From Nereocystis luetkeana (taxonomy: Eukaryota > Sar > Phaeophyceae > Laminariales > Laminariaceae): DNA of 64,000 bases. Positions within the stretch are counted from its first letter, which is position 1; each line of letters begins with the position of its first letter. Of the stretch, positions 1 to 64,000 are shown in pieces. Location of the stretch: NCBI GenBank assembly GCA_031213475.1, contig JARUPZ010000010.1, positions 8,138,898-8,202,897 on the forward strand, read 5' to 3'. The translations under genes and the position numbers were made by a program. Under the pieces are notes generated by a model that was given only the letters and a program-made list of their open reading frames with translations, had not been told where the DNA came from and ran no database searches.

Positions 1-545
1 AAGAGAAGGGGGGGGGGAGAGAGAAGAGTGGAAGGGAGGGAGTGAAAGAGATTCACAAATAATCAATCAGCCACGGTGCGGAACGGCACGGTGGAGTGCG
101 GTATTGTGCTGAGCAGGTGCAAAGAGCGTATCGGGGCAGGGTCTTTGAGGACGACTGAATCACACGGATCGCCTTGCCGTGGTCTAGTCTACACACCCCT
201 GCACCACAATCGCTACACGAACGTACTTTTTTCGTTTCATTTTTTTATTTTGTTGTTTGTGATGCACTTGACTCGCTCTGGAGCGACTGCCCTCGAGAAA
301 AAAACAAACAAACAAAACGAAAGGAATTGAGAGGTAGAACATGTCGACTCGGCTCTCGACTTTTGAATAAAAAACAAAAAGAACACCAGGGTACCATTTT
401 CGTAAAATATGCCTGGTACTCCAATTATTGTCCAACACACCCTCGGCCTCGCAACTGCTACTTTTGGCCCGCATTCTAACCCCCCCATTTGGGTTCTAAA
501 ATGGACACTGAACAGGCGCCACTACCAGTTCAGGATTTTGCACGA
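1..545. other. Unassigned sequence
   Basis: A purine-rich start (1-50), then mixed sequence with only short frames that carry no recognisable motif. No gene or repeat family could be assigned. Confidence 0.4.
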
Positions 546-800
546 GGGATACACAGGGCTTTTTCAAGGGGGTGTCAAAACTCGCGCGTCGGGTCGGGTC
601 GGGCTGGGTCGGATCACCTGACCCGACTCGATCCGTGAGATTTTTAACACGTCCTGACCCGGCCGAACCCGTCACGACCCGTGAGATATCGAACACCTAC
701 TGACCCTCCCGACCCTCCCGACCCTCCCAACCCTCCCAATCCTCCCGATCCGACCCGACCCGACCCGACCAGACCCGATCCGATCCGGCTCCCGATATTT
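545..800. repeat. GACCC-rich fragment, hAT-like end with short tandem repeats
   Basis: Starts near ACAGGGCTTTTTCAAGG and carries GGGTCGGGTC and GACCCGAC motifs with spacers such as GTGAGATTTTTAACACG. This is the same arrangement as in the element at 57887-59340. From 703 to 760 it becomes a CTCCCGAC/CTCCCAAC tandem array. It looks like one end of that element family, with the other end lost. Confidence 0.5.
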
Positions 801-1320
801 TTGAAGATCTTTTGCCCAAGTGAAAAACTGAACAGTCCCGGTTTTACTCCCCGCCAGAGCGGACAACGATTTTACCCCGGCTTGAAAAAAGAATGTTTTG
901 AACCCTTTAAAGCACTGCAATAACCACGCCACACTAACAAGCAATGTGTCTCCAAAACGGCGGATGCACTTTTTCGTGGGAGGGGGTAAGCGGTGCGTAG
1001 TCACCACCCAAGAGGTCACCACACGCCTGCGCTTCGCATTGGAAACCCGCTCACCTCAACCCCATGCCGCTGGGCTTGCAGGGCCAGGTGGGAAGCAGGT
1101 TGGACCTGTCCTTGGTGCGTCGCGAACCAAGAAAGCGTTTCGGGGTTTCGTTTAGGGAGGGGGGGAAGGGGGTGGGGGGGGAGAGGAATTTTCGTCAGAC
1201 CTAGACGGGCGGGGAGGGGGGGGTGGGCGTAAGACAGCCATACCAAAATCCTCTTTTCTCGAAAATAGTTTACGACGGTAGTCCCCCCCCCCCCCCCGCC
1301 CTAGCCCCCCCCCCTATTTT
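800..1320. other. Unassigned sequence with G- and C-runs
   Basis: No gene recognised. G-rich blocks at 1157-1225 and C-runs at 1282-1314 lie next to the element-S copy that begins near 1322. Confidence 0.35.
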
Positions 1321-1321
1321 A

Positions 1322-1815
1322 TATAGGTTGGGTTGGCGTCGGTTGGCAACGACACTGTAAAACATGCCGCTCACTACGTGAGCTAGACAGCCAGGGTACC
1401 GGTTCTCTTTTTTCGGCGGTCGCCCACAGCTGGTTGTGGAGTTATGAGATAATTTGTGCGAGGTGAAGAACCTTTACTCCGCACAAGTGGGAATGATCGT
1501 AGCACGTAGCGTCCAAGGTAAGACACCCAAGAGGCAGTTACATAGTACTCCCATTGCTGTCTCCAGAGTTGCCTACACGGAAATTAAATTAACTCATTGA
1601 AGCTGTCATCCAGATGCAAGCCCGCTCACAAGCGGTTCTTTGTACGATGCAGCTCACCCTTCATGCGACTCGCCAGACACCTCACGTTTCGCTTCGCGCT
1701 TGGTGCAAGCAATGTCTGCCTGGTCGGTGAAAACCCGACATGCTCCGTCCCGGCATTGCAGGGATGCGAGGGTCTATGGTCATACGACTACGGCCATGCA
1801 TGAGATCGAGTACAT
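1322..1815 (+). mobile_element. Element S, near full-length copy (about 500 bp, C-tailed)
   Basis: First of four long copies of one family (also 11205-11700, 23780-24262, and minus 45472-44955). It opens with GGTTGGCGTCGGTTGGC, keeps blocks such as GACAGCCAGGGTACC and GGTGCAAGCAATGTCTGC, and ends in CGACTACGGCCATGCATGA, GAG(T)AC and a C-run. No coding capacity or clear tRNA promoter was seen. The 3' end resembles that of the LINE at 15541. Confidence 0.7.
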
Positions 1816-1982
1816 CTCTCCTATTGAGTACCCCCCCCCCGCCCTAGCCCCCGCCTATCCCCGCCTACGCTGAAGTACACCATAAAACGAATCCACATAC
1901 TCTCCTCGAACCCCCCCCTTACCCCCCCTATTCCTCTCCAACCCCCCTTCTAACTCCTCACGCCCCTCCCTCTGTATGAAAC

Positions 1983-2115
1983 CCTGTAACCCAGCGTCAA
2001 CACTAGTCCAACACGAAACAGCAAGGAAAAGCGAACGCCAACCAAGCGGACATGAAACCTACAACATATATACCTATGTCACTCTTGCGGCGGATGTTGG
2101 GGTTCCTGGAGAGAG
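1983..2115 (-). pseudogene. Decayed copy of kinase exon 6 end and following intron
   Basis: On the minus strand it reads AACCCCAACATCCGCCGCAA, near-identical to the exon 6 segment for PDPNIRPK, then GACATAGG and TGTAGGTTTCATG, matching the donor region at 3156-3145. The flanking intron (CACGAAACAG, CCAACACG blocks) also matches 3080-3145. It lacks the rest of the exon and carries changes, so it is a partial duplication, not a working exon. Confidence 0.65.
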
Positions 2116-2137
2116 AAAGTGGGGTCCACCGCGCTTG

Positions 2138-2266
2138 CTTTGTGCTTGGTGCAACCAATGCCTGCCTGGTAGGTGAAAACCCGACGTTGCTCCGTCCCGG
2201 TATTGCAGGGATGCTAGGGTCTATGGTCATACGACTACGGCCATGCATGACAATGAGTACACCCCC
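2138..2266 (+). mobile_element. Element S, 3' fragment
   Basis: Carries the family blocks GTGCTTGGTGCAACCAATG, GGTGAAAACCCGACG and TACGACTACGGCCATGCATG, ending in GAGTACACCCCC. Confidence 0.7.
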
Positions 2267-2390
2267 TAACCCACCCACCCACCCCTCCCTACCGTATAAA
2301 GGAGGCAAAGTATAACACGAGCGGGGTGAAACCAGCAATTTTCGCCCGAACCATTTCTGACTGATGAGGTTCCTTAAGGACACTGAGGAA

Positions 2391-2751
2391 CTACCCAATA
2401 AGGCATGCCTTACAAGGCATGTGGCTTATCACCCAATAAGACGTTCCCTATCTCCCAATAAGGCGTTCAGTGTCACCCAACAAGGCATGCCTTATTGAGT
2501 GATAATGCAAGTCTTACCCGATAAGGCATGCCTCATCACACAATAAGGCATGGCTTGTCACCTGATAAGGCATGTGGCTTATCACCCAATAAGGCATGCC
2601 ATATATCACCCAAGAAGGCATGCGACCTATCACCCAATAATGCATGCGGCATATCACCCGATAAGGCATGTCTTATCAAACAAAAAGGCATGCCTCATCG
2701 CCCAACAAGGCATGTCATATATCACCCAATAAGGCATGCCTTATCGTTGGA
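2391..2751. repeat. Degenerate tandem array of CACCCAATAAGGCATGC
   Basis: About 14 copies of a 20-25 bp unit, TATCACCCAATAAGGCATGC with variants (GATAAGGCATG, CAACAAGGCATG). The units abut with no unique spacers, so this is a minisatellite, not a CRISPR array. Confidence 0.85.
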
Positions 2752-2759
2752 ATACAGCT

Positions 2760-3150
2760 AGTGTTTCCCGGAAACAAAAATCCTGGGATGTTTCCTAGTA
2801 GACCACGGCCTTGTTCATCAGGTCAACCCCCCTTTAGGCCTTTAGGACTGCACTCCCTTTGTGGTGACAATTGGGGGCATATCACTTGGAATTAGAACAA
2901 GACACACGTTTATGTGCAGTGCGGTACTAAAAGGGTTTTTAAGGTTTCTTTTTTTAAATCTCTAAACACTTCGTGAACGAGGGAAAAAAAACGCACCTTA
3001 AGTAAGAAGCCTCCCGACAAAAACAAAAACGCAGGTGCAACCCTAACCCCACAGCAGCACGCGTGACAGCCTAACCCGGCTTCAACCCTAACCCAACAAG
3101 CCAACACGAAACGGAAAACGACAAGGGAATGCCAATTGAGAAATTATGAA
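2760..3150. other. Kinase 3' intron region, unassigned, with telomere-like bits
   Basis: No exon recognised, although the kinase C-terminus should lie here or further left. Between 3041 and 3100 the sequence AACCCTAACCC occurs in degenerate form. Confidence 0.35.
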
Positions 3151-3156
3151 ACCTAC

Positions 3157-3285
3157 CATGTCAATCTTGGGGCGGATGTTGGGGTCCGGGATGAGCAGGT
3201 GGTCCACAAGGTTGCTGAGGCGTTCGCTGTAGGTGGTGCGGTCCACGGGAAGGTAGTCCGCGCGGACGATCTTGTTGAACAGCTG
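3157..3285 (-). CDS. NEK-like kinase, exon 6 (C-lobe end)
   Basis: Forty-three codons encoding [40 protein letters not shown] and IDM, the last helices of the kinase C-lobe. The PDPNIRPKI motif corresponds to NEK6 PDPHQRPDI. The donor is GACATG|GTAGGT at 3156. The acceptor is either CTGAG|CAG or CTGAGCAG|CTG; both keep the frame, and the start given uses the longer form. The next exon should hold about 15-40 residues and the stop, but none was found in the repeat-rich sequence below. Confidence 0.87.
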
Positions 3286-6200
3286 CTCAGAATAACGTCC
3301 AACAGAAAGAGTACCGATTCAGTGAAAATACACCAATTCCGTAGAGATAGATACCGAGCCGATTCGGTACAGATAACGAACATACCGAACCGATTCCGAA
3401 AATATACCAATTCCGAACAAATAACGAACACACCGAACCGATTCGGTAAAGACACCGATTCAGTTGACACTAATAAATACCCCTGGTATACCTTTAAAAA
3501 TGTAAAGGTTGAACAACGATCATGTGGAACCGAAAAATACCCGCCACGTGCAGCGCCGGGTAGGACCAGGTGGCGTGGGGTCGATGAGAGTGAGGGTGAG
3601 AGTGGAGTCAGGGTGAGTGTCGGGGTCAGGTTGACGGTGAGGGTTGGGGTTGGGGTGGTTGGTGTCAGGGTGGGGGTGTGGGAGGAAGTTGGGGGAGTGG
3701 GGGTGGGGGTTGGGTTGGGGTGGTTGGTGTCAGGGTGGGGGTGTGGGAGGAAGTTGTGGGGGTGGGGGTTGGGGTCAGGGTGGGAGTTGGGGTCAGGGTG
3801 GGGGTGTTGATGGAGTTTAGGGTGAGTGTGGGGGTGGGGGTTGGGTTGAGGATGAGGGTAGGGATGGGATGAGGATGAGGGTGGGGTCAGGGTAAGAGTT
3901 GGGGTTCGGGTGAGGGTGGGGTTGAAGTTAGAGAAGTTCAAAGGCCACGCTCCCCCCAGGAAAAAACAAAGGGCTTTCGCCAAAATCAGGCATACCTTGT
4001 CAAATTTGTGTCGAAATCAGTTACACACTAAAAGAAGTACAAATCACACACCAGGAGCCCTGCCATTGGCCAGCCTCGCATCGAACCTCTTTTTGGCTTG
4101 AAACTGGCCATGTACATCTGGGTGTGTCACTTCGCCTAGCTTTTGCCTATTTTTGCCTGACTTTCAGCCCATCAGAGAGGCCATACGTACACTGTTTTGA
4201 TCTCTGCGTTTGCGGTTTCTGGCCCCGCGGTTGCAATTCTCACGTCTAAACTATTTACGTACGTACCAGGTATCTACTGTGTATACATACGTACGCTGAT
4301 CTCGTATTTTCTTCTTTGGGGTGTACGATGCGCTTCAGTCCTTGTCGTGTGTACTCTGCTGTTGTACAGCACCGTGGACACAGACGGCAGTCCGTCTGCC
4401 TCACCCCGCGTCGAGGAGGTGGCCTCAGGTTTGGCAAACGGCAAATAACTTCGCGCCGAGCGGGCGGTTCCGCGAGGACCGTCGTGAGACTTCAAAGCTG
4501 GAAACGGGGGGGGGGGGGCGCCACAACAAATACTCTTGGCGCTCCCGCCGGATGACTGGTGACTCTCTGCAGGTCTAAATGGAGGCCGTGGTGCCTATAC
4601 CCTATTGAAAACGAAATAATTCAGACTTTGGAGGCGCGAAAAAAAAACGAAGTGTGTGATTTTTCATGGCCAGAAACACCGTTCGTGGCGTGTGTTTCTT
4701 ACTCGGTACCAGCTTGTCCCCCTGTTTGCCTCGAATGGAACAGGCGTACCTGGTTTATTGGCAAACACCCACAAAATATCATGCATACGCACACACAATA
4801 AACTGAAGGAAATCGTACATCACCTCAAGACACCACCTCAATCAAAGACAGCAAGTAAAAGTTACCCGAAACGTAATCTACGCGCAAGCAAGCAAAATCA
4901 TACTTCTTTCACAAGAAATAAAAGTTAACTCACTCAACGTACCTAACGTACGTACGTATCAGCCACGCACGTTGTACGAATTGCGCAGGGGAAAAACTCA
5001 ATTGTGTGTGGCTTCTTCACCTTCTTCATGGTAAGGTGCTGCCCGGCGAACGGAGAGATCAGCATCGCCAACTCATACAGCACGCAGCCCAGGGACCAGA
5101 TGTCCGACACTAGCTCGTGGCCCTGTCCCTTAAGGGTCTCGGGAGACATGTACAGAGGGGTTCCCACCTGGGACATAGCGCACGCGCTTCGAGCGTGCAG
5201 GTACCTTAATCGCAAGGTCGGGGGGGGGGGGGGGGGGGGGGGGCGAACTCTGTTATTGCTTGTCTCAGTCATTTGACCATTAACCACGCCTCCCTTTCGA
5301 GACGGAGCACCGTTCGTTTCAACTGCTAATGGAGACGCCTCCAACATTTTCGGCGCTCAACTCTTAACACGTGTTTTTCATACATACTGCATAAAACTTT
5401 TTGCGGGGAAGGGGAGGGGAGGGGGAGGAGGGGAGGGGGGACACATTGTCCAGGCATGTCTTTTCGATAACGAGAGAAGAGATAAAAACATAATATACCT
5501 GGTATATACGTGCTATGGAGAAGGGGGGAGGGAGAAGCTAATACATTGCGTGTGTACGGAGTCTACACTTCGTATGAAAATAAGAAAATACCCTTTGTGT
5601 GAATGGGCCATGTGTGGGTGCACTCGAAGCATAGGCGGGAAAGAAGAGCGACCGGAGGGACGCCCGAATCCGAACAGACGAAAACCAACAACCTCCCCGC
5701 CTTCCCCCAAAAGAACATCACCGCAAGGTACTACCGCGGTACCACGGGACACTACCGCGGTAGTGCCGGCCGAGTAGATCATCGCTCTTTCTCTCGCCCG
5801 CTCACCCCCCAACCCACCCCCACCCCGCTCCTCCTTCGCTCTCCAAAAGAGCACCACCGCACGGAACTCCCGTGGTACTGCCGTACACTACCGCGGTACT
5901 ATGTAACGTCGTGCAATGATACCGTGGTACTACCGCGGTACTATGCACCGTCGTGCTATGATACCGTGGTACTACCGCGGCACTATGTACCGTCGTGCTA
6001 TGATACCGTGGTACTACCGCGGTACTATGTACCGTCGTGCTATGATACCGTCGCACTACCGCGGTACTATGCACCGTCGCACTACCGCGGTACTACCCCC
6101 TCCCCGCCCACCCTTCGCTCTCCAAACGAACACCACCGCACGGGACTACCGCGGTGCTTCCGGACACTACCGCGGTACCAACGGGCTCTACCGTGGTACT

Positions 6201-9200
6201 ACCACGGTGCTACGTACCGCGGTACTACCGGGCACTACTCACCGTCCAAGTCCCAGGTCGCCCAGCTTAACCGTTCCGTCCAAACCCACGAGAATATTGG
6301 CCGGCTTAAGGTCCCGGTGCATGATCCTTTGGCCGTGCATATGCAGCAGGGCATCGCAGATCTGGGTGAAGTAGCCCCACACCGTCAGCTCGCTTAGCCG
6401 TCTCTTCTCGTGCCGCTTACGGGTGAGAATGCCTGGGATGGGCGAGGGTGGGAGGGGGTGCGTTTATGGGTGGGACAGCCTGGGACAGGGGATAGGGTGG
6501 GAGGTTGAGGGAGGGGGCGGATACTCGTGTCATGCATGGGCGTGGTCGCATATGCGACCATAGACCCTCGCATCTTTTGTACAATGCCGAACGGCAGGGG
6601 GGGTGTGGGGAGGGGGGGAGGGAAGGGGGGGTAGTCGCACAGAACAAGACTAAAAGAAAACAATTGAAAAAAACAACCAAGAACAAATGAAAGAAAGAAC
6701 AAAGAGAAAACGGAACAAAGAAAGAAGAAACACACAAATAAAAATTGGGTAAGCAAGGAAGAGAGAGCAAGGAACAAATGACTAAAGGACGACCGACCGA
6801 TCAAACCATATATGGACCGACTGTCGACTCGCCGGTTGACCTATCGATAAATCTGCCGACTGATCGATGAACCGAACGACCAGCCAATATCGATCAACAC
6901 ATATCAACCGACCGATCGTTCGACCGAACAACCAATCGGACGATTGATCAACCGAACGGCCCACCAACCGATTAATCAACCAGACCACCGATCGACCTAC
7001 CGGTAAACCGATCGATCAATCAACCGAACAACCAATCAACTGGTCAATCAGATATTGACCGATCGACCAACCGACGAGCCATCAATCCATCCATCGATAT
7101 TTGACTGATTGATCAACCGAACGACCAGTCAACCGATCGATCAATATTTGACGGGACCGATCGATGACCGCGGCGGCTGTCACTGTCACCTTTGAGATCC
7201 CCTCCGTCGACCCAGTCCATGACCACCCACAGCACGTTCTCGTCCAGGAAGCAGGTGTGCAGCTTCACGATGTTTGGGCTCTTCAAGTTCTTCAAAAGTC
7301 CGACCTGTCGCAAACCGACGAAGACCGTCATCACCATCGACAAAGCAGCAGCAGCAACAACAGCAGCAGCTATACCTTCCGTTCGGCCGTCAATAAAATC
7401 CTGATCGTCATCGTCATCATCCTACATCCCCATCACCACTACCACCATGATACCACCACAGCCACCACCACCACCACAGCCACCATCCATCACCACTACC
7501 ACCACCACCCCCACCCGTACCCCCCCCCCCCCCCACGCTCACCGCCAACATCACCATCACCACCACCACACCCACCGCAACCACCAACACGCCTCCTAAA
7601 AAAACTGACTGCTCGTGCGCCATCTCTTTCTTTCTCGCACGCGAAATGAACAGGACACGCGAAGTAAAAAAACAAAAACAAAAACAGGCAAAAAAACAAA
7701 AAAAGACTTGCCTCCTTAAGACACTGCTCGTACGTCATTTCCTTTTGCTCGTTGCGTTTGGGCCCCCCGAGCTTTCCCTGCGCCGAGGTTCCCATGTTGC
7801 TACCCTTTCCCCCCTTACCCCGGGCGGACGGCGCCTGCCTAGGGGGGAGGGTCGCGAGCTGGATGCGCTTAAGGGCGCATGGAAGCCGCTGGCCCTTTGG
7901 AGAAAACATACGGGGGGGGGAGGGGGTGGGGGAGAGGGGAGAGGGAGAGGGAAGGAGGAGGAGGGCGGCGAAGCGGGGGGGGGTGGGGTCATTTGTTGCT
8001 CGCCTTGGTTCTTTGACCATTGAGCCATTGACCACGCATCCCTTTCGAGACGGAGCACCGTTCTTACTCCTAATATAGACAGTACAGCGACAAAGTATAT
8101 ACGTATACGTATATTTGTCCAATTTTCGTACTTTTGCCAACTTTTCTCTTCGTACGAGCACTTTTCGGCAAAACACCAAGTACTCGGGCACGTGAAGCCC
8201 GGCCGGACACATTGGTCGAGGTCTCGGCGCGATCCGTGCACTCTGGAGCGCGTGGCAGGCGCTCAAAGTTTTTTTTCCGGCGGGAGTGGATAAGACGATT
8301 TCCCTGGTTTCAGCGCGAGAGGCCTTATTTTGTACGTACGTATCGGTGAATGTTGTCTGTTTTCTCACCTACTGTAGCTCCACCGACTGTACATTTCTTT
8401 GTGTTGGTGCACGGAGCACGGACCACCTCCCAGACAGCAATAGCAGCAGTGCACAAAGCGTGCTTACCTCCAGCTTCCTACAGTACCGCAACCCTGCTGC
8501 CTAGCAGCAGCAGCAGCAGCAGTGGGCACACCTTGCGCGTGTGGATGATCGTACTGCGGCTATCAAAGTTGATTTATCGGAGATTTCGATCGATCACTTG
8601 ACCACGCCATCACCACATCATGTTACCACCTCTCTCCCTGCTGCTTCTTCTGCGTATTGCTGTGTGTGATCCAACATTGCCACTGCTCCAGCTGCGCTCA
8701 GCACAGAGTGCGTCAACAGCAGCAGCAGGCCGGGTACTATGCGCATGTGGAAGATCCGCGCTATACGCTCAGTACTACTGGTGTTCGTTGTAGTTGCCAT
8801 CGGCATTGCATTGTCCTATGTATGTATGTACCACGCAATTTGTGACCGGTATTTTTTGCTCGATACAGATCATCGCAGGATCGATATGTTCGTCGACTCG
8901 AGTACAACGAAAACAAAACGTTCGTACGTCGGACAACAAATCGTTCGTACAGCAGTACAAGCATCGTGTACAGCAGCTTTAGTACGAAACATGCTTACAG
9001 CAGTAGGTACTGACTGCTGTGTGTCCTGCATTGCTGACCGATAGATCCTAGAGCCAGCTGAAAGGGGATCAGTACACGTACGTACGTTTCCGTTGCCGCA
9101 GTACGCTTATCTTCTGCTGTCGTACAGGTATCAGATCACATGGCGTTTTACATTTTACAGCAGTAGTACTGGTGTACCTGTACAAGCTACTCTACTGCTG

Positions 9201-12052
9201 TAGGAGATCCTGCAATCTGTTTTAGATTGCGTAAAAAACACTATGCACCGGTTGTACGGGCACTGCTCTAGCGTAGAGGTCACACTGCGCTTTCTATATT
9301 TTTTGTTTCGGAGGTTCGACTCACACCATCCACCTTTTTTTTTCTTCACTTTTGACTTTTTTTGTACCAGTACATCCACCTTGCTTTTATGAACGTATGA
9401 TATAATACAAGTGGTGTCTTTTTACCCAAGGCAAACGGCGTGGGCACGCTTACGCGTGGTGTGCGTTAGTACCTCAACATTTCACAGCTACTCCACATAC
9501 TTGGGAGTAACGCAAATCATGTTCGAGAAAATACTGCTGTAGGTACTTCGTACACTCGCAGTATTTCGGATTTTTGAGGTTTTGTACTCCTACTTCGGAC
9601 ACTACTACTGCGCACACTTTCGGGCTCGCACTAATTCGGGTTCGCTACTTCTGCTGTCGTGGATACTCCCTGTTGTGCTTCAAGTATTTCGGGGTTCTGT
9701 ACCGCGGGTACTGCGAGTATTAGTCTAGCAGTATTGCGTCCGTTGCTAGTGTTCGTACTGCTTCTGCGAGTACTCGCAGTACAAAAATACCCTCAATGTG
9801 CCCAGTATACTTCGAGTATGAAGTATACTTCGACCGTCTGTGCACCGTGTCGACAATTCTCAGGCCCTTTGTCCGGCACAAAACACTCCCAGATAGTCCC
9901 ACGAGTGGGAGATGGAGAAATCACTTTCGCTGGGGACAACTCGAGTACTTCGAGCCCTGCAGTACTTCGATTTAAGCTCTGCGAGGAATAGGTACCGCGA
10001 ATACTCTCTCGAGGTTCTGTACTGCGGTGATTGCCTGTACTCCAAGTGTTTCGTGTTTCGGTACTGCGGGTACATATTTACCTGTGCTCTAGGGGTTCGG
10101 TACTGCTCATACTCTCATTACTCTCAGTGTTTGGGCCTTCTCAGTACTCGCACTATTTTAGCCGCCAGTACTCCAATACTCTCAGTACTCGGACTACGAT
10201 TTGTTCTCGAGCAGTTATCTGTGAAGCCTTCATATGTTACCCTGAGCACCAAGAAAAAAATATTTTGGCGAGATATACCTGGTATGTTGTACCAGGTATG
10301 CGTTATATCTTATTCAGCCGGCCACAAAGTAATACCAGGTATAGCCCAACCTCGACCTCACGCAACTTTTTTGTACTCACGTTTACGCCGCATACATTGA
10401 ATTAATCGCCGCGAGTCATCTGTTCAGTAGGTTCTATATCCACTTACTACCGGTACCCTAATTTATTTCGTGTGCCCGAAGACAGGAAATATGAATTGCC
10501 TTTATTTCCAGTACGAATCAAAAAAATTGAAATTCAGGCCCATTATTTTAATTGTTTTGGTCAGATTGCATCTCCAAATCGAAAAGTAAATACTTTTTGT
10601 AGTTATTGCCTCACACCATCTCCGCAAACAGTATAGTCTGTGCCAGAAAAATGTGTGTGTTCTTCACGTGCCGGCTGGATGCCGCTATTAATACTACTTC
10701 TAAACAGCTGTACAGGATTTCATACGAGTGTTATTTCGCTCTTGCGCCACTCCCCCAGGCACCTCCCGGAGGGGAATCTTGTATATATAATATATATAAT
10801 ATATATATATATATATATGCGGCATTACCGCCTGCGTCGGAGAAGAGCTTTGTACGGAGCAGTACATGCGTTTCACTGCCGCCCCCCCCCCCCCCCCCTC
10901 CCTCCCAATTTATTACCCCCCTTCCTCCGTCATATAACAAGGGCCATGCAAGCAACCAGTACACGCGCCCCTCCCTACCCAACCGCTTCCTTCACACTCC
11001 CACCTCGGTACGGGGGACCATAGTAAATAGGACCAAATATTTATAGTAAATATAGCGGAAAATGTAGGTTTTTGTGTGTACCGTAGGTCCTATTTAATAT
11101 GATCCCCCGTAATAGACCGCCGAAAAAGGTCCGTTTTGGAGGTTGGTATAGTTCGACAGGTTACACTCACTGCCCCCCCCCCTATATAATATACCTGGTA
11201 TATGTATAGGTTGGGTTGACGTCGGTTGGCAACGACGCTGCAAAACACGCCTCTCACTTTGTGAGTTAGACAACCAGGGTACCGATATATTTTTTTGGCG
11301 GTCACCACGGCTGGCGATCGAGTCAGGTCCTTCTCGCGCGGAGAGAACCCTATCTCCGCACAAGGGGGATGATCGTATCACGTAGTGCGTACATGGTGAG
11401 GCACCCACGAGGCAGTTAAATAATGAATCCATTGCTGTTCCTGGAGGTGGCCACACCAAAAAATAAATCGATTCATTGACGCTGTCAACAATATGCAAGA
11501 AAACCCGCCTCAAAATTGGTTCTCAGCAGGATGCAGCTCACCCTTCATGCGGCTCGCCCAACAGCTCACGGCGCTTCGCGCTTGGTGCAAGCAATGTCTG
11601 CCTGGTCGGTGAAAACCCGACGTGCTCCGTCCCGCCATTGTAGGGATGCGAGGGTCTATGTTCATACGACTACGGCCACGCATGATAATGAGTACACCCC
11701 CCCCCTCCCCTCCCAATTCCCTACGACTACGGCCATGCATGACATGAGTACACCTCCCCCCCAATTCAATATCACCCGCCGCCCCCCCCCGCCCTCCTCT
11801 AATTAACTACCTGAAAACCCGGCGTGCTCCGTCCCGGCATTGTACGGTTGCTATTAATAGCGTCTATGGTTATACAAATACACCCATGCATGATACCGAT
11901 TGCACCCCCCTCTTCCCCCTCCCCCCCGGTAACCGCCTCCTTATCATTCCCACCTTGGTCTCCGCGTAGTAGACCGACGAAAAACGTCCCTTTCCGATCT
12001 GGTGGAGGTTGGTGTAGTCCGACAGGTTAGACTCGCCCGAGCTGAGAGCCAT
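3157..12052 (-). CDS. NEK6/NEK7-like Ser/Thr protein kinase (six exons found; C-terminal end not found)
   Basis: A catalytic protein kinase domain split over six minus-strand exons: 12052-11954, 7894-7712, 7304-7190, 6432-6243, 5204-5021, 3285-3157. Joined, they give about 300 residues with every splice phase consistent (0, 0, 1, 2, 0). Landmarks in order: Gly loop [12 protein letters not shown], the ATP-binding Lys in CALKRIQL, the alphaC Glu in EQCLKE, catalytic HRDLKPAN, the metal-binding DLGLGR (DLG, not DFG, as in NEK6/7), the activation segment [21 protein letters not shown] in the F helix and PDPNIRPKI in the C-lobe. From family knowledge, spacing between landmarks matches human NEK6/7 except for an extra stretch of about 30 residues after beta3. 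NEK6/7 kinases act in mitotic spindle and microtubule control; this role is inferred by family only. The last exon, expected to be short, was not located below 3157. Identification as a NEK is strong; the NEK6/7 subgroup is likely. Confidence 0.9.
3300..3475. repeat. Degenerate tandem repeat, ACCGATTC unit
   Basis: Repeats of ACCGATTCGGTA / ACCAATTCCG with AAATACACCAATTCCG spacers, in the intron between kinase exons 5 and 6. Confidence 0.6.
3585..3935. repeat. G-rich minisatellite (GGGTGNGGGTTGGGGT)
   Basis: A purine/GT-rich array of GGGTG, GGGGTTGGGGT and GTCAGGGTGG units on the plus strand, resembling degenerate telomere repeat and rich in potential G-quadruplexes. Long frames on both strands (His/Pro on minus) are artefacts of the repeat. 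Confidence 0.8.
3970..4766. mobile_element. Element X copy (imperfect terminal inverted repeats)
   Basis: The left end GCCAAAATCAGGCATACC and right end GGCGTACCTGGTTTATTGGC are inverted to each other. The interior matches 35174-36436 in several blocks: CACGCCAGGAGCCC-like, CTTCTTTGGGGTGT, CACCCCGCGTCGAGG, GGCGGTTCCGCGAGGAC, a G-run and CTCTTGGCGC. No coding capacity was recognised. It lies in the intron between kinase exons 5 and 6. Confidence 0.65.
4770..5015. other. Kinase intron sequence, unassigned
   Basis: AT-richer sequence with CA and ACGT runs. No exon or repeat family was recognised. Confidence 0.4.
5021..5204 (-). CDS. NEK-like kinase, exon 5 (activation segment and F helix)
   Basis: A 184-bp exon: one base completing the Arg codon of GLGR, then [58 protein letters not shown] and MKK. 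The acceptor is GCGATTAAG|G at 5205 and the donor AAGAAG|GTGAAG at 5020. The 12 residues between GLGR and VGTP match NEK6/7 in number and the activation-loop Ser is kept (AMSQVGTP against AHSLVGTP). The polypyrimidine tract is a C-run of about 23 (G-run 5221-5243 on plus) that belongs to a LINE 3' tail. Confidence 0.9.
5221..5350 (-). mobile_element. C-tailed LINE 3' fragment in the kinase intron
   Basis: On minus it reads GGAGGCGTCTCC, GGTGCTCCGTCTCGAAAGG, GCGTGGTTAATGGTCAAATG, then a C-run of about 23. This matches the 3' end of the LINE at 15541-17395. The C tail ends 17 bp before the acceptor of kinase exon 5. Confidence 0.75.
5360..5720. other. Kinase intron sequence, unassigned
   Basis: Holds a GGGGA-rich purine run (5404-5441) and one TACCTGGTA (5496). 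No exon was recognised. Confidence 0.4.
5725..6240. repeat. CCGCGG-centred minisatellite in the kinase intron
   Basis: A unit of about 36 bp built on ACTACCGCGGTACTATG and CCGTCGTGCTATGATACC, near-perfect between 5900 and 6090 and degenerate outside. The palindromic cores can fold as hairpins. Long frames on both strands here come from the repeat. Confidence 0.85.
6243..6432 (-). CDS. NEK-like kinase, exon 4 (catalytic loop and DLG)
   Basis: A 190-bp exon. Two bases complete the Gly codon begun in exon 3; then [52 protein letters not shown] and [10 protein letters not shown] follow. HRD holds the catalytic Asp and DLG the metal-binding Asp. The acceptor is ATCCCAG|GC at 6433 and the donor GGACG|GTGAGT at 6242. 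GDL-to-TVW spacing (17 residues) equals that of NEK6, which fixes the acceptor choice. A C-rich tract and an element-S 3' fragment lie just upstream of the acceptor. Confidence 0.9.
6517..6601 (-). mobile_element. Element S, 3' fragment
   Basis: On minus it reads GCGAGGGTCTATGGTCGC, CACGCCCATGCATGACACG and GAGTATCCGCCCCC. The C-rich end runs into the pyrimidine tract before kinase exon 4. Confidence 0.65.
6780..7160. repeat. Degenerate GATC/ACCGA tetranucleotide repeat
   Basis: Runs of ACCGATCGAT, CAACCGAAC and GACCGACC, low complexity. It fills the intron between kinase exons 3 and 4. Confidence 0.7.
7190..7304 (-). CDS. NEK-like kinase, exon 3 (hinge region)
   Basis: A 115-bp exon encoding [19 protein letters not shown], then [19 protein letters not shown]: beta4, beta5 and the hinge of the kinase N-lobe. 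The acceptor is GCGACAG|GTC at 7305 and the donor CTCAAAG|GTGACAG at 7189. It begins in phase 0 and leaves one base (G) for the next exon. It is flanked by tetranucleotide repeats (6780-7160) downstream and triplet repeats (7330-7600) upstream. Confidence 0.88.
7345..7600. repeat. Triplet repeat region (AGC, CAC)
   Basis: AGC runs, then CAC/CAT triplets and a C-run (7519-7534). Lies in the intron between kinase exons 2 and 3. Confidence 0.75.
7712..7894 (-). CDS. NEK-like kinase, exon 2 (beta3 Lys and alphaC)
   Basis: Sixty-one codons. The exon starts after CTCCAAAG at 7895 and ends at AAGGAG|GCAAGT, so the donor is GC rather than [10 protein letters not shown] carries the ATP-anchoring Lys and MTYEQCLKE the alphaC helix. 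Between them is a Gly/Lys/Ser-rich insert of about 30 residues that NEK6/7 lack. The same frame is open from 8368 to 7499, through both neighbouring intron edges, so intron retention would not meet a stop at once. The acceptor is preceded by C-runs and pyrimidines (7905-7985) lying next to a LINE 3' fragment. Confidence 0.85.
7905..8090 (-). mobile_element. C-tailed LINE 3' fragment plus pyrimidine tract
   Basis: On minus, the block GGTGCTCCGTCTCGAAAGG, GATGCGTGGTCAATGGC, CAATGGTCAAAG at 8075-8005 matches the LINE 3' end. C- and CT-rich sequence follows down to 7905, right up to the acceptor of kinase exon 2. Confidence 0.65.
8100..9420. other. Kinase intron 1, unassigned part
   Basis: Large intron sequence with short CAG runs (8441-8520, 8720) and CGTACGTACG patches. 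Frames are short and without motifs. Confidence 0.4.
9425..10215. repeat. Degenerate GTACT-rich repeat
   Basis: Repeated short motifs GTACTCGCAGTA, TTCGGGTACTGCGGGTA and CTCCAAGTGTTTCG at irregular spacing. Probably an old minisatellite. No coding signal. Confidence 0.5.
10215..10860. other. Kinase intron 1, unassigned part
   Basis: Mostly AT-rich, with three TACCWGGTA copies (10276, 10290, 10333) and a TA microsatellite (10783-10818). Confidence 0.4.
10970..11165 (-). pseudogene. Decayed copy of kinase exon 1, split by a MITE-A insertion
   Basis: On minus, 11165-11113 reads as [21 protein letters not shown], clearly related to exon 1 ([22 protein letters not shown]) but with one frame-breaking deletion. 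The matching donor region CCACCTCGGTA (10999-11010) is separated from it by a MITE-A copy at 11010-11112. The copy is therefore older than the MITE insertion. Confidence 0.75.
11010..11112. mobile_element. MITE-A copy
   Basis: Hairpin element with ends ACGGGGGACCATAG and ATGATCCCCCGTAA, TA on both sides, and the family interior (AGGACCAAATAT...GTAGGTCCTATT). Confidence 0.85.
11205..11700 (+). mobile_element. Element S, full-length copy
   Basis: From GGTTGGGTTGACGTCGGTTG to CATGATAATGAGTACACCCCCC with all family blocks between. It follows a C-run and a TACCTGGTA (11192). Confidence 0.8.
11705..11910 (+). mobile_element. Element S, two 3' fragments
   Basis: TACGACTACGGCCATGCATGA plus a C tail at 11720-11765, and a second, more degenerate copy (CTGAAAACCCGGCGTGCTCC, GGCATTGTACGG) at 11812-11910. 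Tandem 3' fragments each end in a C-rich run. Confidence 0.6.
11954..12052 (-). CDS. NEK-like kinase, exon 1 (Gly-rich loop)
   Basis: Thirty-three codons from ATG at 12052 to the donor AAG|GTGGGA at 11953. It encodes the short N-terminal extension, then [20 protein letters not shown], the P-loop of the kinase. It ends in phase 0 and joins exon 2 to give [16 protein letters not shown], which restores exactly the NEK6 spacing between the P-loop and the Lys. The frame stays open upstream of the ATG (..[11 protein letters not shown]..), back to a pyrimidine-rich AG acceptor near 12095, so the exon may instead be internal and about 43 bp longer. The ATG is the simplest start but is not proven. Confidence 0.82.
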
Positions 12053-12129
12053 GACGTTAGCCTCTCCGACAATCGCCAGCGTCTCCCGCCGGCTCTGGTG
12101 TGCGCGCAGAAGCGGACAAGCAAGTGCGA

Positions 12130-12950
12130 GCTACGTAGTCAGCGTTGGATATCATATCGGAATTTTCGATATAGTATCGACGTGTTAAATCCTCCTCGAT
12201 CTCACAGCTGATGCTATTTCTTTTCAAATATCTACAACACGTATATTGATATATGAATAATGGACATATCGCAGTATGAATATATCGAAGTTTTTGGAAT
12301 ATTATCGACATGTTAACCCTCCTCGACCTCACAGCTGATGCTATTTATTCTCCAATATATACACCAGGTATATTGATATATGAATAATCGAACTCGACAT
12401 ACCGTATACCAGGTACGTACTATCGAACGCGTTTTGCTCTCTCCCCATCTATTAATAGTGTTGGATATCATATCGAAACTTTCGATATAGTGAAATATGA
12501 AGTATTGAGCTTCGATGTATCGTATCGACGAGTTTTGATCATACATTCCCCCCGAGCTGAAGGCCGATAAAATACGTCGGCCTCTCCAATAATCGTCGGC
12601 GTCTCTCCGCTCTGGCGCACGCAACAAGCACACACGCATGCAGTGCAGGTTACCTGATCTTGGTACGTAAGTACAGTAGTTCAGCTAGTGTTAGATGCCG
12701 TATCGATTGATCTTCTTCGATCTCACAGCTCATGTTTCTTTTCTTAAATTTGTATATGTACTGAAATGCGAATTACCGAAATTCGATATATCGCATAATA
12801 TCGAATGCGTTTTGCTCTCTCCATTTAGTGTTGGACATCGATCGTATCGAGAGTTCCGATGCATTGAAATACGAAATGTTGAACCTCGATATGTCGCATT
12901 CAAACGCGTTTGGCTCTCCATCTAGTGTTGGATATCGTATCGAAAGGTTC
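12130..12950. repeat. Degenerate tandem repeat of about 160 bp (TATCG-rich)
   Basis: The block GTTGGATATCATATCG, TTTTCGATATAGTATCGAC, CTCCTCGATCTCACAGCTGA, TATTGATATATGAATAAT recurs from about 12145, 12305, 12465, 12690 and 12830. Its short core is the same as in the array at 28425-28742. Confidence 0.65.
12545..12650 (-). pseudogene. Decayed copy of the kinase exon 1 upstream part
   Basis: CCCCGAGCTGAAGGCC, CGGCCTCTCCAATAATCG, CGGCGTCTCTCCGCTCTGG parallels 12035-12110 (CCCGAGCTGAGAGCC, AGCCTCTCCGACAATCGCC, CGTCTCCCGCCGGCTCTGG). The ATG and frame are lost. It arose with the neighbouring tandem duplications. Confidence 0.6.
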
Positions 12951-13800
12951 GGTTCGGTTCGGTTTCGGTTCGGTTTCCGTTTTAATTCAGTTTCGGTTTC
13001 GGCTTCGGCTTCGATTTCGGTTTCGGTTGTGTGTTCGGTTTGGTTTGGTTAGGTTCGGTTCGAATCGGCTCGGTTCGAATCGGCTCGGTTCGAATCGGCT
13101 CGGCTCGGTCTGGCTCGATTCGGTTCGGTTCGGTTTCGGTTCGATTTCCGTTTCCGTTTCATTTCAGTTTCGGTTTCAGCTTCGATTTCGGTTTCGGTTT
13201 CGGTTGTGTGTCCGGTTCGGTTCGGTTCGGTTCAGTTCGGTTCGGTTTGGTTTGGTTTGGTTCGGTTGGGATCGGCTCGGTTCGGTTCGGTTCGGTTCGG
13301 TTCGGTTCGGTTCGGTTCGAATCGGTTCGGTTCGGTTCGGTTCGGTTCGGTTCGGTTCGGTTCGGTTCGGTTCGGTTCGGTTCGGTTCGGTTCGGTTCGG
13401 TTCGGTTCGTTTCGTTTCGTTTCGTTTCGTTTCGTTTCGTTTCGTTTCGTTTCGTTTCGTTTCGTTTCGTTTCGTTTCGTTTCGTTTCGATTCGGTTCGG
13501 TTGGTATCGGTTCGTCTCGGTTCGGTTCGGTTCGGTTCGGTTCGGTTCGGTTCGGTTCGGTTCGGTTCGGTTGGGATCGGTTCGGTTCGGTTGGGATCGG
13601 TTCGGTTCGGTTCGGTTCGGTTCGGTTCGGGTGGGATCGGCTCAGATCGGCTCGGCTCGGTCCGGCTCGGTTCGGTTCGGTTCGGTTCGGTTCGGTTCGG
13701 TTCGGTTCGGTTCGGTTCGGTTCGGTTCGGTTCGGTTCGGTTCGCCTCGGCCCGTTTCGGCCTGGTTCGGCCTGGTTCGGTTCGGTTCGTTTCTTGTTCC
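12950..13800. repeat. Pentanucleotide array (TTCGG)n with a (TTCGT)n block
   Basis: About 850 bp of TTCGG with degenerate ends and a homogeneous TTCGT block at about 13408-13487. The 280-330 codon frames it produces (FGSVR repeats in all frames) are artefacts. Confidence 0.95.
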
Positions 13801-13804
13801 GATT

Positions 13805-14020
13805 ACAGCACGTGATAAAACAACGACAACGACAACAACGGCATCAACACCGCCACCACCGTCACCGCTACCACCACCGCAACCACTACCACCACCACCA
13901 CCACCACCACCCACCATCGCCACCGCCACCACCACCTGCTACCCCCCGACCCGCCACAATGGCCACTCCCCACCACCGGCACCACCACCATCACCACCAC
14001 AATACCACGGCCAGTAACAA
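13805..14020. repeat. Triplet-rich region (CAC/CAA)
   Basis: ACAACGACAACG, CACCACCACC and similar triplets follow directly on the pentamer array. Confidence 0.7.
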
Positions 14021-14419
14021 TAACAACGTGCGTACGTACGTATGAAGTACCTTATATAACATATGTGCCCCACTTTCTGCCTTGCTATTTACTACCACCC
14101 TACTAATAGCCGGAAACATAAGGACCGCTTGGACTCCCCATTAGTGTACCAGTGCTCCTCATATTTAGTATTTAGGGTACAGATTGGGATGTCTGACCTC
14201 AACAAAGCTAGTGAATCCGTTAGGATCCTCATGGATGTCCACCAGCAATGCTTGCAAGTTTTCCTATGATATGGGCGGCAAGAGAGGAGAAGGGCAAGGC
14301 GGGGGATGGCGGGGCGCGGGGGCGCGAGGGACGGCGGGGCGGGGCGGGGGGGGGCGGGGGGGGGGGGTGATGTTAGACAGGGATTGCAGCATTCCATGGA
14401 AGAACCCACTGCGGTACTA

Positions 14420-14524
14420 TTACGGGGGACCATAGTTAATAGGACCTATGGTATACATAAAAACCTATATATTTCACCATTTTTACGAACAATATTTGGT
14501 CCTATTAACTATGGTCCCCCGTAA
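14420..14524. mobile_element. MITE-A copy
   Basis: TTACGGGGGACCATAGTTAA to CTATGGTCCCCCGTAA, flanked by TA on both sides; near-perfect hairpin, opposite interior orientation to the 11010 copy. Confidence 0.92.
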
Positions 14525-14767
14525 TAGTAATAGATGATCCCTTGTGGGGCCTTCTTTTATTGTACATCTTCTGAGGGGGGGGCATGCATTGGATCCTTAT
14601 TTAGTTATTTTCTTTTTCGAATGGGGGGGGAAGGAATTCAGCTTGGCGTCTTTTTCATGTTATTTTATTTGAGGGAGGTGTGGGGGGGTCAGAACACACA
14701 TAAAATCCTTATCGGGAGGTGGGAAAGCGGAGAAATCAGCACACAGAACCAGAACCCACCGAGAGAT

Positions 14768-15300
14768 ACAGCCAACGGAAAGGCGAAATCCCAAAAACAA
14801 AATCAAATATATTGCTTTCATAGAACAGCCGAAAATTTCCTCGTACCGCCGCCGTGGGAAAAAAGAAAACAAATGTTTGATTTTGTTTTTTTTCCTCCCC
14901 AACGGCTGCAGGCGGTGCAATTTGTTTTTTCTGGTTGCAAATTGTCAACAAAATGATAAGAAATCAGCTCGTGCGACGATCGACGCTCGATCTCGACATA
15001 GGCTCAGCTCACGGCCAACCCGCTCGGTGTCCGGCAAGGCCAACGAATATAGATGACGGCTTCGAAGATATCCGGTGGATCCATGGTCTAGGGAGCGAAC
15101 CAAAGATCGGCCTGAGTTTTTCTCAAGCCGACGTTCCAACATCGGCCCCAGATTCGCTTTTTTCGGGCTTTTCCAAAAGTTTGGAACTTTTTGTTTTCTA
15201 AACGTGCCCATAGGAAGCGTGTTCTAAAAAATTCGGAGGGTATCTTTGAAACTCGAACTTTTTATTGATACTTCGCTTTCCCACTGGCATAGGTCTTAGA
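14768..15300 (+). mobile_element. Element U copy with internal deletion
   Basis: Matches the 49308-50132 element (CAGCCGAAAATT, CTCGTGCGACGATCGACGC, GGATCCATGGTCTAGGG) but jumps from GGTCTAGGG directly to GCGAACCAAAGATCGG, losing about 300 bp. It ends at CACTGGCATAGGTCTTAG. Confidence 0.75.
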
Positions 15301-15345
15301 CCATTATTTCTTCGGGGGAGGGGGGGGGGGGGGCGGACGGGGGAT

Positions 15346-15540
15346 GGTACTCGATAACATGCATGGCCGTAGTCGTATGACCATAGACCTACAATGCTGG
15401 GACGGAGAACGCCCGGTTTTCACCGACCAGGCAGGCGCCGCTAGGGCGGGGGGGGGGGAGGTACTACAGTAGACCCTGGCATCCCTGCCATGCCGGGACG
15501 GAGCACGTCGGGTTTTCACCGACCAGGAAGACATCGCGAG
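15346..15540 (-). mobile_element. Element S, two 3' fragments
   Basis: Minus-strand blocks GGTGAAAACC, GGTCTATGGTCATACGAC, ACGGCCATGCATG at 15440-15346 and CGGTGAAAACCCGACGTGC at 15525-15500, each associated with C-runs. Confidence 0.6.
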
Positions 15541-17395
15541 GGGGGGGGGGGGGGGGGGGGGGCGTACTCATATGTTGCTTGCCTTAGTCATTTGACCATT
15601 GACCACGCATCCCTTTCGAGACGGAGCACCGTTCCTACTCCTAATAGAGACACCTCCAACAATTGGGCGCTTATTACGTTGTTTCCATACATTACATACC
15701 AGGTAGAAATGTTTTGCTAATCTTATCCCCTTCCGGTTTGGCCGCCTGTGGCCACCATCTATCTCCTAGGATAGCGATCGTTTTCTCGCTGCTATCTAGT
15801 GTGTCAAACTCCTCATGTCTCATTCGTCTATTTTCCTCATCTCCTCTTCTAACACATCTCGTTCCTCCTTGTATATTTCACATTCTCCTACTATGTGAGT
15901 TCTACTCTCTATTGCTTTGCCACACGGGCACATCTGTGCATCTATTTCCTCCTCCTCCCGGCTACTGGTATACCTATTTCTTCTTTCTGGCAGGTCCAGG
16001 TCACCTACACGAAAGCGCAGCTTCAGCGTTTTCGCGAAGTCCATTGGGCCGTGTAGATACGTTTTCATTCCTATTCCTTCCCTCAATCCCTCGTATATCT
16101 CTGCCAGGTAGGCGTTTTTCCGATCCCACCTTTTTTCGTAGCGCTAGCCTTTCCCTTATTTCTGTCCTTTCTTCTATTTCTGCCTTGTACTTCCCAAAAT
16201 TTCCGGCGGACATCAACTCTTCTTGGTTTCCCCCTATATCCTTCCATACTTTCTCAACTACGCTATCCCACCTTATTCCAGCTCGCCCTTCTGTCACTTT
16301 CTCCCATACAGCTCTATCAACTATGGCCGGCAACCTCTTTTTTGGCATGTTCCTTACTTTATATTGCCATTTCAACTTTCTCATATCCCTGTTTGTCTTG
16401 AGTGGGTGCATTCCCAGTTCTGCTCTTAATACTGTATTACTAGTCGTACTTGATCATCTTGGGGGATTTTTTTAGCTGCTGTCATCTGTACTGCTTCCAC
16501 CTGTTTTACGAGTTTCGCATTCCATTCCCATACTTCTCCTGCATTATCTAGCTTTGGTACTATGACATTCATCAGGATACATCTCTTAATCCTGGTGTCA
16601 AGGTGCGAGTCTGTTGGGATCGCATCCATCTTGCCTATGTGTGATTTACCCTTTCGTATTACTTTTGCTATATGTGTATCCCAAGAGCAGTCTTTTGAGA
16701 TCTCTACGCCAAGGTACGTATACTGGTCTACGATCGGCAATTCATCTTCTCCCCACTTTCAACTGAAATGTATCGGGTTCACCTTCTCTTCGTTACAAAC
16801 AACTACTGCGCATTTCTTGACGTTCGCCGTCACCCTCCATTTCCTAGTGTATTTTAGCGCCTTCTCTATTTGTTTCTGTAATCCTTCGGGTGTTTCTGAT
16901 ATCCCCACGAAGTAATCACCAAACATCAATCCCGACACTGTATCTTCCCCTACCGTGACTCCCTGCCTTGCTGCTTCAACTGCTACTATCAGGTCGTTAA
17001 TATATATCTTGAATAGGTTGGGTGACAGCGTACATCCCTGTGCAACTCCCTTGTAAAATATCAACATACTTCGATATTTCCCCGTCCAGCATCACAGCAC
17101 TTCTCGCACATCCCGTCATATTTTTCATCATTCTCCACATCCTTCCTCTGATTCCTATTTCCCATAGTTTTTTCCACAATCCAATTTCTCCATACTGTGT
17201 CGTAGGCCTTCTGTACATCTAGAAAGAAACAGTACGTTGGTAGTCCCGCGTCTTTCCTACCTTGGATTATCTTACCTAGAGTGTACACATGGTCTACGCA
17301 GCTACGGTTTGGCCTAAACCCTGCTTGCCCTTCGCTTACTTTGTCTTCCTTCTCCACCATCGTTCCCATTCTATCGTTCAAAATCTCGTCAGGGG
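15541..17395 (-). mobile_element. 5'-truncated LINE with broken reverse transcriptase
   Basis: Minus-strand pieces in different frames read as a non-LTR reverse transcriptase: GQAGFRPNRSCVDHVYTLG, motif A FLDVQKAYDTVW (about 17390-17200), motif B GVAQGCTLSPNLFKIYINDL (about 17050), motif C GLMFGDYFVGISETPEG (about 16925), the thumb QYTYLGVEISKDCSWDTHI (16725), and a C-terminal CPCG..H..C knuckle (about 15930). The usual FADD/YADD box is FGDY and at least four frameshifts separate the pieces, so it is dead. The endonuclease is missing. The 3' end is GAGTAC plus a C-run of about 22 (G-run 15541-15562 on plus), not poly-A. Confidence 0.85.
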
Positions 17396-17624
17396 AGGGG
17401 GGGGGGGGGGGAGAACTCAGGACACGGATGAGAACCCACTCAAGCATGAACGAATCCGTCTCAATTTCACCTGTTGGAGACGCCTTATCCCAAAGATGGT
17501 ACAAGTCATAGGGTCGAAGTATGGGATTCGGGGAATGTCATGTAGCCCCGCGTGGTACGAAGTACTACTTAATGCCAAAACAATCTACGTTAAACCTCGC
17601 CGTGTACCCCAAGGAGCTTTGCAA

Positions 17625-18150
17625 GGTCTTCAGAGCACCGGTACCTCCGAGTACCAGTCATTTCAGCTATCAGTGCCCTAGGAAGCAGCGAGGACTCAAG
17701 TAATTTCGGTTTTCAGTACCCTGGGGAGTAGCGAGGACTCAAGCCATTCTTAGCTTCTGATACCCTGGGAACCCGGGAGGACTCAGTCCGTTCAGCTGCT
17801 GCCGGCACACCCTGGGGACTCACTACTTCAAAAATGACTCAGACTCGCGAGTCAAAGGCTTGAGTCCCGCTGACTGGTACTGGTACTCTGACGAGCTTTA
17901 CAACAGGGCGGTAACGAAACACGACAAAAAAAAAACGTTTTTTTGTTTTTTGTTTGACCCTTTGGCTCGATACTCGCGAGGACTCCGTCATTTCCGCTTC
18001 TGGTACGCTGGGAACTCGCGAGGACTCGGTCATTTCACCCACGGGTACCCTTGGGAATTGCGAGGACTCAGTCAAGTCAGCTTCTAGCGCCCTGGGGGCT
18101 CAGTACTTTCAAAATGTCTCGGGCTCGCGAGCCGACGACTGAGTACCGAT
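17625..18150. repeat. Degenerate 43-bp minisatellite
   Basis: About ten units of GTCATTTCAGCT, then GGTACCCTGGGAACT, then CGCGAGGACTCA. Related to the 52735-52985 and 53590-53730 arrays. Confidence 0.7.
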
Positions 18151-18279
18151 GACTCGGAGTCGGACTCTGACGACCTTTGGAGTTTTGTCCGGCGAAATGC
18201 CAGCATAAGAAAAGAAACCGTCGACAAAACTCTCTCGAACGTATCAAACATATACCACCCTCCGGGCGGAAATGTGAGA

Positions 18280-19030
18280 GATCCGTATTAACGAGGAACA
18301 CCTTTTTTATTGGTATTTCGAAATTTACTCGTTTGATATAAAATTTGCAATCCGATTGGTCAAAGAAAATTGAATCGCCAAGCAGGCATTTTCGAGGGGA
18401 ATTCAAGAAAACCAAATTCGTCAAGAAGTATTTTGGGGACCATTTTTGCTCTTCTACTATTAATACAGTAATACTTTAATTTCGTCATTCAGGTCGGGGA
18501 GTTGGTCCAACTCGATGTGGCATGTTCCATGAAACCGAAGCAAGCCACGCAAATTCGAGCCGTGGCGTCGACGGCTTCAGAGGGGAGATCCATCATTCCC
18601 GAGAGACAGGGCCACCGGAGCAGCCGCAGCGCGAGGTCCGACGGCCCCTAGCGCAAGAGTTATAGACCTCCAGCAGCGCCTCAAGTAAAAGCAAGGTCGC
18701 AAACCCAGTTTCTCGTCCCTTTTTGCCTCCCAAACCACACGAGCACTGACCCAGGTCACGACTTCGATCAGAAGTTCGATAGCTGTATCCCCGTCGCTGT
18801 TACCAGCGTGGTTTTTTGGGGCTGCGCCAGCCACCCCAAGACATCCCGAAAGAGATAACCTCTTAGTCGGTGCCGGGCAGAATAGTCTTCGGCTGGCCGC
18901 GGCGCTCCGTGGAGGACGCGTGTCGTCGCTCGCCTCGTTGGTTGCCTAGGGGTGTTCGCTGACCCTTTTGCGTCATTCGAATTTTACAACACAATACACC
19001 ATTCCTCGACAGGGGACTAAAAGTCGGAAA
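18280..19030. mobile_element. Diverged copy of the Harbinger-type element
   Basis: Blocks such as TTTGCAATCCGATTGGTC, GTTCGATAGCTGTATCCCCG and CCAAGACATCCCGA match parts of 30520-31460. Termini are not clear, and the frames are repeat-derived. Confidence 0.5.
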
Positions 19031-19064
19031 TTTCACGAGATATACTCAATTGCGATTGATCGTA

Positions 19065-19168
19065 TCACGGGGGACCATAGTAAATGGGACCAAATACTGT
19101 TGGTAAAAATACCGAAACACATAGTTTTTTATCTACCGTAGGTCCTATTTAATATGGTCCCCCCGTAA
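19065..19168. mobile_element. MITE-A copy
   Basis: TCACGGGGGACCATAGTAAA to ATGGTCCCCCCGTAA; slightly degenerate at both ends. Confidence 0.85.
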
Positions 19169-19272
19169 ATTCAGTCACAAAAGTGCCTGTGTGCGTTCTC
19201 TTGTCACACTGAACTGTTCTTTTTACCCAACTGCATCGGTGCACCCTGTGTCCGTCCTGATCTCACATCCTA

Positions 19273-19390
19273 TTACGGGGGACCATAGTCAATAGCACCA
19301 AATATTGTTAGTGAAAATGGTTAAATATATACTGGTAGGTTTTTATGTATACCATAAGTCCTACGGAGTATTAACTATGGTCCCCCGTAA
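19273..19390. mobile_element. MITE-A copy
   Basis: TTACGGGGGACCATAGTCAA to CTATGGTCCCCCGTAA with TA on both sides, 104 bp from the previous copy. Confidence 0.9.
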
Positions 19391-19564
19391 TAGAGAGACA
19401 GTATACACGTGGTCACAGACTGAGACCGCGAAAAAAACAAGAACAAAAACAATTGCAAGTGCATCGGTGTAGCAAGCCAGCCAACGCGCAGGGTACGGAA
19501 AACACAGCAACACAATCAAACAAGAACAAAAAAAAGGCGTTGTGAAAACAACAATAATTACGAA

Positions 19565-19687
19565 ATGAAGAAGAATGCAGGCGACGCGAAGAGATCAATC
19601 AGCAAGGCTGCTATCAATAGAAGGACAGCATGCCTGATCAAGAGGAGCAGACAACTGCTGCGCCGACGAAGCTATGTGCCTCGTTGA
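19565..19687 (+). CDS. Possible 40-codon basic small ORF
   Basis: ATG to TGA, encoding a Lys/Arg-rich peptide (MKKNAGDAKRSISKAAINRR, then ..RSRQLLRRRSYVPR). There is no homologue I recognise. A single short frame in intergenic sequence may be chance. Confidence 0.15.
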   Translation: MKKNAGDAKRSISKAAINRRTACLIKRSRQLLRRRSYVPR

Positions 19688-20198
19688 AACCGGCTCTTCG
19701 GACCACTTGGTATTCACATGAAGGTGATACTCTCACATTTACGAGCAGAGTAGTTCATGATATGCACATGGCTTGCACAGCTTCCCCCGTTTTCTATACT
19801 AAGTAATCCCAAATGTTAGTCATGACCCTGTTGTGACCCACGTCTAGCTACCATCGCACACATAAAAAGACAGGAGTATGGGACCGACGGAGAGGGAGGG
19901 GGGGGGGCATTCGGGGTGCATGGACGGGCAACTCTCACTACTGTGATTAAGGTCAAACAAACAGCTCCCAGCACTCCATCGACCAACTGGCTAAAAAATC
20001 AAAACGCTCACCAGTCAATCTCACCTGCCCCCCGCCAACCCCGGCCTCTGACCCCCGCCTCCCGCTCCACCAAAAAAACTGTCAAAACAAAAACGCCAAA
20101 AAGTCAATATCACCCCCCTCCACCTCCCCGCCCCCCCCCCCCCCATCTCTCTCTTTCTGCCCTCCCCTCCCCTATCCCCCCCCCCTGTATTTTCTGAC

Positions 20199-20321
20199 CT
20201 GTTGGTGCAGGAACGATGTGAAGTTGGGCATCCCCATGACCAAGTCTTGGTCGGAACTGAGAAGCATGCTCTGCGGCGATTCCATGTTGAACAGAGTTCG
20301 CGACGTGTCCTGTGGCGCCAT
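20199..20321 (-). CDS. Probable exon of an unidentified gene
   Basis: Forty-one codons from an ATG at 20321, reading MAPQDTSRTLFNMESPQSML and LSSDQDLVMGMPNFTSFLHQ-Q, to a donor CAACAG|GTCAGA. Codon use (GCG, CTG, AAC, TTC) is like the kinase exons and unlike the surrounding repeats. An alternative start is an acceptor, GCGCCACAG|GAC at 20307, behind a T-rich tract, which would make it an internal exon of 36 codons. No partner exons were identified; the next sequence downstream is a G-rich/C-rich region. Function unknown. Confidence 0.5.
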
Positions 20322-20587
20322 GTCGGCACACAAAACAACAAACAAAATATAAAACAGAAGCAACAACAACAGCAACAAAATAAGAAACGACACTTGAAAC
20401 TGCTTGAAATGTGGATACCGAGTCCCCTTCCCCTAGATAGTACCGCCTCATTATACACAACTGCAACGTCACACCAGAGGTGTGTAACTCGGTTTCGTGT
20501 AGACCCGTGGTACCGACTGACGTCGGTGTGTCCTCCACACCACAACCACACAAGAGAGAACCTGCTCGGGACGTCCGTCCCACATTG

Positions 20588-20596
20588 CTACTACTG

Positions 20597-20647
<51 letters not shown>

Positions 20648-20648
20648 T

Positions 20649-20703
<55 letters not shown>

Positions 20704-20719
20704 GCTACTACTACTACTT

Positions 20720-20755
<36 letters not shown>

Positions 20756-20791
20756 TTACTACTACTACTCTACTGCGACTACTACCACTAT

Positions 20792-20823
<32 letters not shown>

Positions 20824-20824
20824 T

Positions 20825-20868
<44 letters not shown>

Positions 20869-20901
20869 TTACTACTACTCTACTGCGACTACTACCACTA
20901 T

Positions 20902-20933
<32 letters not shown>

Positions 20934-21051
20934 TACTACTACTATCACCACCACTACTACTACTACTACTACTGTTACTACTACTACTTCTACTATATTA
21001 CTACTATTATTATTACTACTACTACTACTCTACTGCGACTACTACCACTAT

Positions 21052-21095
<44 letters not shown>

Positions 21096-21096
21096 T

Positions 21097-21130
<34 letters not shown>

Positions 21131-21132
21131 GT

Positions 21133-21169
<37 letters not shown>

Positions 21170-21170
21170 G

Positions 21171-21225
<55 letters not shown>

Positions 21226-21232
21226 AACCACA
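20588..21232. repeat. (TAC)n microsatellite array, about 650 bp
   Basis: TAC triplets with recurrent interruptions (CACCACCAC, TCTACTGCGAC, TATTAC) that themselves repeat about every 110 bp. This implies higher-order duplication inside the array. The 379-codon and similar frames are artefacts. Confidence 0.95.
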
Positions 21233-21316
21233 ACCCCCCACCCCCAACACTACCACCACCACAACATGTAGCGCATGCAACCCCCCCCCACCCCCCTGCC
21301 CCCCAATCCGCACCCG

Positions 21317-21428
21317 CCCCCAATGCCTGCCTGGTCGGTGAAAACCCGACGTGCTCCGCCCCCGCATTGCAGCGATGCGAGAGTCTAAGGCCATGCGACA
21401 ACGGCCATGCATGACATGAGCACACACA
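21317..21428 (+). mobile_element. Element S, 3' fragment
   Basis: CCTGCCTGGTCGGTGAAAAC, CCCGACGTGCTCC and CAACGGCCATGCATGACATG followed by C-rich sequence (21440-21660). Confidence 0.7.
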
Positions 21429-21429
21429 C

Positions 21430-22360
21430 TCGCACCCCCCACCCCCCGCCTCACCTGCCCTACCAGCCACCGGCCAGGACCAGTCCCGCCCAGCCCAGCC
21501 CTCTCCGCGCCCCCCAACCCCCGCCCCACCCGTCCCCCCTCGCTCAACTCCTCCCGCTTCAGCAAGCAATCGATAGGCGGTGCTGGCGTTCCTTGTCGGC
21601 TGGCTCGCATCCCCCCCCCCCCCCCCCCCCACCCCCGCCCCCCCCTCCCCCTCCTCCTCTCGTTTCTCCATAGAGCGCCGGGGAGTAGTGACAGCCGTGG
21701 CCCTTCCCTTGTTTTTTCTGGCGATATGTATCGCCTGTATACCAGGCATGTATAAGGGGGGGGGGGGGGGAAGAAAATAGGAGGGAAATGATGCAACCAC
21801 AGAGGGGAAAATGTCAAAAACAAATAGGGAAAAAAATAGAGAAAGCCCAGCGAAAAAGTAAATAAATAAGGAAGGGGATACTGTAAGAGAAGGTCTGCAG
21901 TCGGTATGTGTAGGCAGGGGGGGGTCTCCCTCGTGTCGTCGATTAAGCCGCCGCCGGAGACAGCATTTTTAGAATTTATATTCACCCTGGGCGTGTATCT
22001 GCTGCCGTTGTTGGTGAAAGCGGTTGGGTGTATTCGAGTTTAGCCTGGGGATTCAGTTTGTGGTATTGGTTTTTGAGTTTTGGATTCTGTTTTGGTAATT
22101 TTTTTGGGGGGGGGGTTGGTTTTGCGTTTGAAGATTTCGTTTTGTTTTCTCGTGTTTCTGGGGGGGGGGTCACCAGATAGTTTATGGGGTTTTTGATTTT
22201 TTGGTCTGGGATACTGTTTCACCGTACCCCTGATAAGACTTTTTGTTTTGTAGGATTTCGGGTCTTGGGGTTTGAGGTTTGTTTTTTACTACCTGGTACC
22301 TGGTATCATTCTTCTGGTCGTTTCACGTGTTGGTCCCACATTCCACAAGAGCTTCAACCA
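21430..22360. other. Unassigned C-rich then T-rich sequence
   Basis: C-runs to 21660, then AT-rich sequence with G-runs (22109-22117, 22161-22168). A double TACCTGGTACCTGGTA is at 22290. No gene was recognised. Confidence 0.4.
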
Positions 22361-22364
22361 TTGC

Positions 22365-22620
22365 ACTAGTCGGACACATCAGATAGATCAGATAGATGAT
22401 CTAGATCATATAGATCCTAAACTGCCGTTGCGATATTCTGCGCAAGATCTGTGCAGCACAGATCCAACCCAGGAAACATGCCCCAGACCATTCAGGTTAT
22501 ACAACTCCCACCCGGCAACATGAGCTACAACTAGTAGATCATACAGATCATGCAGGTCAGGAATATGTCTTGCCCGGAAAGGTCAGCTACTATAATAGAT
22601 AGATCGATGATCTGTCTCAT
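22365..22620. repeat. Dispersed AGATCA-rich repeat, copy 1
   Basis: Shares CACAGATCAGATAGATCA-type runs, AACTGCCGTT, TGTGCAG, GAAACATG and CCGGCAACATGAGCTAC with copies at 30135-30460 and 36755-37010. Confidence 0.65.
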
Positions 22621-23085
22621 GCGTTAACTTTTACCTCTCCACAAAGGCTGACAGTACCAGGTACGAAGTATATATATATATATATATACCTTTGCGCTTC
22701 GCATCGTTCGTTGTTTGCCCTCCCCGAACACAACAAATAAATAAGGTAAAACACCCAAAAAAGGTATACCTCTTCCATCTGAGCAAAAAACAGATACACA
22801 CTGAAAACAAGAAAAAAACGTAATATATATGCAACGAGCGGTGTTTTCGACCAGGAGGAATCACAAACATGTTTTCGTCGCGCCTGGCAGCAGTCAGCGT
22901 GCGGCCTCCAAAATCTGAATTATTATTTTTCTTGTCCTGAGGGTACGTACATGCAGGCACCGCAGGCCCCATCCGGACCTTCGGGCGCGCCGAGAGTACC
23001 TCTTCTGGCGCCCACCCGCGCTGACCGTTTGGAAGCCTCGGTTATCCTCAAGGGACCGTTTCCCTGGCACGAACACTTTGCCGTA
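22620..23085. other. Unassigned sequence
   Basis: Contains a TA microsatellite (22669-22688) and one TACCAGGTA (22655). No gene was recognised. Confidence 0.35.
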
Positions 23086-23088
23086 CCA

Positions 23089-23193
23089 TTACGGGGGTCC
23101 ATAGTTAATAGGTCCAAATATTGTTCGTAAAAAAAGTTAAATATATAGGTTTTTATGTATACCATAGGTCCTATGAACTATGGTCCGCCGTAA
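23089..23193. mobile_element. MITE-A copy
   Basis: TTACGGGGGTCCATAGTTAA to ACTATGGTCCGCCGTAA. Confidence 0.9.
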
Positions 23194-23494
23194 TAAAAAC
23201 TAAGCCCACCTCGACGAGGGGGGAGACGAACCGCCGTCTGTGTTCATAGTGCTGTATGAACACCAACTGCGGTGACCATACAAAACAACAGCACGTGACT
23301 TGTAAGTAGTATAGACAATGCATACCAGGTACTGCTGTATTAGTTACGATAGGTGAAGGACGCACACTTCATTCATCCAACAAAACCGACAAAAAGTGAA
23401 GTCCGCGTATCCATCCCCCAGACACATACCAGGTACATAAGCATACGTACAAACTCGGCAGAGTGGGACGAGAAGTACGTGGCCTCTGGATTGC

Positions 23495-23705
23495 TGAAAA
23501 TCAGGCAAAAAACAGTTGAAAACTAGACGAGGTAGACGAAATTCAGATGTACTGGGCCCATTTCACGCCAAAACACAGGGAACCATGTGAGGCTGGTCAA
23601 TCGAAGGGCTCCTGGCGTGTGCTTTTTACTTGGTTTGAGACTGTACCAGGTACCTGTTTTTGGTCCAAATGGGCCAGGCATACCTGTTTTTGGCCAAAAC
23701 TCAAT
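23495..23705 (-). mobile_element. Short element X derivative
   Basis: On minus: GGCCAAAAACAGGTATGCC, TACAGTCTCAAACCAAGTA, CACGCCAGGAGCCC, as at the left end of the 35174 copy, without its long interior. Confidence 0.55.
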
Positions 23706-23779
23706 AATTAAGTACCTGAGGTAATTCATTAATTACCTGCCAGCTAATGATTTACTCCCCCCCCCCCTATTATGTATGT

Positions 23780-24262
23780 AGGTTGGATTAGCGCCGGTTG
23801 GCAACGGCACTGCAAATCATGCCGCTCGCTACGTGAGCCAGACAACCAGGGCATCGTTTTTTGCTGCCGTTTTGTTTGGCGGGTCGGTCACAACTGGCGA
23901 TCGAGTAAAACCACTTGTGTGGTGTCGAGAACATTTACTCCGTACAAAGGGAACCATCGGATCACGGTAGTGTTTTCTGGCAAGACACTAACGAGGCAGT
24001 TACATAACACTCCCACTACTATCTCCGAAAAGAAATCAACTCTTTTGAAGCTGTCATCCATACACAAGTCCGCCTCACAAGCGGCTATGAGAAGGATGCA
24101 GTTCGCCCTTCATGCGACTCGCCAACCACCTCGCGGCGCTTCGCGCTTGGTGCAAGCAATGTCTGCCTGGTCCGTGAAAATCCGTCATGTTCCGCCCTGG
24201 CATTGTAAGGATGCGAAGATCTATGGGCATACGACTACGGCCATGCATGATATCGAGTACCC
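23780..24262 (+). mobile_element. Element S, full-length copy
   Basis: From GGTTGGATTAGCGCCGGTTG to GCATGATATCGAGTACCCGC. Conserved middle blocks ACGTGAGCCAGACAACCAGG and CTTGGTGCAAGCAATGTC. Confidence 0.8.
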
Positions 24263-24304
24263 GCCCCCACAAGGAGAAGAGAAAAATGGACGAATGTGAT
24301 ATGG

Positions 24305-24605
24305 AAAAGTTTGGTACACTAGACAGCAGTAGTTAGAGAACGGTCGCTATCCTAGGAGATAGACGGTGGCCACAGGCGACGAAACAGGAAGGAGATAAGA
24401 TTAGCAAAAAAAAAAGGTGTAACATGATATAAGAAAAAGACGTGATGAGCATCCAAAATGTTAGAGGAGTCTCTACCATTAATAGGAGTACTCGTAGCAA
24501 CGGTACTCACGATGAAAAATAAAAACAAGAATCTCGCAAGGGACCCATGGTCAATGGTCAAACTACTAAGGCGACCAACAAATGAGTACCCCCACCCCCT
24601 CAGCC
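24305..24605 (+). mobile_element. LINE 3' end fragment
   Basis: TCGCTATCCTAGGAGATAGA, GGTGGCCACAGGCG, ATAAGATTAGCAAAA, CATGGTCAATGGTCAAAC, AATGAGTACCCCC: colinear with the minus strand of 15810-15545. Has the same GAGTAC-C-rich end. Confidence 0.75.
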
Positions 24606-24924
24606 CTGTACCACTTTCCTACGGTACGTGGGTTCAACCATATAAGCCGAGCTCCTTCCGAAGTGGATATCGCACCGGACACAAAAAAACAAAACAGATT
24701 GCCCCCAGGGAACCGCGAATCACATCGTACAGAGTGTCATACCAGGGTATATAATACCCGGTATGTATCTGATACGTACAGTAGGTTGGCTGATCCTGCA
24801 TGATCTCACCTGTTATTTCTGCCTTAGGTATACGACTTGTTTCAATTTTCACGTGCACTAGTTTCCCGTTCACACTTTTTTTTTCCTCCTGATGCAATAT
24901 TCCAATGTTGTGTTCCGTAGGTTA

Positions 24925-25370
24925 CACACAAAACCATACCCGGGGTAGTCTACCCGGGTAATACCATTTTACCCGGGTATTACCCTACAAAGAACTTCGC
25001 TGTACAGTGTATACGACCTTCATACCCATACCCGGAACTCACGTGAGTTCTGTATGATATTCATACCAGTACCCGAAACTTCTGTAAGTTCTGTACGCCC
25101 GTGCCATACTAGCGGTACAAGTACAACGTCCCATACCCGTACCCGGCCTTTTTGTAGGGTAAATACCCGGAAAATAGGGAAGTAATCGAAGTATACACCC
25201 GGTACCCGACACTTCGTGAAAAACCGTGTGGCGGGCACAGGTACGGGTACAATGTCACTATACCCGCCCGGAACTTCTGTGAGTTTCGTAAGACTTTGCA
25301 CACAATACCCGGAACTTTTCTGTAAGTTCTGTTAACATTTCCATACCCTCACCCGGTATCCACAAACTCT
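24925..25370. repeat. ACCCGG-rich minisatellite
   Basis: Units of CATACCCGGAACT, TCTGTGAGTTCTGTA and TACCCGGGTA with variants. Confidence 0.65.
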
Positions 25371-25444
25371 GCGAATGACAGTAAAATCTTCCACTCCAAG
25401 AGATATGCTAGCTCTGTCCTATGACCACGGACCGCATCGCGGCG

Positions 25445-25465
25445 ACGAGTCAATGCGACAGCAGC

Positions 25466-25500
<35 letters not shown>

Positions 25501-25505
25501 CCACA
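25445..25505. repeat. (CAA)n microsatellite
   Basis: ACAACAACAAC run from 25466. Confidence 0.9.
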
Positions 25506-25509
25506 TCAC

Positions 25510-27900
25510 CCTTTAAATACTTCGATACACGTATGAGGACTATACGAGGTATATATAAATTAATTTTTGGTGCTATATTTCTTCCTCAGCGGGCTCGACT
25601 GGCAACTCTTTGGCCCCTGAGGGCTTTCCCACATGAACAACAACAGCTCCTCCTATCACTTGCCGGCAAGCCTTTGCCTTTTCTTTCTGTTTAAAAGAAG
25701 AAGAGCCTTCTATGTACGACATTACTTTCCAAGTTTCTGGTTTTGGTGAACTTTTTTTTTTTTCAACGTACATACCAGGTACGCATAATACGTACACGAG
25801 CAAGTCATCGTCGTCGAGCATCTACCCCAAGTACAACACAGAACAGCACAGAAGAGTAGAGCACGGCACTGCACAGCACAGCACAGCACAGCACAGCACA
25901 GCACAGCGCAGCGCAGCGAAATCAGCCCTGCACAGAGCAGCTAAGCTACGGCTGTAGCACGCGCCGACTGGCGCAGACAGAGTTGGCGAATGTCGTCGAG
26001 CACTTGCAAAGCCCGCGGTTTCCCCTAAACGAACGTGAAAAATCGAAATCTGCCCGTCGCGGCCTACGAAATCGTTTAAGCATGAAGCTCTTGATATATT
26101 GGCAAGTCGTCAGCGTGAACGAAAACATCGTGAACCTCTCTCGCTGTGCGCTTCACCTCCGCACGCTGTTCTCTTCTTCCTTGTGAGCAAGCGTAGCAGG
26201 CGGCGGAGGTCGCCCGCGGAGCGTAGCGCCTTGTGTTGCGTAGTACCAGGTACCAGGCATATCCTACGGCTCAAATACCAGTGCATATTAATAGTATGAA
26301 CACAAGAGACCACAACAGTACGTGGACTAGAGAGACACGGTACACATACAGCATAGTGGTGTATATGTCGTTTGTACAAGAAAAGCAGAAGTTCTGAGAT
26401 GGTATCACGGTGCACGTGCGACAGCAATCACCAACATGCTGTGCGTGCATCAAGACACTTGAGCAGCACGAACCCGAGCTTCGAAAGCCAGGGCTGGGTC
26501 TCTGCTGACCCCCATTGCGGCACTTTCACGGAGTACCGGTATACCTGGTATCGCATATCCACAGCAGCACGCCTGGCTTGTGATGACCAAGTGACACAAG
26601 CCACACGGTAGTGACCCCCATAGAGTGAGTGCGGTGCCGGCCGCCCGCTACAGTGCCTATGAAATCGCTTGGCACAGGTGGAAAACTCCCGTAGTTTGAT
26701 AGCAGTGTGGTATTGATAGTGCCGTTTGTCGCTGTATATAGTGCCGGTATTCTTGGCTCGGGCGTACATACATACATACATACATACATACCGGCACTAT
26801 CATAGAGGGACCGGCACTACCGCTGTGGCGAGTTCGTTACGTACACCATCGGCAGGTATATGCAGACCACTCTGAAACCTACCAGGTATATAAATCTACA
26901 CACACCGTAGCACGCTTACGATCGGAGCATCGCACGCAGCTTGCAAATACTGCCCGTACGTACAGGTACGACTTCGGAGGATTTTTTTTTCCATCTCATA
27001 GCCGACGTGACCTTTTGTTCACATTTTTACTTCAAATCTCTACACAGACAGTTAGTACCACAGTGTGACGAGCACCTGTACCCTGCATCAGGTAAAATAG
27101 CAAGGCTTGCCTGTCGCGTAGGTAGTCCAAGCCTTTCGCACCTCTGCCGCTACGTGTTTGGTCCTTGTTATCGATGTGTGGGCTTGGTGCTTGGTGCATG
27201 TGGATTGCTCCTGTTCCTGCTCCTGCTGCTGTTGCTGCACTACGAGCTGTAACAGTAGAAAATAGCTCTTTCTTTTGTCTGATGCCAGACTATATAGCTG
27301 TCATACTTGCTACACACATCAGTAGGGTTACCTGTTTAACCAATCAGCTCCTCATGCTTGTCGGTTTCAAATATTTTTAATACGCCGGACCAATTGGATT
27401 ATCGCAATCACCCTCCTATAGGTGTGCGAACGCACATACATACAAAAGCAAAAGTGGCTGGTGGGATCTCCGGAGATATCCGCGCCCATTTCCGCTTGTG
27501 TGTGTGATCTGTACGCATGTTGCTGCTGCTGTTAATGTTGTTGGGTTGCTGCTGCCAATCAACTGCTGCTGCTGCTGCTCGTGCTGTGCTGCTGGACGTG
27601 TACACACTCAAAACTGGTCGGCGGATATCTCCGGATATCCCCGTCGTTCTTTGCGCGTGCCCCCCCCCCTACCCTCTGCCCTCGAGCGATCAGAACCAGC
27701 GTTCACACGACACCTCCTTACCGCAGCAAGTTGCTAAAAAAGTTATGCGTGCGTCCACCACGACTCCCTCATCTTCGTGATGCAATGCCATCTCTGACTC
27801 GTATTAATGCTTTGCTACCACAGAGCTTGTACCTCTCTTTAGTACCGCAGTCCCGATTTGGGGACGAACCAGACTAATTCCAAGGGAGTTGTCCCCAAAA
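25510..27900. other. Long stretch without a recognised gene
   Basis: Holds an AGCAC array (25868-25918), a CATA run (26767-26790), GCTGCT runs near 27520-27590 and TACCWGGTA at 25773, 26244, 26542 and 26880. None of the frames shows a recognisable domain. Confidence 0.4.
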
Positions 27901-27912
27901 CGGGATTGGGGT
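27842..27912. mobile_element. MITE-B copy (degenerate)
   Basis: TAGTACCGCAGTCCCG and GTCCCCAAAACGGGATTGGG as inverted ends, directly abutting a MITE-A copy. Confidence 0.65.
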
Positions 27913-27916
27913 CCTA

Positions 27917-28021
27917 TTACGGGGGACCATGGTTAATAGGACCAAATATTGTTAGTAGAAACGGTTAAATATATAGGTTTTCATGTATACGACGGGTCCT
28001 ATTAACTATGGTCCCCCGTAA
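27917..28021. mobile_element. MITE-A copy
   Basis: TTACGGGGGACCATGGTTAA to ACTATGGTCCCCCGTAA; TA both sides. Confidence 0.92.
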
Positions 28022-28424
28022 TAAAAGGGTTAAGAGAGCTCGTATTGCTCTACGATAGGATTGAAAAAAAAAAAAAAACACCGCGAACACCGGGTGTGCT
28101 GAATTTCGGCGGGCTACGAACAGAATGAGTGTGGCCCCTTTGGTACCCCGTACAAAAACAATGGTTGACAGCTTTGGGGTGCCATCATATCTTATCAACC
28201 GTCTGCGCGAGCAAAAGCAGCGTACGGGTAGGATCTTGTTGTCGCCCGTGCCCTACGAGTCTTTGCGTCAACCATCGTAGCTACAGCGGTAGGACACCGA
28301 GACGAAACCGTCCCCCGAAGCACGCACTGGCCGCTGCTTCGTACCATTGTAACTGCAGTGATCTTCACCTCTTCTCGTCAATTTTAGTCCCGAGAGGCCC
28401 GAGAGGGTCAATCGTATTGTTGGA

Positions 28425-28742
28425 TGTCGTATCGAGAGTTTCGACAGGTTGAATATCGTATCGAGAGTTTCAGGATGTTTTGGATATCGTATCGAGAGTT
28501 TCGATATGTTGGATATCGTACAGAGAGTTTCAGGATATGTTGGATATCGTATCGAGAGTTTCGATATGTTGAATATCGTATCGAGAGTATGTTAGATATT
28601 GTATCGAGAGTTTCGATATGTTGGATATCGTATCGTGAGTTTCGATATGTTGGATATCGTATCGTGTGTTTCGGTATGTTTGATGTCGTATCGTGAATTT
28701 CGATGTGTTGGATATCATATCGAGAGTTTCGATATCCTTCAC
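28425..28742. repeat. Minisatellite, 28-30 bp unit
   Basis: About 11 units of GTTGGATATCGTATCGAGA plus GTTTCGATAT, with one base or so of drift. Same core as the 12130-12950 repeats. Confidence 0.9.
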
Positions 28743-28979
28743 ATCGAACGTGAAAAAAAATATACGTACGTACGTATATAGACCATGTATACCAGTGCAG
28801 TTTATTATTATCATTGCGTTGCAACCCGACCTTAACGTGCAGCATGAGCTTCAACATTGATCACTCAAAAACAAAATCTGAAAGAAGAAAAACACCTAGC
28901 GGAACCAACTGGCGTCTTGAGTTACCACCATTGAGTTGATTTGATCAGTATGAATACAGTAGTAGTATCAACAACAGTA

Positions 28980-29093
28980 TTACGGGGGACCATAGTTAAT
29001 AGGACCAAATATTGTTAGTAAAAATGGTCAAATATATACCATAGGCAGGTTTTTATGTATACCACAGGTCCTATTAACTATGGTCCCCCGTAA
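28980..29093. mobile_element. MITE-A copy
   Basis: TTACGGGGGACCATAGTTAA to ACTATGGTCCCCCGTAA, with a 9-10 bp extra segment in the loop. Confidence 0.92.
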
Positions 29094-29239
29094 CAGCAGC
29101 AGCATATATGTTTGCATCGTATATATACGCGAAGTCCCTGTCTCTCCCCAGTCTCTCCCTGCCTCTCCCTCTCTTCCCCGTATCTCCGTTACTATCAACA
29201 TTACCCTGTACTGGTACGCAACACGCACCGATAACGAGC

Positions 29240-29420
29240 CCGTTCCGGGAAGTTTTTTTTCAAGCTGATTTCTTGACAGCGGGGAGGAGAGCGCAAACGC
29301 CAACAGCAGGCAGAGAGATGCGTCTACGAGGAGACCTTTTCGTCGTGTGTGCCCTCCGCCTGTTGTGGAGAAGTCTGGCTCACAAATTTAGCCCACAAGG
29401 GGGTGTGGAATCTTCCGAGT
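29240..29420. repeat. Family R fragment
   Basis: GAGAGATGCGTCTACGAGG and CACAAGGGGGTGTGGAATC blocks match the other R copies (40020-40175, 47015-47260). Confidence 0.5.
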
Positions 29421-29539
29421 TAATACACGGTAAAATATACCTGGTACCTGGTAGCATGGGCAAACGGCGCCAACGGTTCATGGACGTTCGGTCGTTGCTG
29501 CAATGGTGTAATTTATCGTGCTATATATTACTATTAATA

Positions 29540-29647
29540 TTACGGGGGGGCATAGTAAATAGGACCAAATATTGCTGGTAAAAATAGCGAAAAATTTGAA
29601 GGTTTTTGAGTGTACAGCAAGTTCTGTTTAAGATGGCCCCCCTTACT
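29540..29647. mobile_element. MITE-A copy (degenerate)
   Basis: TTACGGGGGGGCATAGTAAA start, AGGACCAAATATTG interior, decayed right end GGCCCCCCTTACTA. Confidence 0.75.
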
Positions 29648-30134
29648 AGGCGGCGCCCGTTGCGTTATACTTTTTATATGGGTGTGCCGTGTCGTACTTC
29701 GTACCACCCCGTCCCTGAATAAAAGGAGCATTTGTATAATTATTATATAACCCAGACGCACATAATATTTAGGGACATGGTGATAATATAATACGATCAT
29801 CATAAATAACAGACAGCGCGAGCGCTAAATAAATTCTACCAATATATATATTTATATCCGTATACCCTGCTACTTGATACTTTCGAAGTATCGAACTTTC
29901 GGGTACGTACATCGTCTCGGAAACAGAACGATACATCAGCTCGAAAATATTTTTGACACTCAATACATCAGTTTGTGGTATCATACATATCGAACGTGTT
30001 TGATGCCCTCCACCTTCCACACACCCTGGAATCCCCGTATTATTTCTACCAGGTATTTTTTTCATGCTGCGCTGATACTGCTGCACGGACAGCAGTTTCG
30101 ACGTATCGCACCTGGCATCACTATCGACCATCGA

Positions 30135-30460
30135 AACTATTCAAACATCGGATATAGAGATCATGATCTATCTATCTATCTATACATCTATCTATCTACC
30201 TGGTATCTATCTACAGTAGATCCTTTAGATCATAACCTGCCGTTATGAGGTGCTGTGCAGGATATGTACCGTACAGATCAAACCCGGGAAACATGTGCTA
30301 CATAGATCATGCAGATGACACGACTCCCAGCCGAACACATGAGCTATTAAATAGATCATACCAGAGGTACGTACAAGTCAGGGATCTATCTGCCCTGAAA
30401 TATCCAGATCAAGAAGTGGGAGTCTGATCTATCTGATCTGCAGATTGTCTCTCCGGTGTG
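30135..30460. repeat. Dispersed AGATCA-rich repeat, copy 2
   Basis: Matches the 22365 and 36755 copies. Includes a (TCTA)n run broken precisely by CCTGGTA at 30199-30205. Confidence 0.65.
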
Positions 30461-30522
30461 TGAAACCGTTTCGGTTTCTTTTTTTGTTTATTGGTATCGT
30501 ATGCTTAGGGCCCAACTTAGGG

Positions 30523-31463
30523 CCCATCTTAACGGGGACTTTTATTTTTTTCAATCTGATTTTTTTGTTTTTTCGAATTTAATTTGCATCTGATTGGCCG
30601 AAAAATATTGAACAACCAAGCCGGCAAAGTAGAAAATTTGGATTTGAGTGAAAAGTCTTTTGGGACTTTTTTCGTGGGATTTTTTTAATTTCAATTTGGA
30701 ATTTGGGAGTTCCTCGGTCTTGACGTAGCAGCAGCCGGCAAAGTAGAAATATTGAATTTGAGTGAAAAGTCTTTTGGGACCTTTTTCGTGGGATTTTTTT
30801 TATTTCAATTTGGAATTTGGGAGTTCCTCGGTCTTGACGTAGCATGTTCATGGTGGGTCAACACCCTCGGTGGAGTCTGGGGCGATTCTTGGCCGCTTCG
30901 GTGACCACGATCGAGGCGATAAAATGCGAACCTCAACGAGAGGTGACCGGAGCAATAGCCGCGCCCACGCCCACAGACCATAGAACATCGTACCCCGGCG
31001 GTGGCGCCTCCAAAATAATCATGGCGGCCGCAGGCCCATTTTTTCGGCCTGCTCGATCGGCCAACAGTCACGAAACCCTAGCAAACGAGCAAAAAAACGG
31101 AGGATACGCTCCAGACCTCGATAGCTGTATCACCGCTGCTGTTCCGCACGAGGCGCTTGAGGGCTTCCTCCGCCCACCCAAGACACCCTGAGAGTGATAG
31201 CTTCCTATCCTGCGCGACCAAAAAGAAAAAGAGGCTGGCGGCAGCGCGCACGCGGCAGCGCAAACCTTCGCTCTCGTCTACGCGGGTCGCTGTTTGTCGG
31301 CTGGGCGTTGTGAGACGCGGCGCGTTCTTCCCGAAATAGTTTTTGAATGACAACTCGTACGCCGTTCCCCGATAGGGACCCAAACACGTTTTTTTTTCGA
31401 AATCAACTTGAGATTCATTGAACTTAAAATTTTATTTCCAAATAGCGTTCCCCGTCAAGATGG
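30523..31463 (+). mobile_element. Harbinger-type element H1 (non-autonomous)
   Basis: Termini TTA-GGGCCCATCTTAACGGGG and TCCCCGTCAAGATGGGCCC-TTA are inverted to each other and flanked by TTA/TAA, as expected for PIF/Harbinger. Interior blocks include TTTGCATCTGATTGGCC, GGTGACCGGAGCAATAGC and GGCGTTGTGAGACGCGGCGC. It contains an internal direct repeat of about 130 bp (30618-30715 and 30735-30840). No transposase was seen. Confidence 0.7.
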
Positions 31464-32645
31464 GCCCTTAAGGGGGAACGCTATTTGGAAATAAAATTTT
31501 AATTTCAATGAATTTTAATTTGATTTAGAAAAAAAAACATGTTTGGGTCCTATGCGGGGAACGGCGTACAAATCAATAAAAAAATAATTCGGAATATAAC
31601 CTGGAAGAACGCGCCGCGCCACACAACGCCCAGCCGACAAACAGCGACCCGCGTAGACGAGAGCGAAGGTTTACGCTGCCGCGTGCGCGCCTCCGCCTGC
31701 CTCTTTTTCTTTTTGGTCGCGCAGGATAGGAAGCTATCACTCTCAGGGTGTCTTGGGTGGGCGGAGGAATAACACCCTCAAGCGCCACGTGCGGAACAGC
31801 AGCGGTGATACAGCTATCGAGTTCTGGAGCGTATCCTCCGTTTTTTGCTCGTTTGCTAGGGTTTCGTGACTGTTGGCCGATCGAGCAGGCCGAAAAAATG
31901 GGCCTGCGGCCGCCATGATTATTTTTGAGGCGCCACCGCCGGGGTACGATGTTCTATGGTCTGTGGGCGTGGGCGCGGCTATTGCTCCGGTCACCTCTCG
32001 TTGAGGTTCGCATTTTATCGCCTCGATCGTGGTCACCGAAGCGGCCAAGAATCGCCCCAGACTCCACCGAGGGTGTTGACCCACCATGAACATGCTACGT
32101 CAAGACCGAGGAAATCCCACATTCCAAATTGAAATAAAAAAAATCACACGAAAAAAGCCCCAAAAGACTTTTCGCTCAAATTCAAATTTTCTAATTTGCC
32201 TGCTTGGTTGTTGACTCTTCGGCCAATCAGATGCAACACCGGCGTCCCCGGTGGCTTGGGAGGTGGTCCGCGAGCCTATCAAGATCAATTTCGTGGGTTC
32301 AAGTCCCACCGAGTGCATGCTCGTAGGGGTTTTTCTTGCCTAAAAGAAATTGATCCGCGGAAAGCGCGAGAGCGTGAGTTTGCTACATTCGATGAAAATC
32401 GACGAGCATCAGTCGGAATGCTGAACCCTATGCGCGACAAAAAATAAAGGCGCGTACCGGGGGGGAGAAGGGTAGACACCTGTGACCACGGCTTGTCCAG
32501 AAGGTTGTCGAGGGTAAAACCTTCTACGAGTTAGGCCGGAAAGTGAAAGTGACGATTAAAAAAAAAAATCAAGTTGGAAAAAAAAAAAAAAAACGAAATG
32601 CAATGCAAAAAGTAAAATTCTCCGTGAAGATGGGCCCTTATAACC
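31460..32645 (-). mobile_element. Harbinger-type element H2, inverted partner of H1, carrying SINE1
   Basis: 31470-32160 is an inverted copy of 30710-31460 with a few indels. The far end AAGATGGGCCCTTATA (32628-32643) is the same terminus. A SINE1 copy interrupts it after CCAATCAGATGCAA (about 32236). The H1/H2 axis lies near 31465. Confidence 0.7.
32237..32590 (+). mobile_element. tRNA-derived SINE1, full copy
   Basis: A-box-like TGGCTTGGGAGG (TGGCTTGGTAGG in the 36650 copy), B-box GGGTTCAAGTCCC, a body with ATTCGATGAAAATCGACG and CTGTGACCACGGCTTGTCC, and an A-rich tail. The tRNA-like part has no paired acceptor stem, so it is a promoter relic, not a tRNA gene. Other copies: 34853-35022, minus 36650-36437 plus 35173-35041, and 60284-60452. 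Confidence 0.75.
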
Positions 32646-34369
32646 ATGACGTGATATGATATATGATATGATACAATATGCTATGCTATGATATGATACC
32701 ATGATACGAGGCTCCCCTTGGGGATGTTGTCGGCTTGAAACCCCAAGGGCGTCGCAAGCTGAAAAGGGAGCAACAGCATGATCACAATCAGGCTCCCCTA
32801 CTCTACTCCGAGTACTGCTGCTGTGTCTACGGCTGTGCGGCAGGATGAAGTTTTCGACGACGCGTGCTTGCTTAAAAAAAAACGTACGGGGAAGAAATGT
32901 TAACACACAGTTGCATGTATCTCCTGGTGGGCACTTGTTTGTACACACATATCACTGCCCCTAACTAAGTACGAGGACCGTTTGTACAAGAAAAAAAAAA
33001 AAAAAAACACTCAACACGGTCCTGCTGTCTATATGGGCAGAGTGGTACTAAACACAGGAGAAGCATCGTTGCTGTCTGTCACGAACGCCAAAGAGACACA
33101 AACACGGGTGCTGCTGTACTGCAGTTGCACCGCTGCTGCTGCTGCTGCTGCCGCCGCTGCTACTGCCGTGGCGTGTACCGTGGCTGCGCGGTTGCCTTCG
33201 TAAAATCCCGAGGAAGTGACTTCGCTTCGTATCGTCGTCCTGTCCCCCTAGAATTTGCACATTTCTCGAGACTACGTTAGGGTTCGTTCGTACTTCCTAC
33301 TTTATAGGTCGACAGGAAACATGGCACACACAGTAGGCACACAAGCAAAATGCACCATCCGTGGCCGTCACAAAAGGACGAGCTTGCTGTGCGACTGGTG
33401 TTTTGTTTCGTGGCTGCAACCTAGTAGACAGCTTGAGGATACGGCTGTGGTACAGACACCGACTGTACAATCTGCGGCAGCGAGCGAGCAGCAGAAAAGT
33501 AAAAGTATTGAAATATCTAATTGTGGTGTTTCCATGAACCTGCTTGGCTCTATAGTAGCAGGTCGGGACGGCTCCCCGTGGCTATTTGCCATCTTTGTTT
33601 TTAACTAACGCGCGCAGAGTACGCGCCACAGGCGGGACCAAAACTTGCGTCTTGCGCCGTGGTGTGCAAGCAGGTGGGCCCCCTGCGTGCCCGGCGGCCG
33701 GGAAAAGAAGGAAATATCGCAGTCGAAAAATAGGCAAATTTGGTACGTAGTAATACGATATGATCTGATATGGTTATGATATCATATGATATCATGTGAT
33801 GTAATGATACGATAGGATGCGATAGGGTATGAGCGATATCCAAGTCTTTGTTCACTTTTCTGGAGAGGGATTCGTATGTAATTAAGTAATTAATTCTGCG
33901 AAAAAGGAACACAACATAGCACACCGTACCAGCACATATACTTGTATGATAGCCAGTGATGGATACTGCCGTCGAAAACAGTCGAAAACAGGACGGTGGG
34001 TATGTTTGCCCAATGATCGAAGTACAGTACCACACAGCTTGCAAAAATTGAGTTTCGACGAAATCCTCGATCTCACCGCTGCTGTGTGTGTTGCGCGCGC
34101 GTGTGTGTGTGTGTGTGTTTTTTTCAATTATGAAAGATAAGAAACCTGCCCGGGCGTCCGCTCGACATTGGCATCGCCGGCAGGTAACTCACCCACCCAC
34201 CGCTTGGAGGATTCGAAAGGGGGGGGGGGGAATATGTCGAAAGTGCAGTAAAAGAGAGCGTTGAGTTTGCACAAGGGGGTGCGATCGTTTTTCAGCGGCC
34301 GATTTTTCCAACAAGGGGGTTGCTTATAAAATAATACACCAAACAATTTGTTTTCGGAAGTGTCTGGTC

Positions 34370-34433
<64 letters not shown>

Positions 34434-34850
34434 CCTTCCGAAAATATATTAAATGTTTCGACTTTTTTAACCCGTTTTTAACGTAACGAGCGCTGCGAAA
34501 ACGGGTCGCCAAAAACCTGCGCGCGAACTCGACGCTCTCTTTGCGGCATGCGTACAGCGTCCATCGCCCACGGGGAGCACAGCACAGCAGCCCCCCGGGA
34601 TATAGGCTACTCGGTGGAGCAAGCCACGTATGAAATCATGCCCGAGATGCAAACGGGCAAGCGATGTATGAAAACATGTCCGAAATGCAAACGCAAGGAG
34701 CTGCATACCCTTCTGTACCGCAATATAATGGACATTTGGATATAATGTTAATATACTAATGATCAGTACATCGAGGGGCATAGTGGTATACCTGGTACAT
34801 ATATACGACACACGCGGGCCATGATGTCATACGTACAGTATGATAGTCAG
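32640..34850. other. Long stretch without a recognised gene
   Basis: Contains ATATG pentamer runs (32645-32705; 33750-33830), GCTGCT (33132-33165), a GT run (34098-34118) and a GA run (34372-34429). Frames lack recognisable motifs. Confidence 0.4.
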
Positions 34851-34852
34851 AA

Positions 34853-35022
34853 ACATTCGATGAAAATCGACAGGCAGCGGTATGCGCGATAACAATGAAG
34901 GCATTTTTATACCGGGGAGGGAGAAGGGACGACACCTGTGACCACGGCTTGTCCAGAAACTGGAAGCTGGAAAGTAAAAAGTGAAGATGAACAGAAAAAA
35001 TGAAAACAAAAAAAAGATACTT
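34853..35022 (+). mobile_element. SINE1, 3' part
   Basis: CATTCGATGAAAATCGACAG, CACCTGTGACCACGGCTTG, then an A-rich tail; the tRNA-like head is missing. Confidence 0.7.
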
Positions 35023-35173
35023 GTATCATACTGCCGCACATTTTTTTTTTTTTTTTAATCATCACTTTTACTTTCCAGCCTAGTTCGTAGGAGGTTCTAC
35101 CCTCAACAAACTTCTCGACAAGCCATGGTCACAGGTGTCTACCCTTCTCCCCCCGGTACGTGCCTTTATTTTT

Positions 35174-36436
35174 GGGTTTTGGCCAAAATCAGGTATACCT
35201 GGCCACTTTTCGGCCAAAATCAGTTACAGTCTAAAAACAAGTACAAAACACACGCCAGGAGCCCTGCTATTGGCCAAGCTGGCATTGTAACTGATTTTGG
35301 CACGAAAATGCCAAGTTATACTTGTTTTTTTTACTCTGTCTAGCTTTCAACAGATTTTGGCCAAGTTTGAACTACCAGGTATTCAAAGAGGCCATGCGTC
35401 CGCTGTTTTTTCTCTGCGTATATGCGTCTGCCCTCCCTCGGTTGAAATTCTTCAGTGTCAACGCATAAACCCTGTACCCGTACGTCGTACGTAAAAGTAC
35501 GTATTTACACAACATGCATGCATGCGTGCGCTGGTTTCACTTTTTCTTCTTTGGGGTGTGCGTTTCAGTTATTTAACAGTTATCGTGATGTGGAATCGGC
35601 ACGGACACTGGTTGTGCTGGATGAAGACGGGAAAAAAGAGCCGGTCGCCCCGGTCGTTCAAGTGGTTAACCTTGAATTCTACTTATTTGAGTCCTTGGTT
35701 CGAGCCTCAGGTGGGTCGAACCTTTGACTTTATTTGCAAAAATAAAAATAAAAAAGATTCAATTGTTGAGAGCGCCTTGCAGCGTGGGTAGGCACAATTC
35801 GATGCGAGTCGACGAGGGAAGAAAAGGCTGAAATCTTCTCGCGATAAAAATGAAGGCACGTACCGTAGCGGGAAGGGGGTAGAAGAGCCTGCTATGTGAC
35901 CCCGGATCTGAGTTACGAGTTGGAAGGAGAGAGAGAAGAAGATGGGCGAAGACAATACCTGGTAAATGAGATGAGCAAAAAAAAAAAAAAAAAAAAAAAA
36001 GTGAAGAACACACACACACTCTGTGTGTTGTTTTCTTTGGCCACAGCAGTCGATACAGCACCATGGTCTTTGTCTGCACCACCCCGCGTCGAGGTGGTCT
36101 CAGGTTTGGTAGGACAAGATAATTTCGTGCCGAGCAGGCGGTTCCGCGAGGACGGTCTAGAAGATTTAAAGCTGTCAACGGGGGGGGGGGGCGGCAGCTA
36201 CTCTTGGCGCCCCCGCCGTGGCGAAACGAAGGAAGCCTATTAATAGTGCACTCCCTAACCAAAACAAAACAATGCAGATTTTGGAGGCCATGTGGCACGC
36301 TTTATGCTTTACGCATTCTTTTTTCCCGGACTTTTTCATGGACAGAACACTGCTCGAGGCGGGCATTTTTACCTGATTTTAGTATGCAACTGATTTTGGC
36401 ACAAACGGATTAGGCATACCTGATTTTGGCATTTGC
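35174..36436 (+). mobile_element. Element X, copy with SINE2 inside
   Basis: Ends GCCAAAATCAGGTATACC and GGCATACCTGATTTTGGC, inverted, with an 11-bp target duplication; Mutator-like by these two features (inference). SINE2 lies at 35641-35998. Without it the interior is colinear with 3970-4766. Confidence 0.65.
35641..35998 (+). mobile_element. tRNA-derived SINE2, copy 1
   Basis: Head GCCGGTCGCCCCGGTCG, A-box TCGTTCAAGTGG, B-box GGTTCGAGCC, body AATTCGATGCGAGTCGACGA and GTGACCCCGGATCTGAG, then a run of about 24 A. Confidence 0.75.
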
Positions 36437-36754
36437 CCTTTATTTTTTGTCGCGCATAGGGTTCAGCATTCCCCCTGCTCGTCGATTTTCATCGAACGTA
36501 GCTAACTCACGCTCTCGCGCTTTCCGCCAATCAATTTTTTATGCAAGAAAAAAACCCCTACAAGCATGCACTCGGTGAGACTTGAACCCACGAAATTGAT
36601 CTTGACAGGCACGCCCACCACCTACCAAGCCACCAGGGACGCCGGATCTTCTTACGTAATTACTAAACATAACGCTGATAAGACAACAACGCTTGGTCGC
36701 TTTTTTATTAGTTCGTTTCTGGGTCGCTACAACCTGAGTCCCGAAAGGGCTTCA

Positions 36755-37010
36755 CAAGTCGCACAGATCAGATAGATCATGATATATATGATATATCCAC
36801 AGTAGATCATCTATACCCTAACCTGCTGTTATATGAAGCGTTGTGCAGGATCTGTATAGTACAGATCAAACTCGCGAAACTTGTGCTAGGTTATAGCCAG
36901 ATATACGGCTCCACCCGGCAACATGAGCTACAGTAGATCATACCCTGGTACAAGATTGCGGGAATATATTTGCTCTGAAATATCTAGATCGTGACGTAAG
37001 AGTCGACGAT
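36755..37010. repeat. Dispersed AGATCA-rich repeat, copy 3
   Basis: CACAGATCAGATAGATCATG, ACCTGCTGTTAT, CACCCGGCAACATGAGCTAC and AGTAGATCATACC. Confidence 0.65.
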
Positions 37011-37017
37011 CTGTCGT

Positions 37018-37053
<36 letters not shown>

Positions 37054-37243
37054 CGCTGCTGCTGTTGTTGTTGATGTTGTTGTTGTAGTGGTCCTGTTGC
37101 AGTTGTAGTTGTATGGTTGCTGTCCCATCCGCTCCAACTTTCCACACAGCATACTTGTCGCTATAATTACGGTATTTACTACATTGCTACTGTTTGTTAC
37201 TGCTACTACTACAGCAACTACTACTACTACTGCCACTACTACA

Positions 37244-37279
<36 letters not shown>

Positions 37280-37280
37280 G

Positions 37281-37318
<38 letters not shown>

Positions 37319-37765
37319 GTTTTTGTCGTTGGTCTTGAGGCGTCCTTGTTGACGCTGATCTCGTTGTTGTAGTTGCAGTTGTAGTTGAAGTTGTGGTTGT
37401 ACTCGTTGCTGCCCCCTCCGCTCCAACTTTCCATACTTCGACGTACAAGTTTACTAGTGCCACGTGTTATCCCTACACTGCGATTGTTACTGCTACTACT
37501 ACTACTGCTACTACTTACTACTACCACTACTATTATACTACGGCTACTACCACTACTACTACCGTTTTTGTTGTTGCGTTTCTGTTGATGTTGATCGCGT
37601 CGGTGTTGTTGCGGTTGTTGTACTTGTTGTTCATAGTATAGTCCATATTATTCGTTGTCGTTGTTAATGTCGCTGACAATGCTGCTGATGCTGTTGTTGA
37701 TGTCGCTGACATTGCTGTCGTCGTTGTTCATGTCGGTGCACACTGCTGCCATTGATATCGTTGTT
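37010..37765. repeat. Triplet array region: (TTG)n, (TAC)n, (GTT)n
   Basis: TTG runs 37015-37100, TAC runs 37195-37320 and 37480-37560, then GTTGTTG sequence; about 300-bp units (37100-37330 and 37390-37565) look duplicated (TCCGCTCCAACTTTCCA in both). Confidence 0.8.
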
Positions 37766-37984
37766 GGTTGTTGTCGTTCGAAAAACACTCGTCGGTCGCT
37801 CGCGTACGCTTCTTCGCCGTCACTCTGGCCGGCAATATCACCACCTCTTCAAAGTCTTAAAAGAACATCACTCGGGGAAAACACTCCCGAAGAGAGTGGT
37901 GTGATCTACAAGAGCGTGCTTGTGTGATGTACCCCAAACAACCCTGCTGTACCATAACCTCCAAATACTACTGTGTGTCGTCGG

Positions 37985-38250
37985 TCATAGCATAACACCG
38001 TAGAACACTATCACCCGAGTGTGATAAGACGACACACCACCCCTGGGATGGATTCCAGAGGCGTTTTTTTCCGAGAACCAGGTGGCGCGCACGACAACGG
38101 AAATGGCGGTTTGTTTGGGAAGGCCTCGTCGAGACGTTTTCCGTAGACATGCCGCGTAGACATGCCGCTCGACGTTTGCACGTTCCCTCTTTTCGATAAA
38201 AAGAAAGCTTCCGACGGGGTGTGTTATCCTGCCACCCGTGTTACCTCTCT
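37985..38250. repeat. Family R copy
   Basis: GTGTGATAAGACGACACACC at the left; CTCGTCGAGACGTTTTCC and GCTCGACGTTTGCACG inside; CGGGGTGTGTTATC at the right. Confidence 0.6.
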
Positions 38251-39059
38251 GCACGGAAAACGTGACGACGGTTTTAGTACCTACCAGGTATATAAATAGG
38301 CAGGCGGTCCTTACAAGTCCAGGCAGCGTGGTACGTTCGCGTATTTCCAGCTCAGAGAGAGGAGTGATACATGCGGGAAAACGTTGGCGACATCACCAGA
38401 AAAACGACTGCAGCCGTGGGAACTGGTACAATAACAACATGGATGCGAATCTTGAATATTTTCTACGTATGAGCTGAGTGTCTGTGCGTGCGCGTGGGCC
38501 TTGAGATGTACGAACTACTCTCGTCTCGAGTGAAGTGAAGTCACGGCGCTGTTTATGTACGCTTGGTACACGGAGGATCCTTGGTGACCACAGGGAGGCA
38601 CAACAAGCAGCCTCAAACCGTTTAGCACCGCAGTACGTGAAAAAAAAAACACGCACACAACCGACACATCTGACTCAAGAGCAGTATTTTCAGAACAGGA
38701 GTGCGGTCCTAAAACGCGTGTTGCAGTAGTGTACCCGTTTCCAACATCACCCGCTTCAAGGCCATCGTGGAAACAAGGCCAGGTAGGCCGATCGGCTTGT
38801 CGCGCGAAACAAAACCACTTGGAACCAGCATGGGATCGTTTTCTCAGTAGCAAGAGACAGTAAGACCGCGTGAATTGGCTTGTCACGAGTTGGCCTTATT
38901 CTGAAACGGGAGTGTGGCCCTCAAGGGATAACTCTTGACCCTTTGATGCAGCACTGCAGTCCCGTTTCGGCGACTCAAACTACTTAGACTTTGAGTGGTT
39001 TCGTCATCATCCCTTGTGGCCTACTGCAAAAACGATCCCACACGAAGTCCAAGTATATA

Positions 39060-39320
39060 CCGTACACCACGAGAGGTAAGCACACACCCTTAGGACGCGT
39101 GTTTTCGAGCCGGTTTTGAAAAAATAAAAACTAGGGGGGGTGGGCCACACACACGCAACAAAAAAAACGGCCTTGGGGACATCTCGTCTCGAGACCTTTC
39201 CCTCGTGGACGCACCAACGCTCGCTCTTCGCACTCTCTCCGTTCCCGGGAAAATCAGCTGGGAAAATCGCCCGAGGGGCTTTGTGTTTGGTGTGTTATTT
39301 TCGCGTGTTAAGACGGTATA
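39060..39320. repeat. Family R copy
   Basis: ACATCTCGTCTCGAGACC, CTCGCTCTTCGCACTCTC, GGAAAATCAGCTGGGAAAAT and GGTGTGTTATTTTCGCGTG. Confidence 0.55.
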
Positions 39321-39514
39321 CAGTGTGTCCCAAAAACGAACGAGCACTATGAATACATGTATCTATCAGAGAGTCGCCTTTTACGGCGTACCTGGTACCT
39401 GGTACTTGGTAGGTAGCGAAGACATTGCTTTCGAACCTGTCATAATACGGTGCTCACCCCTCCAACAACCTCAACACCTCTGGTATTAATAGAACGCGCG
39501 GTCTAATCATCACA

Positions 39515-39601
39515 CTTTTAGAACCGCAGTCCCGTTTTGGGGACAAACCACTCAAATTTCAAGTAGTTTGTCCCCAAAACGGGACTGCGGTTCTAAAGGG
39601 G
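39515..39601. mobile_element. MITE-B copy (near-perfect hairpin)
   Basis: CTTTTAGAACCGCAGTCCCG, then TTTTGGGGACAAACCACTC, and its reverse on the right up to GGTTCTAAAGGGGTT. Confidence 0.88.
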
Positions 39602-39944
39602 TTGAGCTCGCAAATATGAATGCTGAGTGATTTTTCCACCTCACAACTTCGGTTTTTCATTGTTCTTCGTATAAATATACTGTACTGGATTATAAGAATA
39701 AAAATACGACGGCTGTGCGATCGAGGATTTCGTCGAAACTCATCCCTGGTATTTGCAAGCTGCGTGGGATCGAACATACGACGTATACGTGATACCAGGT
39801 ACATCGTATGCACTGCGAAAAAGGCCCGACTTTAATCCCAAGTGTTTAGTTTGCCCCGAAAAACGCGGGCGAAAAAACGATCCCATAGCAAATCCAAGTA
39901 CTGTTTCCGAAAAAAACGTGGCTAATTGATTCCACCCTAACTCC

Positions 39945-40175
39945 TAGTAGTATTATCACACGTGGGAGGAGATACCACACCCCCTCGGACGAAATTTCCG
40001 ATACATTTCTCTTGACGGGGAGAGTGTGAACGCGGAGAGATGCGTCTTACACGGAAAGTTCTCGGTGAGATAGTAGGTCCGAAGCCACTATTCTTGTTTG
40101 TGTGTGCCCCGCTTGCTTAGCAGAAAATTGGCTCGGAAATTTACCACAGGGGGTGTGCTATCATGCGTGTTACTA
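39945..40175. repeat. Family R copy
   Basis: TATCACACGTGGGAGGAGAT, CGGAGAGATGCGTCTTACAC and GGGGGTGTGCTATCATGCGT. Confidence 0.55.
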
Positions 40176-40409
40176 CACTGTAGTATGTGCCCAGAATGCG
40201 TGGGCGCAAAAATGTTTCCATAATCAATCCAAGTAGTTCGTTCCCAAAAACGTGGGTATATGAAAATATCCGACACTAAATCCTACTGTAGTTTCAAAGC
40301 GTGTGCGTGCAGAAATTATCCCACATCAAAATCCTGTAATTTGTCCCCATAAATGTGGGTGAAAAAATATGCCCCACTAACTCCTAGTCTTAGGTCCTAT
40401 TAATAGTTA

Positions 40410-40514
40410 TTACGGGGGACCATAGTTAACAGGACCTATGGTACATATAAAAACCTATATGTTTAACCATTTTTACTAACAATATTTGGTCCTGTTAACT
40501 ATGGCCCCCCGTAA
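40410..40514. mobile_element. MITE-A copy
   Basis: TTACGGGGGACCATAGTTAA to ACTATGGCCCCCCGTAA. Confidence 0.92.
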
Positions 40515-40773
40515 TAACTCATGGTGTCAACTCCTATGAGTTAAACGTTTGTCCCCAGAAATACGTGGGTGGAAAGATTATCCCACAACTATTATCAAGT
40601 AGTTTGTCCCCAAAAACGTGGGAGCAAAAAAGAGTACGACAACACAACCCTAGTTTTGTCCCCAAAACAACTTGGGGGGAAAAAAATGAAAATGATCCAG
40701 CCAAGCAGTTTGTCCCCAAACACATTGGTGCAAAAAAGTATCCAACACCAATACCAGGTACCTACCAGGTACA

Positions 40774-41155
40774 GCCGGTCGCCCCGGTGGTTCAAGTGGG
40801 TAACCTCGAATTCTACTTGTTTGAGTCCTGGGTTCGAGCCCCAGGTGGTTGAGTCCTGGGTTCGAGCCCCAGGTGGGTCGGACTTTGACTTTATTTGCAA
40901 AAATAAAAATAAAAAAGGATTCAATTGTTGAGAGCGCCTTGCAGCGTGGGTAGGCACAATTCGATGCGAGTCGACGAGGGAAGAAAAGGCTGAAATCTTC
41001 TCGCGATAAAAATGAAGGCACGTACCGTAGCGGGAAGAGTGTAGAAGAGCCGGCTATGTGACCCCGGATCTGAGTTACGAGTTGGAAGGAGAGAGAGAAG
41101 AAGATGTGCGAAGATAATGAATGGGATGATGAGCAAAAAAAAAATAAAAAAAAAT
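40774..41155 (+). mobile_element. tRNA-derived SINE2, copy 2 with duplicated B-box
   Basis: A-box TGGTTCAAGTGGG; GAGTCCTGGGTTCGAGCCCC occurs twice in tandem (40824 and 40853); the body and tail match copy 1 closely (AAAAAAAAATAAAAAAAAA tail). Confidence 0.8.
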
Positions 41156-41282
41156 GTACGTACGTACGTAAGTATGAACACGTTTGTCCCCAAAAACGCG
41201 TGGGTGAAAAACTTATCCCACACTAACTTGAAGTCTTTTGTCCCCAAAAACGGGGGCGAAAACAGATATCCCGCATTTTCTA

Positions 41283-41387
41283 TTACGGGGGACCATAGTT
41301 AATAGGACCTGTGGTATACACAAAAACCTATATATTTACCTATTTTTACTAACAATATTTGGTGTTATTTACTATGGTCCCCCGTAA
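41283..41387. mobile_element. MITE-A copy
   Basis: TTACGGGGGACCATAGTTAA to ACTATGGTCCCCCGTAA, TA both sides. Confidence 0.92.
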
Positions 41388-41692
41388 TAGTAATACTAGT
41401 TCGTCTCCCAAAAACGTGGGCGCAAAAATGATCCAACTCTAATTTCAACTATTTTTTCCCCAAAAACGTGGGTGAAAAAAAGGTATATAGCCCCCACTAA
41501 CCCCTACTGCTGTAGTAACAATAATTTTGCCCGAAAAAAATGTGGGTGCAAAAATAATCACGCACTAATTTCAAGTAGTTTGCCCCCGCAATTACGAGTA
41601 CGGGTAGCTATTATTAATAGTTGGGTGTGCCAACTACGGTAACTGCCGTTTTTTTCCAGCATCAACCAACAACAAAAAACACAAATGCGCTA

Positions 41693-41772
41693 TTACGGGT
41701 GTCCGTACAATAAGGTAAATATATGTTTTTTGTGTGTACCATAGGTCCTACATACTATAAGGTCCTCCGTAA
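41693..41772. mobile_element. MITE-A copy (deleted)
   Basis: TTACGGGTGTCCGTACAATA to AAGGTCCTCCGTAA; shorter interior. Confidence 0.7.
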
Positions 41773-41927
41773 TAGTTGGGTACAAAGCACAAAAGGCGCA
41801 GAAGTCCGCGATTTACCAGCCAACTATTAATAATAAGTGTAATACCTATTAATAGGCAACAATAGCTTAGTCGCCGACTTATAGTCAGTCAACTCACGGC
41901 TCCAAAGGGTTTACACGTTTCATAGCG

Positions 41928-42046
41928 GTACTGGGATAATAGTAAACAGGATCAAATATTTTTAGTAAAAGTAGGTAAATACACACCTGGTAGGTTATTG
42001 TGTACCTGGTATACCGTAGGTCCTATTTACTACAGGTCCCCCGTAA
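41928..42046. mobile_element. MITE-A copy carrying TACCTGGTA insertions
   Basis: ACTGGGATAATAGTAAAC to GGTCCCCCGTAA. Relative to other copies it has CCTGGTA added at two TA-like positions (41985-41993 and 42003-42011). Confidence 0.75.
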
Positions 42047-42049
42047 TAC

Positions 42050-42420
42050 ATGATTTTGATTTTATAAGCAGATACATTACGTTAGGCAGGCACTACTGTT
42101 GTACTAATATCCGTATCCCACGTAAAGTATTACCCGGTATGTAAGTAAAGACGCAGAAGATGAGTGATGAGCCCGTCCGTGTCGGAAAGCGACACGTCAA
42201 GAAGAAAAACGAGTACCTGGTACTAAATACCTGTCTTCATTATTTTACTGATGAATAACAATACACCTGTACCTGCGTCATATAATACAAGGAGGAAATA
42301 ATAAACGAAGAGTCAAATCACATCTGTTTCAGAACCTGCACCAACGTAATCTATTTGGCTTTAGTAGGGTTGCCTTTCACGATGGTATTAATAGAAAGAA
42401 AGTGCTCTTCCGAGCTACGT
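42050..42420. other. Unassigned sequence
   Basis: No gene recognised; one TACCTGGTA at 42214. Confidence 0.35.
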
Positions 42421-42424
42421 ACGT

Positions 42425-42425
<1 letters not shown>

Positions 42426-42482
<57 letters not shown>
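42426..42482. repeat. (CAG)n microsatellite
   Basis: Uninterrupted run of about 19 CAG. Confidence 0.95.
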
Positions 42483-42483
<1 letters not shown>

Positions 42484-42756
42484 GAATTCCGCCAGTTGCA
42501 ATTGTTGCAACACGGATGGCAGCGACGTTCGGCGGAATTATTGGGACCCTGGCGTTTATCTTACCCGGCGAAATTTTCAACTCATCACCAGCACTATACT
42601 GTGTTGTGAACACAGACCATGATAGGCTCCCCGGTTTTGGAGCGCCTTGCAGCTTGTACCGAGGCCTGAATAATAAACAAGCGCCCGCAGGTTGGCACCA
42701 TCTGTGATAATCAACATAGAGTTTTCAATGGAGGCGGGACATGCCGATTTCACCTC

Positions 42757-42850
42757 TTAAACCCTTTTATGAATAGGACTCCACTGCAGCGGTTCCGTTT
42801 TGGGCACAAACTACTCGGGATTAGAGTGGTTCGTCCCCAAAACCAGTCCT
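42757..42850. mobile_element. MITE-B copy (degenerate)
   Basis: TTAA-ACCCTTTTATGAAT start; CCGTTTTGGGCACAAACTAC and GTTCGTCCCCAAAACC inside. Confidence 0.55.
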
Positions 42851-43071
42851 TTCAAGCAAAACAAAAATCGCGTATCTGAACTGTTACTCCTTGTATTGCT
42901 GCAAAACAAATCCGGCATCACACGTATATATGATTCGAAAGTACTCCGACCCAATAACGCTCTTGCAGGTATAGCTCCCTATTAACACAGCACTATTGTT
43001 GTACACATACATCTGTTCTGGTATATATAAATCCAATCAATAGTTTCCCTAAAACGAGAGTGCACTCCTAA

Positions 43072-43172
43072 AGAGGTTTTAGAACTGAAGTCCCGTTGTG
43101 GGGACAAATCACTTGGAGCTAGTTTTGAAATTAGGCTCCTGGATACTGCGGTACTAAAACGGTCAAGTCCCC
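43072..43172. mobile_element. MITE-B copy (degenerate)
   Basis: GGTTTTAGAACTGAAGTCCC, GGGGACAAATCACTTGGAGC and ACTGCGGTACTAAAACGG. Confidence 0.55.
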
Positions 43173-43204
43173 AATGAATAATCGTATCTCGGCCTCTCTA
43201 TTAA

Positions 43205-43292
43205 CCCTTTTAGAACTGCAGCCCCATTTCGGGGACAAACCACTTGGAATTTGACTGGTTTGTCTCCAAATCGGACTGCAGTACTAAAGGAG
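43205..43292. mobile_element. MITE-B copy with TTAA on both sides
   Basis: TTAA-CCCTTTTAGAACTGCAG to GCAGTACTAAAGGAG-TTAA. The TTAA duplication and CCC terminus are those of piggyBac-type elements. Confidence 0.85.
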
Positions 43293-43299
43293 TTAAGAG

Positions 43300-44140
43300 G
43301 TGTACCCTCTGCTGTACATTCGTACAGTTGGACTCACTATTGTTTCCGTCTGTTCAGCTATCACACCGTACACTGGTACCCCATCGTACATGTGATACCT
43401 GGTATACTGTACCGGTAATTGATGTCATTATTCGTAAACTCTGCCCTTCCAGTACGTACGTACTACAAATCATACAACACACGTGCATCTGTGCAGGAAA
43501 AAGCGATGAGCTCATCGTTGTGTGGCATTAATTTGCTTGCCCTCTTGCCACACAACCACCCGGGCGCTTTTAGTTTCAACCTTCTTTACCCGGCACCATC
43601 ATACCACCCGTCACTTCCGAACTCTCCATCTCCAGCCCAAGCCGCAGGAGCTCACACACTCGGCGATCTTCTCGATCGGGTCGTGATCACATCATCATCA
43701 CACACAGCAGTCAGGTACTACGGGTGCCTACGTCCCCTACCTTTTCCGTTCCCGGCAGTTGAGCAATTGCACCTCAGTTTTCAGTTGTAACCACGCAATC
43801 GTAGGCCAGAGGGTAGGTTCGGCATCAATTCCCAAGACTGTTGCGTGCCGCTGTATTTACTGGTAGTCTTAGCTGTGCGGCAGTGCGTCGACTGCTGTCA
43901 TCGTTTTTGTTCTGCTCACCATGTACGCATTTCACTACGAGCAATAAGAGTGTGCTCTAAATGTACTGCACAGGGACTGACGGGACCGCCATACATGGGT
44001 CCACAGACGGGAGACGCTCCTCACAACCGACTCTACTGTAGCTCTTACACTGCTATATTACACCTGACACTACTGCTGTAGTTGTATACCATATATACCT
44101 GGTATATGACATGGTAAAGCAGTTTTCACACTACTCGCCA
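43300..44140. other. Unassigned sequence
   Basis: No gene recognised. TACCTGGTA at 43396 and 44096. Confidence 0.35.
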
Positions 44141-44144
44141 ATAT

Positions 44145-44240
44145 CCCTTCTAGTACTGCAGTCCCGACTAAAGGACAAACCACTCAATTTCCAAGCAGCT
44201 TGTCCCAAAAACGGCACCGCTGCAATCAGTCCTAAAAGGG
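44145..44240. mobile_element. MITE-B copy
   Basis: CCCTTCTAGTACTGCAGTCC to CAGTCCTAAAAGGG. Confidence 0.65.
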
Positions 44241-44697
44241 TCAAGGTGGATGTACTGTGGATGCTGATAGAGCATCATTTTGTCTACACCAGGTACCGCT
44301 CTGGTCGGAAAGAAAAGGATATTTTATACATTAATACCAAGATAAAGCGGTCCTTATATTTCTGCACAGAGCGGTCGTCGATATACCGTACGTGGTACAG
44401 GCGATTAATACCAGGTATATAGGCTTGTATATTGGAATAGCGGAAAGGCAGGAATAAATGCGACTCAAATACTACGATATCACACCGGGTATATACCAGC
44501 GCCCGCGTACTGTACGTCTTGTACCAGGTACATACTGCTGTACCTGCTACCATACACAACCCTGGGCGGAAATGTAATGACCGTCAGGGTATAAATAGGA
44601 ATACCGAACGGTCCTTACATTTCAGTCCAGAATGGAAACAAACGCGCAAAATAACACCCCCCCCGCGACGTGATTTTCGGAGTCGATTGTCTCCAAA

Positions 44698-44915
44698 ACA
44701 AGGGGGTGTATTCAATGATCCATCCAATGGCCGTAGTCGTACGACCATAGGCCCTCGCATCCCTGCAATGCCGGGACGGAGCGTGTCGGGTTTTTACCGA
44801 CCAGGCACGCATTGGTTGCACCAAGCAAGACACGCCGTGAGGGGTTGGAGCAAGTAGCATGAAGGGTGAGCTGCATCCTACTAAGAACCGCTTGTGACCC
44901 GGGCTTTCTTACGTA
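44698..44915 (-). mobile_element. Element S, 3' fragment
   Basis: On minus: GAAGGATGCAGCTCACCC-like block, CTTGGTGCAACCAATGCG, CTACGGCCATTGGATG, then CCCCC. Confidence 0.65.
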
Positions 44916-44954
44916 TGGATGACAGTATCGAAATGATCAAAACAGGGAGCGGGG

Positions 44955-45472
44955 GGTGTACTCGATATCATGCATGGCCGTAGTCGTACGACCATAGACC
45001 CTCGCGTCCTTACAGTGCCGGGACGGAGCACGTCGGGTTTTCACCAACCAGGCAGACACTTGCTTACACCAAGCGCAGCGTCGCGAGGTGTTCGGCAAGC
45101 CACATGAAGGGTGAGCTGCATCCTCTTGAAAACCGGTTGTGAGGCGGGCTTGCGTGTGGATGACAGCGTCAATTGAGTCAATGTATTCCCCGGCGTGACC
45201 ACTTCCAGAGACAGCAATGGGAGTGCTATGTAACTGCCTCGTGGGTGCCTGACCATAAACACTACGTGGTGCGATATTTCCCCTCGTGCGGAGTAAAGGT
45301 TCTCCACCCCGAAAAAATGATCTACCACAACTCGATCGCCAGCTGTGACTCACCGCCAAAAAAAAAATAAAAAAAATAAGAAAACAGAAAAACGGTACGT
45401 ACCCTGGTTGTCTAGCTCGCGTAGTGAGCGGCATGTTTGGCAGTGCCGTTGCCAACCGACGCCAACCCAACC
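44955..45472 (-). mobile_element. Element S, full-length copy
   Basis: From GGTTGGGTTGGCGTCGGTTG (45470) to CATGATATCGAGTACACCCC (44955). Confidence 0.8.
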
Positions 45473-45509
45473 AATACACAGGTAGGGGGGGAGTGTGGCA
45501 CAAAATAAA

Positions 45510-45645
45510 AAAGGGTGCGTTTCGAAAGATCTCGTCCAGACATGTTCCTCTGTCCATGGACGCGCCGCCTGGCGTTCGCACGCAGCACCTTGTCGAGTAA
45601 ATCGGGTTGGCCATTCGCAGGAGGAGAGTGTGTTTTCACATCAAA
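45510..45645. repeat. Family R fragment
   Basis: GATCTCGTCCAGACATGTTCC, CGCCTGGCGTTCGCACG and GGAGAGTGTGTTTTCACATC. Confidence 0.45.
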
Positions 45646-45933
45646 CGTGTTTTACGGCGGTACGAAATGCCGCTGCTGTGCATACACGCATACCGCGGCA
45701 GGGAGTCGTCAAGACGACAGACAGAAACTACTGAGAGTTCCGTACGGTACGAGCAGTAATAACAGGCAACATTTTCAATCTGTCCGAAAAGTCGAAAGGT
45801 TGGCTTCGCTCCATGTCACCTCTTTTCAAATTCCATCAGATACGTAGATCAATCAAAATAAGATGGGTCAGATACAGTAGATGCGTCAGACGGAAAAACA
45901 CGAAAAAAAAAAAAAAAAAAACTACTGGTACGG

Positions 45934-46272
45934 TTGTGCCATGTAAAGCATGAGACCATCGTTTTACATATTATACCTGCGAGTAAGAACAACGTTGAAG
46001 CTTTCGCAACAACATCGCCAGACAGCAGGTTTACGCGACAGTCAGTAGCTTTAGTGCATGACTGGTCGAACATTCCAGAGGTAGTCACAGAGGTCCAGCT
46101 GTCCCGCACAGCTACCAGGCATGGGCGATTACTCTATTATACTGCTGCTGTCATAGCCCACGGGCTTCAGTACTATTTTGGGCATGGCGCACAACTACTG
46201 CTGTCAGGTACTGAGGCGTTATTCAATACCTGGAAGTATTTCCGCGATGAAAAGGCAAGGGACGAACCGTAG
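45934..46272 (+). CDS. Uncertain 112-codon ORF
   Basis: Open from ATG 45934 to TAG at 46270, reading ..SKNNVEAFATTSPDSRF.., ..VHDWSNIPEVVTEVQLSRTA.., ..ALFNTWKYFRDEKARDEP. No domain was recognised and there is no splice or regulatory support; it runs into an element-S fragment at its end. It may be chance. Confidence 0.15.
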   Translation: MCHVKHETIVLHIIPASKNNVEAFATTSPDSRFTRQSVALVHDWSNIPEVVTEVQLSRTATRHGRLLYYTAAVIAHGLQYYFGHGAQLLLSGTEALFNTWKYFRDEKARDEP

Positions 46273-46279
46273 TGGTGGT

Positions 46280-46530
46280 GGTAGGGGGGGTGTATTCACT
46301 ATCATGCATGGCCGTAGTCCTATGACCATAGACCCCCGCACCCCTACAATGTCGGGGCGGAGCACGTCGGGTTTTCACCGACCAGGCAGACATCGCTTGC
46401 CCCGAAAGCGCGAAGCGCCGCGAGGTATTCAGAGAGTCGCATGAAGGGTGAGCTGCATTCTCTTGAAAACCGCTGGCGAGGCGGACTTTCTTGCAAATGG
46501 ATGACAGCGTCGAAGGGATTGATTTATTTT
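46280..46530 (-). mobile_element. Element S, 3' half
   Basis: On minus: GATGACAGC-free head lost; GCAGCTCACCCTTCATGCGA, CGGTGAAAACCCGACGTGC, CTACGGCCATGCATGATAG, then CCCCCC. Confidence 0.7.
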
Positions 46531-46884
46531 CCGGTGTGGGGAAGGAGAGTCCGCTGTGTGACTCCCGCATCTGAGTCATGACTATTTATAGGAGGGCGAA
46601 TAATTAAATGGGATGGAATATAAAAATGGGATGGGAAATAAAAAAAAAGCAGTTACCAGAACACCGGGTCGAGCATCCATCGAGTGCAACTCTGAGGCAT
46701 GACACTGGAATCAAAACGTGGCAAGGTACTGGGAACGCTGCTGTTGTTTGTTGAGGCGGTCTGTGTATATACAACTGTTGAACTCCAAAATACACCCGTA
46801 CAGCAACCAATACAAAATTGTCAACATTTGACAGCCAGTTAGTTGTACATACCAGGTATAGATTACGACCTGGTACCGGTACTT

Positions 46885-46968
46885 CCCTTTTAGGGCCGCA
46901 TTCCCGTTTTGGGGACAAACTGCTTAGAATTTGAGTGGTTTGTGCCCAAAGGGGACAGCAGTTATAAC
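46885..46968. mobile_element. MITE-B copy (degenerate)
   Basis: CCCTTTTAGGGCCGCATTCC, GTTTTGGGGACAAACTGCTT, GTGGTTTGTGCCCAAAGGGG. Confidence 0.65.
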
Positions 46969-47014
46969 ATACTACCAGTACATGAGCTCCCTACTGCTGT
47001 ATACCAGGTATACT

Positions 47015-47260
47015 TCGTATAACCCTATCACCCAGGCGTGATAAGACAGCACACACCCTGAAAAGAATTTCCGAGACCGGTCTTGTCCAAATCTAGGCGG
47101 GCATACACGGCAAAGACCGTGGCTTTGGAAATATCTCGTGGAGATCTTTTCCATACAGCGAACGCATCGGTCGGCGTATTCAGTACGCCCTCTCCATTGT
47201 GGAGGAAATCAGCTCGGAAGTTTCCGAGGGAGTGTGATATCTTATCACACGTTTGATACG
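47015..47260. mobile_element. Family R, most complete copy (terminal inverted repeats)
   Basis: GGCGTGATAAGACAGCACAC at the left and GAGTGTGATATCTTATCACA at the right are inverted to each other over about 25 bp with a few mismatches. Non-coding. Confidence 0.6.
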
Positions 47261-47264
47261 GTAT

Positions 47265-48510
47265 TCCTAGTAGTTAGTGTGGGATATTATCACCCGTGTG
47301 ATAGTGATATACGGTAGGTACACGAGGTCTAGACATCAATACTAAGAGTGTCACCGCAGTAGTGCGCAATGCCAGTATGTTAGCAATGCTGTCAAAAGCA
47401 GTAGCGCAGTGCTGTGGGCGTTGCATATTACTGTCGTGAGGTACTGGGGCGTTTCTCAGTAATGAAGGCCTAACGTATTCCGGGTGTGTGCTCTGAGATA
47501 CTGGTACCGGCACATCGGTACTGGCATGATGCTGGAAACACTGACGAGATACTGGGAGTACTGGTAGAATACCCTTTGGTACTTGATATGACGATATTTG
47601 GAGTGTTCGGCGGACGGGAGGGGCATCTGCACCTGTCCGGCCAAACATGTGTAAAAGGTGCACGTGCATGTCGCCTTTCTTTCACAGCAAGAGGAACGAC
47701 ACCACGCTACGACTATGTACACACGAGTAACGGTTCAAGTTTGGGGTTTGCTGATTGCTGCTATATCTCCGTTGCATCGACCTCCACATTTCGCAGCGTT
47801 TCGTTGGTTGGCGGTGTACTGAATCTACTATAAGCTGGGGCAGCGAAGGTGTTGCCAGAGCGGTAGATTGGCCATGTCCCGCTCAATATTACATGTTGGC
47901 GTGTGAATTTTTTACACGGTCTTAATCATGCACCAGCCAACAAACGGAAAGCCTGCGTTTTCTTCTTCTTTTTCTTTCTTGTTTGGAGAGATACTTCGAC
48001 TGACACAACTTCCGAGATAATGCAAAAGCGGCCAGAACACGTCAGAAAAGATAGAGAAATAAAGGCAGGCTTTCTGTTCGTTTGCGCACGTAGTTCAAAT
48101 GCGAGGTTAAAATTTCACATACCTTGTAGAAATTCGCAAAACTGAGGGGGGTATCGCAGAAAAAACTACAGTAGTTGTCGTATTAGTTGTCGTATGTACG
48201 AATGGAAATCGTGTTTTGGAAACTTTTCTTGATGGGTGGCGAATTGGGCAATGAAACAAATATCGGTATTCTCGTTGGGTCATCAGCTACGTCTCCACCA
48301 AAAATCGCCGTGATCGAAAACGGCGATTTTACTACGACGTTAGGCCAATTCTTATGCAGTCGGAAACGTGGATAGAAAAAGCCGGTTTCCGATCGGCTAT
48401 TTTTCCGACCGGACGGTGAATCGCTGCCCTTCCGATCGTCCGTCGGATCGAAAACGCTCGTATACAGTTTGGTGCATCTTCCGGAGACATTTGATGTAAG
48501 GGAGTGACTT
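47265..48510. other. Unassigned sequence
   Basis: No gene recognised. The 115-codon frame at 47486-47833 has no motif and an equally long antisense frame. Confidence 0.35.
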
Positions 48511-48513
48511 TCA

Positions 48514-48646
48514 GTAGATTGGCTGTGAATAGCTCTAAGAAAAAAGGGTAGGGAAAGCGGAAGTCGGTTCGAAACTGCTTCGCCGTTTTGTTCGTGGGGT
48601 CAGAGAGGTCTTCATCCTCCAGCAGCACCTGCGCCCAACCACACAT
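48514..48646 (-). pseudogene. PIF/Harbinger (HARBI1-like) transposase N-terminal fragment
   Basis: Minus-strand reading LLEDEDLSDPTNKTAKQFRT, DFRFPYPFFLELFTA resembles the conserved segment of HARBI1-like nucleases before the DDE domain (..AKxFRxxFRVPYPFFLxLV). The upstream frame is shifted and no DDE core follows, so it is a remnant. It could be the autonomous relative of H1/H2, but that is inference. Confidence 0.5.
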
Positions 48647-48649
48647 GCA

Positions 48650-49190
48650 TGCTCATGTCTCGCTTCTTCCTCGAGGAGCGTGTGAGCCTCACACGGGGGG
48701 AGTTTTTCCTCCATCTCGTCCTCGAGGCCATCGCGGCGCCGGATCTTCGAGAGTCGCCAAACCTACCGCCAGCGCAGCAGTTGGCAAGAGGCCATCGATA
48801 CCGCGCACTGCGGCCATCGGGTGCTGTCACGTGCTGCTGACGGGCGAAGATAACGATGTATCACTCTGACTCGCGGCGAGCAGCAGCAGAAGTGACAGCA
48901 GCCAAGCCGGCGTCGCCGATTTATGGTGCGGGGTGGTGTCGCATATCGTGTGGTTGTGTGGGTGCGTGATACCCGCACGAGTATGCGGCGAGACTTTCAA
49001 ACATTTCCGAAGCATAAATCCGACTGGCGTGTTGGATCGAAAATCTCAGTTCTCTCGACTGTCTGGTCCAGTTGGAAATAATAACCGAAAAATCTTGCAG
49101 TGATAACGCGTGTTTTCAACTGCAGAAGAACGCCAACTTTTGTCTCCGATCAGAAACCGTTTTTTCAATGGACTGCATAAGATCTGTCCT
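48650..49190. other. Unassigned GC-rich sequence
   Basis: Possibly upstream transposase sequence out of frame (48650-48850); nothing firm. Confidence 0.3.
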
Positions 49191-49195
49191 TTAAG

Positions 49196-49307
49196 ACCTA
49201 TGCCAATGGGAAAGCGAAGTATCAATAAAAATATTGAATCTTGAAGATACCGTCCAAACATTTTTAGAACACGCTTCCTCTGGGCACGTTTAGAAAAAAA
49301 AAGTTCC
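49196..49307 (-). mobile_element. Element U, end fragment
   Basis: AGACCTATGCCAATGGGAAA and ACACGCTTCCTCTGGGCACG: the right end of element U, inverted and truncated. Confidence 0.6.
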
Positions 49308-50132
49308 TAAGACCTATGCCAATGGAAACGCGAAGTTGAAAAGTTTTTTTTCAAATATATGGCTTTAAAAAAACAGCCGAAAATTCTCTCGTACCGCCGC
49401 TGTGGGGAAAAAAGAGAAAATTGTTTGATTTTTGATTTTTTTTCCCCCAACGGCTGCAAGCGGCGCAATTTGTGTTTTTCTGGTCGCAAATTGTCAACAC
49501 GGTGATCGAAACCAGCTCGTGCGACGATCGACGCTCGATCTCGACATAGACTCAGCCCACGGCCAACCCACTCGGTATCTGGCAAGCCCAACGAGTGTAG
49601 ATGACGGCCTCGAAGATATCAGGCGGATCCATGGTCTAGGGGGCGAGAGCTTGCCGGCGGCGTCGTACGGTATCCTCCCAAACCTGAAAAAAGTCTATTT
49701 TTTGCCATTCGAGACGGATGGAGAAGTTTCGTCTTCTGTTTTGTGCAAACCAGCGGCCAAATGTTTTTTTATCACACGCCTGGTCAGCTCCCGCCACATG
49801 ACACCGGCCATGGTGTGAAGACGGTGACCCTAGGGTGGGTCGGAGCCCCTAACGAGCGCACTCCGTTCAGAATTCATGACGCAATCGTTGGTTTTGTTGA
49901 TCGATGTCTGTCGAGGACTCGGAATCTCGCCGCTTCGAACCAAAGATCGGCCTGAGTTTTTCTCAAGCCGATGTTGGCCCAACATCGGCCCCAGATTTGC
50001 TTTTTTTGGGCTTTTCCAAAAGTTAGGAACTTTTTTTTTTTTAGGTGGCCCATAGGAAGCGTGTTCTGAATTTTTTTGGCGGGTATCTTTGAAATTCAAA
50101 CTTTTTATTGCAACTTCGCTGTACCATTGGCA
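49308..50132 (+). mobile_element. Element U, full copy
   Basis: AGACCTATGCCAATGGAAAC at the left and TACCATTGGCATAGGTCT at the right form terminal inverted repeats of about 27 bp. The interior carries conserved frames (..LPAASYGILPNLKK.. and ..GWVGAPNERTPFRIHDAIVG..) that a shift separates; there is no known domain. Confidence 0.75.
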
Positions 50133-50972
50133 TAGGTCTTAGACCTATGCCAATGGAAACGCGAAGTTGAAAAGTTTTTTTTCAAATATATGGCTTTAAA
50201 AAAACAGCCGAAAATTCTCTCGTACCGCCGCTGTGGGGAAAAAAGAGAAAATTGTTTGATTTTTGATTTTTTTTCCCCCAACGGCTGCAAGCGGCGCAAT
50301 TTGTTTTTTCCTGGTCGCAAGTTGTCAACACGGTGATCGAAACCAGCTCGTGCGACGATCGACCCTCGATATCGACATAGACTCAGCCCACGGCCAACCC
50401 GCTCGGTATCTGGCAAGCCCAACGAGTATAGATGACGGCCTCGAAGATATCAGGCGGATCCATGGTCTAGGGGGCGAGAGCTTGCCGGCGGCGTCGTACG
50501 GTATCCTCCCAAACCTGAAAAAAAGACTATTTTTTGCCATTCGAGACGGATGGAGAAGTTTTGTCTTCTGTTTTGTGCAAACCAGCGGCCAAATGTTTTT
50601 TTATCACACGCCTGGTCAGCTCCCGCCACATGACACCGGCCATGGTGTGAAGACGATGACCCTAGGGTGGGTCGGAGCCCCTAACGAGCGCACTCCGTTC
50701 AGAATTCATGACGCAATCGTTGGTTTTGTTGATCGATGTCTGTCGAGGACTCGGAATCTCGCCGCTTCGAACCAAAGATCGGCCTGAGTTTTTCTCAAGC
50801 CGATGTTGGCCCAACATCGGCCCCAGATTTGCTTTTTTCGGGCTTTTCCAAAAGTTAGGAACTTTTTTTTTTTTTAGGTGGCCCATAGGAAGCGTGTTCT
50901 GAATTTTTTTGGCGGGTATCTTTGAAATTCAAACTTTTTATTGCAACTTCGCTGTACCATTGGCATAGGTCT
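50133..50972 (+). mobile_element. Element U, full copy (tandem)
   Basis: Directly follows the previous copy, sharing the AGGTCTTAGACCTATG junction, and is nearly identical. Confidence 0.78.
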
Positions 50973-50974
50973 TA

Positions 50975-51693
50975 CTATGGGCCACGTAAAAAAAAAAGCA
51001 AATCTGGGGCCGATGTTGGGCCAACATCGGCTTGAGAAAAACTCAGGCCGATCTATGGTTCGAAGCGGCGAGATTCCAAGTCCTCGACAGACATCGATCA
51101 ACAAAACCAACGATTGCGTCATGAATTCTGAACGGAGTGCGCTCGTTAGGGGCTCCGACCCACCCTAGAGTCACCGTCTTCACACCATGGCCGGTGTCAT
51201 GTGGCGGGAGCTGACCAGGCGTGTGATAAAAAAACATTTGGCCGCTGGTTTGCACAAAACAGAACAAAAAACTTCTCCATCCGTCTCGCATGGCAAAAAA
51301 TAGACTTTTTTTCAGGTTTGGGAGGATACCGTAGGACGCCGCCGGCAAGCTCTCGCCCCCTAGACCATGGATCCACCTGATATCTTCGAGGCCATCATCT
51401 TATGTTCGTTGGCCTTGCCAGATACCGAGCGGGTTGGCCGTGGGCTGGGTCTATGTCGAGATCGAGCGTCGATCGTCACAAGAGCTGGTTTTTTATCACC
51501 GTGTTGACAATCTGCAACCAGAAAAAACAAATTGCGCCGCCTGCAGCCGTTGGGGGGAAAAAAATAAAAAATAAAACATTTTTCTCTTTTTTTCCCACAG
51601 CGGCGGTACAAGAATTTTTTCAGCTGTTTTTTCAAAGCAATATATGTGAAAAAGAAAAACATTTGAACTTCGCGTTTCCATTGGCATAGGTCT
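50975..51693 (-). mobile_element. Element U, inverted copy
   Basis: Reverse orientation, from ATTGGCATAGGTCTCAG at 51693 down to about 50975, lacking about 100 bp of the right end. Its minus frame 51348-51043 is open for 101 codons where other copies need a shift. Confidence 0.75.
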
Positions 51694-51699
51694 CAGTGT

Positions 51700-52430
51700 T
51701 GAAAAAAATGTGCGCTTTGAGTCTTCGCCGATATTCGTCGAGATCGAGTCGAATTCTAAAATTGTCATTTTTTTATACCAGGTATACTGTGTTTTTTGCG
51801 GCACACGCAGTGATGTGTCAGGGTTAGCGCCTCCAAATTTCAAGCCCTACTCCCAGTGGTTCACGAGACACATACGACCTGCGGATACTTCAAGCCGTTT
51901 TTCTGCTGGCTCAGCTCGTATAAATTGAAACCTTTACTTTGTTTTCTTTCGTCAGTTTTTCTTTTCTTCATCATCTCACTCTTAAAAACCCTACCAGGTA
52001 TATGGGTTTTGCATTGTACATTTACATACACATGAAACTTACATCTGACCCAAGCATCACCAAGTATTCCCCCCCCCAATACTGGGAGTGCGGGCCTGAA
52101 AGGAAACCTGCCCCCCCACTTTCAGCCAGCAAGCAAAGGTACCGACCGCTTGACGCCATTCTTGCCCCAAGCCGTCAAGGACCTTGACGCACCAAAACTA
52201 CTGTAGACTGTCAACCTCCCGGCTACGGATAGGACGGAGAGGTGACTGATTATAGGTCGCCGACGACAAGGTAGTTTCTAGTCGGCTAGGCCCTACGGCT
52301 ATTATAATTACCAGCGGATATAACGGCTAATTACGAGCGGATATTTGCGGAGTTCTGCATATTCGTGTTCGACTTGGGGGCGTTTGGTGCTCCGATTGTG
52401 TTTTTCTTCAACGAAGGCTAAATCAGTTAC
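51700..52430. other. Unassigned sequence
   Basis: No gene recognised; TACCAGGTA at 51776 and 52002. Confidence 0.35.
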
Positions 52431-52437
52431 AACTGTA

Positions 52438-52542
52438 TTACGGGGGACCATAGTTAATAAGACCTATGGTACACATAAAAACCTATATATTTAACCATTT
52501 TTACTAACAATATTTGGTCCTATTAACTATTGTCCCCCGTAA
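52438..52542. mobile_element. MITE-A copy
   Basis: TTACGGGGGACCATAGTTAA to CTATTGTCCCCCGTAA, TA at the left. Confidence 0.9.
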
Positions 52543-52734
52543 AATAGTGGTAGTACGCGGCTTGTGCCAATGATTTGGGAGTTGCCTGGTGAATCATTCT
52601 AGGCTGCGATGAGCCCAGCGAGAGACGCCGCTCTAAATCCCACCAGGTATATTACACTCAAGAACCTATGGTCAACGTTGACATCACAATACGCCGCGAG
52701 CCCTAATCAACCTATGAGATTCTTCACTGCCGAA

Positions 52735-52985
52735 GGTACTTCAGGTACTCGCAGGTACCCAATCATTTCTCAGCTATAGGTACTCCAGGTACTCGCAGGT
52801 ACCCAGTCATTTTCAGCTTTAGGTACTCCAGGTACTCGCAGGTACTCAGTTATTAGCAGCCGTAGGTACTCCAGGTACTCGCAGGTACTCAGTCATTTTC
52901 AGCTTTAGGTACTCCAGGTACTCGCAGGTACTCAGTTATTAGCAGCCGTAGCTACTCCAGGTACTCGCAGGTACTCAGCCATTTC
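52735..52985. repeat. Minisatellite, 43-45 bp unit
   Basis: Six units of GGTACTCCAGGTACTCGCAG, GTACTCAGTCATTTTCAGCT. A further part of the array lies at 53590-53730. Confidence 0.88.
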
Positions 52986-53570
52986 CAGGGCGTTCCTTGG
53001 GAATGATGCAGCAGTTTGTGCGGGATTCGGGATAATCTCGTGGTCCCGTGATGAGCATCAAATCCCGTGCATGCACAAACGCGTCCCGCACAAAAATACC
53101 ATATCCCGGTCCCGCGCCACGGAAAAGTCTACACTCTGTTCCCGCGCAATCGCGTCCGGCACAAATTGCAGCATCCCGTTCCCGCACAAACACGTCCCAC
53201 ACAAAAAAGCGACGAAGAACAACCCACAACGGAACGTTTGCACTTCACTTGCAGACAGCTACATCTCTCCACGAAAGCCAGCAGCCAACGAAATTGGGTC
53301 ACGTTTTCTTATGAGGTGTGTGAAGGCGTCGGATGCACCACACAACAGTCCTAGCCAGCCAGAAACCCCGTGGTCCCGTTATAAGTGTGAAATCCCGTCC
53401 CCGCAAAAAAAATGCGTCTCGCACAAAATTATGATATCCCGCTCCCGCGCCACGGAAAAGTGTAAATCCAGTTCCCGCACAAGCACGTCCCGCGATGGCC
53501 ACATTCCATACGAATAGTATCGTTTAGTCCCGGGGTAACTTGAGTCCCGCGGGATATCGTCCCGGAGTTC
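52985..53570. repeat. TCCCG-rich degenerate repeat between minisatellite blocks
   Basis: AATCCCGT, GTCCCGCACAAAAA, CCGGTCCCGCGCCACGGAAA; two halves (53040-53230 and 53365-53500) are duplicates. Confidence 0.6.
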
Positions 53571-53589
53571 ACAAGGCGTCCCGAGGAAT

Positions 53590-53730
53590 ACCCTGGTAAT
53601 TTCCAGCTGTATAAGTACTCCAGGTACTCGCAGGTACTCAGGTCATTTTTAGCTGTGGGTAATCCAGGTACTTGCACGTACTAAGTTATTTTCAGCTTTA
53701 GGTACTCCAGGTGCTCGTACTCGGCAAATC
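53590..53730. repeat. Minisatellite, 43-45 bp unit (second block)
   Basis: AGTACTCCAGGTACTCGCAG, GTCATTTTTAGCTGTGGGTA and later variants. Confidence 0.75.
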
Positions 53731-53889
53731 CTAAAGTGACACGGCGCAGTTGACACCAGTTATCTACCAATCATGCTGCTGTATTTACGCGAGCCACGTC
53801 AGCTATCTATCAATCAAATCGCTGTATTAACGCGAAACGCCAAATCTCGCCGCACACAAACTAAAAGAAGACAAACACAGCTACGCAGC

Positions 53890-54660
53890 TCGCACACCCG
53901 CAGTTACGCGAAGATTGACCTTAGATCTCGACATACAGTCGACCCGCGGTCAACGCGCTTCGTACCGGTCATGTTGGCCTCGAAGGTATCACTGGAACCC
54001 ATGGTCTCGGGGGCGAGAAAGGTTGGCCGCGACGTCCTACGGTTTTCGTCCAAACATTCAAAAAGTTCTGTTTTTGTGCCGACAGAAAGGGATCGAGAGT
54101 TTTTGTCGCCTGTTTTCTACACACCAGCCGCCAAATAACTGTTTTTAGCAGGGCTGTTCACGGGCCATGATCCAGCCCACGGGTCGGGTCCGGAGATCTG
54201 GGCCCGATCGGGCCAGAAGGTACTCGAAATCTCACCGGACAAGTCGGGTCGGTTCGGGTCGGGTCAGGTGACCCTATCCGGCCCGACCCGCGAGCTTTTG
54301 ACCCGACTCGTGAACAGCCGTGGCTTTTAGCAGACGTCTGACCCACCCACCTAACCAGCGCGCTTCGTTCAGAGTTCGTGACGCCGTCGTTGGCTTTGTC
54401 GATCGATGGAAAACCTGAAAACTGGTCTATTTCTTGCCATCCGAGAGAGCTCGAGTTTTTTTGTCGTCTGTTTCTACAAGACCAGCGCCAAGATTTTACT
54501 TATCAGGCGCCTGCCCGGCCCACTCCACATATCACCGACCGAGGTGTGAGCACTGCGACACTAGCGTGGGTCGGACACCCTAACCAGCGCGTTCCGTTCA
54601 GGTTTCATGACGGAGTCGTTGGTTTTGTCGATCGATGCCTGCCAAGGAATATCAATAAAA
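53890..54660 (+). mobile_element. Diverged element U relative, split by a hAT-like MITE
   Basis: Parallels element U in order (GATCTCGACATACAG, AACCCATGGTCTCGGGGGCG, GTGGGTCGGACACCCTAACC, TTTTGTCGATCGATGCCTG) at perhaps 70 percent identity by eye. Codon comparison with U shows more changed than silent codons, so it is not a conserved gene. Confidence 0.6.
54147..54330. mobile_element. Small hAT-like MITE with target duplication
   Basis: GGGCTGTTCACGGGCC at the left and CGACTCGTGAACAGCC at the right are inverted; TTTTAGCAG flanks on the left (about 54145) and recurs at 54326 on the right. The interior is GACCC/GGGTC-rich. Confidence 0.65.
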
Positions 54661-54749
54661 GTTGGCTCCCGTCTCCAGAGCCTGCCAGAACAGGGGTTTC
54701 ACATGCATTGCGCGGGGCGCAACCAAAGTTCGCCAAAGCTGTCCCATGA

Positions 54750-55970
54750 CGTCTTTTTTTGTTTTTGCCTATGAAAAGGTACTTATTAATAGCCATTTTC
54801 AGCCTTTGATATTCCAGGCAATGATTCATTCCGAATGACTGGTACTCGCGAGCCATTGACTGAGAGTCAATGACTGGAACTGGTCTCTATCTTTCCACAA
54901 TTGCAGCTTAATGCACCTCCTAGGTTTACAGCAGTTACGAATACAAAGTTGAGGCCCGCTATTAGGAAACGTCAGTTTGACGTTGAGGTTTGATGGCTTC
55001 TGTTGCATGCACATACCGGCTGCATTTCTTACAACAGAAGTTTCGTATTTATCTCGTTTTTCTTCAAACGCTACATTTCTTCAACGGGACATTTCTCATT
55101 CCTAGGGAGGTTTTGGGGACAGCAGTAGACTCGATATTATCCGATATAAGAACTTTTATAAAATGGTCAAAGAGAGAAAGGAAAAGTACGGACCTCCTAC
55201 TGCGGGAGGAACCGCGGGGGTGTTGAACAGAGAAGTGCACAGTAGTAGTAGTAGTGCTGTAGTCCGCGTCCCTTGCTTTGTTCGTCGTATCTGAACGGAC
55301 TCCGTTTCTTATCTCGTGTGGGCGTCGATCGCTGCTGTTTCTAATGTTGGTATTTCCTATCCTGTCCGCGAATGATCTGCATTTCTCTTACGCCGAATTT
55401 CTTATTTTTTATTTTTCGTAAAAGGCCGAGCCTCGATTTAATACGGACATACTCCTTAGTTCGTAGCGGGTCTTGAATTTCAGTGTGCATCACCGGAAAA
55501 AACGGGCATAAAAGAGGAGGCATAATCGGCGGGAAAAGGAGCATCACAACCTCGGGCCTAGGCGAGGTACTACCAGAAGAGTGCGCGTACTGCCCTATAC
55601 TCTGTACCAAGTGTCTCAGGAGGCGGCACTACTACCCCTTGACGGACGGGATATAGGCAAAAGCTTTGACGGACGTGCCTTGACGGAGAAAACGGGGACA
55701 CGGAATAAAAATCCCCGTTTTTTTTGCAAGCGCCCGGCCAAATTACTGGTAGTGGGCGTTGCCCTTGTTTTTTGTTGCCGACTTCTTCCTATTTTTTTCG
55801 TTTTTTTGTTCTGGCGTTCAAATCTACAGCAGTAGAACAATTTTGCATCGTGCAGCATGCCGCGCGGGCGCACGCAGTAGCATGGCAGGCCATGAACAGC
55901 GCCGTACGCATGTATCATACGCATCGAAACGATCACACGACTATCTTGTAGCTCGAACCCACACACACAA
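54750..55970. other. Unassigned sequence
   Basis: No gene recognised. The frame at 54990-55226 (..VLGTAVDSILSDIRTFIKW..) has a protein-like look but no support. Confidence 0.3.
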
Positions 55971-55974
55971 AAAA

Positions 55975-57115
55975 GATGGGTACGCGCGGTTATGAAGGCA
56001 CCGCGCGGGACGGGACGGGAAGGTATGGATTTTTTTTGGGGGGGGTATTTTCGAGTGGCGGGATGGGGAAAAGTTCCCGTTTGTTTACCGCGGGATGGGA
56101 ATGGGACGGGAAGGTGGGAAGCCATTTGGTTGACGGGAAAGAACGGGAAGACGCGATTTATTCGCTGTACGGAAAGGGACGGAAAACGATTTTGGGCGGG
56201 ACTGGGAGCTAGTTTTTTGGCGAGACGGGAAACGATCGGTGAACGGGTCGATAATAGGTTGGGAACTAGGTCGGGAACATGGTCGGGATGGAGTAGTATG
56301 GGGCTGCACGATTTCTTGGTGGGACAGGACGGAAATGGGAAACGATCGGGGAACGTCGGATCGGTCGGGAACATAGTGGAGAATACCGTCAGGGAATAAA
56401 CGCAGTCGGGAATGGTTGGGAGTACGATCGGCGCGGGCTGGAGACACAGCGACACGACCAAATAGAGCGAAACGTAGTCGAGGCTTCTTCGTGTACTAAT
56501 ACTACTGCTGTACCTTTTTTATTAAAAAAAAAAGTGATAACAGCCGTCGATAAACGAACCAACTGTTTATTTATTATTTCGTTGGTAATGCACGGTTTAA
56601 ATAGAAATATTGTTTCAAATAGTCAGGTGTGATCTCGACCGATGGAACGGTTCATGCAACGTTTAACTTTGTACGTATCTAAACTATATAAAATCAATGA
56701 GAACACAAATCGTGTGTTTTTTAATCATATACCAGGTACGTATGTACTGCTGTTGCATCTTAAAAGTTGCATAATCCAGTTGCATTCACGATCATATGAT
56801 GGGAAAACTGCGTGCCAACGTCGGGATGGGACCTGATTACCTGGGCAGACAGTGGGATGGGAATAATCGAGACATGGCGGACGGTGGGAACGAGAATAGT
56901 CGGGACTGGGAAGACCGTTGGAACGGGAGTCATAGGCGGGAACGCGTGGACAGGGGGGACGGGAAGAGTCAGGAACGGGAACACTACACTGACCGCGGGA
57001 TGGAAAAGGTCGGGAACAAACACTGACGACGGTAAGGGTCGGGAATTCGCGGTAAGAAACGAAACATCCCGCGATTTCCCGTTCGCGTCCCGTCCCATTC
57101 CCGTCCAGACCACTT
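55975..57115. repeat. GGGACGGGAA-rich element or degenerate repeat
   Basis: GGGACGGGACGGGAAGG at the left, further GGGA/CGGGAAC-rich stretches (56040-56420, 56815-57045) and CGTCCCGTCCCATTCCCG at the right end. The inverted composition suggests an element with subterminal repeats like that at 57887. The 281-codon minus frame here is an artefact. Confidence 0.45.
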
Positions 57116-57886
57116 TTTCCGAGTAGATTTCTCCATGCTGTAGATAAACAAGTTTCTGGGAATATTCTCCATGAAAAGAGCGGGAACAAAACAGGCCCCT
57201 GCTTGGCTCTCCGGATCCCAACTGGCCCTGATCCCATCCGGATGTGATCCCATTTGGCACCGTGCTCCCACCCACAAGGTGCAGAAATATAATTTGCCCA
57301 CCGCAGGAGGGGTCGGAGGCCGTGAGCGCGATGCGAACCGTAAACGGTCAGAAATCTTCGAACGGCAAAAAATTGTCGGATGCAAAAAAGAAAGGCGTCG
57401 CAATTCGGGAAGTCAACTCAGCATCAAATTCATGGTGTGGGCACCATAGACCACGGAGCTACGTAGATCACCCCCTCCACCCCCCCCTCCACCTCACCTC
57501 CACCTCCCCTCCACCCCCCCTCCATCTCCCCTTCAACCCCCTCCACCTCGACGTTATTTTTAGGCTATTCATAGTCGCAGTACGTGTACGTACAAGCACA
57601 TACATAGCGAAGGAAAATTCCTCGGAAATGATCTCGTTTTACACAGAAGTTGTGAACTCGGCTGCTTTTTCCCGTCCCGGCGTTCACCACTGTTATTTTT
57701 GCTTTGTCCGTGATCTTAACACCACGCGTACACTTGAAAGAAAACAATATTGGTGTATATACCTGATATTCAATAGGGGTTTTCACAAATAAAATGAGAC
57801 TCTTTTCTAGCGGGGATAGGGGACAATCCGTTCAGACGAATGGAAATACCACCTGTGTTGCACTGTCCACAAACACGAAAAAAAAC

Positions 57887-59340
57887 AGGGCTTTTCGCGG
57901 GTCAGGTCAAACCTCACGGGTCGGGTCGGGTCGGGTCAGCTGACCCGACCCGACCCGCGAAACATTTGAGATGTGTTGACCTGACCCGACCCGACCCGCG
58001 AGATTTTGAAATCCTCTTGACCCGACCCGACCCGACCCGCGAGATTTAAAAACCTCTTGACCCGACCCGACCCGTGAGATTTCAAAACCCTTTGACCCGA
58101 CCCGACCCGACCCGCGAGGTTTTCAACACTTCCTGACCCGACCCGACCCGACCCGCCACCTTCCGATTGACCCGTGAGACACGGGTTTCATGCGGGTCGG
58201 GTCAACTGGACCCATGACATATCTCACGGGTCAAAAAAAAAAGCTCACCGGTCCAAGAAACGTTGATACGTTGGTCGGTTGGGTGGTCCTTGGTCCCTTG
58301 TACTTTTCCGAAAATGTGGTACGTTTGTGTTCGGTTTTTTCATTTTTTGTATATTTTTGGAGCTTTGTGTGGTGTGCGCTTCAAAGAAGACCATGATGAT
58401 CAGAAATATGATGACATGGAGAAAGGCACACACCCGCACTCTGCCGGGCGGATACCTCCCGGCCCCTGGGTCGACCTTATAATAGCTCTGACCCGAGGGC
58501 TTCTGCTGGCGCCCCGGCGAGTGACCTATTAATAGCTGTTCAAGCTCCAGCAGCAAGAACTGAAGCGGTGGATCTGACAGCGGGGGCCACGATCCGCGAG
58601 GATCCGGGGCCTGCTGCTGCTACTGCTGCTGCTGCTGCTGCCGCGACCAGCGCGGGCTTCCTACACTGCTGTCATGCCTTGTCTTCATTGTTGCACCCTG
58701 CATGAGAGTGTGACCGTTTTTTTTTGTGGATGGATGGACGTGAACACGAACACAATAACATACTACTGTACATACGGCTTTTCATCCGACCCGGGATTCG
58801 CGTGTGATTATTCTACACGCTATGATATGCTCTCGGAGGTCTACGTATCGGCACGAGAGAAGCCTTTGGGCGGTAAACGGCGAGCATTTTTTGTTGTACA
58901 ATGCCGGACCCGCGGGTCGGACGTGCGGGTCACAAAAGCGGCCTTCCGGCAGGTAGCTGCACACGTTGGCAAAAATACTGATCCGTGGGCCAGACCCGCG
59001 GGTCGGACGTGCGGGTCAGCCGGAAAAAAAACGCGGGTCATGATGACCTGGCCCGCGAATGACCCGTATCTCACGGGTCATGGCCCGACCCGACCCGTGA
59101 CATTTTGAACACCTCCTGACCCGACCCGACCCGACCCGCGAGATTTCAAAACCTCTTGACCCGACACGACCCGACCCGTGAAATTTTGAAACCCTTTGAC
59201 CCGACCCGACCCGACCCGAGAGATTTTTTTTTCTTGACCCGACCCGACCCGACCCGACCCGCGAGACTTTGAAAAAAATAGACCCGACCCGACCCGACCC
59301 GCGACAATTTGGAAACCCCCCTGACCCGCGAAAAGCCCTG
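57887..59340. mobile_element. hAT-like non-autonomous element with GACCC subterminal repeats
   Basis: Terminal inverted repeats CAGGGCTTTTCGCGGGTCAG (57887) and CTGACCCGCGAAAAGCCCTG (59321-59340), flanked by A-runs that could be an 8-bp target duplication. Each end carries 5-7 GACCCGACCCGACCCG blocks separated by GCGAGATTTTGAAAACC-type spacers. The centre (58260-58900) is unrelated, with no transposase seen. The CAGGG terminus is typical of hAT. Confidence 0.72.
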
Positions 59341-59597
59341 AAAAAAACTCCTGACAACAAAGACACTGGAACCACGTCTGCCACCGTTCTTTTTCTTGGG
59401 GACAAATCGTTTTCCTGCTCTCCAAACATCCCCATCAAGCTAAAAATTGGCAGGGAAGGTATGAGCCCCGCGGTGCACTCCCGCGAGTGTGCCACAGCGA
59501 CAGCATTTTCCGTGTCCTCCTTCGGGGCGGACTTCATCGCTGAAGCTTGAAATTATGGTTCCAGGTGCTTGAATTTTCGGTTTCTCGATCAAGCCAA

Positions 59598-59682
59598 GTT
59601 AGAACCGCTGTCCCGTTTTGGGGACAAACCAGTCAAATTTCAAGTAATTAGTCCCCAAAACGGGACTGCGGTCCTAAAAGGG
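59598..59682. mobile_element. MITE-B copy
   Basis: TTAGAACCGCTGTCCCG to CGGTCCTAAAAGGG-TTAA. Confidence 0.8.
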
Positions 59683-60283
59683 TTAAGCAGGAAGTGGTAC
59701 TGCAGCAGTATATCCTCATTTGTCCATACCTGGTACGCATGGACCTGGTGGCGAAATTTGCTCCGTCGTTCTCTCGCTGCTCTTTCCAAGAGCGCAGCCT
59801 GTCTACAATATCGAGGTCAGTGCACACATACGCACGTTTTGTCTGTTTGAGCATCGGGAGAGAAAACGGAGTTCTTTGGCCTGCTCCAACTGGCGCAAGC
59901 GAGAGCACCCGAGCCGAATTGTGTACGAACAGCATTCTTGTGAGTACGTACCTGGTATGTAAGTACGTACCAGGTATGATACTCGTACGTACGTACGTAC
60001 GACGTACGTACTACCAGGTACACCAGTACTATTTGTCGCTGTGGCAAACACGCGGCGTGGGAGTGCACCGAGACATTCATACCTCCCCTGTCAATTTTTG
60101 GCTCGATGGGAACGTTCGGAGCTAGCGCAGAAAAACGGAATGTCCTCAGGAAACAGAACAGGGGAAGACGTTGTTCCAGCGTCTTCGTTGTCGGGAGTTT
60201 TGGCAATACAAGTACGTACTTGTATTAACAATACCAGTAGCATTTTTTTGGGGGGCAGGACTCTTTCTTGTATAAAAATTGCA

Positions 60284-60452
60284 GAAAGCGCGAAAGCGTG
60301 AGTTGGCTGCCTTCGATGGAAATGACGAGAAGTGAAACTACTTGAAAATTGACTGGTTTGTCCCCAAAACGGGACTGCGGTTCTATTAATAATAGGGTTT
60401 TAATAAGCTGGAAAGGAAAGTGAAGTGGTGAAAAAAGAAAAGAAAAAGTGCA
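60284..60452 (+). mobile_element. SINE1 fragment split by half a MITE-B
   Basis: GAAAGCGCGAAAGCGTGAGTT and CTTCGATGGAAATGACGAG are SINE1 body; 60343-60390 is the right half of MITE-B (GTTTGTCCCCAAAACGGG); then GCTGGAAAGGAAAGTGAAG resumes the SINE1 tail. Confidence 0.6.
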
Positions 60453-61167
60453 AACACAGGTGTGACGGACGCTCTTGACTGACTGACTGCTTGACGGTTA
60501 CCAGTCTCCTGACATTTTTGCTCTCCTGTGCCTGGTAATGTACGTACTCGTACACCACCTTACACAGTACACTCCCGTGTGAGGACATGCCAGGTATATC
60601 AGTATCGGTACAACAGCAGTACCAGGTACCTCGTATCAATAGTCTACTGCATTAGGGACAACAATACTTCAACACCAATAATTGCACGAGACCAAGAGCA
60701 CCATCCACGGCACAAGAGAACCTAACATCCACCGCAGTGAAGAAACAACGAAACGAAAAGAAGCAGGAAAAAGGTCTCGCGTCTCCAGTCTCCAGTCTCC
60801 AGTCACGAAAGCGTGCTCTATTTTCAGGTACTTTTCGGTAATGCTTTTTTTTAGGACAGCAACAAGCAATACGCACAGCGATTATGCCGCCTTATTTTAC
60901 CCTCTGGTAGTGTGAGGTTCACGTGTCTGCCAAGCGCCGCTATGGATAGCTAGAAGGGCACCCGCGCGGAATGGCCGAAGGCATCGTTGCAAGGGCGTGA
61001 AATACACTGCTGCTGCTCTGCTGCGTGTTCTTTACAGTTTTACAGCAGCAGCAGCAGCAGCAGCAGCCGCCGCCTGTCTCATGATGACTGATGGATGTCT
61101 GCGGAGACAGCGAGCGATGAAGCGAAACATCGTGCCAAAAGCAGAGCAGCAGCGTACGCACTTGAAC

Positions 61168-61544
61168 CTGGCGGCCCCTCTCTGGGCTCTGGGTGATCAA
61201 TTGCGCACTAGCGTGGAGCAAAAACGAGTGCCACCCGGTCACATGCGGTGCCCCGGGGGAGGGGGGGGGGGGCGAGCGACAATGTTGCAATACCGGTAAC
61301 CTACGGTATCATCTCCGGCAGGAGGGAAGGGCCAGCAACTTCTGTATACCAACGAGCTCGGGCGCCTCCGCGCACAAACACCCAAGGACGGAGTGCGAGC
61401 GTTTTGACGTGTTTCGATGCTAGAAAGTCGGCGATGCCTCGCCAGGAACCTCACTCACCTCCGAGGTGTACGTCCTTGTGGGACAGCGCTTTCAGGTTCA
61501 GTTCTTGTTGCACGCAGCGCTTGTAGCTTTCGCTGGCCGCGATG

Positions 61545-61548
<4 letters not shown>
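61168..61548 (-). CDS. Probable exons of an unidentified gene (minus)
   Basis: Three short exons join in phase. First: 61548/61532-61459, ASESYKRCVQQELNLKALSH-KDVHLGG, with a strong GGAG|GTGAGT donor and a (CAG)n or GCGGCCAG acceptor. Second: 61365-61305, ARARWYTEVAGPSLLPEMI, with acceptor GCGGAG|GC and donor ATACC|GTAGGT. Third: 61207-61168, AQLITQSPERGRQ, with acceptor CACGCTAG and donor CGCCAG|GTTCAA. Phases agree at both joins. The first exon is the best supported. I do not recognise the protein. Confidence 0.4.

Positions 61549-61599
<51 letters not shown>
61546..61599. repeat. (CTG)n microsatellite next to an exon
   Basis: About 18 CTG on plus, read as CAG on minus directly before the exon at 61540; it may supply the acceptor AG. 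Confidence 0.9.
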
Positions 61600-61600
<1 letters not shown>

Positions 61601-61699
61601 TTTCTTCACGTCTCTTGTTTCTTGTTTCCCCATACCGACCAAACAGCCAACAGCCTGTGGTTTTTCCTCTCGAAAATATATTATCGTCGAACAGCCCAA

Positions 61700-62455
61700 T
61701 CGTAACCGAACGAAGTTGACAAGTTGACGGTCACACCGTTCACCCGTGTGTCTGTGTGGTATGCAGACAGCTCAGCCCCACAATTCACAGCAGCAGACAC
61801 ATTCAATGTACATACTGATACATAGATAAACACAGCTGTATCGTATGCCGCTGCAGCTGTAGTAGTGGACAACTCGCTCGTTTAGCGTCTCACCCTTCGC
61901 GTGAGGCGCTTTTTGTGTATGTCTGCTTTAGCTGTACAGCTGTACCCAGTACCCCGGGTAGGCGGACGTTCAAAATCCTAATCCTCCGACCCCTGCTGTT
62001 GCGGTGTTGCGGTGCAAAAAAGAACTAACCGCTAGAGAATGCCTCCACAATGCAAAAACAGGGAAACTCTGTATCTCGTCCCCACCGGTATTGGCTTCCG
62101 GACAAACATATCGGCAGACGGAGTGAACGTAGTCGATCAAACAAGCAAACTCCTCATTCAATCTGTTCTTACGCACTTACGAAGTTCAGATGGCACCCGC
62201 AGCCGTCAAACGGACGCACACCCCTAGCTTTCAACGTCAACCCTGACGATTTGAGTTTCCCGACCGCGACGACTATACGATACGAGTACTGCTAATTTGT
62301 AACATCGTTTCAACAGCTGTTTTTGGCTTTTGGGCGTTCTTCCTATTTCTTGTATTACTACGACTATACCACAGCAGCAGCAGCAGCGGCAGTAGCAGCA
62401 GCGGCGGCGGCGGAAGTACTCTACACCAACTGACAGCGGTGCCATCGCAGCATCT
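61700..62455. other. Intergenic or promoter region, unassigned
   Basis: Two overlapping opposite frames (62039-62227 plus and 62176-61970 minus) both look protein-like, and neither has splice support. A CAG/CGG run is at 62372-62412. Confidence 0.3.
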
Positions 62456-62458
62456 CCC

Positions 62459-62862
62459 ATGGCGGCGGCCTCAAGTGCGGAGGAGGCCAACGAGCACAGC
62501 ACGCCTGGCCATGGCTACAGCAACAAGCGCCAGAGGACGGAGGAGGGGCACAGGTCGAGCTACCGCGCTGTCGATTTCGAGGATGAAGAGGACGATCAAG
62601 GTTGTTTCTGCGCGAATACCGGATGTCCATGGCAGTGGGACGGAAACGGCAGCAGCAGCAACAACAGCAGTAGTAGTGGCAGCAGGAGCAGCAGCAGTAT
62701 TGACAGCAGGAACAGCACCAGCAGAAGCAGCCGCAGCAGCAGCCGCGAAGAGCTTGGGTCTTCCGGATCCATGGCGCTGGCGGGCGTGAACGAGCCATCC
62801 TTCTTCCACGGACCTCTGCTGTCTGTGAAAGAGTACCGGGACAGGCCGTCGGGAGAAGTCAG
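62459..62862 (+). CDS. Probable first exon of an unidentified gene
   Basis: ATG at 62459 (TCCCATGG) opens about 134 codons: MAAASSAEEANEHSTPGHGY, a basic KRQR stretch that could be a nuclear signal, an acidic DFEDEEDD patch, a Ser/Asn/Arg tract from AGC repeats (residues about 65-100), then EPSFFHGPLLSVKEYRDRPS. The donor GAAGTCAG|GTGCGA at 62863 precedes an in-frame TGA. Codon use is like the kinase exons. An acceptor-like ATCGCAG at 62450 leaves open an internal exon. No domain recognised; downstream exons would lie to the right. Confidence 0.5.
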
Positions 62863-63239
62863 GTGCGATGATTGATTGGCATTCTGCATTGGTGTTGTGA
62901 TTATGTTTATGTTTTTTGCGTTGCGTTGCACTTGCACGTGACGTTTTTTTTATCACTTGAATATAAAGTTTCACACAGCAGTATTATTGAGTGGAATTCG
63001 GTGTGTGTGTTCGAAGTCGAAGATACTCGGTGTATCATAGCGTACGTACCAGGCACACACAGGTACACAATCACAATGCACTACAGAGAGGTCGCGCATT
63101 TTTTCGATGCCCATATTTTTCCATGTTGCTCTCTGTCTCGCTCTGTCTCGTCACATGACGCTCAACTTGGAAAAGTGACTCCTACAGCCAGCCATGAACG
63201 TCAGCATGTTCAACTACTACTGCTGTAGATGGAACCCGT

Positions 63240-63395
63240 GCGTTGTGCACCTGCGGGTTGAGTCATTTCGTCCGTCGCAGCAGCCTCGCTGTCTGCCGAG
63301 GACATAGACGAAAGAGTCAAAGCCGAGGACACCTGGCTTCTTGTTGAGACCCTCGGCCAAGCGTTCCCTCCCCACATCCCGGAACACCCGCGAGC
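63240..63395 (-). CDS. Possible exon of an unidentified gene
   Basis: The minus frame VFRDVGRERLAEGLNKKPGV, LGFDSFVYVLGRQRG has GC-rich codon use and a protein-like composition. Splice sites are not clear and a second minus frame is also open. Weak call. Confidence 0.2.
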
Positions 63396-63412
63396 AGCAA
63401 GCAAATAAACCC

Positions 63413-63446
<34 letters not shown>
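63413..63446. repeat. (CAG)n microsatellite
   Basis: Run of about 11 CAG. Confidence 0.9.
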
Positions 63447-63449
63447 ATG

Positions 63450-64000
63450 CTTCATGTATGTCAGCAGCACTGCTGCTTCAGTGTATCATAACCCGAACTC
63501 TGGGCCCGAGCACTGCTGTAAAGCGCGTAGACATTGCTAGTGATGATTTTGCGCGGTCCGAGCGCTCGCCTTTGGCCAAGCGCCTTAGCTCGGTCGGATC
63601 CAGGCAGGCACACCGCCGTTCCGTCGTTTTCTCGGTTCCACCTTCCTTCCGCTGCTGTTTCGCGCATCTTGCACGTATATATATCGATTGTTTTTCGTTG
63701 AAATTATTTTTTTCGATGCACCTCGCAAAACATCTTCAAATCAAATCGGAAAGAAATCCTGGACGATGAGAAACAGGATGGGAAGGATTTTTGTCATCTT
63801 CCATTGCCGCTTCTCCCATGTTACACGGACGCTCCTGCAATGAACAGCGGCATTGAAGTGCGAGACACTCGTGGCAAAAATGAGTCTTGAGGAGTAAAAA
63901 GTGCATCAGATAGAGGGGCTGCTTGGGTGAGTGTTGGGTGCTGAGTTCCCCCGGACAACCCCAAACACGAATAAATACAAAAACAGGTACGAGTACGCGT
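63450..64000. other. Unassigned sequence to window end
   Basis: No gene recognised with confidence; a plus frame to 63769 has no motif. Confidence 0.3.

Follow-up and report, generated by a model that had tools for sequence, protein, structure and literature searches.

AT-rich surroundings of the target TA are typical of the Tc1/mariner-IS630 superfamily. Highly iterated short palindromes are also known from cyanobacteria, where HIP1 occurs about once per kilobase or two. According to excerpts of the published accounts, the footprint of Sleeping Beauty and Frog Prince is C(A/T)GTA (PMC3878927), and footprints equal the 3' overhangs (PMC7827188). As excerpted, the Triticeae study of Stowaway MITE footprints describes short terminal-repeat remnants flanked by TA, an insertion next to a footprint already in place, and five differing footprints at one intron site (PMC1925063). 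The available part of a rice study reports that 8 of 94 DNA-transposon excisions were perfect, the outcome being mostly deletions and filler (PMC4423477), and that of an Ectocarpus study lists 17 Mariner-Tc1 families, which together have almost 12,000 copies (PMC12477816).

Here we describe the nine-base word TACCWGGTA in a 64-kb stretch of kelp DNA (the window) and in the genome around it. Each copy is probably the excision footprint of a TA-inserting, TA-duplicating cut-and-paste DNA transposon. As in the excerpted Sleeping Beauty and Frog Prince footprints (TA-C(A/T)G-TA), a TA is duplicated around a palindromic insert whose centre is either A or T (PMC3878927), and, as described in part for Tc1/mariner (PMC7827188), the footprint would be built from 3' overhangs. 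The TA-flanked remnants and the insertions beside existing footprints recall Stowaway as excerpted (PMC1925063), and excision sites were read genome-wide as in the available part of the rice study (PMC4423477). In contrast to Sleeping Beauty and Frog Prince, whose overhang is 3 nt and whose element is known, the overhang in the alga would be 5 nt, no element was found in the 328 kb and the hotspot matches inspected, and approximately 182,000 scars lie in one genome. Moreover, one form dominates genome-wide, whereas the footprints excerpted for the Triticeae intron site differed (PMC1925063).

Abundance of the word

Exact counting gave 47 copies of TACCWGGTA in the window, comprising 28 of TACCAGGTA and 19 of TACCTGGTA (Table 1), in agreement with the approximately 47 counted by eye in the preliminary description. 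Its chance figure of about 0.5 was likewise reproduced by 100 dinucleotide shuffles of the window (mean 0.50, maximum 3), and a chance origin was ruled out by this comparison. Among its 46 listed positions, 45 were exact; 52002 should read 51992, and 29445 had been omitted. Little weight attaches to the claimed absence of the word from the kinase exons, since those recognised total just a few hundred bases. These NEK kinase exons also point to a brown alga as the source of the window.

The genome-wide count that had been proposed as a check showed that the excess holds beyond the window: the whole 465-Mb assembly contains 182,395 copies, against 1,744 of the reversed, uncomplemented word. Twenty 10-kb stretches taken at fixed places on contigs C1-C10 held 80 copies against 3 reversed, and every one of them carried the word (range, 1 to 10). 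The density in the window (0.73 per kb) was about twice the genome mean (0.39 per kb). Additionally, 99 one-mismatch neighbours were observed in masked sequence, compared with 52 expected and with 102 exact copies. This excess is what the decay of scars would give, and a ciliate-like scar renewed in each generation was rejected because the excess looks like inherited decay.

Table 1. Copies of TACCWGGTA and variant scars located in the window
Feature	Position	Strand	Remarks
TACCAGGGGTA, 7-nt variant scar	3478..3488	-	
TACCAGGTA	4264..4272	.	exact match
TACCTGGTA	5496..5504	.	exact match; NEK kinase gene intron, between two recognised exons
TACCTGGTA	10276..10284	.	exact match
TACCAGGTA	10290..10298	.	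exact match
TACCAGGTA	10333..10341	.	exact match
TACCTGGTA in dispersed repeat	11192..11200	.	ambiguous: empty form better (window), full form better (wider sample)
TACCAGGTA in repeat	12407..12415	.	empty form +4 score; not clean gap-free
TACCAGGTA in repeat	15697..15705	.	clean 7-bp insertion; sister L018 ungapped over 82 bases without insert; no empty/full preference against window copies alone
TACCTGGTA	22290..22298	.	overlapping pair with 22297
TACCTGGTA	22297..22305	.	overlapping pair with 22290
TACCAGGTA	22655..22663	.	exact match
TACCAGGTA	23323..23331	.	exact match
TACCAGGTA	23427..23435	.	exact match
TACCAGGTA	23644..23652	.	clean 7-bp insertion relative to sister copies
TACCAGGGTA, 6-nt variant scar	24740..24749	+	
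TACCAGGTA	25773..25781	.	exact match
TACCAGGTA	26244..26252	.	exact match; then TACCAGGCA in tandem register
TACCTGGTA	26542..26550	.	exact match
TACCAGGTA	26880..26888	.	exact match
TACCTGGTA	29438..29446	.	overlapping pair with 29445
TACCTGGTA	29445..29453	.	overlapping pair with 29438; absent from earlier list
TACCAGGTA	30047..30055	.	exact match
TACCTGGTA	30197..30205	.	within ATCT microsatellite
TACCTGGTA	34789..34797	.	exact match
TACCAGGTA in repeat	35373..35381	.	empty form +5 score; sister distant (17/26 identical), without TA
TACCTGGTA	35956..35964	.	clean 7-bp insertion; sister L016 24/26 identical around joined flanks
TACCAGGGTA, 6-nt variant scar	36941..36950	-	
TACCAGGTA	38282..38290	.	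exact match
TACCTGGTA	39389..39397	.	overlapping pair with 39396
TACCTGGTA	39396..39404	.	overlapping pair with 39389
TACCAGGTA	39793..39801	.	exact match
TACCAGGTA	40752..40760	.	exact match
TACCAGGTA	40763..40771	.	L004 aligned by empty form only, gaps near joint
CACCTGGTA, probable decayed scar	41984..41992	.	hotspot TA, MITE copy of 42003; 7 bp longer than most sisters
TACCTGGTA in MITE copy	42003..42011	.	exact 7-bp insertion; joined flanks fit 30 sisters, TA intact in 13
TACCTGGTA	42214..42222	.	exact match
TACCTGGTA	43396..43404	.	exact match
TACCTGGTA	44096..44104	.	exact match
TACCAGGTA	44409..44417	.	exact match
TACCAGGTA	44522..44530	.	exact match
TACCAGGTA	46850..46858	.	exact match
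TACCAGGTA	47002..47010	.	exact match
TACCAGGTA	51776..51784	.	exact match
TACCAGGTA	51992..52000	.	exact match; earlier list gave 52002
TACCAGGGTA, 6-nt variant scar	53589..53598	-	
TACCAGGTA	56730..56738	.	exact match
TACCTGGTA	59727..59735	.	exact match
TACCTGGTA	59949..59957	.	exact match
TACCAGGTA	59968..59976	.	exact match
TACCAGGTA	60012..60020	.	exact match
TACCAGGTA	60620..60628	.	exact match

Gain of seven bases at a TA

At most testable sites the motif arises when a TA gains exactly TACCWGG. Among 26 sites with an alignable sister copy, the empty form with joined flanks aligned better in 20, the full form in 5 and neither in 1, whereas control non-motif TA-N5-TA sites (n = 343) favoured the empty form in 46 cases and the full form in 262 (20/26 vs 46/343, Fisher p about 8e-12). 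In a wider screen, the empty form was preferred at 19 of 25 motif sites, compared with 311 of 2,118 for the remaining TA-X-TA words taken together. The clean cases show an exact 7-bp gain of TACCWGG at a TA, and in 20 of the 26 sites a formerly single TA is duplicated around the insert. An ungapped empty sister was present for 16 sites (including L004:2690 and L010:8400, with low-complexity flanks, and the window sites 35373 and 11192, which are distant matches), and at least one sister had the TA intact for 13 of these 16. The insert CCWGG is self-complementary except for its centre, where the mismatch is settled as A or as T, these bases standing at W in 65 and 62 of 127 sites, respectively.

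Of the candidates named in the preliminary description, the footprint of a TA-targeting element and a micro-insertion unit both fit this exact 7-bp insertion, whereas a dimeric protein site or a role of CCWGG methylation would leave sister copies that lack exactly seven bases unexplained. Selection might have retained or amplified the word as a site where a dimeric protein binds, in a regulatory or architectural role comparable to that of a highly iterated palindrome; such a site would suit a palindromic 9-mer with a preference in both flanks, any single one-mismatch form of which is much rarer than the exact form. The word shares with HIP1 that it is a frequent short palindrome, but it arises by a 7-bp insertion at TA. 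To judge from the sister alignments, insertion rather than retention or emergence as a bound site would explain most testable sites, and a regulatory site was rejected as the origin on this ground. Its presence in all twenty 10-kb stretches, together with its occurrence at several TAs within MITE copies and repeatedly at one TA, also argues against such a site, which we regard as very unlikely.

A Dcm-like methylation target driving the word, suggested by its CCWGG core, appears extremely improbable: only 47 of the 167 CCWGG in the window are framed by TA, and this candidate was rejected as the origin because methylation would explain neither the frame nor the insertion.

Target preference, probable re-insertion and variant forms

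Outward from the TA, T was preferred and A depleted (10 A against 33 expected in 174 flanks, after 80 tandem-like flanks were dropped and both flanks were pooled on the assumption of symmetry), followed further out by A, T, A, n, T, W and W, with little preference past +8. The pooled flanks therefore show an AT-rich preference around the target TA.

Overlapping pairs of the word numbered 12 among 127 sites, compared with about 1.1 expected, and the central W was mixed in 3 of the 12. At one locus (L041), three scars with differing centres share one TA. Such pairs fit a re-insertion at the scar's own TA, as read from their arrangement. Within MITE copies the word sits at more than one TA, and at one TA it occurs repeatedly. 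Because a scar may have been inherited by several copies of one MITE, hits at a hotspot do not represent separate events.

The overlapping pairs might also point to tandem slippage of a TACCTGG unit, which, like a longer repeat, would spread the word; a run of four units (L004:1101-1130) and two units at L007:1268 against one in its sister L012:8154 are in line with this. Slippage is, however, unable to start a unit at an empty TA, where single-copy gains were seen, and neighbouring units differ in W in the mixed pairs. As for a longer repeat, a spanning paralog was found in a 268-kb sample for 26 of 118 tested sites and for none of the other 92. The flanks are thus mostly unrelated, as had been claimed, and one longer repeat as the carrier was rejected. 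We consider spreading by slippage or by a longer repeat highly improbable.

Variant forms were counted in 264 kb on both strands and compared with the reversed word. The 6-nt variant TACCAGGGTA occurred 12 times (0 reversed), its T-form TACCTGGGTA 0 times, and the 7-nt variant TACCAGGGGTA 3 times (0 reversed). TACCGGTA was counted 30 times vs 10 reversed, corresponding to 15 and 5 places because both are palindromes. Inserts of 5 nt were thus dominant in this sample, with 4, 6 and 7 nt also present.

A footprint model and the search for its parent

The parent of the putative footprints would be a TA-targeting element of Tc1/mariner type with 5'-CCAGG ends. Its transposase would cut the non-transferred strand 5 bases inside the element, leaving 3' overhangs CCAGG at both donor ends, which could anneal through two C:G pairs on each flank of a central A:A mismatch. 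Once the host had joined the annealed ends, repair of the mismatch to A or T would yield TA-CCWGG-TA. Longer overhangs or out-of-register joins may have produced CCAGGG/CCCTGG and CCAGGGG, and loss of the mismatch the CCGG form. If a small number of element copies kept transposing over a long period, scars would accumulate while elements stayed few. Such scars probably have no function and simply log past jumps.

Two observations would weigh against the footprint model: the 5 of 26 sites that prefer the full form, and the near-uniformity of the scars, unlike the mostly deletions and filler reported in the available part of the rice study (PMC4423477). The dominant 5 nt also departs from the overhang of 2-3 nt in the Tc1/mariner members described in the excerpts; this stagger speaks against those members, not against the mechanism.

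Alternatively, an enzyme specific for TA, such as a domesticated nuclease or transposase, might break these sites, and repair might add an invariant 7-bp unit without a full-length element having ever been inserted there. The exactness of the 7-bp gain would suit such direct micro-insertion, as would the lack of an intact element in the 60 of 101 matches viewed at one hotspot and in a 328-kb sample. No enzyme is known to us that would place an invariant palindromic unit at TA, and the free central W, the long variants found nearly in the A-form only and the target preference are expected of annealed transposon-end overhangs. We therefore judge direct micro-insertion quite improbable.

Searches for the parent element in the 328 kb revealed no inverted-repeat pair that ends in CCWGG and whose ends are not scars; apart from the window, the pieces were at most 10 kb, so that larger elements could be missed. 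A looser pair search gave 13 pairs vs 10 for a control word, none convincing. None of 30 candidates scored against Pfam DDE_3 reached E 0.001, and DDE_1 had 28 matches, two loci of which were fetched and lacked CCWGG ends within approximately 4 kb each. The transposase loci L083 and L084 yielded no parent element. Rfam and ARAGORN found nothing, the only Pfam matches among 20 open frames were a fragment of a reverse transcriptase and one of low complexity, and viral contigs scanned with repeat words gave no match. The literature matches listed for the exact word were apparently unrelated by title or opening of the abstract, and a query requiring motifs, footprints and brown-alga transposons jointly retrieved nothing related.

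It is possible, if doubtful, that a TA-targeting enzyme of brown algae directly places an invariant 7-bp unit, or that a transposon leaves so completely that almost nothing but scars stays behind; one genome would then carry some 180,000 identical marks of single events, the host joining the breaks nearly without error. If the words are excision scars, each either marks a single past jump or is a descendant of such a mark, and the excisions of a transposon family in a lineage would therefore become countable and datable, which is more than element copy number alone reveals. From sequence alone, the scars would further yield the element ends (CCAGG), the stagger and the target preference, and would tell how accurately double-strand breaks are joined in a brown alga. 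The TA-X-TA scan is applicable to any genome as a way to detect elements that are extinct or too rare to be noticed, and in this alga the scars are plentiful enough to be used as insertion/deletion markers.

Abundance and variants of TACCWGGTA

TACCWGGTA was the most over-represented 9-base word in the window after masking of tandem repeats (40 copies against 0.9 expected) and stood well above every other TA-X-TA word of the same length. Without masking, 47 exact copies were found (central base A in 28 and T in 19), compared with 0.50 in shuffled sequence, confirming the excess claimed in the preliminary description; its list of positions was correct overall, with one position wrong and one copy omitted. 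The excess also held across the assembly (465,085,209 bases), where 182,395 copies were counted against 1,744 of the reversed, uncomplemented control, and in twenty 10-kb stretches (80 against 3). Within the window, which maps to C10:8138898-8202897, the density was about twice the genome average.

The central W of the motif was A in 65 and T in 62 copies. Variants were counted on both strands of 264 kb, against their reversed words. TACCAGGGTA and TACCAGGGGTA occurred 12 and 3 times, both against 0, TACCGGTA 30 times against 10, and TACCAGTA 32 times against 21, while TACCTGGGTA, the T-form of TACCAGGGTA, had 0 copies in this sample. At one hotspot, a single TA in a MITE family, CCCTGG was present in 87 and CCCAGG in 4 of 100 listed matches (101 in total). 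The long variants thus almost always retain the A form, CCAGGG. Such a bias would be expected if the overhang were CCAGG and T arose solely through repair of a central mismatch. Because MITE copies can inherit one scar, the 87 matches do not represent 87 separate events. Repeated events in this family are nevertheless suggested by the differing variants, by scars nested within one another and by scarring of further TAs, although 20 of the loci surveyed had been selected for carrying a hotspot scar and are therefore biased.

One-mismatch forms were also in excess (99 against 52 expected, beside 102 exact copies), the larger excesses including transitions at positions 3, 7 and 8, a transversion at position 4 and central-base changes. 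If this excess reflects decay, it would imply either one burst of activity, at ~5% divergence, or steady activity over the last ~12.5%.

Origin of the motif by insertion

Each motif site in dispersed repeats was scored as it stands (full) and with CCWGGTA removed (empty) against sister copies of the repeat. Filtering left 118 sites in 268 kb, and for 26 of them a sister copy spanned the site. The empty form was better at 20 of these, the full form at 5 and neither at 1, compared with 46, 262 and 35, respectively, of 343 control TA-N5-TA sites (p about 8e-12 for the difference in empty-form preference). In a screen over all TA-X-TA words, the empty form was preferred at 19/25 motif sites and 311/2,118 others.

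The sister was ungapped within 12 bases of the joint at 16 motif sites. Two of these, L004:2690 and L010:8400 (L, loci outside the window), lie in low-complexity surroundings and carry little weight, as do W:35373 and W:11192 (W, window), whose sisters share just 17/26 and 18/26 identical bases. W:40763, where gaps fall close to the joint, is among the weaker of the 20 empty-form sites, as are W:30197 and L017:3388, which lie in simple repeats. The strongest cases were W:42003, W:23644, W:15697, W:35956, L005:7991, L007:4332 and L001:2762. Several results ran against insertion. W:11192 favoured the empty form inside the window but the full form when the larger sample was used; motif-like units are present in both L012:6539 and L019:9940, which are mutual sisters; and L016:9110 was ambiguous. 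L012:8154 failed the empty-form test because its sister, L007:1268, has one extra unit.

Outward from the TA, T was enriched and A depleted, followed by A, T, A, any base, T, W and W, with little signal past +8 (174 flanks, after removal of 80 tandem-like flanks and with both sides pooled on the assumption of symmetry). AT-rich surroundings of the target TA are typical of TA-targeting transposases. Bendable TA sites are mentioned in PMC3878927.

Proposed excision footprints and the putative parent element

As an excision footprint, the motif would arise by conversion of a single TA to TA-CCWGG-TA. The Sleeping Beauty footprint C(A/T)GTA, according to PMC3878927 and PMC7827188, results from joining of three-base 3' overhangs. 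By analogy, five-base CCAGG overhangs, with four paired bases around one A:A mismatch, would yield exactly CCWGG, and strong overhang pairing may explain the uniformity of the scars. In contrast to this uniformity, 8/94 rice excisions were perfect (PMC4423477). Excision footprints as such are already known; the five-base form, such uniformity and ~180,000 copies per genome were not met in the portion of the open PMC literature covered.

The absent parent element is the chief weakness of the footprint reading. No inverted-repeat pair with non-scar CCWGG ends was found in 328 kb, mostly pieces of 10 kb or less, and no element was found at the MITE hotspot in 60 of the 101 matches (twenty loci and forty short stretches). 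DDE_3 gave no match at the search threshold and DDE_1 gave 28, with no element ends found near the matches at the two loci fetched. Ectocarpus has 17 Mariner-Tc1 families (PMC12477816); "excision" and "footprint" had 0 occurrences in a term count of the main text of that paper. Few element copies and many scars would be expected if activity were steady.

Other words, repeats and genes

In 328 kb including the window, other TA-X-TA words resembled additional scar families, for example, at a hotspot in L036. TACTCGTA occurred 51 times against 6 reversed, TACAGCAGTA 28 against 0 and TACTTCGAAGTA 8 against 0; TACAGTA occurred 84 times against 36 in 264 kb. TACAGCAGTA did not behave as an insertion, the empty form being preferred at 1/5 sites. 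Scars accumulate at several TAs of the TATTACGGGGGACCATAGTTAATAGGACC-ended family, and the CCCTTTTAGAACCGCAG-ended repeat is presumably piggyBac-like. The kinase exons were 83% identical to a Scytosiphon promiscuus protein and 77% to an Ectocarpus fasciculatus protein (65% of the query covered), and on this basis the source was taken as a brown alga.

Features located in the window
Feature	Position	Strand	Remarks
NEK-type kinase gene	5000-7300	minus	with introns
42-bp tandem repeats bearing TACCGCGGTA	5887-6079		fill one intron of the kinase gene
MITE-like family, TATTACGGGGGACCATAGTTAATAGGACC ends	14417-14532, 23086-23201, 27914-28029, 40407-40522, 41280-41395, 52435-52550 and others		abundant
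Reverse transcriptase fragment	17064-17537	minus	RVT_1, E 6.9e-7
TACGGAG	19362		probable single insertion
TATCCACAG	36794		probable single insertion
MITE-like repeat, CCCTTTTAGAACCGCAG ends adjoining TTAA	39518-39607, 59599-59688 and others		clearest in L001:2949-3048

A pattern from one MITE of the window had a single match in genome_contigs: a bacterial MAG contig (L001, JALZWD010000061.1), part of a public species genome, which is chimeric and starts with brown-alga-like DNA. Similarity to the window extends to base 3048, and the algal/bacterial join was placed by eye near base 3655. Three motif sites (2762, 2824 and 3589, the last outside the window-matching part) fall within the initial 3.65 kb, and there are none in the remainder of the 8-kb locus. 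The site at 2762 is an exact gain of TACCTGG in the same MITE family as in the window.
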